DNA of 48,929 bases, taken from the IMG/VR virus record IMGVR_UViG_3300005581_000022, positions 1 through 48,929 of that record. The stretch is one strand, 5' to 3'. The stretch comes from a virus. Below are positions 1-48,929 of the stretch, piece after piece (position 1 is the first letter of the stretch; each line of letters starts with the position of its first letter). The position numbers and the translations under genes are program-made. Under the pieces are notes generated by a model. The model was not told the origin of the DNA and did no database searches. It worked only from the letters and a program-made list of their open reading frames with translations.

Positions 1-3000
1 GGAATTAGGATTTTCTACATATAAGTTACCATTATCCACATAAGGTATTAGATTATTTGTTGTAGTATCAATATAAAATGAACCGTAAGTATATTGTGTG
101 AACAACGCACCTACTGATTGGTACAATTGTGCCAGTTGTTCTGTTGCATTCCAATCTAATATAAAATCATTATAATATTCTACTGGCGTAAAACTAACTC
201 TACCGTATTCATCAATAACATGAACTACCCAATTTTCAGGATTCATAAAGTCAGGATCATCAAATAACGAATTTAATATAGACTCATAACAATCTATACA
301 GTCCTCACCAACACCCATCACTATAATAGCCTCTTCTAAACAATCATCGAAAATTGTAGTAGAATAATATTGTGGTACTTCACCAATTGGGTTTTGTAAT
401 TCCACATACCCAATTGATGTATTATATAATGAAGGTGGTATTGCGAAAGTTTGATTTTGATAAGATGTTATTATGCCATTATAAGTCTGAATTAGATCTT
501 GTATAGTACTTTGATTTATCTGTGAATTAATATTTGCAAATGTTGTACCAACCAAAGGTGTCTCTATTGTTTCTGCACCCAAACCTATAATACCAATAGG
601 ATTTGTATTTGGTAAGGTTGTACCAGCTAAACCTATAACAGGAGTAAAAGGTAAAAATGTTGAGGATGTAGAAAACCCTGAACCAGTTGATATCCCTACT
701 GGTAATGCAGGACCTACAGGACCTACAGGTAATACTGGACCTACTGGACCTACAGGTAATACTGGACCTACTGGGCCTACAGGTAATACTGGACCTACTG
801 GACCTACTGCTGGACCTACTGGACCTACTGGAGTAGGTCCTGAAGGACTTGTGGTTCCAGATGTAGATGTAGTACCACTTAATTGCCCATCTAACCAACC
901 AATAATATCATCTATTATTGGTGGTATTGTAGTTAAAGAACTACCTGAAGTACAAACAATATAACTTATATCGTTTTCTTCTATTATTTGGTAATTATAT
1001 CCATACCACGCACAACATTCTGGACTACTAATTATAGTAGATAACTGACACGAAACTTGTGTAAATAATATTGTAAATTGGCTTCCAGGCGCATTTGGGT
1101 TTAACGCATTTAAATAATTTTGTGGCGTTACAGATGATGATGATGTTGAACCAAAAAAGTATGTTTGTCCATTAGATGTTAGTTGATAACATCTATTATT
1201 AAATGAATAAACGTTAGTAGGCATAGTATTATTAGTTAAATCAAATACAATAATACCGTTAGGTAATGTATTCACTGGTTCCCCTACACAAGGTGCTATC
1301 TTAGAACAATACTCTACTACTCTACATTCTTCATTAGTATATGTCACATATTTACCACCTTCTGATGTACAACAAGAAGCAAATTCATTAAATGATACTT
1401 TAGTACCACCAGAATTAACAAAATATATATACGGATCACAAGTTATCGCACTTAAAGATGAACAGTCTATTTGAAAATTGTCTCGTGGGATTTCATTAAC
1501 ACAAATTTGTAATGTTTGGTTAATATCACAATTCTCTGATGACACTTCTAATAACGCATTATTTTGTGCCACCATATAGTTATTTTGAATTACATACCAT
1601 TCAGGTGAATAAGACAAATAACTATTTTGTAGTATTTGTTGTTGATAATCTAAGTACGCTTGTTCTGCAGTCTCAAATTGTTGTTGAAATGTTGTTTTAC
1701 CATCGTTCTGTAATGGTGTTTCTATAATACTATAATTAACATCTACACAATCTTCTATGAATTGGTATGTATTAATCGCTGGATTAAATGTTAACTGAGT
1801 AGTATAAAATTCACTGGTACCTGATGGTACACTATTAAATAAACCGTGATTATAATTTAAAAAGTAATTTTCACCTAAAGTTGTTGCCGTAACAGTGACT
1901 GTTGGTTCTGAATTAAAGTTAGGTATAAAACACCTACTAAAATACTGTAAGTATTCACTACCACCATCATATGGACCAACGTGTGGGTTATTACCGTCCA
2001 AATTAGTTACTACATTAGAACCGTAAGTCTCTCTATACCATCCTCCCGCTTTTTGGAAATACATTTCAGTATAATCATTTTCTACTAATTGTCCAGTAGT
2101 TTGATCAATATAATTTGTAATAACTAAATCACCATTTATCGGTGGTAAAGGAAATCCATTTTCATCGTATGGTATAATATCTAAATTTACTTCACCAGTG
2201 TAAATATACAATAATCTTTTTATCTCTTCTACATCTAAAGGTTTATCTACCATTACAATGTATTCGTTAAAATTAACTAAAGATTCTGGTGCACCAATAA
2301 ATCTAAACAAAAATTCTACTGCTTTTCTAGTACCCTTACTTTTCCATATCCAAGCAATATTCAATATCAATCTTCTGTAAAGTTCAATATCTATTTCACT
2401 TTGTGTCATATTAGTAGAAGTACCACTAAATTCACCAGCCCCATTACTCGGTAAAAACATTTTACTAAACGAATTATCAGTAATAAATGTAACAGGATCT
2501 AAACCTAACATATACGCCAAATCTTTGACTAATACATCAGGTACATTATTTTTCTTATCATAAGTGACAACGTGTGCTAATTTAATTCCATTTATATATT
2601 TTTTAATATAATCAAATTCAACACCATATATTCTTAATAATTTAGTCGCCTTTTCACCATTTAAAATATAATCATTACCGTCCGCCATTGGCACGGTATC
2701 AAAACTATTTACCGCCTCAGTAGTATATTTTCTTACAATTATGTCAGTTTTAGAATTATCTAAATCATCACCTAACTGATTCATTTTATCTAAGAAAGCA
2801 ATATAGTAACTATCAAAAAAGTTTAAGTTATATCCATCTTCTGAGATTGGGAAATTAAATAGTTTCTTACTTGTTAGTAAAACACCATTGTCGGTTGGTT
2901 GTGTACTATAAAACTGAGATGTATATTTTGGATATATATTCCTATCTAATAAATTTAATTGTAAATCATTTAATCCTGAAAAGAATTTTTCTATTTCAGA

Positions 3001-3792
3001 TTCATTCGGTTTTATAAAATACGGTATTGGTGCATCTATTGGTGCACTTAAAAAAGATATTTGTGGTAATATTAATCCAGTTAATTCTGGGAAAGGATTG
3101 CCATCAACAACTAATTCTATTTCAGAGTTAGTCTTTTGTGTTGCAGGTGTTATACTTTTTATATTTTTTAAAATACCATTATGTTCAATCACATAAGAAG
3201 TATGTTTTAATGTAAAATTTCTTAAAGGATTTTCCGTTTGTTCCGTAGGCGTAAATTGAGCGTCTACAGTATATTTTATATTATATGGATTAACAAAGAA
3301 ATTACTATTTACCTTAAATGTAGATTCATCTGCCGATAAATCATAAACATAATCGGTAATATTATTACCACTTACACTACCAACTTTATTGTCTACATAA
3401 ATTGCAGCAGGATAATTATTTTGTATTTCAATTAAGGATGCTCTTATTAATTCTTTTGACGAACCATACCACACATAACTTATCGGATTTGTTAAATCTA
3501 AATTAAGTTTTGTCTTTAAATTTTTTTGTATTTCTAATTGTGGACTATTTTCAGATACAATATCATCTAACGTAAAAAATTTAGATTTAGTTCCCTGAGT
3601 AAATAATACATTAGGCTTTGGATCTAAATTTACTGATATTGAGAAATTACCATTAGTGAATAGCGTTGTACCACCTTCACTAGTAAGTTGAAACCCTACT
3701 AAGTCAGGACTAAAATTCCTATACTCAATGTTGTCATTGAAAAATATCCTTTTAGCGTATCCTGCAATTTTTATCCTTTTATTTTTTGCCAT
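1..3792 (-). CDS. Large tail/baseplate structural protein with collagen-like repeat, C-terminus cut by window edge
   Basis: The frame stays open from an ATG at 3792 down to base 1, giving 1264 codons with no stop, so the C-terminus lies outside the window. The N-terminus begins [18 protein letters not shown]. No enzymatic motif is visible. At residues about 963-985 there is a Ser/Thr/Gly-rich linker, followed at about 982-1031 by a tandem Gly-Pro-Val / Leu-Pro-Val repeat built on a 27-bp DNA repeat. Such low-complexity shafts are common in tail fibres and baseplate appendages. It is the last visible gene of the wedge/outer-baseplate run, 7 bp downstream of its neighbour, so it is probably co-transcribed. 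A role as a fibre or fibre-connecting baseplate protein is inferred from size, repeat and position only. That it is a virion structural protein is fairly safe; the precise part is not known. Confidence 0.8.
701..847. repeat. 27-bp tandem repeat (collagen-like)
   Basis: Three near-perfect 27-bp units lie at 710-736, 737-763 and 764-790, with partial units on both sides to about 847. In the sense (minus) frame they encode Gly-Pro-Val, Gly-Pro-Val, Leu-Pro-Val nonapeptides. On the plus strand the same bases read as perfect Gly-Pro-Thr, Gly-Pro-Thr, Gly-Asn-Thr triplets. Confidence 0.9.
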
Positions 3793-3799
3793 TTACGTT

Positions 3800-4702
3800 T
3801 TAGAAATTAGTTATATCATCAAAATCTTTTGTTGGGTCGATAGTAAATTTCTGTTCCCTAACTTCATACAACGGTTTACCAGTAAACTGATCTTTAACTT
3901 CATATAAATTGTATTGTCTGTAAATCTGATTACCGAAATTGTATATAGTATAAATACCATCTTCCAAAGATTTTGTTTGGTTAGAGAATAGTGCGTAAGC
4001 CAATGTTTCTTCATCGAATTCCACCATTTCTATCTCCAACATAACTGGATTAAAAAACGTATTAGTTATAATTACATCCTGTAAAGGATTACCTATAAAA
4101 GGTATTGCGTTTGGTTTAATTGAAGGTGCAGAAGAGGGTGATACAGTACAGAATACACTTGTTGAGTTATCATTAAATGTATATGCCTGTGACGCATTAG
4201 AATTACCCTGATTTTGTGATACAGGCAATGCCCTATTATTTGAAGTTATAATCCTAAATAGATTTTGGATTTTATCTTGACCCGTTCCTGTTTGTTCTTT
4301 TATATATTCCACTCTATAACCAACTAAATTACCATTTTCAAATCTATTCTGTAATTCAAGTGGTATTTGATTGATATTGAATACAATACCTGTAACATCT
4401 TGATTGTCAACTAATAGTCCACAATCTTGAATGGTAGTTCTAATTTGTTTTGGTCTTATAATAATACTATAAAACCCTTTAGAACCAAATACCGAAGTAG
4501 GTAATTTTAATGTGTATAACCCACCAAAAATCTCATTGACGTTGTTTGGGTTATTTGCTGGAATTAATACCTCTGCAGGATCCAATGATTGTAATTCTAC
4601 TGTTGTTAATGATTCCCTATTGGGGGTATAACTGTAAAATATTTCAACGTCATCAATTGATACATCCGCTGGTCTTATAGTTCCGTAATTTCCTGTAGCC
4701 AT
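3800..4702 (-). CDS. Hypothetical virion structural protein, 300 aa
   Basis: A 300-residue protein starting MATGNYGTIRPADV from an ATG at 4702. I recognise no family. The composition is rich in Asn, Thr, Ile and Phe with few charged clusters, no signal peptide and no membrane segment, like a beta-rich structural protein. It sits in an unbroken tandem of minus-strand genes (10 bp after the previous stop, 7 bp before the next start), and all identifiable members of that tandem are baseplate components. It is therefore most likely a baseplate or fibre-attachment protein. The leader AAAGTTATG has no Shine-Dalgarno sequence. The small ORF in another frame inside it is a shadow. Confidence 0.75.
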   Translation of the reverse strand: MATGNYGTIRPADVSIDDVEIFYSYTPNRESLTTVELQSLDPAEVLIPANNPNNVNEIFGGLYTLKLPTSVFGSKGFYSIIIRPKQIRTTIQDCGLLVDNQDVTGIVFNINQIPLELQNRFENGNLVGYRVEYIKEQTGTGQDKIQNLFRIITSNNRALPVSQNQGNSNASQAYTFNDNSTSVFCTVSPSSAPSIKPNAIPFIGNPLQDVIITNTFFNPVMLEIEMVEFDEETLAYALFSNQTKSLEDGIYTIYNFGNQIYRQYNLYEVKDQFTGKPLYEVREQKFTIDPTKDFDDITNF

Positions 4703-4712
4703 AACTTTATTT

Positions 4713-5588
4713 TTATATTCTTATAAATCCACCTCTATTTGTGTCGATATCATTACTTGTTTTTATTTCAGATAATATTCCGTGTCTTTCAAATATATCT
4801 TCTATACCTCTATTTATAAATACTGCACTATCAACTTCTGGTTTAAAAACTATTCCTAAATATTCTTCTTTTTTTAGAGAAGCGTTTAATGATCTGTTAT
4901 ATTGATTCCAACCACCATTTTTTGACACAAACTTAGTTGTATTAAAACTTAAAGATTTACCGTATTCGTCAGTAGTTTTTGTAAATTGTGTTTTAAATGT
5001 GGTGAATTCAACACCTGTATTTATTATATTATTAGTATTAGTACCAATTTTATATACTGTTTGTAAATTGTTTTCAGATATTACACCACTAAAATTATTT
5101 TTAGGATTGTTAGAAACGTTCAGATTAGGTACATAAATATCATTTCCCTGTGTGTCCTTTCTATACGATTTTACTTGTTTTAATAAAGAATCATCTGTAT
5201 AACCACTAACTGTAACGTTATTTGTGTAGTAAAAACTAACAGGTGCACCTGCCAATCTACCATATGTAAATGAATTAAAATTATCAGGTTTAATTGATAG
5301 TGTGTTACTTTTAGGTACAAAAGGTTTGTCAGTAAAAATACCCATATCATCAATGTCTTGTGTTATAAATACTGAGACATCTATTGTGTTAACAATTTTT
5401 TGACTTAATGGTGTTAAGATAAAATTTCCTTCAGAATCTATCTTATAATTAGGTATTTTACCATAATAATATTTAGGATTAGTTTCATCAATAACTGTTT
5501 TACCCTCTGAATTTTTTATCAAAACACTTTTAGGTATATTCCTTACCGTATAATATTCTAAATTTATCTTTTTTCTAATGTATTCCAT
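4713..5588 (-). CDS. Hypothetical virion structural protein, 291 aa
   Basis: A 291-residue protein starting MEYIRKKINLEYYTVRN at an ATG at 5588. No known domain is recognised. It is soluble, Asn/Thr/Lys-rich, without membrane segments or cysteine clusters. The C-terminal part contains KKEEYLGIVFKPEVDSAVF and ends GGFIRI. It lies between two similar-sized unknown structural genes with gaps of 18 and 10 bp, in the same transcription unit as gp25/gp6-like genes. The leader contains TATTTATAAAA close to the start, a relative of the TATTTATATAA box described elsewhere. A baseplate or fibre function is inferred from position. Confidence 0.75.
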   Translation of the reverse strand: MEYIRKKINLEYYTVRNIPKSVLIKNSEGKTVIDETNPKYYYGKIPNYKIDSEGNFILTPLSQKIVNTIDVSVFITQDIDDMGIFTDKPFVPKSNTLSIKPDNFNSFTYGRLAGAPVSFYYTNNVTVSGYTDDSLLKQVKSYRKDTQGNDIYVPNLNVSNNPKNNFSGVISENNLQTVYKIGTNTNNIINTGVEFTTFKTQFTKTTDEYGKSLSFNTTKFVSKNGGWNQYNRSLNASLKKEEYLGIVFKPEVDSAVFINRGIEDIFERHGILSEIKTSNDIDTNRGGFIRI

Positions 5589-5606
5589 AACTATTTTATA
5601 AATATA

Positions 5607-6491
5607 TTAAAGTATAGTTTGCCAAAATGTTAATGTAGGTATACCACTATTTGATGGGTTTAAATTAACTCCTGGTGGTACCAGTTGTTGTCTCGTATTA
5701 GGTGTAAATTTGTATTTATATATACCATTATCATTTTTTAAAATAACTTTAAGATAAGTTATACCATTTTCACCCTCTAAATTTGTTAATGTTATATTGT
5801 TCACGTTAAAATCTTTTGACGCTGCCATTTGATATATTTTACCATTTGATGCGTTGTTGAATTGTACTACCGCATACATCTCATACTCTTGATTTGGTGA
5901 GTTATCTACTAAATCCTTAAACCAATATATGTGAAATCCTTCATGTACTTCTTCTGGTTGTAGAACAGGATCACCTATTGTAAATGTAATAGGACAATTA
6001 TCTAATGGTAAGACAAATCCGTATTGATTTTCTTGATCTTTACCAACCTGAGTATATATATCAGAAAAAGATAGTAGTTGGTTTTTACCACTATATGGGT
6101 TATCATAAAGTGATAACCTAATAAAACTATTAGTAAATCTTGCAGTCCTACAAAATATATCGTCAAAAATAAATCCAATATCTTTATATAAACCTGGTTC
6201 TGCTCCAGTACCCCTATGTGTAGGGTTATTCAGTAATATACTCGATGGGGTATAAAAATTTAAATTTATTTTAAATTTATCTATAATTTTCCAATTTTTA
6301 TCACAAGGTTTAAATATGACTTTTTTATAGTCAACTATTGGGTTTATAGATTTTTTGATTTCGTCTTTCACAAACTTATCCTCTATTAATTCTGCATTGT
6401 CAACAGGAAAAAAATTAGTTCCCAATGCAATATCGATAGTACTACCACTACCCAAACTACCAATCAATATTTTTCTTCTATCAACAAACAT
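5607..6491 (-). CDS. Hypothetical virion structural protein, 294 aa
   Basis: I place the start at the ATG at 6491 (MFVDRRKILIGSLGSG); an in-frame TTG at 6497 would add two residues but is less likely. The start overlaps the last 11 bases of the upstream 730-aa gene, which points to translational coupling. The protein has no recognisable domain. The N-terminal stretch is Gly/Ser-rich and mildly hydrophobic but too short for a membrane span. The body is Asn/Pro/Phe/Tyr-rich, as in beta-structured virion proteins, with an HIYWFKDLVDN segment near residue 190. Placement among baseplate genes suggests a baseplate or fibre subunit. Confidence 0.75.
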   Translation of the reverse strand: MFVDRRKILIGSLGSGSTIDIALGTNFFPVDNAELIEDKFVKDEIKKSINPIVDYKKVIFKPCDKNWKIIDKFKINLNFYTPSSILLNNPTHRGTGAEPGLYKDIGFIFDDIFCRTARFTNSFIRLSLYDNPYSGKNQLLSFSDIYTQVGKDQENQYGFVLPLDNCPITFTIGDPVLQPEEVHEGFHIYWFKDLVDNSPNQEYEMYAVVQFNNASNGKIYQMAASKDFNVNNITLTNLEGENGITYLKVILKNDNGIYKYKFTPNTRQQLVPPGVNLNPSNSGIPTLTFWQTIL

Positions 6492-8673
6492 CGTCAAATT
6501 CTTTTTGTTTTAAGAATGATAAGTCTAAACATCCACCCGCCACATCTCTTTTACCTAATTCATATTCACCGATATAACTAGCCAATGTGACTTCTATGTT
6601 CAAATTTGCCAAACCGTTGTAATTTAATATATCTAAAGTACTCGATGAACCAACATCTAAAGTAAATACAACTTTTGCCCAATTATTACCGTTAAACTGA
6701 TAATAACCTATACCTACACCGTTTACTATGTCAGGATTTTGATTAAACACAATTAATCCCGATTGTGGGTTAGGTACTGTAGTAACGTCATTGAGATTTA
6801 CCAATGAAGTTGCAGGTATATCTATAGTATAATTTAAGAACGTAGGGTCATTTAATAAATTAACAAACCTATTTTGTTGTACGTTATTAGCATCAGATGC
6901 CCCCAATATAATATCCTCAGAAATTAGTGAAAATTCACAAGGTGGATCTTGTCTTTGAAAATAAAATCTTTTATCTAAGTAAATGTAATGTGCCCCACTT
7001 TCAAACGGATAATCAACTCCTGCTCCAGAATTATCTATTTCACCTATATCTAATAAATCTCTCCATTTAAAAGAGTTGGGTGCAATCTCTGTTGCATAGT
7101 TTGGTATTTGAAATGACTTTCTTAATTTGTTAATTTCTAACGGATTTGTTATATTATATCTATCAATCACCACCTGTAAATTTACAACTGGATTTATATA
7201 ATTAGAAAATTCTCTTATTTTAATTAAATTAAATGGTGAATAAATATACCCTTCTTTTTTATTACCTTTATTACTATCTTGTGAGTAAGTACTATAAATA
7301 GAATTTAAAAATTCTCTATATACAGTATTAACTCTATGATATAAATTTTCCATTCTTCTTTCTAATAATTCACTTTCATTATATTCTACAATGTCACCAT
7401 CAAAAACATCATCACTTTCATCTATATTTTCATAATATAATGAACCTACATAATTTGTATCACCATAAGATCTTATATTATAGTTCACATTATTATTATT
7501 TTCTAAATCATACCCCGCAGAAATTTTAGTCCAAAATCTAGTGTTATATGGTGGAATTAAATTTTGTTGTTGTTGTAACCAATATTGTGTGTTTAATGAT
7601 GTTGGATTGGAGTCATTGTCATTTTTTATTATTGATAAATAAATTTCTGTTACCGGTCTACCTAAATTATCTACTAATGAACTAACATCTATATCATTTT
7701 TAAAATTAAATGCCACCACTTCATCATTAAAATATGTAACACCATATGCCGCAGGATATAAATCGTAATCTTTATAATCTGAACTAGTTAATGATTTAAA
7801 TTGTCTTACATAATAACTAGATAATTTACCATTTACACTCCTTTTTATCGTAGAAACACCAATAGTAATATTTATGTCTGATGGATTAACATCGATAACA
7901 AATGTCCTTAATTTATTATCATTTACTTGATTACCTAATTTAAATACTCTATATAACTGAGTATTTAAATTAAGTGTATTATTTGGTGTATTATCAACAA
8001 AATTAAATAATCTAATTCTATCTCCCACATTTAATCCGTGATTCATCGGTGTTCTAAACCCAATATATTGTCTACCATTTAATTCAATGGTAAATTGATT
8101 AATAATTGGTACACCGTCTTTAAGTGATATATTTAAATTGTTTTTTACTAAGGTAATATCTTTAGTACTAAATGGGTAAACTAATTTAAATAAATAATTT
8201 GATGCCCCATCACTGTCTAACATTTTTAATCTATCGTATCCAGGATCAAATGGGAAAAATTCACATAGTGCACTTTTATTATCATTAAATTGAATTTCAT
8301 TTTCGTTTGGTTCATCATTATAAGAACCAACCCAACCATCCTTTTCAAATATAGAATTACTCATAATTGTTTTAGCGGCAATTTGTGGTAGAGGAATTGC
8401 GTTTGGTAATGGTTTAGGTTCTTTTAAATATATTTTTATATTTTCATTAAACAAAACATTCGTTACTACTGGTTTAACTACACCATAAAAACGATACTTA
8501 GTACTTTCTTTTCTTTCCTTTTCGAATTGTTCGTATTGACTAACAGTTGTGTCAATGTCATTTAATGGTATAGGTTTATTCGTATGATTTAAACCAAATT
8601 GTATTTGTGTGTTTACGTTAACATTATTAGGTAACTTAACACTATTTAATAATATTTTATTATTGTTATCCAT
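6481..8673 (-). CDS. Hypothetical baseplate/fibre structural protein, 730 aa
   Basis: A 730-residue protein from the ATG at 8673 (MDNNNKILLNSVKLP), whose start overlaps the end of the 1549-aa gene by 8 bp (TAAATG-type junction), indicating coupled translation. No catalytic motif, signal peptide or membrane helix is visible. The C-terminus, GKRDVAGGCLDLSFLKQKE, holds one of its few cysteines. The very high Asn/Asp/Tyr content resembles other structural proteins of this cluster. In a T4-like wedge operon, proteins of this size downstream of gp6 include gp7- and gp10-type wedge/fibre connectors, but I see no sequence feature proving either. Function is inferred from context. Confidence 0.78.
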   Translation of the reverse strand: MDNNNKILLNSVKLPNNVNVNTQIQFGLNHTNKPIPLNDIDTTVSQYEQFEKERKESTKYRFYGVVKPVVTNVLFNENIKIYLKEPKPLPNAIPLPQIAAKTIMSNSIFEKDGWVGSYNDEPNENEIQFNDNKSALCEFFPFDPGYDRLKMLDSDGASNYLFKLVYPFSTKDITLVKNNLNISLKDGVPIINQFTIELNGRQYIGFRTPMNHGLNVGDRIRLFNFVDNTPNNTLNLNTQLYRVFKLGNQVNDNKLRTFVIDVNPSDINITIGVSTIKRSVNGKLSSYYVRQFKSLTSSDYKDYDLYPAAYGVTYFNDEVVAFNFKNDIDVSSLVDNLGRPVTEIYLSIIKNDNDSNPTSLNTQYWLQQQQNLIPPYNTRFWTKISAGYDLENNNNVNYNIRSYGDTNYVGSLYYENIDESDDVFDGDIVEYNESELLERRMENLYHRVNTVYREFLNSIYSTYSQDSNKGNKKEGYIYSPFNLIKIREFSNYINPVVNLQVVIDRYNITNPLEINKLRKSFQIPNYATEIAPNSFKWRDLLDIGEIDNSGAGVDYPFESGAHYIYLDKRFYFQRQDPPCEFSLISEDIILGASDANNVQQNRFVNLLNDPTFLNYTIDIPATSLVNLNDVTTVPNPQSGLIVFNQNPDIVNGVGIGYYQFNGNNWAKVVFTLDVGSSSTLDILNYNGLANLNIEVTLASYIGEYELGKRDVAGGCLDLSFLKQKEFDDVC

Positions 8674-11600
8674 TTAGTAATGTAGTATTAGTTACTCCTG
8701 ATGTTGTTAGTGGAACGGTATTACCTACTTGTATAGTTTGTATTAATGTCTCCCCTAAACAAGTTTTATAAACCGTAAATGGATTGTTACCAGTATTGTT
8801 TATGTTAGGTGAGTTATTTATGTTTTCACTAACAGTATCGTTAGATGCGTTAAGACCCTCTAAAGTCACTGCGTCTATTAAATCCGCAAAGAATTGCGAT
8901 ACAGTTCTATGTAATGCAGTTTTTCCTGGTACTAAACCAAAATAAAGAAAATAAGGTGTTTGTGTCCTATTAAATTTAATACCATTCACTAAATTACTTC
9001 CGTTATTTGGGTCAGCTTGTGTTGTTACAAAGTTATAAGGGCTATTAGGATCCTCAATTGTAACTAATTGATTTATTTCGTCTACCCCATCTAATTGTGC
9101 CGTTTCCCCAAAATTAATCGTTTGATTACCGTTAGGGTAATTAATAAATGATGAGGTTTGCCCCGGAGCCAATCCATAAAAATAATCACCACTTCCATTT
9201 GTTTTTTTATAACCACAAGCATCTCCAGGTATAAATGAATCACCGTCATTATATTCGGAAAGTATTTGTTGACCTTCTAAATTATAAAATAAATTAAAAC
9301 CATCTGATAACGATATCTCAGGATATGTATTATATACATTATCGAATTCTAATGATCCAGGTCTTTGGTGGTGGAATGTTAAATTAGATGCCTTATACCC
9401 ATTAAATCTTTTACAGAAATAACTTCTTATATCTTCATCATGATTAAATCTTAAGAAACAATTACCAATTTCAATTCCAATATCATTTTTATCTATTATA
9501 TCAACACCAATTTGTGAATGGTTTACACTTGCAGAGGTATTTACACAAATTGCTTTAGTGCAAGAAAACTCTACATATGACCTAAGGTTTAAAGATATAT
9601 CCCCTTTATCTTCAAATTTAAGTATATTTCTATTTCCCGTAGTACCGTTTATCAGTAACGTACCTAATTTATATTTTACATCCTCATAACTAACATTAAA
9701 AGTGGTTGGTGGTATAACATCCATTATAAATGGTATATCATCTATATCACAGTATGTACTACTACCCAGTTCCATTATTGTTGTCGGTAACATCAAATTA
9801 GCCTTATATTCGTTACTATTATATTTCACATCACCCTTTGGTATGTACGGTGTATAATATATACTACCTTCTGCCCAAGTAATTAATCCGTGTTTTATTA
9901 ACTTACTAAAATTATCATATTCTGTTGTGCTACCTATACAAGGTGCAACACCATTAGAACTACAATTAGGTAGACATGAGTAAGTAGAACAATTTGAAGA
10001 TTCGGAAACAACATCTTCAGGTTCGGATTGAGTAATGGTTCCGAAACCATCTTGTCCCTCATCTTCTGAAGGTACATAGTTAGTTGAATCAACACAATCT
10101 AATGATGTTTTAAAGTATTCTTTTCTTTCCATCATTCTAGTGTTATCACATATATTTCTATGGTGTCCATGACCACCTATATTTGTCCATGTTGAGTTTC
10201 CGTTAGCGTCTTCTGTTTCAACATACTCAGGTTTTCCGTGTTCACCTTGTATTGTCCTATCTTTTATTTCGTATTGTACCCCAAACGAATTGAAAGTATT
10301 TTGAAATACTAAGAAGTTATTGAATACTATCTTACATCCCTCAAAATTAGTATTTTTACCTTTAAACTCTAATTCTTGTACCGCTAAGTTAAGGTTAGGT
10401 GTCTGTAAATCATTTTCATTTGTACCATACCAATCAGTAACTCTTCTAGACTTAACTTTTGCGATACAATCATTAACAACTATAGTTGGTGGAGTAAAAA
10501 AATTAGATGGTATTTTAATTCTCCATTGTTTGAATGTAGGATCCCCTTGAAAATTATTAGTAAAAGTTGGACCTGATATTGGACCTCTTTCCTTACAATC
10601 AAAATCACAAAATTTGTCTTTTTTAATTTGACCAAATTTTCTTTTTCTCTTCTTTAATTTATATGTACGTTTTACTAATGGAAAATATAATGTTCCACCC
10701 ACCCAATCATTGTAAAAGTCAAATTTTAACATTCTTAAAAATACTGCCACAGGTTCCATAACACAAGAAACCCAATCTTTTATACCTGGTGTCTGAGTAC
10801 CTCCACAATTTGAACAACTAAATGGTTCAACATATTGAACGTTACACCCTGAATCGCCACCAAATGGAGTTTCTATTAATGTTAATTTATATTCTTTACC
10901 TTCATCCGCACATTTTAATGGTATTAACGGTACTTTAATACAACATTTAGAACAACATCCTGTACTATCTCCACAATTGACTGAATTATCTGGACAGTCG
11001 TATGCCGTATTACTACAACAACTGTGTGGGGTGCCCCCACAAATATCTTTACACTTTTTACATAATAACTCACCAAAAATACACTTCATCTTTAAACCCC
11101 AACACACACGAAAAACTTTAATAGTGTTTGGTGGGCAATCATCAAGTAAATCACATTTATCACAGGTAGCATCTTCATACCAAACATTGTCTAAAGTACC
11201 TGTTCTAAATCTTCTACACCCATTATCCATTGAACCATTTGTCCAATTACAACTTGAACTACTCCAATTGTATGTATACCCTCCAGGTGTTTGGGGTGCG
11301 TAGACATAAGTGTTTCCGACTACGTCATTGTTACCTTGCGCTAAATATATTGGGAAATATCCAGTACCACCATTACCCCCCTGTGAATAAAATGTAATAC
11401 CATTATATGTACCACCAAGAGGGTTTACATCAACCCAAGGGTCGTTAGGTGTTATTCCAGGTTTTTGTATTTTAGCATTAGGTGTATTTGCATTTATAAC
11501 CCTCCATTCCGCAGACTCAATACCAATTGGGCCACAATCATCAGGTTCTCCACCACCTAAAGATGTGGTATCTATACAAGGGCTGTATTCCCTATTACAT

Positions 11601-13315
11601 CTAGTCCAACTCCCCTGATCATTACAAACAGAACCACCAACTTCTCCCCAACCATTTTGAAATTCTTGTGCTTGCATATATACTTCAATCATACTACCTT
11701 TTTCAGAATATTTACATATACCAACTGGTAACTTTATATTACATATTGACGTAACTAAACCGTTAATAATATTCAAAATCCCATTTAAAAAACCTACTAT
11801 GTGTCCAAATAATGTTAATAATATACATATAATTGTATAAAGTGGGTTAAAGTTAGTATCTAACCTATTGGTTGGGAATTTATTGACACCATCACCGTTT
11901 AATATATCTTTTATACCAATGAACCCTCTAGCCTCATCACCAAAAGGACCACCTATTTTCTGCATCCTACCGATATACTGTTTAACGGTATATACTTTTT
12001 TCCATCTAAATGGAAAAAACTCTTCTAAGTAGTTATATTGATTTGTTAAATCATTTGCATATGGTGTATTATCAGTTATTGTTGATAGTTGTTGATTTAA
12101 AGTAAAATCTGTACTGTTTTTTAACTCGTTAATCCCATATTCCCTAAAGTTAAAATTGTTGTTTGTGTTAGGTACTAAGTATTTAGCCCTTTCTCTTAAT
12201 TTTTTATCACTAGATGTTGCATCCATAGATACCCTAAAACGATAATCACCTTCAGTAGAAACTCCTTTTATACCATCAGGTGACGGTATTAAATTACCAA
12301 ACTCATCAGTAACTACCTTTCTAATATTCATTGGTACTAATACCGACCAATTACCGTTATCATCGATAGAATTATCTTTAAAGGTAAATTTCTCAATGTT
12401 ACCGTCTACAGTTCTTCTAATTGCCTCAATTTTACCAGAACCAGTTATAACCTCATTTAATTTACCCATCTCACGGGCAGGTTTACAATTTTTATTTAAT
12501 GAATCTTTTTCATCATCAGTAAAAATACTACCCATAAAAATTGCGGTAGGTACTAATTCTAAACTGTCTATTGATATGTCTAATCTATTTATACCTAAAC
12601 CACTACCAACACTTAAACTATCACACCAATATGGTTCAACTCTAATCGGTAAGTTTTGTGAAAATATTTGTGGTAGACTATCTAAGTTATTTGAAGATTT
12701 AAATTTAAATCTATCTTTAAATAGATTATCACTATAACCTTGATCAATTAATTCAAATGGACGAACAGATAAAAATCCGATATCACTAACGTCCATATCA
12801 TAATGTAAGAAATGATCACCTACAGGTACCCCAAATAGTATATAGTCACCCGCAGAATTAGTAGTTGTAGTGTATTTATAATATTTTTCATAAATTTCTA
12901 ATGTAGTACTATCATCTAATATCTGTCTTTTCTTAGGAAAAGTACCAACTGGTGTATGATCTAATTTTTGTTGGTTACTTGGTAATACATTGTATCTTAT
13001 ACCATTCTTATTTTTTTGATCAGGAAATGGTTCTGTGTATGGATATATCGCAGACTTTACTGGATCATTTAAATCTCCATCTTCTACAGGTACAAATACC
13101 GAAACTCTTACGTTTGGTACACCGAAACCATTATTAATGATTACTCTACCCGCAATTACACCATATTCCGCACAATAACTGTTGTATTCATCTTTTTGTG
13201 AAATTTTTAAACTTAATATTTCTAAATGATCATAGTTTTGAGTTAAGTCAAGATTGACCTTCAAATAACCATTATCCTCACCAGGTGTTGTCCTAATTCT
13301 ATATGATTTAGACAT
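8666..13315 (-). CDS. Giant baseplate protein (1549 aa) with regulatory-like beta domain, hydrophobic hairpin and Cys-rich core
   Basis: Starts at the ATG at 13315 (MSKSYRIRTTPGEDNG). Residues about 47-175 look like a carboxypeptidase-regulatory-type beta sandwich: a GVIAGRVIINNGFGVPNVRV strand pair and a later SAGDYILFGVPVGDH segment. Residues about 487-525 form a strongly hydrophobic double segment (TIICILLTLFGHIVG, then a second helix) able to enter a membrane. Residues about 530-840 contain a dense set of CxxC and CC motifs (for example CDKC, CKKC, CCSKCC, CSNC), which could bind metal or form disulfides. The rest is Asn/Thr-rich, like its neighbours. Position after gp6-like and membrane-protein genes makes it a likely outer baseplate or membrane-contact component. 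The exact role is unknown. Confidence 0.8.
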   Translation of the reverse strand: MSKSYRIRTTPGEDNGYLKVNLDLTQNYDHLEILSLKISQKDEYNSYCAEYGVIAGRVIINNGFGVPNVRVSVFVPVEDGDLNDPVKSAIYPYTEPFPDQKNKNGIRYNVLPSNQQKLDHTPVGTFPKKRQILDDSTTLEIYEKYYKYTTTTNSAGDYILFGVPVGDHFLHYDMDVSDIGFLSVRPFELIDQGYSDNLFKDRFKFKSSNNLDSLPQIFSQNLPIRVEPYWCDSLSVGSGLGINRLDISIDSLELVPTAIFMGSIFTDDEKDSLNKNCKPAREMGKLNEVITGSGKIEAIRRTVDGNIEKFTFKDNSIDDNGNWSVLVPMNIRKVVTDEFGNLIPSPDGIKGVSTEGDYRFRVSMDATSSDKKLRERAKYLVPNTNNNFNFREYGINELKNSTDFTLNQQLSTITDNTPYANDLTNQYNYLEEFFPFRWKKVYTVKQYIGRMQKIGGPFGDEARGFIGIKDILNGDGVNKFPTNRLDTNFNPLYTIICILLTLFGHIVGFLNGILNIINGLVTSICNIKLPVGICKYSEKGSMIEVYMQAQEFQNGWGEVGGSVCNDQGSWTRCNREYSPCIDTTSLGGGEPDDCGPIGIESAEWRVINANTPNAKIQKPGITPNDPWVDVNPLGGTYNGITFYSQGGNGGTGYFPIYLAQGNNDVVGNTYVYAPQTPGGYTYNWSSSSCNWTNGSMDNGCRRFRTGTLDNVWYEDATCDKCDLLDDCPPNTIKVFRVCWGLKMKCIFGELLCKKCKDICGGTPHSCCSNTAYDCPDNSVNCGDSTGCCSKCCIKVPLIPLKCADEGKEYKLTLIETPFGGDSGCNVQYVEPFSCSNCGGTQTPGIKDWVSCVMEPVAVFLRMLKFDFYNDWVGGTLYFPLVKRTYKLKKRKRKFGQIKKDKFCDFDCKERGPISGPTFTNNFQGDPTFKQWRIKIPSNFFTPPTIVVNDCIAKVKSRRVTDWYGTNENDLQTPNLNLAVQELEFKGKNTNFEGCKIVFNNFLVFQNTFNSFGVQYEIKDRTIQGEHGKPEYVETEDANGNSTWTNIGGHGHHRNICDNTRMMERKEYFKTSLDCVDSTNYVPSEDEGQDGFGTITQSEPEDVVSESSNCSTYSCLPNCSSNGVAPCIGSTTEYDNFSKLIKHGLITWAEGSIYYTPYIPKGDVKYNSNEYKANLMLPTTIMELGSSTYCDIDDIPFIMDVIPPTTFNVSYEDVKYKLGTLLINGTTGNRNILKFEDKGDISLNLRSYVEFSCTKAICVNTSASVNHSQIGVDIIDKNDIGIEIGNCFLRFNHDEDIRSYFCKRFNGYKASNLTFHHQRPGSLEFDNVYNTYPEISLSDGFNLFYNLEGQQILSEYNDGDSFIPGDACGYKKTNGSGDYFYGLAPGQTSSFINYPNGNQTINFGETAQLDGVDEINQLVTIEDPNSPYNFVTTQADPNNGSNLVNGIKFNRTQTPYFLYFGLVPGKTALHRTVSQFFADLIDAVTLEGLNASNDTVSENINNSPNINNTGNNPFTVYKTCLGETLIQTIQVGNTVPLTTSGVTNTTLLNG

Positions 13316-13339
13316 AAAAATCCCACTTTTTTTTCTTTT

Positions 13340-13714
13340 TTATTTTTTGTTTTCAAAAATTTCGATATCGTCAATATTTTCTTCTACATAACTTGTAGTA
13401 TCTCTGAATTGATTTTCTCTTTTTTTAGTCTCTCTTTTAATTTTAAATTCCGCGTATTTTGTAAATATCCCCATAAATACTGCCTTAAATTTTTTACTAA
13501 CTTTAGGTAATGATTTAGGAAAGAAAAACGAAATAAATATTTGTCCAACAAGAACTAAAATAATTAAAGGTATCGCAATTACTATAACTAAAAACGCAAT
13601 AAGTCTAAATAGAAAATTACCTCCTGCTAAATCTGAAGGTATTATATTTAATGTTTGTTCTTCATTTATTTCATTTGCCAAACCTGATGATTGATTACAT
13701 GTATTACATCCCAT
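13340..13714 (-). CDS. Small membrane protein in the baseplate operon, 124 aa
   Basis: Start ATG at 13714 (MGCNTCNQSSG). Residues 1-30 are polar with a CxxC pair (Cys3, Cys6). Residues about 34-65 are almost wholly aliphatic and aromatic, enough for one long helix or a tight hairpin. The remainder is a basic then acidic cytoplasmic-type tail rich in Lys and Glu, ending EIFENKK. It has no signal-peptide cleavage site. It lies between the gp6-like wedge gene and the 1549-aa giant with gaps of 50 and 24 bp. Membrane proteins are unusual inside a wedge operon. It might help assembly at the inner membrane, or take part in injection with the hydrophobic giant next to it. No family is recognised. 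Confidence 0.7.
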   Translation of the reverse strand: MGCNTCNQSSGLANEINEEQTLNIIPSDLAGGNFLFRLIAFLVIVIAIPLIILVLVGQIFISFFFPKSLPKVSKKFKAVFMGIFTKYAEFKIKRETKKRENQFRDTTSYVEENIDDIEIFENKK

Positions 13715-13764
13715 AACTTTTTATTTTTTTATTAAAACTAACTATATTTTTTAAAAAGTAATTA

Positions 13765-15594
13765 TTAAGATGTAGAAATAGTCACTTTTATATCTTTATT
13801 TGGGTATTTAATCTCAAACATACCGTTAGGTTGTCCAAATAAAGTATATTTACCCAATAAATCTATCTGTCTAGTAGTATCATCAATATATGGTTGTGCA
13901 ATCTCATTTAATGAATATTTTCCATTTTCATTCACTTTATTATATACTCTTAAATCCGTAACGTTTAATACACCACCAACATTATTAATATTTTCAATAA
14001 GTTGTGAGACGTATATGTTGTCACCCATTTCCCACTTATTAATATCAAAATAACTTGTAACACTACTAACAACTCCCGCAATAATATCTCCTTTAGGGAT
14101 TGATTTCTCCGCAAAAATGTCTATTTCAAATCCTAAGTTAATTACTCTACCATTTTTAACGGTAACAAAATCATTAATCATTCTATAATCTGCCAAATAT
14201 TCTGCGATATTCTGTTTTAATGTAGATGTCGCCTCAGTAGTTAATTTAGAGTTTGAGTCTAACGCCAAAATAGATACGTTAATTTTATTTCTTTCTTCCC
14301 AAACACCCGTTCTAAATGGTACCCCAAATTTACCAGGCATTAATGGTATTCTCGATTGATAATCCTTAATAGTTACACATCTGTCTTGTGCGGAAAAGTT
14401 ATATCTCACCAAATTTCTAACTTCATCAATAGATGGTTCCGATTTACCTCCTAACGCAGGTATTGGGTTATTAACTGAAATACTATTTCTTATGATTCTG
14501 TTTATATCTGATGAATCACCGTTAATTACCACATTTATAGTACCTAAATTATTAATAACATTAACACCAATATTACTATCTTCTCCACCACCAACTCTAT
14601 ATCTTACATAGATAGTGTTATTAGTAGGTGGAATTTGTCCCAATGATAAGTTGTTCACTGTTTGTCCAATTCTATCAATTTGTCCTTTACAACCAACAAA
14701 ACTATTTAATTCTGAAGTATCTGCGTCACCCGCACCGAATATAATTTTACAGAAACCATTGTCTGTAAATTCATTAATAAATCTACGAGGTGCGTTTAAC
14801 CATTTACCTACAGATATACCTTCTCTATCAGATATTGTATTATCATCTATTACATAAACTTCCGCCTGTGCCAATGCAGGTACCTCATACCAACTTAAAC
14901 TAAAATCATTAAATTCTTCTTCGGTTGGTTGGTTTACTAAATTAGTACCTTCTTTTGTAATAATGTTTTCTATTGAAAGTACGTTATCTTCTGGTAATAT
15001 GATTTCTAAAAACGGTCTATAATCACTTCTACTTAATGTTCTTTTATAAGTTTTAGTAATACCATTTAACATAATTTCTCTTTTGGTAAGTGTATAGTTT
15101 TGAATTATTCCACTTCCGTCAATGTTTGGTACTATTAATCTATTAGGGATACCTCCAGTAGTAAATGGAGATGAAAAATCAGAATCTTCCATTAATTCGA
15201 ATACTTTACCTGCACCTGTGGCTTGTGAACCTTTTAAAATTTTAGGTGCGTAACTTATATCAAATGTGTCACCTTTAACTGGAATATTAGTTACTTTCCA
15301 GTCAACTATCGTAATACTCGGTCTTTTACCAGGTATATTTAATCCAAAAGTTCTTGCCAACTCTAATAGTGAAGATCTTTCTTGTGCGTAACTAATTTGT
15401 GTTTCATTAAACATTCTATCGGTATGGAAAGATAACATATCCCCAACCGCAGCGTTTAATTCCAAAAGCATCATACCTACAGATGCATCATTAAAATCTG
15501 AGAATATTTCTGGATAATATTTTTGTATGAACTCTATTAATTGTTGTCTAACATCTGAGAAGTTCCTAGCGTTGTAATCTATTTTTTTAGCCAT
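13765..15594 (-). CDS. Baseplate wedge protein, gp6/J-like
   Basis: A 609-residue protein, close to the length of T4 gp6 (660). The N-terminus (MAKKIDYNARNFSDVRQQL, then a YYPEIFSDFNDASVGMMLLE segment and a stretch with HTDRMFNE and QISYAQERSSLLELAR) is the classic opening of T4-type gp6 / Baseplate_J proteins. The middle contains the expected FGAGDAD and YRVGGGEDSN beta segments, and the region after residue 370 has the GKSEPSIDEVRNLVRYNFS and CVTIKDYQSRIPLMPGKFG motifs typical of the family. In T4, gp6 dimers form the inner ring of wedges around the hub. The gene lies 2 bp downstream of the gp25-like gene, the usual partner. The call is strong although made by eye. Confidence 0.93.
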   Translation of the reverse strand: MAKKIDYNARNFSDVRQQLIEFIQKYYPEIFSDFNDASVGMMLLELNAAVGDMLSFHTDRMFNETQISYAQERSSLLELARTFGLNIPGKRPSITIVDWKVTNIPVKGDTFDISYAPKILKGSQATGAGKVFELMEDSDFSSPFTTGGIPNRLIVPNIDGSGIIQNYTLTKREIMLNGITKTYKRTLSRSDYRPFLEIILPEDNVLSIENIITKEGTNLVNQPTEEEFNDFSLSWYEVPALAQAEVYVIDDNTISDREGISVGKWLNAPRRFINEFTDNGFCKIIFGAGDADTSELNSFVGCKGQIDRIGQTVNNLSLGQIPPTNNTIYVRYRVGGGEDSNIGVNVINNLGTINVVINGDSSDINRIIRNSISVNNPIPALGGKSEPSIDEVRNLVRYNFSAQDRCVTIKDYQSRIPLMPGKFGVPFRTGVWEERNKINVSILALDSNSKLTTEATSTLKQNIAEYLADYRMINDFVTVKNGRVINLGFEIDIFAEKSIPKGDIIAGVVSSVTSYFDINKWEMGDNIYVSQLIENINNVGGVLNVTDLRVYNKVNENGKYSLNEIAQPYIDDTTRQIDLLGKYTLFGQPNGMFEIKYPNKDIKVTISTS

Positions 15595-15596
15595 AT

Positions 15597-15980
15597 TTAA
15601 AATGTTAATGTAATCGTATCTGTACTTGTGAATGTCCCCTCAATAACTGTATAGGTTAATTCCACAATAATTAATTCTTCTATTGTATCATTTCTAAATG
15701 ATATATCGTTAATCAATAAATTAGGTATGAATCTAGTAATAGTTTGATTCAGATTATCCTTAATTTCTTCTTGTGTTATTTCATCATTGGGTTCAAAGAT
15801 GAATTTTTTAAGATCACTACCAAATTCTGGTAGATATAACCTTTCTCCCTTATTAGTTAACAATAAATGTAATAAGTCTGCCCTAATTGCATCCTTATCA
15901 GTTTTATTCATTTTAAAATAGGAACCATCGGAACTATCTCTAAAAGGGAAATCAATATTTATATATCTAGTCTTTGCCAT
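15597..15980 (-). CDS. Baseplate wedge protein, gp25-like
   Basis: A 127-residue protein, typical for the GPW/gp25 family (T4 gp25 is 132 aa). It shows the family pattern: an opening INIDFPFRDSSDGSYFK, then a helix DKDAIRADLLHLLLTNKGE, the diagnostic ERLYLPEFGSDLKKFIFEP segment at about residues 46-64 (the EPR/LPEFG core of gp25), an amphipathic helix, and a beta-rich C-terminus. In T4 it joins the wedge core to the sheath and helps start sheath assembly. It is directly followed by gp6-like. Its ATG is only 3 nt downstream of a TATTTATATAA box, which matters for interpreting that box. Confidence 0.93.
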   Translation of the reverse strand: MAKTRYINIDFPFRDSSDGSYFKMNKTDKDAIRADLLHLLLTNKGERLYLPEFGSDLKKFIFEPNDEITQEEIKDNLNQTITRFIPNLLINDISFRNDTIEELIIVELTYTVIEGTFTSTDTITLTF

Positions 15981-15983
15981 TGT

Positions 15984-15994
15984 TTATATAAATA
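15984..15994 (-). promoter_or_regulatory. TATTTATATAA box upstream of gp25-like
   Basis: Exact TATTTATATAA on the coding strand, preceded by AA, ending 3 nt before the ATG at 15980. The same box lies 10-16 nt before other starts. The very short spacing here argues against a simple -10 element for this gene, unless transcription starts at or inside the start codon. Confidence 0.4.
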
Positions 15995-16041
15995 TTGTAC
16001 TATAAATTTTTTGAAAAGAAATGGTAAAATATTAAAAAATT

Positions 16042-18123
16042 TTATTTACACTCAACCTTCATATTAAATATTGTTCTATCTAATGGTGAGAAAACAATTA
16101 TGTTAATGGTGAAATCTTTTTGTTCTTTTGTGATAGTAAATGATGAATTTTTCTTCATTATAGGTCCATAAGATTTATATTTACCACCTAATTGTGTATT
16201 ATAATCTCCCATGTTTTCATTTTTAGTAATGTCAATATTTATGTTTTTTATTTCATCAGTTACTTTTTTAGCCTCAGTATCACCTTGTTTAAAAATGGAA
16301 TCTACTTTAAGTTTACCACCAACACTACCAATCGCAGCATTAATACTTTCTACTAAACCTTCTTTTTCCTTATAATACATTAATTCACCAACAAAATTTC
16401 TTGGTGTATTAGTTGTAGAACTTAAGTCATCATCTTTGGTTGTATTAATATAGTGAATCATACTTTTTGGTTGTATGTATAACATTTTCTTTCTTTCATC
16501 TGCACTTAATGCAACTTGTTTATATTCATTATTCCAAACATCACCCATAAATCCACTAAAGAATTCTTGATCACCGTATTTCACATAAAATGCGTCTGGA
16601 ACAACTAGTGAATCAAAGGAAATTGTTATAGTATTACCTTCACCTACTGGGAATGCACTATTCACTGCCTTAGATACGAAATTATTTGCCTTTACACCTC
16701 TACCCCCTTTGGTTTCTGCGTTATAATTACACTTTAATGGGGGTGGTGGTTCCGCTCTACATAAACAAGATGGTTCAATTCTTATTGGTTTCTCTGTAGG
16801 ACAAACACAGTCACCCTTATCATTTTCTACTAAATCTCCAGTACATTCACATTTTTTCTTTTCTAAATTATATTCCGTACATTCATCACATTTAGGACAA
16901 CTACAATCTGGTAATACAGGTATTTTACCTGCCACATCACAGTAACACTTGCCGTCTATTGTATATGTCCCTTCTTTACATTTACATTCACCTTTTTCGT
17001 CTTTTTCCATACATTTAGGACAAGGACATCCACATTTCTCATCTGGTAAAATTTTAAATTCTTTATCACAATAACATTTACCATCAGGACCTTTATTTAA
17101 ACCTGATATACATTCACATTCACCGCCCTTAACTAATCTCTCCATACAATCAGGACATTCTTTTTCATCCTCTTCTCTACATTTACAATCTTCTTTAATT
17201 TGACCCGGAGGACATTCACATAGTTTGGTTTCTTTATTATAAATCAAACCATCGGGACACTTACATTTACCATCTACGTCTTTTTGCATACAGGGATCAG
17301 TACATAGTTCTTCATCTTTAAGTGTATAACAAACATTTGCGGTAACTGCGACAATTTGTCCAGGATTAAGTCCACCTTGACTAATTAATTTCACCCACAT
17401 CTCATCAACATTATCCTTAGTGTACATTGTACCACCCTCAATATATTTTACTGTTGCGTTAGGATCTACTCTTAAACCAATTGTTTTACCGTCTTTGTCT
17501 AATGTAGTTTTTATTGATTCAAATAAATTTTTTGCCCTATCAGACGCCAATTTTGTATTTGTTTTCTGACTTCCTGTATAACTTGGCTTTGGTAATTTTT
17601 TACCACTAAACGGTTTAAATTCAAAGTCTGTACAAACCCCACCATAACCTGAATCAGGTTTAATTTCCCATTTTTTACAATAGTTATTATCCCATCGAGG
17701 TTCTACAATACCCGAATAATAGTTACTCGCAAACCCTTGAAGAGTGATGTCTCTGATATACATAGTACCACTATCTAAACCTTTTTTATATTCAGGATTA
17801 GAGTTAATTATTAGTCTTACTGAATTTAAAAAATTTTCTACCGCTTTTGATCCTGTAGGTACATCCACCTTAAATCTACCTGTTGCCTTTACTATAAAAC
17901 ATTCCGTTTTATCTGCAGTTTGGTTTTGTTCACCTTTAGAATCGACTTTAGTTTCTTGATTTTGTTCCGTTTTTTCTCCTTCGGGTTTATTCTCCGTTGG
18001 TTTAGTTTCCGCAGGTTTATCTTCCCCTGTTTCCGCACTAGTACTTACCTCAGTAATAGGTGTCCCTTTCTCATACACCATCAAATTTTTTATCCTATCT
18101 AATTCCTCAAATAAATTTCTCAT
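16042..18123 (-). CDS. Virion-associated protein with targeting-like N-terminus, OmpA-like domain and EGF-like Cys repeats, 693 aa
   Basis: I start it at the ATG at 18123 (MRNLFEELDRIKN); the open frame extends to a TTG at 18135. Residues 1-26 form a short amphipathic helix ending in a PITE site, like several other proteins here. Residues about 27-74 are a Glu/Lys/Thr/Pro linker. Residues about 76-266 resemble an OmpA-type domain: ITLQGFAS, then KLASDRAKNLFESIK (the N..L(S/A)..RA..V helix), then YIEGGT. Residues about 274-456 hold roughly 32 cysteines in repeated CxC...CPxC units similar to EGF/TIL modules, rare in phages. A PPPP linker leads to a 230-residue C-terminal domain of unknown type. 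It is first in the run leading to gp25/gp6. A peptidoglycan- or surface-contact role is inferred. Confidence 0.8.
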   Translation of the reverse strand: MRNLFEELDRIKNLMVYEKGTPITEVSTSAETGEDKPAETKPTENKPEGEKTEQNQETKVDSKGEQNQTADKTECFIVKATGRFKVDVPTGSKAVENFLNSVRLIINSNPEYKKGLDSGTMYIRDITLQGFASNYYSGIVEPRWDNNYCKKWEIKPDSGYGGVCTDFEFKPFSGKKLPKPSYTGSQKTNTKLASDRAKNLFESIKTTLDKDGKTIGLRVDPNATVKYIEGGTMYTKDNVDEMWVKLISQGGLNPGQIVAVTANVCYTLKDEELCTDPCMQKDVDGKCKCPDGLIYNKETKLCECPPGQIKEDCKCREEDEKECPDCMERLVKGGECECISGLNKGPDGKCYCDKEFKILPDEKCGCPCPKCMEKDEKGECKCKEGTYTIDGKCYCDVAGKIPVLPDCSCPKCDECTEYNLEKKKCECTGDLVENDKGDCVCPTEKPIRIEPSCLCRAEPPPPLKCNYNAETKGGRGVKANNFVSKAVNSAFPVGEGNTITISFDSLVVPDAFYVKYGDQEFFSGFMGDVWNNEYKQVALSADERKKMLYIQPKSMIHYINTTKDDDLSSTTNTPRNFVGELMYYKEKEGLVESINAAIGSVGGKLKVDSIFKQGDTEAKKVTDEIKNINIDITKNENMGDYNTQLGGKYKSYGPIMKKNSSFTITKEQKDFTINIIVFSPLDRTIFNMKVECK

Positions 18124-18139
18124 ACTTTTAACCAATTTT

Positions 18140-18171
18140 TTTGGCAGTTAAAAAAATATATACTATATTTG
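18140..18171 (+). promoter_or_regulatory. Bacteroidetes-type promoter of the metalloprotease gene
   Basis: TTTG at 18140-18143 and TATATTTG at 18164-18171 are separated by exactly 20 bases, matching the Bacteroidetes primary-sigma consensus TTTG-N19-21-TAnnTTTG. Read as a sigma70 promoter it is TTGGCA-N17-TATATT. Transcription would start about 15 nt before the ATG at 18193. Confidence 0.75.
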
Positions 18172-18182
18172 TTATATAAATA
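18172..18182 (-). promoter_or_regulatory. TATTTATATAA box between divergent genes
   Basis: Exact TATTTATATAA on the minus strand, about 48 nt upstream of the 693-aa gene's ATG at 18123, preceded by G rather than A. On the plus strand it reads TTATATAAATA and lies just downstream of the metalloprotease promoter, so its target is ambiguous. Confidence 0.35.
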
Positions 18183-18192
18183 CTTAACAACT

Positions 18193-18750
18193 ATGAAAAA
18201 AATACTTTTATCCCTTTTATTTTTAAATAGTATTATATGTTTTTCTCAGAAAAACTTTACTATGGAGGAGTTTAATTCTATCACAAATAATGGTGAGAAA
18301 TGGAAAAAAGATATTAAATTTTTTATGTATGGTAAATACACAAAAGAAGATTCCTTAACTGTAGTTAAAACTATAAATGAATTCAATGATTTGATTGAAA
18401 TTATTACACTTAAATTGGTTAGTGATATAGATTCATCTAACAGTGTGATTTATTTTTTAAGTGACAGTGAATATATTAAATTATATCCTTCAAGTGAAAG
18501 TGGTATAAGGAATTCTATAGGGTTAACAAGTAAGTATTTTGTATTTAAAGATATAGTAGAAAGTAGAGTTCATATCGATATTATAGAGTGTACAAAATAT
18601 CACTGTACTAGTAGTACCATAATTCATGAAATGTTTCACCTATTAGGTTTTAGGCATATAGATGGAGAAAAGAACAGTATTCTGAAGGGTCATACAGAAG
18701 TATTAACCGAAAAAGATAAAGAAATGATTTCTTATTTATATAAACAATAA
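18193..18750 (+). CDS. Secreted matrixin-like zinc metalloprotease
   Basis: Start ATG at 18193; an in-frame upstream ATG at 18169 lies inside the promoter and is rejected. The 185-aa product opens with a signal peptide, MKKILLSLLFLNSIICFSQ, with likely cleavage near residues 18-19, typical of Flavobacteria. The catalytic motif HEMFHLLGFRH (His135, Glu136, His139, Gly142, His145) is a perfect metzincin HExxHxxGxxH. The following NSILKGH, LTEKDKEMISYLY matches the end of matrixin (M10) domains, with Leu154 where the Met-turn methionine is expected. It is the only plus-strand gene, has its own promoter and terminator, and converges on the DUF5522 gene: the signature of an independently acquired accessory gene. 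It probably cuts a periplasmic or extracellular protein; the substrate is unknown. Confidence 0.88.
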   Translation: MKKILLSLLFLNSIICFSQKNFTMEEFNSITNNGEKWKKDIKFFMYGKYTKEDSLTVVKTINEFNDLIEIITLKLVSDIDSSNSVIYFLSDSEYIKLYPSSESGIRNSIGLTSKYFVFKDIVESRVHIDIIECTKYHCTSSTIIHEMFHLLGFRHIDGEKNSILKGHTEVLTEKDKEMISYLYKQ

Positions 18751-18778
18751 AAGTCGGATTTCTCCGACTTTTTTTATT
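18751..18778. terminator. Bidirectional intrinsic terminator
   Basis: AAGTCGGA (18751-18758), a 4-base loop, then TCCGACTT (18763-18770), followed by a T run on the plus strand. On the minus strand the hairpin is followed by TTTTATTG. It starts at the base after the metalloprotease stop codon and lies just past the stop of the DUF5522 gene, so it serves both converging transcripts. Confidence 0.9.
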
Positions 18779-18986
18779 TTAAAGTTTTAGTACCTTTAAT
18801 ATGTTTAGGTTCGTATGGGCAATGTAAACAACCATTTCCACAACAACTTCCCCTTAGTTTATGGTATTCTTCAGTCATTACCATTCTACCCTGATTATCA
18901 TAATAGAACTGATTGGGTTGTAGTTTCGATCCAAATTCCCTTACATATAATTGTTGTACCCAATCCTTAGATGCACCTATATTCAT
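18774..18986 (-). CDS. DUF5522-type small Cys-rich protein
   Basis: A 70-residue protein from the ATG at 18986. Its core, TEEYHKLRGSCCGNGCLHCPY at about residues 38-58, matches the CCG-GC-HCPY cysteine signature of DUF5522, a family of short proteins found mainly in Bacteroidetes chromosomes. The four clustered cysteines plus His suggest a metal or iron-sulfur site, but the biochemical role is unknown. It follows the ribonucleotide reductase by 2 bp and is the last gene before the bidirectional terminator, so it is probably translated along with the reductase. Whether it supports that enzyme (for example in redox or cofactor supply) is speculation. Its presence supports a Bacteroidetes host. 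Confidence 0.82.
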   Translation of the reverse strand: MNIGASKDWVQQLYVREFGSKLQPNQFYYDNQGRMVMTEEYHKLRGSCCGNGCLHCPYEPKHIKGTKTLK

Positions 18987-18988
18987 AA

Positions 18989-20848
18989 TTATACTATTTC
19001 ACACGCACCTCCTCCGCAAGCAACCTCACCAGAAAGATTAGTATTATCTTGTAATTCAATAACTTTAGATAAGTCAATATTACTCAAAGATTTCATCATC
19101 TTTTCATAAGTTTCTACATCACAGTCTTCAAAAGGTGCTTGTTGGTATGTTCCTCCATTATATGGTAATACTGATAACCCATTATAGAATTTTCTATTTT
19201 CCCACATCCATTCACCAGCGTATTCCCATTCATCTTCTTTTAAAGATATTGTTGCAGATACATTGTGACTGTTTTGTCCTCCTCTATGTCCTGGTTTAAT
19301 CCATTCTTGAGATACTTTTTTAACTCTTTCCAATAAATCAAAAGATGATTCATATCTTAAGATAGACCCCTCAGGTGATTTTTGTGGGATTGAGATAACT
19401 GCAGTATCATGTGGTCTAAATATTTCATCCTCTACTAATTCGGGATGATTTACGGATAAGTATGTATAAATTGCTTCATTCTTCCCTACTCTAATTCTTC
19501 TTACATAGTAATCGTTATGCCAAGCATGAATACCAGAAGATGTACCTAAAACTAACGATGATGTCCCTGAAGGTTTAACTGTAGTAGTTCTCGCTGCGTT
19601 ATTAATACCAATTAATTTTGCAACTCTTTCGTTCTCTTCTTTAACCGCCTTAGCAGCCAACTTCATATCATAACCTAAAACTACTCCAGATCCAATACCT
19701 GTCATTCCTACACCAATTAATGCATCTTTTTCTGTTGTTCTTTTCCACACATCTCTTAGATAATGAAAGTCTGTATATCCCGCCTGTAATGTACCGATAA
19801 ATGCTGCACCTCTAACTCTTTTTTCAAAGTCTTCTTGTGATTCAATATCTGAAGCATTAACCTCACACAAATTACAGAATTGATATGGTCTCAAACCAAT
19901 CTCACAACAAGGATTTGTTCCCCAATCTTTATCGTTTGATAGATAAATTCCTGGTTCACCTGCCCCTGACAGTTCAATTCTTTTCCATAAATCTAAGAAA
20001 AATTCTTTCGTGATTTTATGTCTAAGTAATACTGCCGAATTATTTGATCTACCTCTTTGTGGATTTAATTCCCACCAATTTCCTGATTTACAAGAAATCA
20101 TTTCATTGTCATCCGCACTAAATAAACTAATTAATGCTGCTCTTCTAATACCGCCTGCTAATACTGCATCTGCAATATGACAAACTATATCGTGAACCTC
20201 AATAGGTGATAATTTTTCACCATCAGATTTAGCATCTAATACTTTTTTAATATTATGAATACAATCTTTTAATGGTTGTGGTCCAGGTGCTTTACCACCT
20301 GATGTCACTAATAACGCACCTTTATGTCTAATATCAGAAAAATCAAAGATAGGTGTCGATGACTTTATACCGAAATAAGATTCAACTAACATCTTAATTG
20401 CGTCTGCCCATCCTTCAATAGAATCTCCGATTAAATATCTTCTATTTCTATTAGGATTTGGTTTTTTAATATCAGGTAATGACTCAACGTGATGTTTTTG
20501 TACTGAGAATCCTACTCCTGTTCCACCTAAAAGTAAGAACATTGTTTCTGAAAATGCGTCAACATGATCAATAGGTAGGTATGCACAGTTATAAACTCTA
20601 TTTGGTGATATTTCTATCGGTTTACCACCAAATTGTAAACTTCTCATTGAAGGTAATATTTTTTTGTCATACACCAATGTGTAAACATTCTCAATTTCAT
20701 TTTTAATGTGAGGATATTTTTTTTGATGCATTTCTTTATTTCTTGTAACTAACTCTTCCCACGTTTCTCTTCTATTTTCTTTGGGAAGATATTTGGCATA
20801 TTTCATATATACCGTAATGTTTGATAGAATATTGTTTGATAACTCCAT
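18989..20848 (-). CDS. nrdJ: Adenosylcobalamin-dependent (class II) ribonucleoside-triphosphate/diphosphate reductase
   Basis: A 619-residue protein that converts ribonucleotides to deoxyribonucleotides for phage DNA synthesis. Recognisable segments are the substrate-site cysteine in VYNCAYLPIDHVDAFSE, the LLGGTGVGFSVQ loop, the active-site motif NPCCEIGL (Asn312, Cys314, Glu316, matching the N-x-C-x-E of class II enzymes), the phosphate-binding KPSGTSSLVLGTSSGIHAWH stretch, and a C-terminal redox pair in CGGGACEIV. The lack of a separate beta subunit gene next to it and the close similarity to monomeric B12-dependent reductases support class II. It lies 87 bp downstream of the helicase gene and 2 bp upstream of the DUF5522 gene. 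An extra cysteine (Cys315) directly follows the radical-site cysteine. Needing host or environmental B12 is inferred. Confidence 0.92.
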   Translation of the reverse strand: MELSNNILSNITVYMKYAKYLPKENRRETWEELVTRNKEMHQKKYPHIKNEIENVYTLVYDKKILPSMRSLQFGGKPIEISPNRVYNCAYLPIDHVDAFSETMFLLLGGTGVGFSVQKHHVESLPDIKKPNPNRNRRYLIGDSIEGWADAIKMLVESYFGIKSSTPIFDFSDIRHKGALLVTSGGKAPGPQPLKDCIHNIKKVLDAKSDGEKLSPIEVHDIVCHIADAVLAGGIRRAALISLFSADDNEMISCKSGNWWELNPQRGRSNNSAVLLRHKITKEFFLDLWKRIELSGAGEPGIYLSNDKDWGTNPCCEIGLRPYQFCNLCEVNASDIESQEDFEKRVRGAAFIGTLQAGYTDFHYLRDVWKRTTEKDALIGVGMTGIGSGVVLGYDMKLAAKAVKEENERVAKLIGINNAARTTTVKPSGTSSLVLGTSSGIHAWHNDYYVRRIRVGKNEAIYTYLSVNHPELVEDEIFRPHDTAVISIPQKSPEGSILRYESSFDLLERVKKVSQEWIKPGHRGGQNSHNVSATISLKEDEWEYAGEWMWENRKFYNGLSVLPYNGGTYQQAPFEDCDVETYEKMMKSLSNIDLSKVIELQDNTNLSGEVACGGGACEIV

Positions 20849-20935
20849 TTTTTATTTTATTTTTTTATTATTTATTAAGGTGTTTGTTCCCATAATGATT
20901 TATTTTATAAACCATTTATTTTATTAATTTACAAA

Positions 20936-22327
20936 TCAATTATTATTCATTGGTGTACTTCTTTTCTTTTGTATTGTACTAGCAATGAAATCAGAATCTT
21001 GTTTTTTCAAACCTTTTCCGTGTTCTAAAAGTGTAACATCATTACATTCACTAGTGTCAATAACCAAAGTACCATTATCAAAAACTATATCCGGAAAAAT
21101 AACACCATCTCTACCAAATCTAGATTTAAGAACTGCCAATGTAGCCCTTCCTTCTTCTTTTTGTTCCAATGTTTTTGCTACGGATAAAATAAAGTGACCT
21201 ATCTGTCCCTTTTTAATAGAACCACCCATCATATTAGCCTCTACTAAATCTGCACCAATAGAACTACGGTTTCCTTGTACTGCAGTCCATCCAGCGATAT
21301 CTAGTTCAGATAACATAGTTTCAAATTGTCTCATTACATTTCCTTCACCACTATATTCATCTTTAAACTGTTTAGTAGGTTGTACACAGTCAATGTAATC
21401 TAAAAAAACGATATCAGGTTTAATACCAGAAGAAATTAATTTTCTAAGATATTGTTTGATGTGGGTAATTGTTGTACCATCACTAGACATCTTTTTCAAA
21501 ATTAAATTATTTTCTAAGTTTTGAAATCTTGGTAAGAATTCTTTTACTTCTTCTCTTCTATCACCTAAATCACTTAAGTCGATACCAGTAAAACAAGAAA
21601 AGTGTTTTCTTTGTATAACTTTAACGTTGTCTTCGAAAAATATCTGTACAACGTTTTTACCAGTCAAATACGCAGTGTTTGCCATTCTAGTCATAATAGT
21701 TGTTTTACCAACACCAAATGCGGCTAAAATAACACCCAATTCACCCTTAGATAATCCTCCACCCATAAGATTATCAATTCCAGTTAAACCTGTTGCAATA
21801 GGACTTCTAAAATCTTCCGATAACACATCTTCAATGGCATGAAATATATCAATACCTTCATCCTTTTCAGTACCAACAGATATCGCCTGTTTTACTAATT
21901 CCTCACACTCTTCATATCTATCAAAATCTCCATTATCCAATATTTTTTGGATTTTCTGAGTAGCCTTCTTAAGTTCTTGTTGTTTGCAGAACTTAATGGC
22001 AACATCTTGTGTGTGTAAACAGTCTTTATTGTCAGATTCTTTCACTTCTTTAATTAATTCAACTGCCGATTCTCTCGCAATTTCTCTACGGACTTGTGTT
22101 TTAATTAGATTAAAGATAGTTTCATAAGAAGGTATTGTTTCATACTTTTCATAGTAATCTTTCAAACTAGCCACAATTAGTCTCATATATTCATTATCAA
22201 AATAGTTGGGGTCAACTATTGAAATGATGGTTTCTGAAAATTTATGATCTTCCACTAATTGTTTTACTAACTTTACTTGAAAACTATAGCCTAAATAGCC
22301 TAAATTAATACTCTCATTTTTCGACAT
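20936..22327 (-). CDS. Replicative DNA helicase, gp41/DnaB-like
   Basis: A 463-residue protein (T4 gp41 is 475). The N-terminal ~150 residues are helical, as in the DnaB N-domain. The RecA-like motor follows: ATGLTGIDNLMGGGL, a Walker A AAFGVGKTT around Lys210, the IFFEDN segment with the catalytic Glu, Walker B IVFLDYID, and the VQGNRSS and LSVAKTLEQKEEGRATLAVLKSR regions typical of SF4 helicases. It would unwind the fork 5'-3' on the lagging strand. It is downstream of the 5'-3' nuclease and an unknown gene in the replication block; no primase is visible in the window. There is no Shine-Dalgarno sequence in its leader. Confidence 0.93.
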   Translation of the reverse strand: MSKNESINLGYLGYSFQVKLVKQLVEDHKFSETIISIVDPNYFDNEYMRLIVASLKDYYEKYETIPSYETIFNLIKTQVRREIARESAVELIKEVKESDNKDCLHTQDVAIKFCKQQELKKATQKIQKILDNGDFDRYEECEELVKQAISVGTEKDEGIDIFHAIEDVLSEDFRSPIATGLTGIDNLMGGGLSKGELGVILAAFGVGKTTIMTRMANTAYLTGKNVVQIFFEDNVKVIQRKHFSCFTGIDLSDLGDRREEVKEFLPRFQNLENNLILKKMSSDGTTITHIKQYLRKLISSGIKPDIVFLDYIDCVQPTKQFKDEYSGEGNVMRQFETMLSELDIAGWTAVQGNRSSIGADLVEANMMGGSIKKGQIGHFILSVAKTLEQKEEGRATLAVLKSRFGRDGVIFPDIVFDNGTLVIDTSECNDVTLLEHGKGLKKQDSDFIASTIQKKRSTPMNNN

Positions 22328-22341
22328 TCTTATTTCTGATT

Positions 22342-22824
22342 TTAGTTATTAATAAATATCCTATCTAGGTTATAACCGCAGTAATTTTTAGTATAATTTT
22401 CCATACTTAACCCCTGTTGTAAATAATCGATGATTTTAGGAATAATTTTTCTTATGTCCACATCATATCTTACATTTGGTGGATAATCATTACCACTAAA
22501 AATTTTTTCACATACAACTCTATCCTTAACTTTTAATTGGAAGGTGAAGTAGTCTTCATTGTCATATATACTAACCTTATCTGTTTCTTCTGCCGTAGTA
22601 TAATAATTAGAATACTTTTCCATATAATCGTATGTATTATTCTTAAAATGTTCTCTTATGACATGTACTACACTATCTATTATCTCTTTTAATTCATATG
22701 ATGAGATAGATTCTTTATTGAAATTTCTAATATTAAAATTTCTTCCCACAATTGTGTTTCCGTTAATCATAAATAAGAATTCATAAGGATAACTTTGGTA
22801 ACTTTTTTTCATTTCTTTAAACAT
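22342..22824 (-). CDS. Hypothetical protein in replication operon, 160 aa
   Basis: Start ATG at 22824 (MFKEMKKSYQSYPYEF), overlapping the end of the 5'-3' nuclease gene by 8 bp, so translation is probably coupled. It is soluble and rich in Tyr, Asp and Lys, with an alternation of short beta strands (EFLFMINGNTIVGRNFNI; YFTFQLKVKDRVVCEKIF) and helices, suggesting one compact alpha/beta domain. I recognise no family. Its place between the nuclease and the helicase suggests a replication accessory role, such as a helicase-loading or regulatory protein, but nothing in the sequence proves this. Confidence 0.75.
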   Translation of the reverse strand: MFKEMKKSYQSYPYEFLFMINGNTIVGRNFNIRNFNKESISSYELKEIIDSVVHVIREHFKNNTYDYMEKYSNYYTTAEETDKVSIYDNEDYFTFQLKVKDRVVCEKIFSGNDYPPNVRYDVDIRKIIPKIIDYLQQGLSMENYTKNYCGYNLDRIFINN

Positions 22825-23860
22825 AAATTTGATTAAAATAACTTTTTTCTTTTTTTATTATTGGTAAGAATGGTTGTAAAAAATTAATATAACCATCACT
22901 ACCACCTGGAATCGCCATCATCAACCCATCCTCTATCATCATCTTAATTACATTTTTTACTTCTCTACCTTCAGGATCAATAGAAGTATTAAAGATGTTA
23001 TCTAACTCTGATTTAGTTGTTTCAGTTAATAATGGTTTTTTTAGATTTATGATTTTTTCATTGATTTCAAAAATCATATCTTTTTGTGAACCTTTAGTAA
23101 CTTTATTAAGTATATTATCTAGTGATTTCAATCTATTCTTTCTTTCGTTTTGTATAGTTACAATCTTACTAAAAATATATTCTAAAGTCAAAGTTTTTTC
23201 TCTTATTTCGGGAAAAAAGTTAACTAAAGTTTTTTCACTGACACCTTGTATACCTTTTATACAGTCACTATTATCACCAGTAATAATTTTTATTAATTTA
23301 AGATTGGATGGATGGTGGTTAAAATATGTTAAATAATTATCTTGTGTAACTATTTTTTTTAGATTTAAAACATATATACCAACTCTTTCACTTATTAATT
23401 GACATAGATCTCTATCATTACTCATTATAACAACTTTCTCATCTTCTGACATATTTTGGACGTAATAACCGATACAATCATCGGCTTCTGTGATATCGTC
23501 CCTATATTGTCTAATGAATAGTTCTTCACAATAAGAAATTACTCTTTCTTTTTGAAGGTATAGTTCTAAATCTGATGGTGGTTGTTCTACATAGAAATCC
23601 TTATCTCTATTAGATTTATATTCTTTGTAGATATCATACCTTAATCTACCACTGAATTGTCCATCCCAGAAAACATAGACTCTATCGAATTTATATTCAT
23701 TCATCATTTTCCTAACCATAGTTAAGAACTGAAAAATACCACCTATGTGGGTGTCTTTATAGTAAAGATCTTTAGCCCCATGATAGGCGGTTTTAATCAA
23801 CGAGTCACCATCAACAACAAGTGTTTTTTTAAATTTTTTCTTCTTATCTGGGAATTTCAC
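22817..23860 (-). CDS. 5'-3' exonuclease / RNase H of the FEN-1 type (T4 RNase H-like)
   Basis: A 347-residue protein; T4 RNase H is 305. The only in-frame start after the upstream stops is a GTG at 23860 (MKFPDKKKK). The metal-binding acidic set of FEN-type nucleases is visible: Asp17 and Asp19 in VVDGDSLIK, Asp66 in VFWDG, Glu125/Asp127/Asp128 in TEADDCI, Asp149 and Asp151 in MSNDRDL, and Asp196/Asp199 in TGDNSDCIKG, followed by the helix-hairpin-helix-like IQGVSEKTL. It would remove RNA primers from Okazaki fragments. It is 25 bp downstream of uvsX and overlaps the next gene. Confidence 0.92.
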   Translation of the reverse strand: MKFPDKKKKFKKTLVVDGDSLIKTAYHGAKDLYYKDTHIGGIFQFLTMVRKMMNEYKFDRVYVFWDGQFSGRLRYDIYKEYKSNRDKDFYVEQPPSDLELYLQKERVISYCEELFIRQYRDDITEADDCIGYYVQNMSEDEKVVIMSNDRDLCQLISERVGIYVLNLKKIVTQDNYLTYFNHHPSNLKLIKIITGDNSDCIKGIQGVSEKTLVNFFPEIREKTLTLEYIFSKIVTIQNERKNRLKSLDNILNKVTKGSQKDMIFEINEKIINLKKPLLTETTKSELDNIFNTSIDPEGREVKNVIKMMIEDGLMMAIPGGSDGYINFLQPFLPIIKKEKSYFNQIYV

Positions 23861-23885
23861 ACATTATTAGTTGAAGGTTTAACAA

Positions 23886-24935
23886 TCAATCGTCTGAGTA
23901 ATCTACAGGAGCCTCAATTACGTTGTCTTCAACTACATCAAAAGATGTATCATCAAATACACCACCAAATACCTCTGCCCAATAATCTTTGTTATCGGAT
24001 TTGTATTTGTCGATTTCTTTTTTATCATCTTCAATGAAACCGTGTGTGGTTGCAAGTATTTTGTTATCTGCGTAACCTAAACCATTCATATGGTTCTTAT
24101 GGATACCCACTTTAGTTCTAATAGCGAAATTAACTTTTCTACCTTTATTTGTGGCAGAAAGTTTAGATACACCAGAACTCTTTTGATTTCCAAACAAAAA
24201 TACTAATGCACAAGATAGGTAAATAGAATTACCCCCTTTAGGTGCGATTGTTGGTTGTCCGAATGGGTTATCAGGTAATGCAACCCAAGGTTGGTTTACA
24301 AATACCATTGTGTTGGTATGTGGATAACTTTCCTTTCTAGAAGATGTTATTCTTTGTGCCAATCCCATTCCCCATTTTTCAGATATTACTCTTGCAGTGT
24401 GTTGGTTTCCACCTTTCCCATCAAAACTCATTTGACAAGGTATGGTACCAATAGAATCCCATAAGAATACAATGTCATAAGGTATTTCACCACTCTTTTG
24501 TGCGTTTAATACTTCAGTAACATATTCAAATGCTTGTTCTATATAATCGAACCCTAATTTATAAAGTAGGAATCCATCCCAATATGCGGAAACTTCACCT
24601 GTTGATTCATCAACTTCTTCAATATACTCAGTTTCTAACCCCATTTGTTTGGCGTGTTCAAAACTAAATTTTTGTTCAGTAATGATGAATACAGGTAGTA
24701 TATTTTTCTTTTGTGCGTCTACTGCAGTCTGTAAAAGTGCAGTTGTTTTTCCAGTGTCTGAATGACCTAGAAGCATATTAACCTGACCCATAGCAGGACC
24801 TGGTAGTCCTGTCGACTTTTGAAAGGCTTCCCCTAGATCAAAGTACCTTTGTTCTTTGTACTTCTCACTAGAGGAAAATTTCTTTCTTATAGACGAAAAA
24901 TCAGATGTTTTTTTCTTAAGTGGTTGTTTCGCCAT
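23886..24935 (-). CDS. uvsX: RecA-like recombinase UvsX
   Basis: A 349-residue protein (T4 UvsX is 391). Walker A is GHSDTGKTT at residues 57-65, preceded by a basic N-terminus (MAKQPLKKKTSDF) and the STGLPGPAMGQVNMLL strand. IITEQKFSFEHAKQMGL corresponds to the catalytic-Glu region, VFLWDSIGTIP to Walker B, and FVNQPW and APKGGNSIYLSC to the DNA-binding loop region. The C-terminus is acidic (DDTSFDVVEDNVIEAP), as in RecA-family regulators of filament assembly. It catalyses strand exchange for recombination-dependent replication and repair. It is 8 bp downstream of the gp32-like gene, its functional partner. Confidence 0.93.
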   Translation of the reverse strand: MAKQPLKKKTSDFSSIRKKFSSSEKYKEQRYFDLGEAFQKSTGLPGPAMGQVNMLLGHSDTGKTTALLQTAVDAQKKNILPVFIITEQKFSFEHAKQMGLETEYIEEVDESTGEVSAYWDGFLLYKLGFDYIEQAFEYVTEVLNAQKSGEIPYDIVFLWDSIGTIPCQMSFDGKGGNQHTARVISEKWGMGLAQRITSSRKESYPHTNTMVFVNQPWVALPDNPFGQPTIAPKGGNSIYLSCALVFLFGNQKSSGVSKLSATNKGRKVNFAIRTKVGIHKNHMNGLGYADNKILATTHGFIEDDKKEIDKYKSDNKDYWAEVFGGVFDDTSFDVVEDNVIEAPVDYSDD

Positions 24936-24943
24936 AATATTTA

Positions 24944-25843
24944 TTAAAACGGTAATTCATCATCATCACCATCTAAAGAAGTTGATTCTACTGAAGAAGT
25001 ATCTGATTCATCATCATAGTCTTCTTCAAATGATTTAGCCGTTTCAGTTCTCATCATATTAATTTCTTCAGATAAAGACGCAGTTTCTTTTTCTTCTCTA
25101 TCCTCTTCAGCCACAAACTTTTTCTGTTCTGAATCCCAAATAGGTGTCTTGTTAGTTGCAACAATTTCTAAATATTCTTGTGATTTTTTAGAATAAACAT
25201 CTCTATGTGTTTCATCGTTACCAAACCAATCATTTGCCTTTTCTTTATCTTTAGTAAGGATAGTAGAATCATCTGCCATAATAGAGTTCACAACACTAAA
25301 ATTTTTGTCGTTTCTACCTGTGGTAATCATAATATCTCTACCTTCTCTAGGATCAGTAATATCACCTTTTAATTTAAATAATGGAATAATTTTATCCATA
25401 ATACCGTCACCAGTATATTTGTGTTTAAATCTCCAAAATTTAACTCCGTGATCTTCATTCTCTCTATCGATACCTTTAACCACATAGAATTTTCTAGGTA
25501 TAAAGTCTTTTGCCAATTTCTTAGCCTTTTCTGAACCATCTTCATATAAGGCATCTTTAGCCTCACATAATGGACAGTGTTCACCATCGTTCAAATGGTT
25601 ACAATAAATTTTATCCCAATTACCATTAACTAATTTTTCGTGATAGTAAACCTCCGTAAATGGAGAACTACCGTCTTTCTTAGGTAAGATACGGAATGTT
25701 TTTGTGTGGGATTTTACCCCTTTAGGTAGTTTCTCACTGAAGTACTTTTTTAGTCTGTCTTCACTAGAGATTTTTTTACCACTTTTTGCTGGATCAGTAT
25801 TTTTTTCGTACTGAGACAGAATTGCATCTAAAGTATTGCTCAT
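24944..25843 (-). CDS. Single-stranded DNA-binding protein, gp32-like
   Basis: A 299-residue protein (T4 gp32 is 301). The zinc site His68-X12-Cys81-X8-Cys90-X2-Cys93 reproduces the gp32 arrangement H-X12-C-X9-C-X2-C almost exactly. A basic N-terminal segment with GKKISSEDRLKKYF would be the cooperativity region. The C-terminus is strongly acidic and ends DDDELPF, which is the tip of bacterial SSB proteins rather than the T4 gp32 ending. It coats ssDNA and organises UvsX, helicase and polymerase. It is first in the uvsX operon and is preceded by a consensus-like promoter with a leader of about 20 nt. Confidence 0.92.
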   Translation of the reverse strand: MSNTLDAILSQYEKNTDPAKSGKKISSEDRLKKYFSEKLPKGVKSHTKTFRILPKKDGSSPFTEVYYHEKLVNGNWDKIYCNHLNDGEHCPLCEAKDALYEDGSEKAKKLAKDFIPRKFYVVKGIDRENEDHGVKFWRFKHKYTGDGIMDKIIPLFKLKGDITDPREGRDIMITTGRNDKNFSVVNSIMADDSTILTKDKEKANDWFGNDETHRDVYSKKSQEYLEIVATNKTPIWDSEQKKFVAEEDREEKETASLSEEINMMRTETAKSFEEDYDDESDTSSVESTSLDGDDDELPF

Positions 25844-25869
25844 TGTATAAAAATTTTAAATTATACACA

Positions 25870-25898
25870 ATTATACTAACGAATTTTCAAAAAGTCAA
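25870..25898 (-). promoter_or_regulatory. Promoter of the gp32-uvsX operon
   Basis: On the minus strand TTGACT (25898-25893), a 17-base spacer and TATAAT (25875-25870). Read in Bacteroidetes terms it is ATTG-N20-TATAATTG, two mismatches from TTTG-N20-TAnnTTTG. The predicted start lies about 20 nt before the gp32 ATG. It is the best host-like promoter on the minus strand in the window and suits an early gene. Confidence 0.78.
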
Positions 25899-25900
25899 TA

Positions 25901-25917
25901 AAAAAACGGGGTTTTTA
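25901..25917 (-). terminator. Possible weak terminator after the 237-aa gene
   Basis: Minus strand AAAAAC, loop CCC, GTTTTT followed by further T. The stem is short and mostly A-T, so termination would be weak. It lies 2 bp after the stop of the 237-aa gene and directly before the gp32 promoter, where a terminator would be expected. Confidence 0.35.
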
Positions 25918-25918
25918 G

Positions 25919-26632
25919 TTATTTTTCTTCGGTTTTACTAAATTGAAAGGATTTTCTAATGTCTTTTTCATTATAGTTATCGACATCACTTTGTTTAAGT
26001 ACAAATTCTTCTTCGTTTTCTTCAGTTGCTTCATAACCTTCTTTGTCTTGCCAAAAGTCAGTTAATTTAACACTATATGGGAAAGAATTCATTGATCTCA
26101 TTTCTAATCTTTCAACAGGTGTTGGGTTTCTCTTTTCGATTTCTTTTTCTAAGTCATCAATTTTATTGATTACGTTATCCATACCAGAAACTTGACTTTC
26201 TAATTCAGATAATTTATTCAATAATTCATCCATTTTACTACTCATACCTTCTACAGAAGTCTTAGTTGCTTCTGTTTTATCTACAATATCAGTCACATCT
26301 ATTTCAACAGAACCATCATCTGTTCCAGTACTCGTCTCAGGAGTCTCAGTTGCAGTCTCAGTTTCATCCGCAGCCACATCTTCTACTTCCGCATCATCTG
26401 CCAATGGATCAGTTTTAGGTGTTTCCGCACCAGACTCAGGTGCAGTTTCGTCACCACCTACTGACATAAAAGGATCTTCTTCCGTTTCACCAGCGGGATC
26501 TTGTTCTGTTATATATTGATCATCTGTAAGAAGATTACCATTTTCATCTTTTTCATTTTCAGGTACATAAAATGTGTACTCCAATAATTGTCTATATCTT
26601 TTTAATTCCTCAGAAAGTACTTTTTTGTTCAT
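25919..26632 (-). CDS. Acidic coiled-coil protein with targeting-like N-terminus, 237 aa
   Basis: Start ATG at 26632. The N-terminus, MNKKVLSEELKRYRQLLEY, is a short basic-amphipathic helix of the kind shared by several large proteins in this window, and a YITEQ site follows at about residue 43. Residues about 45-115 are extremely acidic and rich in Glu, Asp, Thr, Ala and Pro. Residues about 120-170 have a heptad pattern (MDELLNKLSELESQVSG, then INKIDDLEKEIEKR) predicting a coiled coil. The C-terminal 60 residues are mixed. Acidic plus coiled-coil composition recalls phage scaffold or internal head proteins. It is 1 bp downstream of a 62-aa acidic gene and upstream of gp32. A virion or scaffold role is inferred. 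Confidence 0.75.
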   Translation of the reverse strand: MNKKVLSEELKRYRQLLEYTFYVPENEKDENGNLLTDDQYITEQDPAGETEEDPFMSVGGDETAPESGAETPKTDPLADDAEVEDVAADETETATETPETSTGTDDGSVEIDVTDIVDKTEATKTSVEGMSSKMDELLNKLSELESQVSGMDNVINKIDDLEKEIEKRNPTPVERLEMRSMNSFPYSVKLTDFWQDKEGYEATEENEEEFVLKQSDVDNYNEKDIRKSFQFSKTEEK

Positions 26633-26633
26633 A

Positions 26634-26822
26634 TCACATTAATAATTGTCTACCGTCATTAGTTTTATATACCTTATTAACTCTCTCCACTATTTCTTTT
26701 CCATCATTAATAAGACATTCTTCACCAACACACTCTTCTTTTTTGGTGGTATTATCATTTAAAAAATCATTTAATGATTTCTCTAAATTGTCATTTTTTT
26801 TAGTATCTCTATTTGTTTCCAT
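26634..26822 (-). CDS. Small acidic hypothetical protein, 62 aa
   Basis: Start ATG at 26822 (METNRDTKKNDN), ending one base before the start of the 237-aa gene, so the two are probably translated together. It is charged and soluble with a CxxxxC pair (CVGEEC) and no membrane segment. No family is recognised. A TATTTATATAA box lies 10 nt upstream of the start, which with the tight spacing supports a real gene. The protein is too short to predict a role. Confidence 0.6.
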   Translation of the reverse strand: METNRDTKKNDNLEKSLNDFLNDNTTKKEECVGEECLINDGKEIVERVNKVYKTNDGRQLLM

Positions 26823-26832
26823 AATACTTTTA

Positions 26833-26843
26833 TTATATAAATA
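26833..26843 (-). promoter_or_regulatory. TATTTATATAA box upstream of the 62-aa gene
   Basis: Exact AATATTTATATAA on the coding strand, ending 10 nt before the ATG at 26822. Confidence 0.5.
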
Positions 26844-26851
26844 TTCTATTA

Positions 26852-27262
26852 TTAAGAAAAATGTTTTTTTATGTCGATTATTTTTAATTCATCGTTTTTA
26901 ACAATTATCATTTTATTCTGATAATCATCCCATTTTATTATTACATTCTTATAATCTATATTACCAACTTCGTGTTCACTTATTTTTTCTATCAACTTAT
27001 TTAATGCATTAATAGTATAAAAACACTCCCCTTTTTTGTGAACTATTACTGTTGGCGGGAAGAATGAAGAAGTTTCAACTTTTTGATCTTGTTCAACTCT
27101 AACCATAAAAGTTAAAATTTTTTTATTTATCTCTTCAAAGTTATAATGAAATATGTTTTTTTCTTTAATTCCAAATCTTTTATATAAATAATTTTTAAAA
27201 CTTTCTATTTTATCTTGATATACAAAAGATGCTAATGTTATATTTTTACCGCTCGAATCCAT
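26852..27262 (-). CDS. Hypothetical protein, 136 aa
   Basis: Start ATG at 27262 (MDSSGKNITLASFVYQDK), overlapping the end of the previous gene by 17 bp. The body is alpha/beta with a FFPPTVIVHKKGECFYTIN stretch followed by the helix ALNKLIEKIS and a C-terminal beta segment. It has no zinc site or membrane span, and no family is recognised. In T4 the genes just upstream of gene 32 include the helicase loader 59 and late-transcription co-activator 33, but I see no sequence evidence linking this protein to either. Confidence 0.72.
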   Translation of the reverse strand: MDSSGKNITLASFVYQDKIESFKNYLYKRFGIKEKNIFHYNFEEINKKILTFMVRVEQDQKVETSSFFPPTVIVHKKGECFYTINALNKLIEKISEHEVGNIDYKNVIIKWDDYQNKMIIVKNDELKIIDIKKHFS

Positions 27263-27848
27263 TTACATAAATGTAAGGGACAAATCTGTTTTTATTTTTT
27301 AATTTATATATTAAATCCTTACATTTATTAAATATCGTATAATCTATCAAAGTATTATCATTTATACTTTTTACCCTATCTATAATTTTTTGTTTTTTAC
27401 CCTCAAAATAATTTAAAACATTTAAATCTACTCCAAATATTATATTTTCACCGTATATGTATATCATATCATTTTCAGAGAAGTATGTATAAGGTGTTTT
27501 AAGAGATATTATTTTTTTTATTATTCTATAATTAACTTTTCTACTTCCGTGAATAATATCTAAATAAACATAAGGGATATTTTCCCCAAAAGAATCAAAA
27601 CAATGTTCTTTAAATAGTTCTAAATCACTTTCGAATTCAGATTTTCTTTCTGTTTTGTCAAAAGTCCAAAATAACTTATTAGTTACTTTTTTATGTATTA
27701 TGGAAATATCATCACCTAATAATTCTTTAGATAATTTCCTACCAATTATCAATGTTGGTAATTCTTCATTAATACATTCTAAACTTTCACAAATTTTAAA
27801 ATTTTCAACCTCAATTTTTGATTTTGAAACAATATTACCTATATTCAT
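27246..27848 (-). CDS. Hypothetical protein, 200 aa
   Basis: Start ATG at 27848 (MNIGNIVSKSKIEVEN). The protein is soluble, with alternating strands and helices (ELPTLIIGRKLSKELLG; KLFWTFDKTERKSEFESDLE; IIFGVDLNVLNYFEGKKQK). No known motif is recognised. It is the first gene of the replication-side block, 38 bp downstream of the 1859-aa hub's start region in map order but transcribed away from it toward gp32. A promoter-like sequence ends so close to the ATG that the message may be leaderless. It overlaps the 136-aa gene, so the two are probably co-expressed and may act together. Confidence 0.72.
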   Translation of the reverse strand: MNIGNIVSKSKIEVENFKICESLECINEELPTLIIGRKLSKELLGDDISIIHKKVTNKLFWTFDKTERKSEFESDLELFKEHCFDSFGENIPYVYLDIIHGSRKVNYRIIKKIISLKTPYTYFSENDMIYIYGENIIFGVDLNVLNYFEGKKQKIIDRVKSINDNTLIDYTIFNKCKDLIYKLKNKNRFVPYIYVNGFER

Positions 27849-27852
27849 ATTA

Positions 27853-27883
27853 CAAATATAGTGATTTTTTTTTAAAAAGTTAA
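27853..27883 (-). promoter_or_regulatory. Promoter-like sequence of the 200-aa gene
   Basis: Minus strand TTAACT (27883-27878), 17-base spacer, TATATT within TATATTTG (27860-27853), a perfect TAnnTTTG element. The -33 TTTG is poor (CTTA at 20 bases). The predicted start coincides with the ATG at 27848. Confidence 0.5.
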
Positions 27884-27886
27884 GTT

Positions 27887-30800
27887 TTAGGCTGGTTTAA
27901 AGTAATCTATTAGTGGTTGTCCGTCTTTTCCTTTGAATATTGTAAGGACATTTTGAAATGTATCTATTGATTTATCTACTTTTGGTGGTGAGTATTGTTG
28001 CGCAATTTCGGTACATACTTTATATGTTGCCAAAGTACCGTTACCTTTTTGGGAGGTGTAAAAATATGATGTTTGAGGTTTTTCCCCTTTTATACCTTTA
28101 AAGTATTTCCATTGGACAATAGATGCTTGAATCGCACCGTCAACTGTACTACTTATTTCATATGGGCTTCTTATTGGAATTTCAGTGCCTAAGGTGATGC
28201 CTTTACCTTTATAAAACTCTTCATATAATTGATAGTACTGTTTCCTACCAACAATATATAAGAATCCTCTAGGTCTAAATCTGTAGGCATCACCTTCAAA
28301 AATATTATAATACTTAGTAGATGTAATTTGTTCTTTATCTCTTTTTTCTAAGTCCTCTAATTGTTTTTCAAATATTTTTATTTGTGCCGCTTCTTCAGGT
28401 ATTGCAGGGTTTAAATTATTTATTCTTTCCCTTTTTTCTTTTTTCTCAGCCTCTATATTGTCATTTCCCTTAAACTCATTCAAAATTTCATTTCCAGGAA
28501 TTAAATATGCCTTGTCAACAGTATTACCACTTGTTTTAGTAGGAGTTGATCCCAATATACCATCACCCACTTTATAGGTATAATATCTTGTTTGTCCAGA
28601 AGAAGGATCAGAATTAGGGAATTTAACTGAGTGTGATTCTTTATTTGGGTCATCCCAAGCCATTTCAAAATTTAGAAAATTGTTTGAGTTTGCCAACATT
28701 GCAGATAATAACATAGTTACTTCTGTATTGGTACGAATACCGTTATCAAAAAATTGTGTAGCCAAAGAACTAATTAATTTAGTTAAAGCTGCGTCAGTAT
28801 AATCAGTCACACCTAATAATTTAAATTTACCTAAACCTGCCGGTCCAGTAAAATTAGTTTCAAAATCAAATAAATCATCAGGTTCTATTCCTTCTCTTAC
28901 ACCAAAACCTGAAACTGTTGTTTCATTAGTATACTCTATTTTAGGTACATCACTAATTTCATTTAAATCTATATCTAAATCTGCGGTGATTTCTTCCGTA
29001 GGTGGGGAAATAAATTTAGATTGTCTAACACCTTCAAAATTAGTAGTCATTTGGTTTGGGGTAATGTTATGACTAACACTAGTTATAAGATATGCACCAT
29101 TAAAGAAAGGTACATTTTGTAAATCAAAATACATTAAAGGTTGTATATTCATACACCCCATAGCGTCTACTTTACAAGTATATGACCTAGTTTTGAAAAG
29201 TCTTAATAAGTCAGTACCAACATAAGTTTTCTGTGTACCACCTCTTTTATCTACCAAATCGGATAATGCCTTAAAATATTCACCAGTTTCTCTATGTTCT
29301 TGTTGAGATAGTGAAACGTTTTTAAATACTGTTTGATTTTGTGCCCCAAATGCCACTCTAAATGCCACTAAAGAACTATCTCCGTTTTCAATAATATCGG
29401 GAGGAGTTTCACCTTCTTTAAAACTATATCCATCGTTAGAGAAAAAGTTATTATTTCTTTCTTGTATATCTAATGCCTGTGACGCACCTCCAATATATAT
29501 ACAACAAAATATTGGTCCAGATTCTTCATTTTTTTCTAATATTGTTTGTGGTTTAAATATTTTAGCAACTTCTATTCTACTTTTATAATTAATATATGTG
29601 GGTAATATTTGAAATAGGAAGTTACTATCCCTCAATAATTTAGACATAAAAAAGTATACACTAGTATCTAAATTACTACCCAATGTAAGAAAACTTTTTA
29701 AGTTAAAAGTTGCCTTATTACCAATATCATTCCAACCTCTATCTATAAATCTAAAATAATTTATCAGAGGGGTTTCCGCTTCACCACCACAGATATTAAA
29801 TCCTTTTCTATCTGATCCAACCCATTTACTGTTAATATTTTTAAAATAGTTATATAGTTCTAATTTAATTTTATTAGTACTTTTATTATCACTTTGTTTA
29901 ACTTCTTCCGCATTACTACTATTACCATTTTTATTTGTAATTTCTTGTTTTGTGAAAGAATCTTTAAAACTTTTTATATATGCAATAATACTATTATTAG
30001 ATACTTTAAGTGCGGTAGGTACTTGTTTATCATCAAATATATTTGGTTTTAAAACAATCATATCAGTTGTTTCTTTAAGTACACTTAAAATATATGATTT
30101 TGCGGAATTAACATTACTAGTGTTACCACTAATACTATTTAATGGTGTTACTAATGTATTTACATTTTTTTCAAACTGACCATTAAATGTGTTGTTAAAA
30201 TTTTGGTTATCTACCCAATACTTAAAAAGATTTATAAATGTAGTTTTTGTTGATATAGGTAATTTCTTTAAGTTTTCTTCAATAGATTTACTCTTATTGT
30301 TATACCCAATTTTAGAGAGATATTCATTTTTTGGTGTTAGAAATTGTGAATAATTTTTATTATTGAATGTTCCAAAATTTAATGGATCTGTAGATTCTTC
30401 GTACCTCCATAATAAACTACCAATAAAATATAAATACATTTTAGGTATATTTACAATTCTAGCCCCATTATAGTTGTCTTTTGGAAAAACTGATTTTAAA
30501 AATCCTTCGGTAAAATCTCTAAAAGGAAATGTCGATAATAAAAGTAAGGCTCTCGAATAATTACTACTTTGGTTTTTATATAAATCACTTGATATCATTA
30601 AATCATCATAGTCAACACTATTAATTGTTTTTAAATTAGTTATGTTTATATATTTACTTCCGTATGTACCCCCAGATGGGTTATAGTCATCTAATATTGT
30701 TTTATTTAAATCACCTAATATATCACCACTACTTTTAACTAAGTTTCTACAGACATCTATATCCCAAACATTAAAAGAATTATATGTAGTCAAATTATTA

Positions 30801-33466
30801 GATTTACTATAAAAGTTTTTATAAAATGGATTATTCTTTTCAATAGTATTAACCCCAGTTCCATTTTTTTCATCCATTAATTGACCATATAAACTATCCT
30901 CTCTAATTTCTTTAAATAAATTTTTAGAATTGTTTAAAATATCATTAACATCAAAAAGAACATATTCTGCCTTCAAATCATATTTTCCACTTAAATTAAA
31001 TCCATCAATTTTGGGTAGGGTTATATCTTCTTTTAATTCAACTAAACCGTTGTTATTAATAACATTATTTTTCCAAAATTCAGTATCTTCATAAACACTA
31101 CTATTCCTCTCCATCTCAATTAATATATTTGTAACTATGTCTCTAACATTTTTTGAGTATATTGTTCTATTTGCCGCAATGGCGTCAAATCTTGCGTAAT
31201 CTTGTATTGATGCTAATCCAGTTCTTTTATCAAATAGAGAGTAGTTATCTAAAACTACTGATCTAGTTACAAATTTCTCAACAAGTTCTTCCTTTATAGT
31301 ATTAACATCATTTAGTATATTAATTTTTAACCAAGGATTTGTTTTATAGTCAATAGGGTTTATTGGGAACCAATTGTCAGTATCTAAACCATTTTTCGTT
31401 GTTGTCGACTTAGTTACTTCTTCAAGTGTTTTTCTTTTCGATACTAAAATTTCAAACACATCCTCTGTGAATTTCCATTCAGGGAAATCATTTGGTTGTA
31501 TACCACTGACTTCACCAATATATATTTCTTCTAAATTTCCGTTATTATTTTGATATATTGAAGGCCAAGCCGCACTATTAATTCCTGTCGGTATGTCTGT
31601 ATCATATCTTTTGAGTATTGAACTTCTAATATTTACCTTACTTTGTTGTTCCGATTCAGAACTTATATCGTAAATTGTTTCAACCATTGCCTGCGTATTA
31701 TTGGCAATAATTTCAAAACAATTATCAATTGTTGGTTTAAAACCAAATTTATCTTTAAAGTTTTGTAATAGTTGTTCGTTAATTTCAGATTGTACTACTT
31801 CTTTTTGTATTTTAATAATTTCTTCAAGTTCAATTATTGAGTATTCTACTAATTCTCTTTGTTTTCTTAAATCCGCCACTAAAACTTGTGTATTTTTAGT
31901 CATAGTTGGTGAATATAATGCACCATTACTCAGAAGATTTTTAAATTGGACAATATTAAAAGAGTTATTTTTACCTGATGTATCTCCATCATAACTGTTT
32001 AACAAATATAATTTATTATTGGCACCACTAAAAGTAAATAAATCTAAAATAGACTCATATGTTGTTCCAGATATTTTACCGCTAGCATCTTTAGTGGGTG
32101 AAACAATATATTTTTCCCACGCATTGTCTGCGTCTAAGATAGAGTGGAAAGATGTAATTAATTCTGTATCTTTTGCAGTTTTCTTGTTTTCTGAACCAGA
32201 AATTATTTCCGTATTTTTAGGTTTATATTCACTTCTTTTGTCTGGTGATAAATATTCCTGATATTTTTTTATTATATCACTTAATGTAGTAATGTATGAT
32301 TTAAACGCACCTCTATTAATGGAATTAAAAACTATATAATCTCTTATAGAAAAATAATTGATTCTCTCTTTAAGTTCATCATCTCTAATAGTTTTCGTTA
32401 CAATAACATCTTTATTATTTTCTAATAAAATAAATGATTTTTTAATTTTTGTTACGGTATTTTGATTACCACCACCATAATTATTATTTGGTTCTTTACC
32501 TATAGGAGCCCCAATAAAACCTTTTATAGTCTTCAATAAACTTAATTTACCGTTTAAATCTTTTAAGAATTGGAAACTATTAGAATCTGTTTTTATTACT
32601 TCACTTTCTACTTGTAATTTTGCAATTTTAGTCATGAAGTCATCAATCTTATAGATATTTAACCCATCACTATTATTGATTCTTGAAAATCTTTTGGGAG
32701 ATTGTTTAATTCTTTCATCAAATATTCTATTTAAATTCGCAAACCCCTGTTTAGTGTTAACCACACCAATAATGTTTCCGATAACCATATCATTAAGAAA
32801 GGCTTGTTGAAATCCTAAGAAATTTGCACTAATATCAAAATTACCAGTTGTCCCATCAAAATTAGATGTCCAATTAACCATATGTAAACAATAGTCTACT
32901 TTTTGTCCAAAATACCCTTTAACAGAAAGTCTGAAAACTGGATAAGGCATTTTAAAAAATATACTATAAGGTGATAATCTATCATTATCTTCTATTACAT
33001 CAAATAATGCCCCACCTCTTACATCTGTAAATGTAATGTCCACTACTGGCACTAAACTGGCATTATATTTTATATCAATAGATTTAATACCAAAACCTTC
33101 TAATACTCCCGCACTTCTAGTTGATGAATTATTTAACCCACCAATTTGAGTCCATTCAGTAGTTGCATAACTTTTTTGTAATGAAGGATCTAATTTACCT
33201 GCATCATTGTAACTTATTTTTGTAGATATAAAATTAACTTCATCTTCAACACCACTATTAAAATTTATTGAATTGCCATCCAATGAAGTACCACCATATG
33301 TGGTTCTACTTCTAGGATACGCAGAAAATTTTACATAAATAAATAAATCTTCAGGTGGTACTATATCCATACCTGGTGGATTTGGATCTACGACAAAAAC
33401 ACTACCTTTTTTATTATTGTCGGAACTGTTATTAGAACCTATTTGTTGTACATTATTTACATCCAT
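27887..33466 (-). CDS. Giant baseplate hub protein with C-terminal GH19-like domain, 1859 aa
   Basis: Start ATG at 33466 (MDVNNVQQIGSNNSSDN). The first ~250 residues carry a YPVFRLSVKGYFGQKVDY and NFDISANFLGFQQAF segment. Residues about 1410-1480 (SYTCKVDAMGCMNIQPLMYF, then FFNGAYLITSVSHNITPNQM) match the barrel ending of gp27-like hub proteins, where an inner-tube domain closes with a Y.I..V.H.I pattern. Residues about 1545-1859 resemble a GH19/lysozyme-like domain: GDAYRFRPRGFLYIVGRKQYY (about 1723-1743) parallels the GDG..FRGRG..QLTGR.NY signature, and a later helix ends in QWKYFKG. The expected catalytic His-Glu is replaced by LANSNNF near 1590, so it looks inactive. It follows the gp53-like gene by 3 bp. 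In T4 hub and lysozyme are separate (gp27, gp5). Confidence 0.85.
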   Translation of the reverse strand: MDVNNVQQIGSNNSSDNNKKGSVFVVDPNPPGMDIVPPEDLFIYVKFSAYPRSRTTYGGTSLDGNSINFNSGVEDEVNFISTKISYNDAGKLDPSLQKSYATTEWTQIGGLNNSSTRSAGVLEGFGIKSIDIKYNASLVPVVDITFTDVRGGALFDVIEDNDRLSPYSIFFKMPYPVFRLSVKGYFGQKVDYCLHMVNWTSNFDGTTGNFDISANFLGFQQAFLNDMVIGNIIGVVNTKQGFANLNRIFDERIKQSPKRFSRINNSDGLNIYKIDDFMTKIAKLQVESEVIKTDSNSFQFLKDLNGKLSLLKTIKGFIGAPIGKEPNNNYGGGNQNTVTKIKKSFILLENNKDVIVTKTIRDDELKERINYFSIRDYIVFNSINRGAFKSYITTLSDIIKKYQEYLSPDKRSEYKPKNTEIISGSENKKTAKDTELITSFHSILDADNAWEKYIVSPTKDASGKISGTTYESILDLFTFSGANNKLYLLNSYDGDTSGKNNSFNIVQFKNLLSNGALYSPTMTKNTQVLVADLRKQRELVEYSIIELEEIIKIQKEVVQSEINEQLLQNFKDKFGFKPTIDNCFEIIANNTQAMVETIYDISSESEQQSKVNIRSSILKRYDTDIPTGINSAAWPSIYQNNNGNLEEIYIGEVSGIQPNDFPEWKFTEDVFEILVSKRKTLEEVTKSTTTKNGLDTDNWFPINPIDYKTNPWLKINILNDVNTIKEELVEKFVTRSVVLDNYSLFDKRTGLASIQDYARFDAIAANRTIYSKNVRDIVTNILIEMERNSSVYEDTEFWKNNVINNNGLVELKEDITLPKIDGFNLSGKYDLKAEYVLFDVNDILNNSKNLFKEIREDSLYGQLMDEKNGTGVNTIEKNNPFYKNFYSKSNNLTTYNSFNVWDIDVCRNLVKSSGDILGDLNKTILDDYNPSGGTYGSKYINITNLKTINSVDYDDLMISSDLYKNQSSNYSRALLLLSTFPFRDFTEGFLKSVFPKDNYNGARIVNIPKMYLYFIGSLLWRYEESTDPLNFGTFNNKNYSQFLTPKNEYLSKIGYNNKSKSIEENLKKLPISTKTTFINLFKYWVDNQNFNNTFNGQFEKNVNTLVTPLNSISGNTSNVNSAKSYILSVLKETTDMIVLKPNIFDDKQVPTALKVSNNSIIAYIKSFKDSFTKQEITNKNGNSSNAEEVKQSDNKSTNKIKLELYNYFKNINSKWVGSDRKGFNICGGEAETPLINYFRFIDRGWNDIGNKATFNLKSFLTLGSNLDTSVYFFMSKLLRDSNFLFQILPTYINYKSRIEVAKIFKPQTILEKNEESGPIFCCIYIGGASQALDIQERNNNFFSNDGYSFKEGETPPDIIENGDSSLVAFRVAFGAQNQTVFKNVSLSQQEHRETGEYFKALSDLVDKRGGTQKTYVGTDLLRLFKTRSYTCKVDAMGCMNIQPLMYFDLQNVPFFNGAYLITSVSHNITPNQMTTNFEGVRQSKFISPPTEEITADLDIDLNEISDVPKIEYTNETTVSGFGVREGIEPDDLFDFETNFTGPAGLGKFKLLGVTDYTDAALTKLISSLATQFFDNGIRTNTEVTMLLSAMLANSNNFLNFEMAWDDPNKESHSVKFPNSDPSSGQTRYYTYKVGDGILGSTPTKTSGNTVDKAYLIPGNEILNEFKGNDNIEAEKKEKRERINNLNPAIPEEAAQIKIFEKQLEDLEKRDKEQITSTKYYNIFEGDAYRFRPRGFLYIVGRKQYYQLYEEFYKGKGITLGTEIPIRSPYEISSTVDGAIQASIVQWKYFKGIKGEKPQTSYFYTSQKGNGTLATYKVCTEIAQQYSPPKVDKSIDTFQNVLTIFKGKDGQPLIDYFKPA

Positions 33467-33469
33467 ATC

Positions 33470-33799
33470 TTATTGTTTTTGGACATACAATGTCTTATAT
33501 CTATCTACTTGATCAATGTATTGTTGTAAACTATCTCTTAAAGGAAAAGGTATTCTTATTATTTCTTTATCAGGAATATTTTCTTCTACACCACCAAATT
33601 GTGGGTTTGCCAATAAAATTAACCAACCGTGATATGGGTTGTCATAATATTTTTGACTTAACTTATCTAATCGAGTAGTTAAAGTACTATATACAACTGT
33701 TTTATCACTACTTTTAGGTGGTAATATTATATAAGGTAATGGTAAATATTTACCATCAAACTTAAAACTCTGATATCTATCATAATATTCTTTTCCCAT
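33470..33799 (-). CDS. LysM-like baseplate wedge protein, gp53-like
   Basis: A 109-residue protein starting MGKEYYDRYQSFKF at 33799. The segment TLTTRLDKLSQKYYDNPYHG and the following WLILLANPQFG, then IPDKEIIRIPFPL, is the LysM-type fold seen in tail proteins of the gp53/gpX kind: a helix, a YGNPxxW-type turn, a second helix with an A/N-N-P end, and a closing IRIP strand. T4 gp53 completes the wedge and binds beside gp25. The protein lies between the 1191-aa tube/hub protein and the 1859-aa hub with gaps of 4 and 3 bp, so all three form one unit. Confidence 0.82.
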   Translation of the reverse strand: MGKEYYDRYQSFKFDGKYLPLPYIILPPKSSDKTVVYSTLTTRLDKLSQKYYDNPYHGWLILLANPQFGGVEENIPDKEIIRIPFPLRDSLQQYIDQVDRYKTLYVQKQ

Positions 33800-33803
33800 A
33801 CTA

Positions 33804-36800
33804 TTAATTTATCCCATTTACAGTAACTGTAAAGTCTTTCTGAACTTTTGTTTTACCTTTATTTTTTGTGAAGTAAGCCTCAACTTTAATTTTTGTCTCT
33901 TTACCCTTTAATTCTGTTTCTTTAATACGTTTAGATTCTTTTAAATTTTTCTCAGCGACTTTTAAGGCGTTTTTAGTTGTTGGGTTTTTAGAAATTTCAA
34001 AATTTAACTTTGCAGTTGCCAATTCATTTTCCGCAGTAGTTATTTTTTGATCTAAAGCCTTAATTTCATCAGGTTTTATTAATTTAGTAAATGTAGATAT
34101 TAGTTCACTTATTTCTGCTTCATTTTCTTCCACTTCTTTATTTACACCACCTACTTTTATTATCATTTTCATTTTATTATCTTTATTTGCACTATTTTCT
34201 TTATCAGTTGGGTTGGTTTCACTTGGTTTCTTATTCCCTTTAGTTGTTGCAATGATTTTAGTTTCAGTAATTGTTATTTCAATAGGGTTATCAGATTCAA
34301 CCTGTTCAGTGTCAGTATTTTTTTTATCTTCTTCTACCTGATTAATAGTATCTTGAGTTTTTAAATTACCATAAATAGTCTTAACTTTATCCTTACCGAT
34401 TAAATTTTCTTTAAGTTGTCCCAACTTAATACCGTCTTTAATTTTTCCATCTACAATGGTGTCTGATCGTACATCATACATTTCAGTATTTGCATAATAG
34501 TTAAATGAAACTGCGTTTTGTAACCTATTAATAGGTCCAACTAATGAATGTCCACCTATATAATCAATACTCAATTGTACTGTTGCAATCATAGGTTGTA
34601 CCCCTATACCCTCAGGGTTAGTATCCCATTTAGGTCCATCGTATGTAATTGATAGTGTATTTATAGCAACCTTAGTATAGAAGAAATCACCGATTCTTAA
34701 AATACATATAGGTGGTCTACCAAAAGATAAGTTTTGTGGTTGAACTCCAACCTCTATTCCATCCTGTACACTTTGTTTATCGTAAATACTTGGTCCTTGT
34801 CTCATACATTGATTAAGGAATGTTAATCTACTATTAAACCCTTCAGGTGTCATACTATGGAATCCTGCGTGGAAATATCTTATTTTTTCTGAAATTGTTT
34901 TAAAATAGTTTGGGTAATTTGCATCGATAAAATCGAAATATGGTCCCTCATCAATAATTAAATTGTCTATTAAATTGATTGCGGCAGTTGCGTCAATTTC
35001 TTTAGTTGTTTCTCCTTTTTCAGGTGGTTGAGCCTCAGTAGAATTTAATGTATCGTTTTCCATCTGAACATCCACTCTATACGAATTATCGTCATTTGTG
35101 GTAACACTTGTACCACCTTCTATTTTTATAGGTGAAATATTTTTAAAAGTTTTCGTATCTAAATTTTGTTGTAAAAAAGTTAATAATTTATCTTTCAAAT
35201 CTTTTGATAATGTATCCGCCAATGTAGTGGGTATTACTGGATTAACAAAATTACCTGCTTGTACCTCTTCACTAGCAAAACCTTTAAGTGTTATTAAAAC
35301 TTTAGGGTTAGTGTTATTTAATTGTTTTTTTACAAACTCTAAAACTTGTATTTTTAATTTATCAAAAGAAGGTTCGTTTATAACTCTTTTAGCAAGACAA
35401 TTTTCAGTTGCTGCGGAACAATTTACATCTTCATCATATAAAACTGATCCCGGTTCCTGTTGTTTTTCAGGTAAATTTGTTTTAGGAAATTCCTTATCCC
35501 ATATTTTTGTCTCAAACAAATCAATATCTGTTTGTGGTACCGCACATTCTAATGCCCTTATAAAATCTTCTGGAGTAACACAACCCGCAAAGAACCTTTC
35601 AACAAGATTATTATTTTGTCCTCTATAACAATTTATCACTCTCGGATGATCAACTATAATTTTAAACGATAATGAACCACTTCTTTTAGAGTTGTTATAT
35701 GTATAAACAGGTTCACTTCTACCAATAAAATCTGTCGGAGTCCAATTGGCACTAGTATTTTCATCAAATGTTAGTTCGTATGGTGGAAACCACATAATTC
35801 TACCTTTAGTGCCCGTTAATGAATCACCAGGCCCAATTTCAAACAAAGGTAAGTCTGAAAGATTATCCGCCCAAGCCAAATTTTCTAAAGATAACATAAA
35901 TTTCTTTCTAGTAGTCTTAGAATCTAATATACTAGGATGATACTTAGGTATCCCATTGTCCATTAAAACACTAAGTGATGCCTTACCCTTACTTACGGAA
36001 AATCCTTCACCAGGACTCTCCGAATGATAGAATAATCCTGTGTTCCTTATTGCGTTGAAATAACTGTACCTATCGTTTACTGTCCATACACGACAAAAAT
36101 TACCATTACCATTTATGTCTAATAAAGACAATTCTTTAATTGCGTTACCTCTACTTATAATTCTATCCTGTTCTTTATCCCTAAAATATTTTTTAGTTTG
36201 ATTAATAAAGACATCATTCTCACTATTATTAACTAATTGTTGTGTTTTATATAATAATGTCTTTGGGTTAAAGTTTTGTTCACTACCAGTTGACCAAAAG
36301 AACTTGTTTGGTTCACCTGATGGTTCACCTATCCCCTCAATAGTAGTTCTTAACCCATTTCCTGTATTATCAATTGAACCATTAAAATCTTTATTTGTAA
36401 ACCTAGTAGTTATCCTACTACCTCTATTAGTATTTCTTTCCGTACCAATGTAATATCTACTATTAATACCTGCGTTATCTGTACCAGCCAATCTACTATC
36501 TACATATTCGGGTCGATAACTGTTTCTATTTAAAAGATTAAACGCAAACGATACTTGTTGGGTACTTGTTCTTTCAAACAATACTTTCATTCTTAATTCG
36601 GTTGATAGTGTTGGTTCAACACCTTCTTTAATATCTAAATTAGACTTTAATAAATCATCACCTGATTTAACACTACTGTTATATTCATTCCAACCAACTG
36701 CCCCGTTTGGTAAAGTATTAAAGAATTGGGAACTACCCCTCATTCTATTTACATACTCATTAACTCTATTACCTAATGGTGGTGTTATATATCCATGTAT

Positions 36801-37379
36801 GAACTGTTCATCATTGGTGAACCCTTCTACTTGTGCGATTTTATCTATTACAGTTTTTTCTAATTGTTCACCACCTAATATACCAAGTGATGTTTCTTTT
36901 TGAAAATTTAAAGATTTGTAGGTATCAATAACATTGAAAGGGAAATCAACACCCTTTTTAACTCCATCGTTTAGTAATTTAAATTGGTTTTTATTATAGT
37001 ATGAAGGATAAAATCCTCTTACTTTTTGTCCAAATGATGTTGGTAAGGGATACCACAAATTAGGTGGTACTGTTAATTCAAAAGTAACGTATTGATCGTT
37101 TTGTGGTGTATATTTATTTAAATTGACATTTTGTGTCATTCTAAATAATGTACCTAAAGGAAATAGTTTTTTTTCTTCGTTATAGTGAACAGGGATATTT
37201 TCATTTTCCGTACCCATAACAGGTACATTAATAACTTTACCAATGTCTTGAAGTTTAGAAACTAATCCTGATTGAATTAATGTCTCATTTACTGGTGGTG
37301 GTAAATTTCTGTTTAATAATCTATTCCTAAATTCTTGTGTAGAATAAATACCTTTGTTATAATCTAATATTCCTGCCAT
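33804..37379 (-). CDS. Baseplate hub/tail-tube initiation structural protein, 1191 aa
   Basis: Start ATG at 37379 (MAGILDYNKGIYSTQEF). At about residues 515-590 the sequence IMWFPPYELTFDENTSANW, then DFIGRSEPVYTYNNSKRSG and a SLSFKIIVDHP strand, is a pattern seen in tail-tube-cap and baseplate tube proteins of contractile phages. Residues about 680-800 contain ITLKGFASEE and IEGGTSVTTND, resembling the OmpA-like segment of the 693-aa protein. Residues about 1020-1191 are Lys/Glu-rich with long helices (a predicted coiled coil) and end in a short beta segment. It heads a unit with gp53-like and hub genes, preceded by a 188-bp gap with a promoter. The specific gp48/gp54 equivalence is uncertain. 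Confidence 0.8.
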   Translation of the reverse strand: MAGILDYNKGIYSTQEFRNRLLNRNLPPPVNETLIQSGLVSKLQDIGKVINVPVMGTENENIPVHYNEEKKLFPLGTLFRMTQNVNLNKYTPQNDQYVTFELTVPPNLWYPLPTSFGQKVRGFYPSYYNKNQFKLLNDGVKKGVDFPFNVIDTYKSLNFQKETSLGILGGEQLEKTVIDKIAQVEGFTNDEQFIHGYITPPLGNRVNEYVNRMRGSSQFFNTLPNGAVGWNEYNSSVKSGDDLLKSNLDIKEGVEPTLSTELRMKVLFERTSTQQVSFAFNLLNRNSYRPEYVDSRLAGTDNAGINSRYYIGTERNTNRGSRITTRFTNKDFNGSIDNTGNGLRTTIEGIGEPSGEPNKFFWSTGSEQNFNPKTLLYKTQQLVNNSENDVFINQTKKYFRDKEQDRIISRGNAIKELSLLDINGNGNFCRVWTVNDRYSYFNAIRNTGLFYHSESPGEGFSVSKGKASLSVLMDNGIPKYHPSILDSKTTRKKFMLSLENLAWADNLSDLPLFEIGPGDSLTGTKGRIMWFPPYELTFDENTSANWTPTDFIGRSEPVYTYNNSKRSGSLSFKIIVDHPRVINCYRGQNNNLVERFFAGCVTPEDFIRALECAVPQTDIDLFETKIWDKEFPKTNLPEKQQEPGSVLYDEDVNCSAATENCLAKRVINEPSFDKLKIQVLEFVKKQLNNTNPKVLITLKGFASEEVQAGNFVNPVIPTTLADTLSKDLKDKLLTFLQQNLDTKTFKNISPIKIEGGTSVTTNDDNSYRVDVQMENDTLNSTEAQPPEKGETTKEIDATAAINLIDNLIIDEGPYFDFIDANYPNYFKTISEKIRYFHAGFHSMTPEGFNSRLTFLNQCMRQGPSIYDKQSVQDGIEVGVQPQNLSFGRPPICILRIGDFFYTKVAINTLSITYDGPKWDTNPEGIGVQPMIATVQLSIDYIGGHSLVGPINRLQNAVSFNYYANTEMYDVRSDTIVDGKIKDGIKLGQLKENLIGKDKVKTIYGNLKTQDTINQVEEDKKNTDTEQVESDNPIEITITETKIIATTKGNKKPSETNPTDKENSANKDNKMKMIIKVGGVNKEVEENEAEISELISTFTKLIKPDEIKALDQKITTAENELATAKLNFEISKNPTTKNALKVAEKNLKESKRIKETELKGKETKIKVEAYFTKNKGKTKVQKDFTVTVNGIN

Positions 37380-37395
37380 ATATAATATTTTCTTA

Positions 37396-37406
37396 TTATA
37401 TAAATA
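37396..37406 (-). promoter_or_regulatory. TATTTATATAA box upstream of the 1191-aa gene
   Basis: Exact AATATTTATATAA on the coding strand, ending 16 nt before the ATG at 37379, in the leader of the promoter at 37511-37539. Confidence 0.5.
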
Positions 37407-37510
37407 TTAGGTCTATAAAATTCAGGTGATTATTTATTATATATTATATCCTAGTATCTTGTTTTATTCATATATCTAGAATTATTTCTTGAAATAAATT
37501 GGTCCTTGTA

Positions 37511-37539
37511 ATAATAGGAATAATATTTTGTAAAGTCAA
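37511..37539 (-). promoter_or_regulatory. Promoter upstream of the hub operon
   Basis: Minus strand TTGACT (37539-37534), 17-base spacer, TATTAT (37516-37511). The TATTGACTTT context is the same as at the gp32 promoter. The predicted leader to the ATG at 37379 is about 125 nt and begins with an imperfect hairpin (about 37479-37500). The gap 37380-37567 holds no gene. Confidence 0.65.
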
Positions 37540-37567
37540 TAGTAAATCAAAAATATTTTAAATTTTT

Positions 37568-39634
37568 TTAAGTAGACATATAATCTGTGGATTCTTTACT
37601 AGAAGGAACTCCACCATTTCTGAATGTACCATTTAAATGATTGATAACTGTTCTCTCAATCATAGGTTTTATAGACGCCATATCCATTTCTTTTGTAGAA
37701 CCATCAGGTGAAACTAATTCAATCTTACCTGTTATATTTAAATTACCAAACTCAACCTTAGATGAACTAGATGCAGTATTGTTGGAAGGTAATCCACTAC
37801 CAAATAATTTATCAATTGGACCTCCTTTTTTTGCACCAACAACATCATCTTCAGTTGAAAATTGAGTCATATGGCCTGAAGATCTCATTAGAAAGTCTCC
37901 TGGTACATTATTATCTTGAGTTTCACCTGATCCATCATCACCTTTATAGTCTCCTGTTTCCGTAATTTTATCGATTTCTTTCCCTAAATCCCTTAAAGAT
38001 TTAATAGTACCATCTTTAATTTCAGTGGCTAAATTACCCATTTCTTCCATAGTACTATCTATCACATTTTTTTCACCAGAATTAGATTTAAACATATCCC
38101 CAATAAAAACGTCTGCTTTTTTAATATATTCGGTAGCCAAACCATCCATAGAATCTTTCATACTATCTATTAGTGGTGCAACCTCATCTGCAGTTAATTC
38201 ATATATATTAGTTAAACCAGCAACTTTTGCCTCTGAACCTGCCTGAAGATTTTCCATCCTTGTGGTCATTATTTTAGTGTTTGTTGCAATGTCCCTAAGA
38301 CTTTCTTCAGAAGTTTGATTTTCTTCCATTATAGTCTTAGCCATATCATCAGTAACTTGATCCAAACCTAAATCACCAAACTTTTCTGTTTCAATAACAA
38401 ATTTACCGTCTTTAAATTTAGCCATAGATGCTAAACTCTCTTTCATTTCATCATCTCCTACTGAAGTAAAATTCATTTTAATATCTTTGATTTTAGATGC
38501 CTGTCTAGACATTTCAATCATTTTGTCTGAACTTAAACCTAATTGTTCCGACATTGCTTGAAACTGCATTCTTGCTTCTGCAGGTAATTCATATTCACCA
38601 GTTTCTTCATTGAATAGCATCATATTTTCAGTCATCTGACTTACTTTTTTTGCCAATTCTTCTGGTTTGTTTCTAGCCAAATACATCACCTCAAAAGGAT
38701 CACCAAATGCTTCTGCAACTTCACCACCCAACATTTGTAAATTTGCAACTGCTTCAATTGTTTGTTCAGGTTGGTAAAATTTATCTGCCATAGTCAACAT
38801 TTCACTAACGTCCATTCTCATTTTTACCGCTAATTTAGCCATTTCAGTCATACCCTTAACCCCATTAGCAAATGAGTATTTTGACATTGCACCAATATTA
38901 CTTTGTAATGTTTTTGCAACTTTCTGTGCATTTAAACCCATAGATTGTGCAGATTTATATGTTTCAAAAATATGATTTTCAATTTTTTCACTACTTAAAC
39001 CCATTAACATAAAAGTTTCTGTCATTTCAGCACTCTGAGATGCAGTCATGTCTAAGGCACCTGCTATTGAACCTACAGTTACTAAATCTTTTTCCGTCAA
39101 TGTACTAATCCTACCAGTAGCCTCACTAATTTCTGAAATTACCGTACCCACATCATCAAAACCAAATCCCATTTCTTTAAATGCTGGGGCAGCACCCTTA
39201 AAACTTTTTTCTAAAAATTTGGCACTTACACCTGTTTGCCCAATCATTACTTCAATTTTTTTATACTCCTCAGCCATTTTCATTGACAAGGCTAGTTGTT
39301 TTGAAGTGTCCTTTAGATATTTTGAAAATTCATTACCTGCGGCTGCTACAGAATTATAAATTTGTCCAGTAGCAGTTGCACTATCTTTTAACTGTTGTAA
39401 TAATTGTTTATTTGTTTTAACTAATTGTTTAGTATTTTTTATTTCTTCTTTAGAAAACTCATTATCTGCTTCCGCTTGCTCCCTTTTCAATTCCCAAAGT
39501 GCAATTTCTTTTTCTAACTGTTTAATCTTTTCTTTATCGACTTCTACACTACCAATTTCAACTTGTTTAGCAAAAAGTTTTAAATCTTCTTGAAGTTCTT
39601 GTAATTTTTTAGATATATCGTCTCCGGTGCCCAT
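37568..39634 (-). CDS. Tail tape measure protein
   Basis: A 688-residue, Ala/Lys/Glu/Met-rich, mostly helical protein starting MGTGDDISKKLQEL. The first ~120 residues are a coiled coil. From about residue 130 the sequence has the look of tape measure proteins of contractile and siphoviral tails: GFGFDDVGTVISEISEATG, MTASQSAEMTETFMLMGLS, SAQSMGLNAQKVAKTLQSN and MLGGEVAEAFGDPFEV. It would set tail length and be ejected with DNA; at about 1.5 angstrom per residue the tail would be roughly 100 nm. It lies downstream of the gp26-like and 380-aa genes, and a gap with a promoter follows. It is the last gene of its unit. Confidence 0.88.
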   Translation of the reverse strand: MGTGDDISKKLQELQEDLKLFAKQVEIGSVEVDKEKIKQLEKEIALWELKREQAEADNEFSKEEIKNTKQLVKTNKQLLQQLKDSATATGQIYNSVAAAGNEFSKYLKDTSKQLALSMKMAEEYKKIEVMIGQTGVSAKFLEKSFKGAAPAFKEMGFGFDDVGTVISEISEATGRISTLTEKDLVTVGSIAGALDMTASQSAEMTETFMLMGLSSEKIENHIFETYKSAQSMGLNAQKVAKTLQSNIGAMSKYSFANGVKGMTEMAKLAVKMRMDVSEMLTMADKFYQPEQTIEAVANLQMLGGEVAEAFGDPFEVMYLARNKPEELAKKVSQMTENMMLFNEETGEYELPAEARMQFQAMSEQLGLSSDKMIEMSRQASKIKDIKMNFTSVGDDEMKESLASMAKFKDGKFVIETEKFGDLGLDQVTDDMAKTIMEENQTSEESLRDIATNTKIMTTRMENLQAGSEAKVAGLTNIYELTADEVAPLIDSMKDSMDGLATEYIKKADVFIGDMFKSNSGEKNVIDSTMEEMGNLATEIKDGTIKSLRDLGKEIDKITETGDYKGDDGSGETQDNNVPGDFLMRSSGHMTQFSTEDDVVGAKKGGPIDKLFGSGLPSNNTASSSSKVEFGNLNITGKIELVSPDGSTKEMDMASIKPMIERTVINHLNGTFRNGGVPSSKESTDYMST

Positions 39635-39639
39635 ATAAA

Positions 39640-40782
39640 TTAATCAATAAAACTCATTATTCTACCTGTCCAAGTAGTTTTTATATTACTTACATTACCT
39701 GACGCATCTACCACCCAAAAAACCTCATCTGACTGTGGTTTTTTAGTAACTGCAGTATCAAACCCCATTATATATTTTTTTCCACTATGTTCTACTAAAA
39801 CAGTATCATTTCTTGAACCATACGTTTTTTTAATTTCAAATGTAATTATCGAACCATTAGAAAATAAAGTTGTAACTGCACCACCACCTGTTGGTGTATG
39901 TACCACATCCTCCTCAAATTTAATTTCTACATAATCGTGAGCAACTATTTTTTCGCCAACACCCTTTTGAGATTTATATTCCTTTTCTCTTTCAGTATCC
40001 TTATCATAACCTCTAACTTCAAATGATGTTTTTAATTGTGTTATTAAATCATCTAAAATATCCTCGCCCTCTTCGTACCAATCCTCTAAAAATTCACAAC
40101 TTTTTTCAGTTTTTTGTCTATCATCTTTTTTAATTATATATTGTGAGAATTTATCATTACAAAAATCCCAAGTATTTTTTAATTCCTCTTGAATAAATTC
40201 TGGTTGATCAAAAATAGTGTCAATATATATTGTTTTGTCTGCGTCTCCAGTAGTTTCATCCGCATTTTCATCAAATATCTTTAAACAATAACATAAACTA
40301 TGTTCCGATTTTTTACCGTATTTATCTGTATATTTTTTTGCTTCTATTACTTTGTTACCTATCATTTTAAGTCTATTAATGGATTTAGGTCCATATTTTA
40401 AAACTTTTCCTGCAACACGTAAAGTAGTCCTTTGACCCAAAATAATTTTTCCTAAAGTTTTTTTATCTATTTCATCTGATGAAAAATAAGATAATAATCC
40501 CTCATCAGTCATTTTATCAAGATCAACGACTTCTATTTCAATTTCATCACCTACTTTTACATTACTTTTATAAAAAATTGCATCCTTTAGTTCAATATAA
40601 AACTTGTCATCAGTATTTGGTGGTAATTGACCATTCTCTACTACTGTGAATTTTTGTTTTTTGGTAACTAAAACATCTTCAGTATACGGTGTAATAATAA
40701 TATCTTGTTCTAAAAGATTATCTATAGATTCATTTAGTAGATAAATTAAATCTAACATTCTACCATTTTTTTTATATAACAT
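39640..40782 (-). CDS. Hypothetical protein upstream of the tape measure, 380 aa
   Basis: Start ATG at 40782 (MLYKKNGRMLDLIYLLNES); a second in-frame Met at residue 9 is possible. The N-terminal 40 residues form an amphipathic helix followed by YTEDV, loosely like the targeting-type N-termini of neighbouring proteins. The body is acidic alpha/beta with beta-rich C-terminal segments (TLFSNGSIITFEIKKTYG; VFWVVDASGNVSN). No family is recognised. It lies 5 bp upstream of the tape measure and downstream of the gp26-like/frameshift region, so it is probably a tail or hub assembly protein, or a hub component bound to the tape measure. Confidence 0.75.
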   Translation of the reverse strand: MLYKKNGRMLDLIYLLNESIDNLLEQDIIITPYTEDVLVTKKQKFTVVENGQLPPNTDDKFYIELKDAIFYKSNVKVGDEIEIEVVDLDKMTDEGLLSYFSSDEIDKKTLGKIILGQRTTLRVAGKVLKYGPKSINRLKMIGNKVIEAKKYTDKYGKKSEHSLCYCLKIFDENADETTGDADKTIYIDTIFDQPEFIQEELKNTWDFCNDKFSQYIIKKDDRQKTEKSCEFLEDWYEEGEDILDDLITQLKTSFEVRGYDKDTEREKEYKSQKGVGEKIVAHDYVEIKFEEDVVHTPTGGGAVTTLFSNGSIITFEIKKTYGSRNDTVLVEHSGKKYIMGFDTAVTKKPQSDEVFWVVDASGNVSNIKTTWTGRIMSFID

Positions 40783-40796
40783 AGCAAATTACTTTT

Positions 40797-40807
40797 TTAT
40801 ATAAATA
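40797..40807 (-). promoter_or_regulatory. TATTTATATAA box upstream of the 380-aa gene
   Basis: Exact TATTTATATAA on the coding strand, ending 14 nt before the ATG at 40782. Confidence 0.5.
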
Positions 40808-40830
40808 TAAAAAAAAAGATAAAATTATTA

Positions 40831-40977
40831 TTAATCTGATTTTTTTTGATTTAGGTTAACCATTATTTTTCTTGAGAATGTTGGCATAACCAACAAATCA
40901 GAATAAGTGTATCCACCGTATCTAACAAGGAAATTAATTTCTCTATGAAGATACATTAGATATTCAGAGTTCAGGCC
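40831..40977 (-). CDS. Frameshift-accessed C-terminal extension of the gp26-like protein (48 codons; internal ATG at 40956 gives 41 aa)
   Basis: Just after the T8 run ending the gp26-like gene, the +1 frame is open from GGC at 40977 to the TAA at 40831. It encodes GLNSEYLMYLHREINFLV, then RYGGYTYSDLLVMPTFSRK and a polar end. The MP..-R-type ending after a GG(Y/F)(T/S)Y stretch resembles the C-terminal parts of T4-type tail assembly chaperone proteins placed before tape measures. It could be made as a fusion (about 301 residues) by a +1 or -2 shift on the T8, or as a separate 41-aa protein from the ATG at 40956. A homopolymer sequencing error joining both into one gene is the simplest alternative. 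Confidence 0.65.
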   Translation of the reverse strand, partial: GLNSEYLMYLHREINFLVRYGGYTYSDLLVMPTFSRKIMVNLNQKKSD

Positions 40978-41737
40978 AAAAAAAAGTCGAGTTGAATCTA
41001 AGAAAGGTGTCTAAGGACTCTCCTCCCTGAGTCCTAGCGGTAGTTTTAAAATTTAATCCCGGTGTAATCTCATCGATATATTTTCTTAATGATCTTGAGT
41101 CAATGATAGGTAACTTTTTAACAATGTTTGAAATTTTAATTTTATCTCTTTCACCATCAATTGATTTTATATGTTGTTCTAATGTAAAAATTATTTTATT
41201 TGATACCCCATCTGCATTTCTTTTACTATCTTCTTTCTCTCTTAAGTCAATAATTTCCTCATCTTTTCCTGTTAATAATTTAAAAGTCACTTTTTTACCT
41301 GTTTTTGGTAAAACAAAATCAAACTCTCCATCTTCGTCAGATTTAATAACTAATTTTTTTTGAGAAAGAGTTGATAAATTTATAATTCCATCCTCATATT
41401 GACCACTATTAGGATTAAATACTAATTGATTGTATTCTTCTCCGAATGCAGTAACTCTTAAATAAACCATAAGAGCGGTTCTATCACCTACTAATAAATC
41501 TTCAACATTAAAACCTAAATCTTTAACTTTTCTTTTTAATAATACATCTATAATTTTACCACCACTAGAAATATTAGGTGAAGTTAAAATGGATTCATCC
41601 ATTGCAGTTAAATATTCTACCTTAACTGACTTAACTTTATTTTTGTATAGTATACCTTGTGAAGGTAATTCTATAATGTCATACGGTGTCCTATATTCCT
41701 CTGGAACAAAATCTGGACTTAATTGGTTTTCACTCAT
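40964..41737 (-). CDS. gp26-like baseplate/tail assembly protein (T4_baseplate family)
   Basis: A 257-residue protein starting MSENQLSPDFVPEEYRTPYD. The pattern LPSQGILYKNKVKSVKVEYL, then TAMDESILTSPNISSGGKI, DVLLKRKV and LLVGDRTALMVYLRVTAFGEEYNQ is the diagnostic core of the T4 gp26/baseplate family (LPS-G-LY...TA-DE-LLTSP...LL-GDR...LR...YG-EY). The usual zinc-type cysteines of relatives are missing here (FNPNSGQYED replaces the C-x-C pair). The protein ends STFFWPEL in the zero frame after a T8 run. In T4, gp26 belongs to the hub pathway; relatives beside the tape measure act as assembly chaperones. Confidence 0.85.
   Translation of the reverse strand: MSENQLSPDFVPEEYRTPYDIIELPSQGILYKNKVKSVKVEYLTAMDESILTSPNISSGGKIIDVLLKRKVKDLGFNVEDLLVGDRTALMVYLRVTAFGEEYNQLVFNPNSGQYEDGIINLSTLSQKKLVIKSDEDGEFDFVLPKTGKKVTFKLLTGKDEEIIDLREKEDSKRNADGVSNKIIFTLEQHIKSIDGERDKIKISNIVKKLPIIDSRSLRKYIDEITPGLNFKTTARTQGGESLDTFLRFNSTFFWPEL
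40978..40985 (-). other. T8 slippery run (candidate programmed frameshift site)
   Basis: Eight consecutive T on the coding strand, in ACT TTT TTT TGG. A zero-frame stop follows 15 nt later, whereas the +1 (or -2) frame continues for 48 codons. The -1 frame stops after two codons. Confidence 0.6.
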
Positions 41738-41774
41738 AAATTATATTATATAAAACTTTTATTTATTGTAAATA

Positions 41775-44114
41775 TTAAAAATTACATAAACTTTTTTGTT
41801 TATCGTACCAAAAAATAAATGCGTCGTCCCAATCATCACTCATTCTTTCTATTGAAGGAAATACCGGTTTAAAATATTCATCAAAAACCATAAAAATTTG
41901 TGTATTTACCCTACCTTTAGAAGAAGGATCAAACCAATCTGGTGTTATATCTACATTACATTCTAGTTGTACTACACCTTCGCCCCATAAGAACTCCATT
42001 AAACTTTTACTTTTAGTTTCGTCTTTACCATTTTCATTACACCACATAGTAAATTCACCAACAACATTTTCCACACTAACAACTTCTGTACTTTCTGCAC
42101 CTGTATTACATTTTGCCTCAATTACTACCCTATTAATCCAATTTGTTAATGTTATGAAAAATTCATCTACTGTAGTTACGGAACCAAATATATCTGACCT
42201 TTTCATTATATCAATGTAAACTTTAGGAATTTCTTTATTTTTATCACTTACATCTACGGTTAAATAACCTGCATCTCCATAAGTTTTCATTTCTTGAATT
42301 TTCACATTTACTTCATTCTGTAAAGAATTACAATCCTTAGTTTCAACTATTGTAATAATCTCATCCCAAAGAGTTTTTATTCTCTCCTCAACACAAGGTA
42401 ATGCCTTTTTATTACATTCCATTCTTAGAATCTCAATAAAAGTCATTGGTCGCCCATCTTTGGTTAGGTACTTACTAACAGTCTCATTGTTTTTAGCCTC
42501 TTCCATAATCTGACGTATTATAATATCTGGATCCGCAGCACCCATACCTGATACTTTTTCCTTTAATATGTTTGGATCAATATTCCTAATTGCCGATTCA
42601 TACTTATCCAAAAATTCTGTGTTACCAATAATAGATCTTAATTTATTATCATCATTACAAGACATACAACATTCTTTATCACCGCTTTCATCTTTAGGAC
42701 ATATTTTTTCTACTTCAGTTAAAATATATCCGTTAAATTCCTGCATTGGACCCAATATATCCTCCTCAAAAATTGTCTGAGCAATATCCTTACCTATGTT
42801 TGTTAACGATTGGAATACTTCACCAACACACATTGCAAGTTTAGTAAATATTCCTTTTTCTGTAATAGCACCTTTACCCCCACCTTTTTCTCTTAACGCA
42901 ATTTCTTCGGGAGTTAATTTTTCAGAAGATAAAAGACAAATTGCAGATCCTATAACAACTGCTGAAGGTATTGCAATCAATAAACCAAGTTTAATATTTC
43001 TTATTCTTAGATCTCTTTTTGCTAATTGTTCTACTGCAGTTGTTCCAGCCTCACTATTCTTTGCTTCAGTAAAATCTATACCACCATCCTTCAATATTTG
43101 TTTATAATTTTCTAAATCTTTTTTACTTTTAAATTCTAAAATAAAAATGGTTTCGGGGTCATTATTTTTATTATAAAATACTATAGTATTACTCCAATCT
43201 AAATCTTTATTTTTTATTGTTTCTAATTTAACTAATATTTTTTCAGATTGCCATACCTTCAACTTATTTAAAAAACTACTTTCTAAAACTTTATATTTAG
43301 GATCCGAAGAAAATGATTTTTTAAATAAAGTTTTAAAATCCGTACCATCCCACTCATCTAAACCGACTTGAGATTTTATTCTTCTCCATATATCATATAA
43401 TTCTAATTCTTTGGGTGTTGATCCATTTTTTAAATCATCTAACATTTTAATTGTATTTTCAATCTCATCTATTGATTTTACACCGTCTTCACTAACAAAC
43501 CCTAAAATAAGTGATCTAAAATCTTCAGGTTTACTTTGTTTATTCCACATTTGACTTATTTTGTTTAATTTATCCAACGCAAAATCAGTTTTAGTTAATT
43601 GAGACATTAGATAATTAACATTAACTAAATCTTTTATTTGTGTTTCACTAAGATTTCTAAGTAAGTCATTTGGAATTTCATTACTTAATCCATTAATATA
43701 ACTTTTCATTGTACTAAAATCTACTACCACACCCATCTCTCTAAAATAATTACTCAAAGTATTCGCAAACGTTGTACTAAAATTATCCATAGTAACTCTT
43801 AAACTTTTCGCATTTAATAAATTTTTTAAATTATCAAAAGAACCACCCGATGTTAGATTTCTAATTGCTGAGTCATAATCATCTATTGCCTTACTCATAG
43901 ATGAAATGGCAGACTCTATTCTAGTTATCATTAGTTCACTACTAGAACCCATACCTCTCATTAAACTTTTTGAAAGTCTAACTAAATCGTCACCGATTCC
44001 TTCAGTAATAATCATTTTTATACTTTTATTTACTTCATTGAACGTCTTTCTACCCTCAATTCTTTCCATCATAAGTCTAAAATTATTTTTATCTAAATTT
44101 AAATTCTTTTTCAT
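41775..44114 (-). CDS. Large protein with targeting-like N-terminus and one membrane helix, 779 aa
   Basis: Start ATG at 44114 (MKKNLNLDKNNFRLMMERI). The first ~40 residues are basic and amphipathic and end at an IITEG site, like the other members of this set. Residues about 50-370 are helical and charged. Residues about 375-395 (KLGLLIAIPSAVVIGSAICLL) form one clear membrane segment. A CCMSC cluster follows near residue 485, and the last 300 residues are mixed alpha/beta with scattered cysteines. It lies 1 bp downstream of the 1181-aa gene and upstream of gp26-like. No family is recognised. Membrane span plus targeting-like leader fits a protein packaged in the head and inserted in the host membrane at injection; this is inference. 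Confidence 0.75.
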   Translation of the reverse strand: MKKNLNLDKNNFRLMMERIEGRKTFNEVNKSIKMIITEGIGDDLVRLSKSLMRGMGSSSELMITRIESAISSMSKAIDDYDSAIRNLTSGGSFDNLKNLLNAKSLRVTMDNFSTTFANTLSNYFREMGVVVDFSTMKSYINGLSNEIPNDLLRNLSETQIKDLVNVNYLMSQLTKTDFALDKLNKISQMWNKQSKPEDFRSLILGFVSEDGVKSIDEIENTIKMLDDLKNGSTPKELELYDIWRRIKSQVGLDEWDGTDFKTLFKKSFSSDPKYKVLESSFLNKLKVWQSEKILVKLETIKNKDLDWSNTIVFYNKNNDPETIFILEFKSKKDLENYKQILKDGGIDFTEAKNSEAGTTAVEQLAKRDLRIRNIKLGLLIAIPSAVVIGSAICLLSSEKLTPEEIALREKGGGKGAITEKGIFTKLAMCVGEVFQSLTNIGKDIAQTIFEEDILGPMQEFNGYILTEVEKICPKDESGDKECCMSCNDDNKLRSIIGNTEFLDKYESAIRNIDPNILKEKVSGMGAADPDIIIRQIMEEAKNNETVSKYLTKDGRPMTFIEILRMECNKKALPCVEERIKTLWDEIITIVETKDCNSLQNEVNVKIQEMKTYGDAGYLTVDVSDKNKEIPKVYIDIMKRSDIFGSVTTVDEFFITLTNWINRVVIEAKCNTGAESTEVVSVENVVGEFTMWCNENGKDETKSKSLMEFLWGEGVVQLECNVDITPDWFDPSSKGRVNTQIFMVFDEYFKPVFPSIERMSDDWDDAFIFWYDKQKSLCNF

Positions 44115-44115
44115 A

Positions 44116-47100
44116 TTATATAGTTTTCATTTTTTCTATTAATTCACTTAATAAAAATCCATTGTCATAATTTGACCATTTCTCTTCTAAAAATTCAGAT
44201 AATGTCATACAAGTACCACTAGCACCTTTAAATAACTCTGCATTTCCACCAGTTGTATTATCTAAGCCTGTTAAACTGGAGATATCTATGGGTATATTTA
44301 TACCACCAATATTTATATTGTGATTTAATTTAATTTTTTTATTATCTTTATCCATCAATTTTACTATAACAGTATTACTTAGTTTATAATCTGATCCATC
44401 AGTAGTCCAGTCCCCCTCTATTTTTACAAATTTTAAGCCTGCACCAAATTCACCTGTTGCAATATCGTATCCATCTTTGGTTATCATAATTTTAATCGTA
44501 CTACCACCAATAGTGACTTCTTTTTCACATGAATGACTATCATCAAACATAAAATACATATTAAATCTATTATTCTCATTTAACCCCTTTTCAAAAAGAT
44601 TAACTAAGTAAAAATGATTTACTCTTCCAGTTTTTGCTTTTAGAAAAACACCTAAATAACAACCATCAGGTGATGTACCTGACTGAAAAGATAGTGTAGA
44701 ATCAGTTTTATATTTCCCATAAATTTTTCCTAATTCAGTTCCTGGATTTAAACATATATCTCCTTCATTTCCTGCCCTTACTATATAATTTTTACTTTGG
44801 AGAAAAGCAATTGCCTCACCCTCATTATCACATGCTTCATTTACTAAATTACCGTATAACCTTTCATTTGTAAATAATGATTTAATTCTATTTATCTCTT
44901 CGTTTAGTTTCATTTTTGATTTATTATATGTTTCATTTTTAATTAGTGTACTATCACCATCGACTTCTACATCCACTTCTAATAAAAATTTTTGAAATGT
45001 TTTTAAATCTTCAGGGGTTAATTTTTTATTACTTGTTACAACTACTGCAGTCTTTTCTTCTTTTGATATCTTAGGTTTTTCAATACCTTTTAATGTGATA
45101 ATAACATTAGATATTTTTCGAATAGATTCTGTTTCACTAACAGATTTATTAATTATCCCTTCTAAAATAGGTATGACTAAATCTGTAACTTCTTTAATAT
45201 CTTTGTGTTTGTATCTTCTACCGTCAATTTGATATGACACTTCTTTTTTAAGTGCCGTAACTGAATTTAAAAGAGAATCCCCAGTATCACTTTTTAATAT
45301 TTCTGAAATTTTAATAGAAAAATCACTTAATAATTTAGTCTCTTCAATAAAAGTTTCTGTATCTATAAAACCACTCTCACTTAATTTTTCTGCCAACAAA
45401 TCAATTTTTTCATTATTAGAAATGATGTCAGTGTAATCTGGAGATAATTGTTCCTGATCTATTTCTCCTGTTTCTGTAAATATACCTAATGGATCAAAAC
45501 CGTAATTTAAATAAAGGTTTTGTAATCCTTTTGCAATATCTTCACTAAATACATATAATCCTGCGAATAGAGAACCTTGTATCACAAATTGTTTCACACC
45601 TTTAAAGTATGAATTAACCATCTTATTTAAATCTTTACCATATTTATTATATAATTCTTCTATTTTTTTAGGATCTTCGTTTTTAAATATGTCACTCAAT
45701 ACACCCCTTTGTTGAGGATCTAAATTTTTTCCTTGTCTATTTAAATCAGTAATTAAATCTCTATATTTTGGAGTATCTACTTTCTTTAATAATTCTTTAA
45801 ATTCGTCAAACATCTTTAATTCCTCAGGATTTAATGTTCTAGACCATTGAGCGATTTCTCTTTCTAACCCTATTAAATCATTACCATATTGTGTAGTTAT
45901 ATTACCTAACTCACCTAATTTAGCACTAAATTTACTTCCTTTACCTGCTAATTTTAAAGCCTCTCCCAAACCAAATAACGCACCTAATGCGGTTAAACTG
46001 GCATTAATTTCCCATCCTTCATCTTCTTCTACAACATATCCTATTGCACTAACTAAATCTATTAATCCACTAACCAATACTCCCACAGGACCAAATGTTA
46101 ATGAAACTATAGAAGCTACATCTGATATACAATGCCAATCAGATGCACAATCAGATGACCAGTCTCCTACCTTTTCCAACCCACTCCTAATATCCCCAAT
46201 AGATTTACCACACCAGTCATTAATGTTAATATCTATAACATAGTCACCATCAACCCCATTTACCGTTACTTTTGCAGTACCATTTGGTTTAACACAACAA
46301 CAAACAGTTTTATTATCTATAAACCCAATCCTTGACATTCCTGTAGTTCTTTTAGAAGGGGTAGTTGGTGTCATAAACATACCACCATTATTTTTACATA
46401 CATCACTCCATTTAAATGTTTCATTTATTTCAGGAGAATGTCCACCAGAACCTGGAGCACCATAACCTACAGGTAAAGAAACTGTCTTATAAATTGGATT
46501 TGAACAAGCATTTTTATGTCTTTCCTTAGTTTGTAAAGAAATTATAATATTATGTTCATCAATTATCTCTAAAACTTTATCATATTTATTATAGAAAACT
46601 AAATTATCTTTAAATTCAGTCCCTAAACTATCTAATTTTTTCTGTAATTTTATTTTTTGATTATAATCCTTTAAATTATCTTCATAGTTATCTTTTGCGA
46701 TATTATTAAATATTTCAATACTTTGTAATTTTTGGTAATATGATCTACCCAAACTACCTTCAGGATCTAAAACTTGTGTATTTATATCTCCGTCATCTCT
46801 AGGACCACCTGTGTATGTATTATCCACCTGTTCTATTGGTTTTTCAGGTTTAAAACCTATAGACAAATCACCAAAATAATTTTTTAGTTTATCATCAAAA
46901 GAACGACTAACCAAAATCCTTTCAACATCATCTGTCCCAACAATGCCACTAGATAGTGCAGAATTCATCATTTTAATTTTTAACTCCTCTAATTTCTCAA
47001 TTATATAAGAAGGGTTAATACATGTCGATACACCTATTTTACTGTCTAATATATCCGTTATCTTATCACTGTTTACTGTTTTTGTACCAGTCCATCCAAA

Positions 47101-47661
47101 GTAACTACTTACTGCGTCCCAATTATTTATAGCACTTTTATAGTTTTTATACTCTTTATAATTATCATATTGTATAATGTCTATTGGTGGATACACTCCA
47201 TCGGAAACAGGTATACCAAATTTTTTATAGTTAGGATTGTTTCTGTCTGTATCTAAACCTGCAAAATCATCTACACCTTGCCACCCTTTACCTTTGTTAG
47301 ATTTTAAATAATCTTGACCGACTGTTCTCCATGCGATTTTCATGTAATCGTTGTTATATCCACCAATTTTACTTAAACCATCCGTCAAACCATTTTTAGA
47401 AAGTTCTTTATTTACTTTACTTAACCTTTTACTATCACCCCTAACCCAAGATCTGAAATTATCACCATCACTTTTATTTTTAATGTGGTAAGTAAATAAA
47501 TCATCAACAGGTATAGTCTTAATTGAATACTTACCACCATCAAAAGGACTTGTTGGTGATACCTGAGCACCCTTTGATTTACCGTTTTTCTTTGGTGGAT
47601 TTTGTTCCACTAAGAAAACCCTTTTAAATTGTTCTTCAGATATTACAACTCTTTTTTTCAT
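44116..47661 (-). CDS. Giant protein with two targeting-like motifs (N-terminal and internal) and hydrophobic region, 1181 aa
   Basis: Start ATG at 47661 (MKKRVVISEEQFKRVFLVEQ). Residues 1-18 form a short amphipathic helix ending at FLVEQ. A soluble N-terminal region contains FRSWVRGDSKRLSKVNKEL and YNNDYMKIAWRTVGQDYL. Cysteine-rich spots occur (CCCVKPNG near residue 450). Residues about 510-570 are strongly hydrophobic and Gly/Ala-rich (SIVSLTFGPVGVLVSGLIDL, then a second similar helix), as in membrane-penetrating proteins. At residue 917 a fresh Met begins MKLNEEINRIKSLFTNER, almost the N-terminus of the neighbouring 383-aa protein, leading into a 265-residue beta-rich domain. This suggests fusion of two ancestral genes. 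Function is unknown; an ejected or internal protein is plausible. Confidence 0.78.
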   Translation of the reverse strand: MKKRVVISEEQFKRVFLVEQNPPKKNGKSKGAQVSPTSPFDGGKYSIKTIPVDDLFTYHIKNKSDGDNFRSWVRGDSKRLSKVNKELSKNGLTDGLSKIGGYNNDYMKIAWRTVGQDYLKSNKGKGWQGVDDFAGLDTDRNNPNYKKFGIPVSDGVYPPIDIIQYDNYKEYKNYKSAINNWDAVSSYFGWTGTKTVNSDKITDILDSKIGVSTCINPSYIIEKLEELKIKMMNSALSSGIVGTDDVERILVSRSFDDKLKNYFGDLSIGFKPEKPIEQVDNTYTGGPRDDGDINTQVLDPEGSLGRSYYQKLQSIEIFNNIAKDNYEDNLKDYNQKIKLQKKLDSLGTEFKDNLVFYNKYDKVLEIIDEHNIIISLQTKERHKNACSNPIYKTVSLPVGYGAPGSGGHSPEINETFKWSDVCKNNGGMFMTPTTPSKRTTGMSRIGFIDNKTVCCCVKPNGTAKVTVNGVDGDYVIDININDWCGKSIGDIRSGLEKVGDWSSDCASDWHCISDVASIVSLTFGPVGVLVSGLIDLVSAIGYVVEEDEGWEINASLTALGALFGLGEALKLAGKGSKFSAKLGELGNITTQYGNDLIGLEREIAQWSRTLNPEELKMFDEFKELLKKVDTPKYRDLITDLNRQGKNLDPQQRGVLSDIFKNEDPKKIEELYNKYGKDLNKMVNSYFKGVKQFVIQGSLFAGLYVFSEDIAKGLQNLYLNYGFDPLGIFTETGEIDQEQLSPDYTDIISNNEKIDLLAEKLSESGFIDTETFIEETKLLSDFSIKISEILKSDTGDSLLNSVTALKKEVSYQIDGRRYKHKDIKEVTDLVIPILEGIINKSVSETESIRKISNVIITLKGIEKPKISKEEKTAVVVTSNKKLTPEDLKTFQKFLLEVDVEVDGDSTLIKNETYNKSKMKLNEEINRIKSLFTNERLYGNLVNEACDNEGEAIAFLQSKNYIVRAGNEGDICLNPGTELGKIYGKYKTDSTLSFQSGTSPDGCYLGVFLKAKTGRVNHFYLVNLFEKGLNENNRFNMYFMFDDSHSCEKEVTIGGSTIKIMITKDGYDIATGEFGAGLKFVKIEGDWTTDGSDYKLSNTVIVKLMDKDNKKIKLNHNINIGGINIPIDISSLTGLDNTTGGNAELFKGASGTCMTLSEFLEEKWSNYDNGFLLSELIEKMKTI

Positions 47662-47664
47662 ATT

Positions 47665-48816
47665 TTAAACATTAGTCAACACAAACGAACCAACATCCAT
47701 TTTATCTGTTTCAATTGCCTTTTGTATTACAATTCTTTGTTTATTTGAATCAATGTTTAATTCTTTATAGATATAACTTACATATTCTTTTCTGAATTTA
47801 ATATTACCTTTATCATTCTTATCTACTAAGGGAACATTCATTTTGGAACGGAAATTAAATTTGTTTGCACCAACCTTTTTAACTATTGCAAGTTTAGTAC
47901 CATTTTGATCCTTAACAACGTATCTTTCTCCTTCAACTCCGCCTGCAACTATTTTTTCATCAAAGTTATCGCCAGTAATTTCTTCAGTATCATTTCCTGA
48001 TATTTGTTGCATTACTTTGGTAGGATCTAAACCTAATGTTTTATACATTATTCTAATCTCATCTCCCTTTCTAAATAATCCTTCTTTTTGAAAAACGTTT
48101 CTAAAAGTAGACATACACCATACTACACCATCAATCTCTTCTTTTTGAAATTCTTCTTTGGTTTTACCTTGTCTAACTTGTTTATACATATCCTTCATGT
48201 GATCTCTACACTCATCCTTACTCATATTAATCTCCTTTTTGGTTGCATTAACATCGTCTTTTCTTTGTTGTTTAACATTGCCCGCATCTTTATTTGTGGA
48301 GAATTCAGGATTCGTTCCCGACTTAGATTTTAACCAATCAGATTTCAATGCCACGCTCAACTGAGTTTTAAATGATTCTGCGTCAATCTTACCTACTTGT
48401 TCAGATGATAATACATATCCATCACCAGTACTAATAGAAAGTTTTTTACCCTCAGGACCAATACTCAAAGAACTATTCCAACTTGTAACCAAACCATTCT
48501 CAACTTTAATCATAATATAAAAATTTAAAGACCCCCTATTAAAATCAAAATCCTTAAATGCCTCTGTTTTACCAAGTTGTTCTACTTCATTCTTTATCTT
48601 AACAATGTTATAAGGTTTAAATTCTCTAAAATATGTGTTTTCACCATATTCAGGACCTGACTTTTTAAAATTATTAGAAGTTAAAATTTCTTCATATTTT
48701 TCAAGAGTGTCACCATTTACATCTTCAGTTATAAGATTACCGAACATTCTCTCTTCAGTAAAAAGAGATTTCATTCTTTCAATTTCCTCATTTAAAGTAT
48801 TACTATATTTTTTCAT
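47665..48816 (-). CDS. Hypothetical protein with targeting-like N-terminus, 383 aa
   Basis: Start ATG at 48816 (MKKYSNTLNEEIERMKSLF), followed by TEERMFGNLITEDVNG. The residues from LNEEI to GNLITE closely match an internal segment of the 1181-aa neighbour. After this leader come a beta-rich domain (about residues 40-160), a basic helical linker with KQRKDDVNATKKEINM, and a domain with two cysteines (KDECRDHMKDMYKQVRQ and VVWCMSTFRNVF). No family is recognised. It lies 3 bp upstream of the 1181-aa gene, so both are expressed together. A TATTTATATA-type box lies about 10 nt upstream. The shared leader is the main clue to function. Confidence 0.75.
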   Translation of the reverse strand: MKKYSNTLNEEIERMKSLFTEERMFGNLITEDVNGDTLEKYEEILTSNNFKKSGPEYGENTYFREFKPYNIVKIKNEVEQLGKTEAFKDFDFNRGSLNFYIMIKVENGLVTSWNSSLSIGPEGKKLSISTGDGYVLSSEQVGKIDAESFKTQLSVALKSDWLKSKSGTNPEFSTNKDAGNVKQQRKDDVNATKKEINMSKDECRDHMKDMYKQVRQGKTKEEFQKEEIDGVVWCMSTFRNVFQKEGLFRKGDEIRIMYKTLGLDPTKVMQQISGNDTEEITGDNFDEKIVAGGVEGERYVVKDQNGTKLAIVKKVGANKFNFRSKMNVPLVDKNDKGNIKFRKEYVSYIYKELNIDSNKQRIVIQKAIETDKMDVGSFVLTNV

Positions 48817-48826
48817 TTTTTCGTTT

Positions 48827-48837
48827 ATATATAAATA
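48827..48837 (-). promoter_or_regulatory. TATTTATATAT box upstream of the 383-aa gene
   Basis: AATATTTATATAT on the coding strand, one mismatch from the shared box, ending 10 nt before the ATG at 48816. It would be the start of the transcription unit running through the tape measure. Confidence 0.45.
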
Positions 48838-48870
48838 TTATAGTTTTATAAAAAAGGTGAATATAAATAG

Positions 48871-48909
48871 AAAATCCTTACCATATAATATATATACGAT
48901 AAGGATTTT
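48871..48909. terminator. Inverted repeat, probable terminator of the unseen upstream gene
   Basis: A perfect 10-bp inverted repeat, AAAATCCTTA (48871-48880) and TAAGGATTTT (48900-48909), separated by a 19-bp A/T-rich loop. On the minus strand the hairpin ends in TTTTC and a T-rich tail, as in a weak intrinsic terminator placed directly before the box of the 383-aa gene. Confidence 0.5.
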
Positions 48910-48929
48910 GTAAATATGTTAATAAAACG

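Follow-up and report, generated by a model that had tools for sequence, protein, structure and literature searches.

Short N-terminal leaders ending in (L/I)-x-E on many unrelated proteins of large T4-like Bacteroidota phages are probable head-targeting propeptides

Five large and otherwise unrelated proteins of a viral DNA fragment appear to open alike, which raises the question whether they share an N-terminal leader that, like the capsid-targeting sequence of the T4 internal head proteins, would bring them into the phage head and from there into the host. The stretch analysed (the window) is the entire IMG/VR virus record IMGVR_UViG_3300005581_000022, 48,929 bases long. It is a fragment of a T4-like myophage and encodes a recombinase, SSB, a helicase and baseplate proteins. 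The named phage nearest to it is Flavobacterium phage immuto, the recombinases being 43.5% identical; a search of the window DNA against named phages gave no match, and no tRNA genes were found on its 48,929 bases. Few of its genes lie on the plus strand, among them a 185-aa ORF with a signal-peptide-like start (18193-18750, MKKILLSLLFLNSIICFSQ), which is opposite in strand to the proteins considered here. At 18774-18986, a 70-aa protein matches DUF5522 well over the cut-off, and the 619-aa ORF adjoining it (18989-20848) resembles ribonucleotide reductase by the gene order in immuto. The five proteins are the following (arrows mark predicted cuts; the leader classes are listed further below):

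47665..48816, minus strand: 383-aa protein, class C leader in residues 1-31 (window 48724-48816), MKKYSNTLNEEIERMKSLFTEERMFGNLITE↓D
44116..47661, minus strand: 1181-aa protein, class A leader in residues 1-19 (window 47605-47661), MKKRVVISEEQFKRVFLVE↓Q
41775..44114, minus strand: 779-aa protein, distinct N-terminal leader in residues 1-38 (window 44001-44114), MKKNLNLDKNNFRLMMERIEGRKTFNEVNKSIKMIITE↓G
25919..26632, minus strand: 237-aa acidic coiled-coil protein, class C2 leader in residues 1-43 (window 26504-26632), MNKKVLSEELKRYRQLLEYTFY...YITE↓QDP
16042..18123, minus strand: 693-aa protein, class C2 leader in residues 1-25 (window 18049-18123), MRNLFEELDRIKNLMVYEKGTPITE↓V

The reading frames and lengths are as originally described, all five on the minus strand, and every one of the proteins has an (L/I)-x-E site (LITE↓D, LVE↓Q, IITE↓G, YITE↓Q and PITE↓V, in the order above). 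The single opening pattern proposed for all five, in contrast, is found in the 47665, 25919 and 16042 proteins and not in the other two. L/I-x-E-E-x-x-R-x-K-x-L, with K/R relaxed, has three N-terminal matches among 30 window proteins where 0.07 would be expected, and in pairwise alignments of the first 50 residues only these same three exceed shuffles (0, 0 and 2 of 200). The leaders of the 44116 and 41775 proteins each belong to a separate type that recurs in relatives, and alignment of the 41775 leader with the other four, judged against shuffles, was not significant. What had been read as one leader on five proteins is several leaders with one kind of ending.

In the leader HMM, the N-termini of the 47665, 44116 and 16042 proteins score 57.1, 30.6 and 36.6 bits. 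Orthologues of the 47665 protein (G001-G003, L203, L206) keep the leader and (L/I)-x-E while their bodies diverge, and those of the 44116 protein, whose AlphaFold model is too poor for use (pLDDT 44), read FLNE↓Q, FLNE↓S or FLTE↓Q at the site. The 41775 leader opens with MKKNLNLDKNNFRLMMERIEG and ends in IITE; its orthologues retain (IITE/ILTE/LIVE)↓GIGD, and a similar N-terminus is also found on G004:6300-8813, which belongs to another body family. About 50 orthologues of the 25919 protein, whose gene adjoins the SSB gene, keep LLEYxFY and (L/I)-(T/N/K/Y/S)-E↓QDP, joined by a linker that varies in sequence and length, and E43-Q44-D45-P46 is invariant in 18 aligned orthologues. A weak similarity of this protein to phage scaffold proteins comes from acidic low-complexity sequence and was discounted. 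In the 16042 protein, the leader is followed by a disordered linker, an OmpA-like fold and cysteine-rich repeats; the predicted model has a helix at residues 2-14, very low confidence at 10-71 and the body from 72, and the disordered stretch contains the cleavage motif. Its best PDB match, an OmpA-like peptidoglycan-binding domain, is weak (E 2e-3) and serves as a lead only. Searches of the five carriers with Pfam and PHROGs gave no hits for four and, for the 25919 protein, weak coiled-coil or tape-measure matches below the cut-off, hence no convincing family. The 25919 and 16042 proteins recur widely among relatives.

Relatives were gathered by searches with the recombinase and the 25919 and 44116 proteins, giving more than 150 related loci, and six large genomes or contigs were examined, immuto included; the nearest large one to the window is G001, of 254 kb. 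Genes were called with a simple ORF picker and all counts are approximate. An unsupervised comparison of the G001 N-termini gave 66 pairs scoring at least 45; the corresponding numbers were 5 with shuffled segments, 4 with internal ones and 11 with C-terminal ones. The main component of N-terminal similarity comprised 137 proteins of 95 body families, some chance links included. Clustering in the relatives separated at least seven types of short leader, which together mark dozens of unrelated proteins in a genome. They differ in sequence and nearly all end in (L/I)-x-E, and they would mostly be short, basic amphipathic N-terminal segments:

Class A: MKIIITESQYKRLILxE
Class B: MKRRLVRLTESDLTRIVRRVIKEE
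Class C: NLNEEIxRMKSLFTEERLYGNLxE
Class C2: MKNLFEELQRIKSLMVY...INE and LISEDLKRYKQLLEYTFY...LTE
Class D, of about 11 residues only: MKNLIRKILKEE
Class E: MGRIEKIKREMIMEANKRLLNES
Class F, from immuto: MENFDLKKFLVENKLTTNSKILKE

Each class had 7-29 matches of at least 10 bits, against 0-1.3 in shuffled and internal controls, with the exception of class F (4 against 0.2 and 1.0). In a profile search, the kind of check suggested with the original prediction, 40 of 282 G001 proteins reach 10 bits and, because the profiles were seeded on these same phages, they were also tested on phages picked by their capsid gene (G013-G015), where 33 of 791 proteins did so as against none of 1,392 bacterial chromosomal proteins from 80 loci, nearly all of Bacteroidota and allied phyla (p = 2e-15, a value that is too small, like the others given here, since related phages were pooled and independence is overstated). 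One held-out phage, G015, has the prohead protease and only one leader match by these profiles, so that either the system is not universal or there must be further leader types. It had been argued that an equal frequency on non-virion proteins would speak against a head leader; no leader was seen on any of 162 homologues of known proteins (replication, metabolic, portal/capsid or tail), against 125 of 1585 other proteins (p = 7e-6). A tblastn search of named phages with leaders of 20-24 aa, queries too short for this program, gave no match, and no description of these leaders was found in a literature search that subscription papers and preprints largely escaped.

With respect to the common ending, (L/I)-x-E lies within residues 9-45 in 118 of the 125 leader proteins, against 31% in their own interior, a count that is partly circular because the motif belongs to several of the profiles. 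The genome-wide count is free of this circularity: the motif occurs in 32-45% of phage N-termini against 20-29% of internal segments, and in bacteria in 17% against 26%. The major capsid protein gp23 of the relatives carries the same type of site: all 79 matches read (L/I/M)-(N/T/S/A/C)-E↓(S/T/A), and in the alignment they lie close to FLTE↓A of T4. Several leaders end in LLNE↓S or INE↓S, as do some of the relatives' gp23 sites. The gp23 of G001, which matches the capsid protein of T4, is encoded side by side with the scaffold and the S77 protease. The protease (PF03420) was found in G001, immuto and G013-G016, and it accompanies gp23 at 74 of 79 loci. The gp21-type protease that was to be sought outside the window is thus present in relatives. 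On the window contig, which is the whole record, no prohead protease, scaffold, gp23 or other recognisable head gene was found; the protease is probably missing there because the contig is incomplete, and for the window's own phage the link to protease and gp23 rests on relatives and on analogy. In one relative (L239:2522-4258), the protease homologue lies in a frame of 578 aa instead of the usual ~230 aa, which could reflect a fusion or an insertion.

Of the 66 genes between protease and gp23, 26 have leaders, whereas among the other 581 genes of these flanks the number is likewise 26 (OR 13.9, p = 8e-15, 16 loci). Small leader genes adjoin the protease in L286, L236, L242, L256 and L275, in the neighbourhood occupied in T4 by the core genes 67/68, and these core-gene-like carriers are more likely to be scaffold or core proteins. 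The head operon does not account for all carriers: many are encoded elsewhere, among them the 25919 protein. In the window, the 41775-48816 region adjoins a baseplate-hub gene, the G001 leader-gene cluster at 187063-198021 abuts the tail sheath gene, and in immuto leader-bearing genes are found next to the terminase.

Homologous bodies also occur behind unrelated leaders, with the similarity beginning at or near (L/I)-x-E:

G001:187063, LLTE↓QGIGRRL, and G001:193636, LISE↓QGIGRRL
G001:2389, class B, and G004:1466, class C, joined at NE↓GL
L242:11074, class B, and L236:10134, class E-like
G001:132375, ILKE↓DIPIY, and G005:49907, IIKE↓SIPIY

Some apparent swap pairs (L030) were mere alternative start codons and were dropped. 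A sixth leader of the window, overlooked in the original prediction, lies inside a protein:

44836..44913, minus strand: internal class C leader in the 44116 protein, residues 917-942, MKLNEEINRIKSLFTNERLYGNLVNE↓A

This segment scores 45.9 bits and is kept in four orthologues with a VNE↓(A/V)C site. The two halves of the 44116 protein correspond to adjacent, separate leader-bearing genes in G001 (190082-191920 and 189242-189925) and to two neighbouring ones in G002 (68462-70801 and 70974-71597). Judging from these gene arrangements, the internal leader marks a gene-fusion junction at which the LVNE site has been retained, and its retention inside a fused protein makes it unlikely that a role at translation start alone explains the leaders. 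In another relative, a 602-aa protein (L117:3308-5116, that is, G004:63308-65116) has internal leader-like segments of class D at about residue 172 and of class A at about 351, and looks like concatenated leader-body units. In a 188-aa protein (G002:36338-36904), residues 172-184 (EEVKRIKNLIIYE), at the C-terminus, resemble a leader; T4 Alt is processed at its C-terminus too (PMC9026906). A leader-bearing body with the motif YSFDWDDNIL recurs, alone or fused, at G001:193636-196632, G002:62079-62903 and G014:88593-89474. The motif is reminiscent of HAD-type phosphatases, and Pfam gave no match at 0.01 for the G014 copy.

The carriers span about 70 to 1181 aa, and most of them resemble no known family. 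Among 82 that were scanned, the Pfam families found more than once all act on peptidoglycan (Peptidase_M23, PG_binding_1, NlpC/P60 and CHAP). Two related carriers near head operons, L266:776-2308 and L307:15696-18005 (the latter equal to G014:135696-138005), have class D leaders and a PolyA_pol nucleotidyltransferase domain. One of them has a weak match to a tRNA-ligase phosphodiesterase and is possibly a packaged tRNA-repair enzyme.

In T4, the first ten residues of IPIII are enough for packaging and gp21 cuts after L/I-X-E (PMC9026906), and IPI-IPIII, which have the leader alone in common, are injected and block restriction (PMC12373910). The present leaders resemble the capsid-targeting sequence of IPI-IPIII and Alt in that a short N-terminal segment ending in (L/I)-x-E stands on otherwise unrelated proteins (T4 ipII/ipIII MKTYQEFIAE↓A, ipI TITE↓A, gp23 FLTE↓A), and in that an S77 protease and a gp23 with the same type of site accompany them, here in relatives. 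They differ in that several leaders are unrelated to MKTYQEFIAE and to each other, that up to ~40 carriers occur per genome instead of a handful, that the carriers range over ~70-1200 aa, the 25919 protein being acidic, while the T4 internal proteins are small and basic, and that leaders also occur inside fused polypeptides. The leader HMMs did not match the N-termini of T4 internal proteins or gp23, and a class D2 profile gave only weak matches of 4-7 bits to T4 gp22 and gp67. Because the T4 leader is unmatched, we class the system as one that works like that of T4 and not as a member of its family. In giant phages, many head-protein propeptides are removed after Glu by a gp21-like protease (PMC10052503, PMC9026906). 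The systems of phiKZ gp175 and SPN3US gp245 are alike in having N-terminal propeptides ending in Glu, with cleavage predicted here; those of SPN3US are mostly long (111-254 aa, two of 20-24), whereas here short modules recur in classes and are swapped. Finally, the bS21-encoding freshwater Bacteroidetes phages (PMC9723584) and immuto (NC_055915) share with the present phages an arrangement in which terminase, portal, protease and capsid genes stand together with conserved hypothetical ones, as well as predicted or known Bacteroidota hosts; the bS21 clade probably belongs to the same lineage. Immuto, which has the gp21-type protease and is available in culture (immuto 2-6A), mainly uses another leader type (MENFDLKKFLVENKLTTNSKILKE); carriers in NC_055915 include 117631-118632, 118632-118931, 103806-104354 and 1803-2318, with predicted cuts after LLKE, ILKE or LINE.

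We consider it likely that the leaders are propeptides which work like T4 capsid-targeting sequences without being homologous to them, and that at least some mature carriers enter the host. The enrichment in the head operon, the gp23 site, the S77 protease, the swaps and the absence from bacterial proteins and from the 162 homologues of known phage proteins argue for this reading, so that the capsid-targeting role originally proposed is supported by independent lines, for several unrelated leaders instead of one. The leader would bring its carrier into the core of the assembling prohead, where the S77 prohead protease would cut after (L/I)-x-E, the site type of the major capsid protein, and thereby free the mature carrier within the head. 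Of this scheme, the motif, the gene for the protease and the agreement of the sites are seen. By analogy with T4, the mature proteins would remain associated with the DNA, and some of them at least would pass into the host along with it. The lineage would use several unrelated leaders for up to dozens of carriers per genome, among them cell-wall hydrolases, peptidoglycan-binding proteins and nucleotidyltransferases, and some units are fused as polyproteins in which a second leader and site persist. Because the tags share a protease-site ending and are concentrated in the head-assembly operon, it is probable that dozens of different tagged proteins are loaded into the heads of these phages, delivery to the host being the most likely purpose, and the carriers may form an injected effector set. 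Points against the propeptide reading are that some carriers, such as the two with PolyA_pol domains, resemble enzymes able to act in the infected cell, that many carriers are encoded away from the head operon, that class D is so short, that G015 has hardly any of these leaders and that the T4 leader is unmatched.

The carriers might instead be scaffold, core or other structural head parts that are never ejected as effectors, which we regard as possible but doubtful. The enrichment is indeed strongest for small proteins between the protease and scaffold/gp23, like T4 67/68, and the wide distribution of the 25919 and 16042 proteins is what one expects of structural parts; however, the dozens of unrelated bodies in accessory regions, varying between relatives, look like cargo, and wall hydrolase, peptidoglycan-binding and nucleotidyltransferase domains suggest cargo over scaffold. 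Wall-acting domains are also common in tail proteins, four of the window carriers lie among tail genes, and the leader clusters beside the baseplate-hub gene of the window and the tail sheath gene of G001 could point to a tail or baseplate address. We hold this to be improbable, given that homologues of sheath, tube, hub and baseplate wedge have no leader, that leaders concentrate between protease and gp23, and that gp23 has a site of the leader type.

Slighter still is the chance that the leaders have a role unrelated to the virion, for example in marking proteins for degradation, in directing them within the infected cell or as a translation-start preference. A few carriers do resemble intracellular enzymes, but a translation preference would not end at (L/I)-x-E, persist inside a fusion and skip replication genes, and the enrichment in the head operon and the match to the gp23 site would be left without explanation. 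That short charged N-termini of an AT-rich genome are alike by chance or composition is hardly credible: two of the five window leaders do not rise above shuffles, but the control counts per class (class F aside) and the difference between held-out phages and bacterial proteins oppose it. A broader version of the propeptide reading, to which we give even chances, is a modular head-addressing code, in which, throughout a widespread lineage of large Bacteroidota phages, several unrelated short leaders would each be recognised by the prohead core and removed by one protease, so as to bring a large, exchangeable arsenal of dozens of proteins per virion into the host, polyproteins that are cut apart in the head among them.

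If the propeptide reading is true, the packaged and injected proteins of many uncultured phages could be read from sequence alone, in parallel with the discovery of the T-even internal proteins via their leader. Many uncharacterised genes would gain testable functions, such as anti-restriction, cell-wall passage and tRNA repair, and anyone wishing to load proteins into phage heads could draw on the leaders as natural tags. Both the leader swaps and the fusion that retains an internal site would then be natural experiments on the evolution of such tags.
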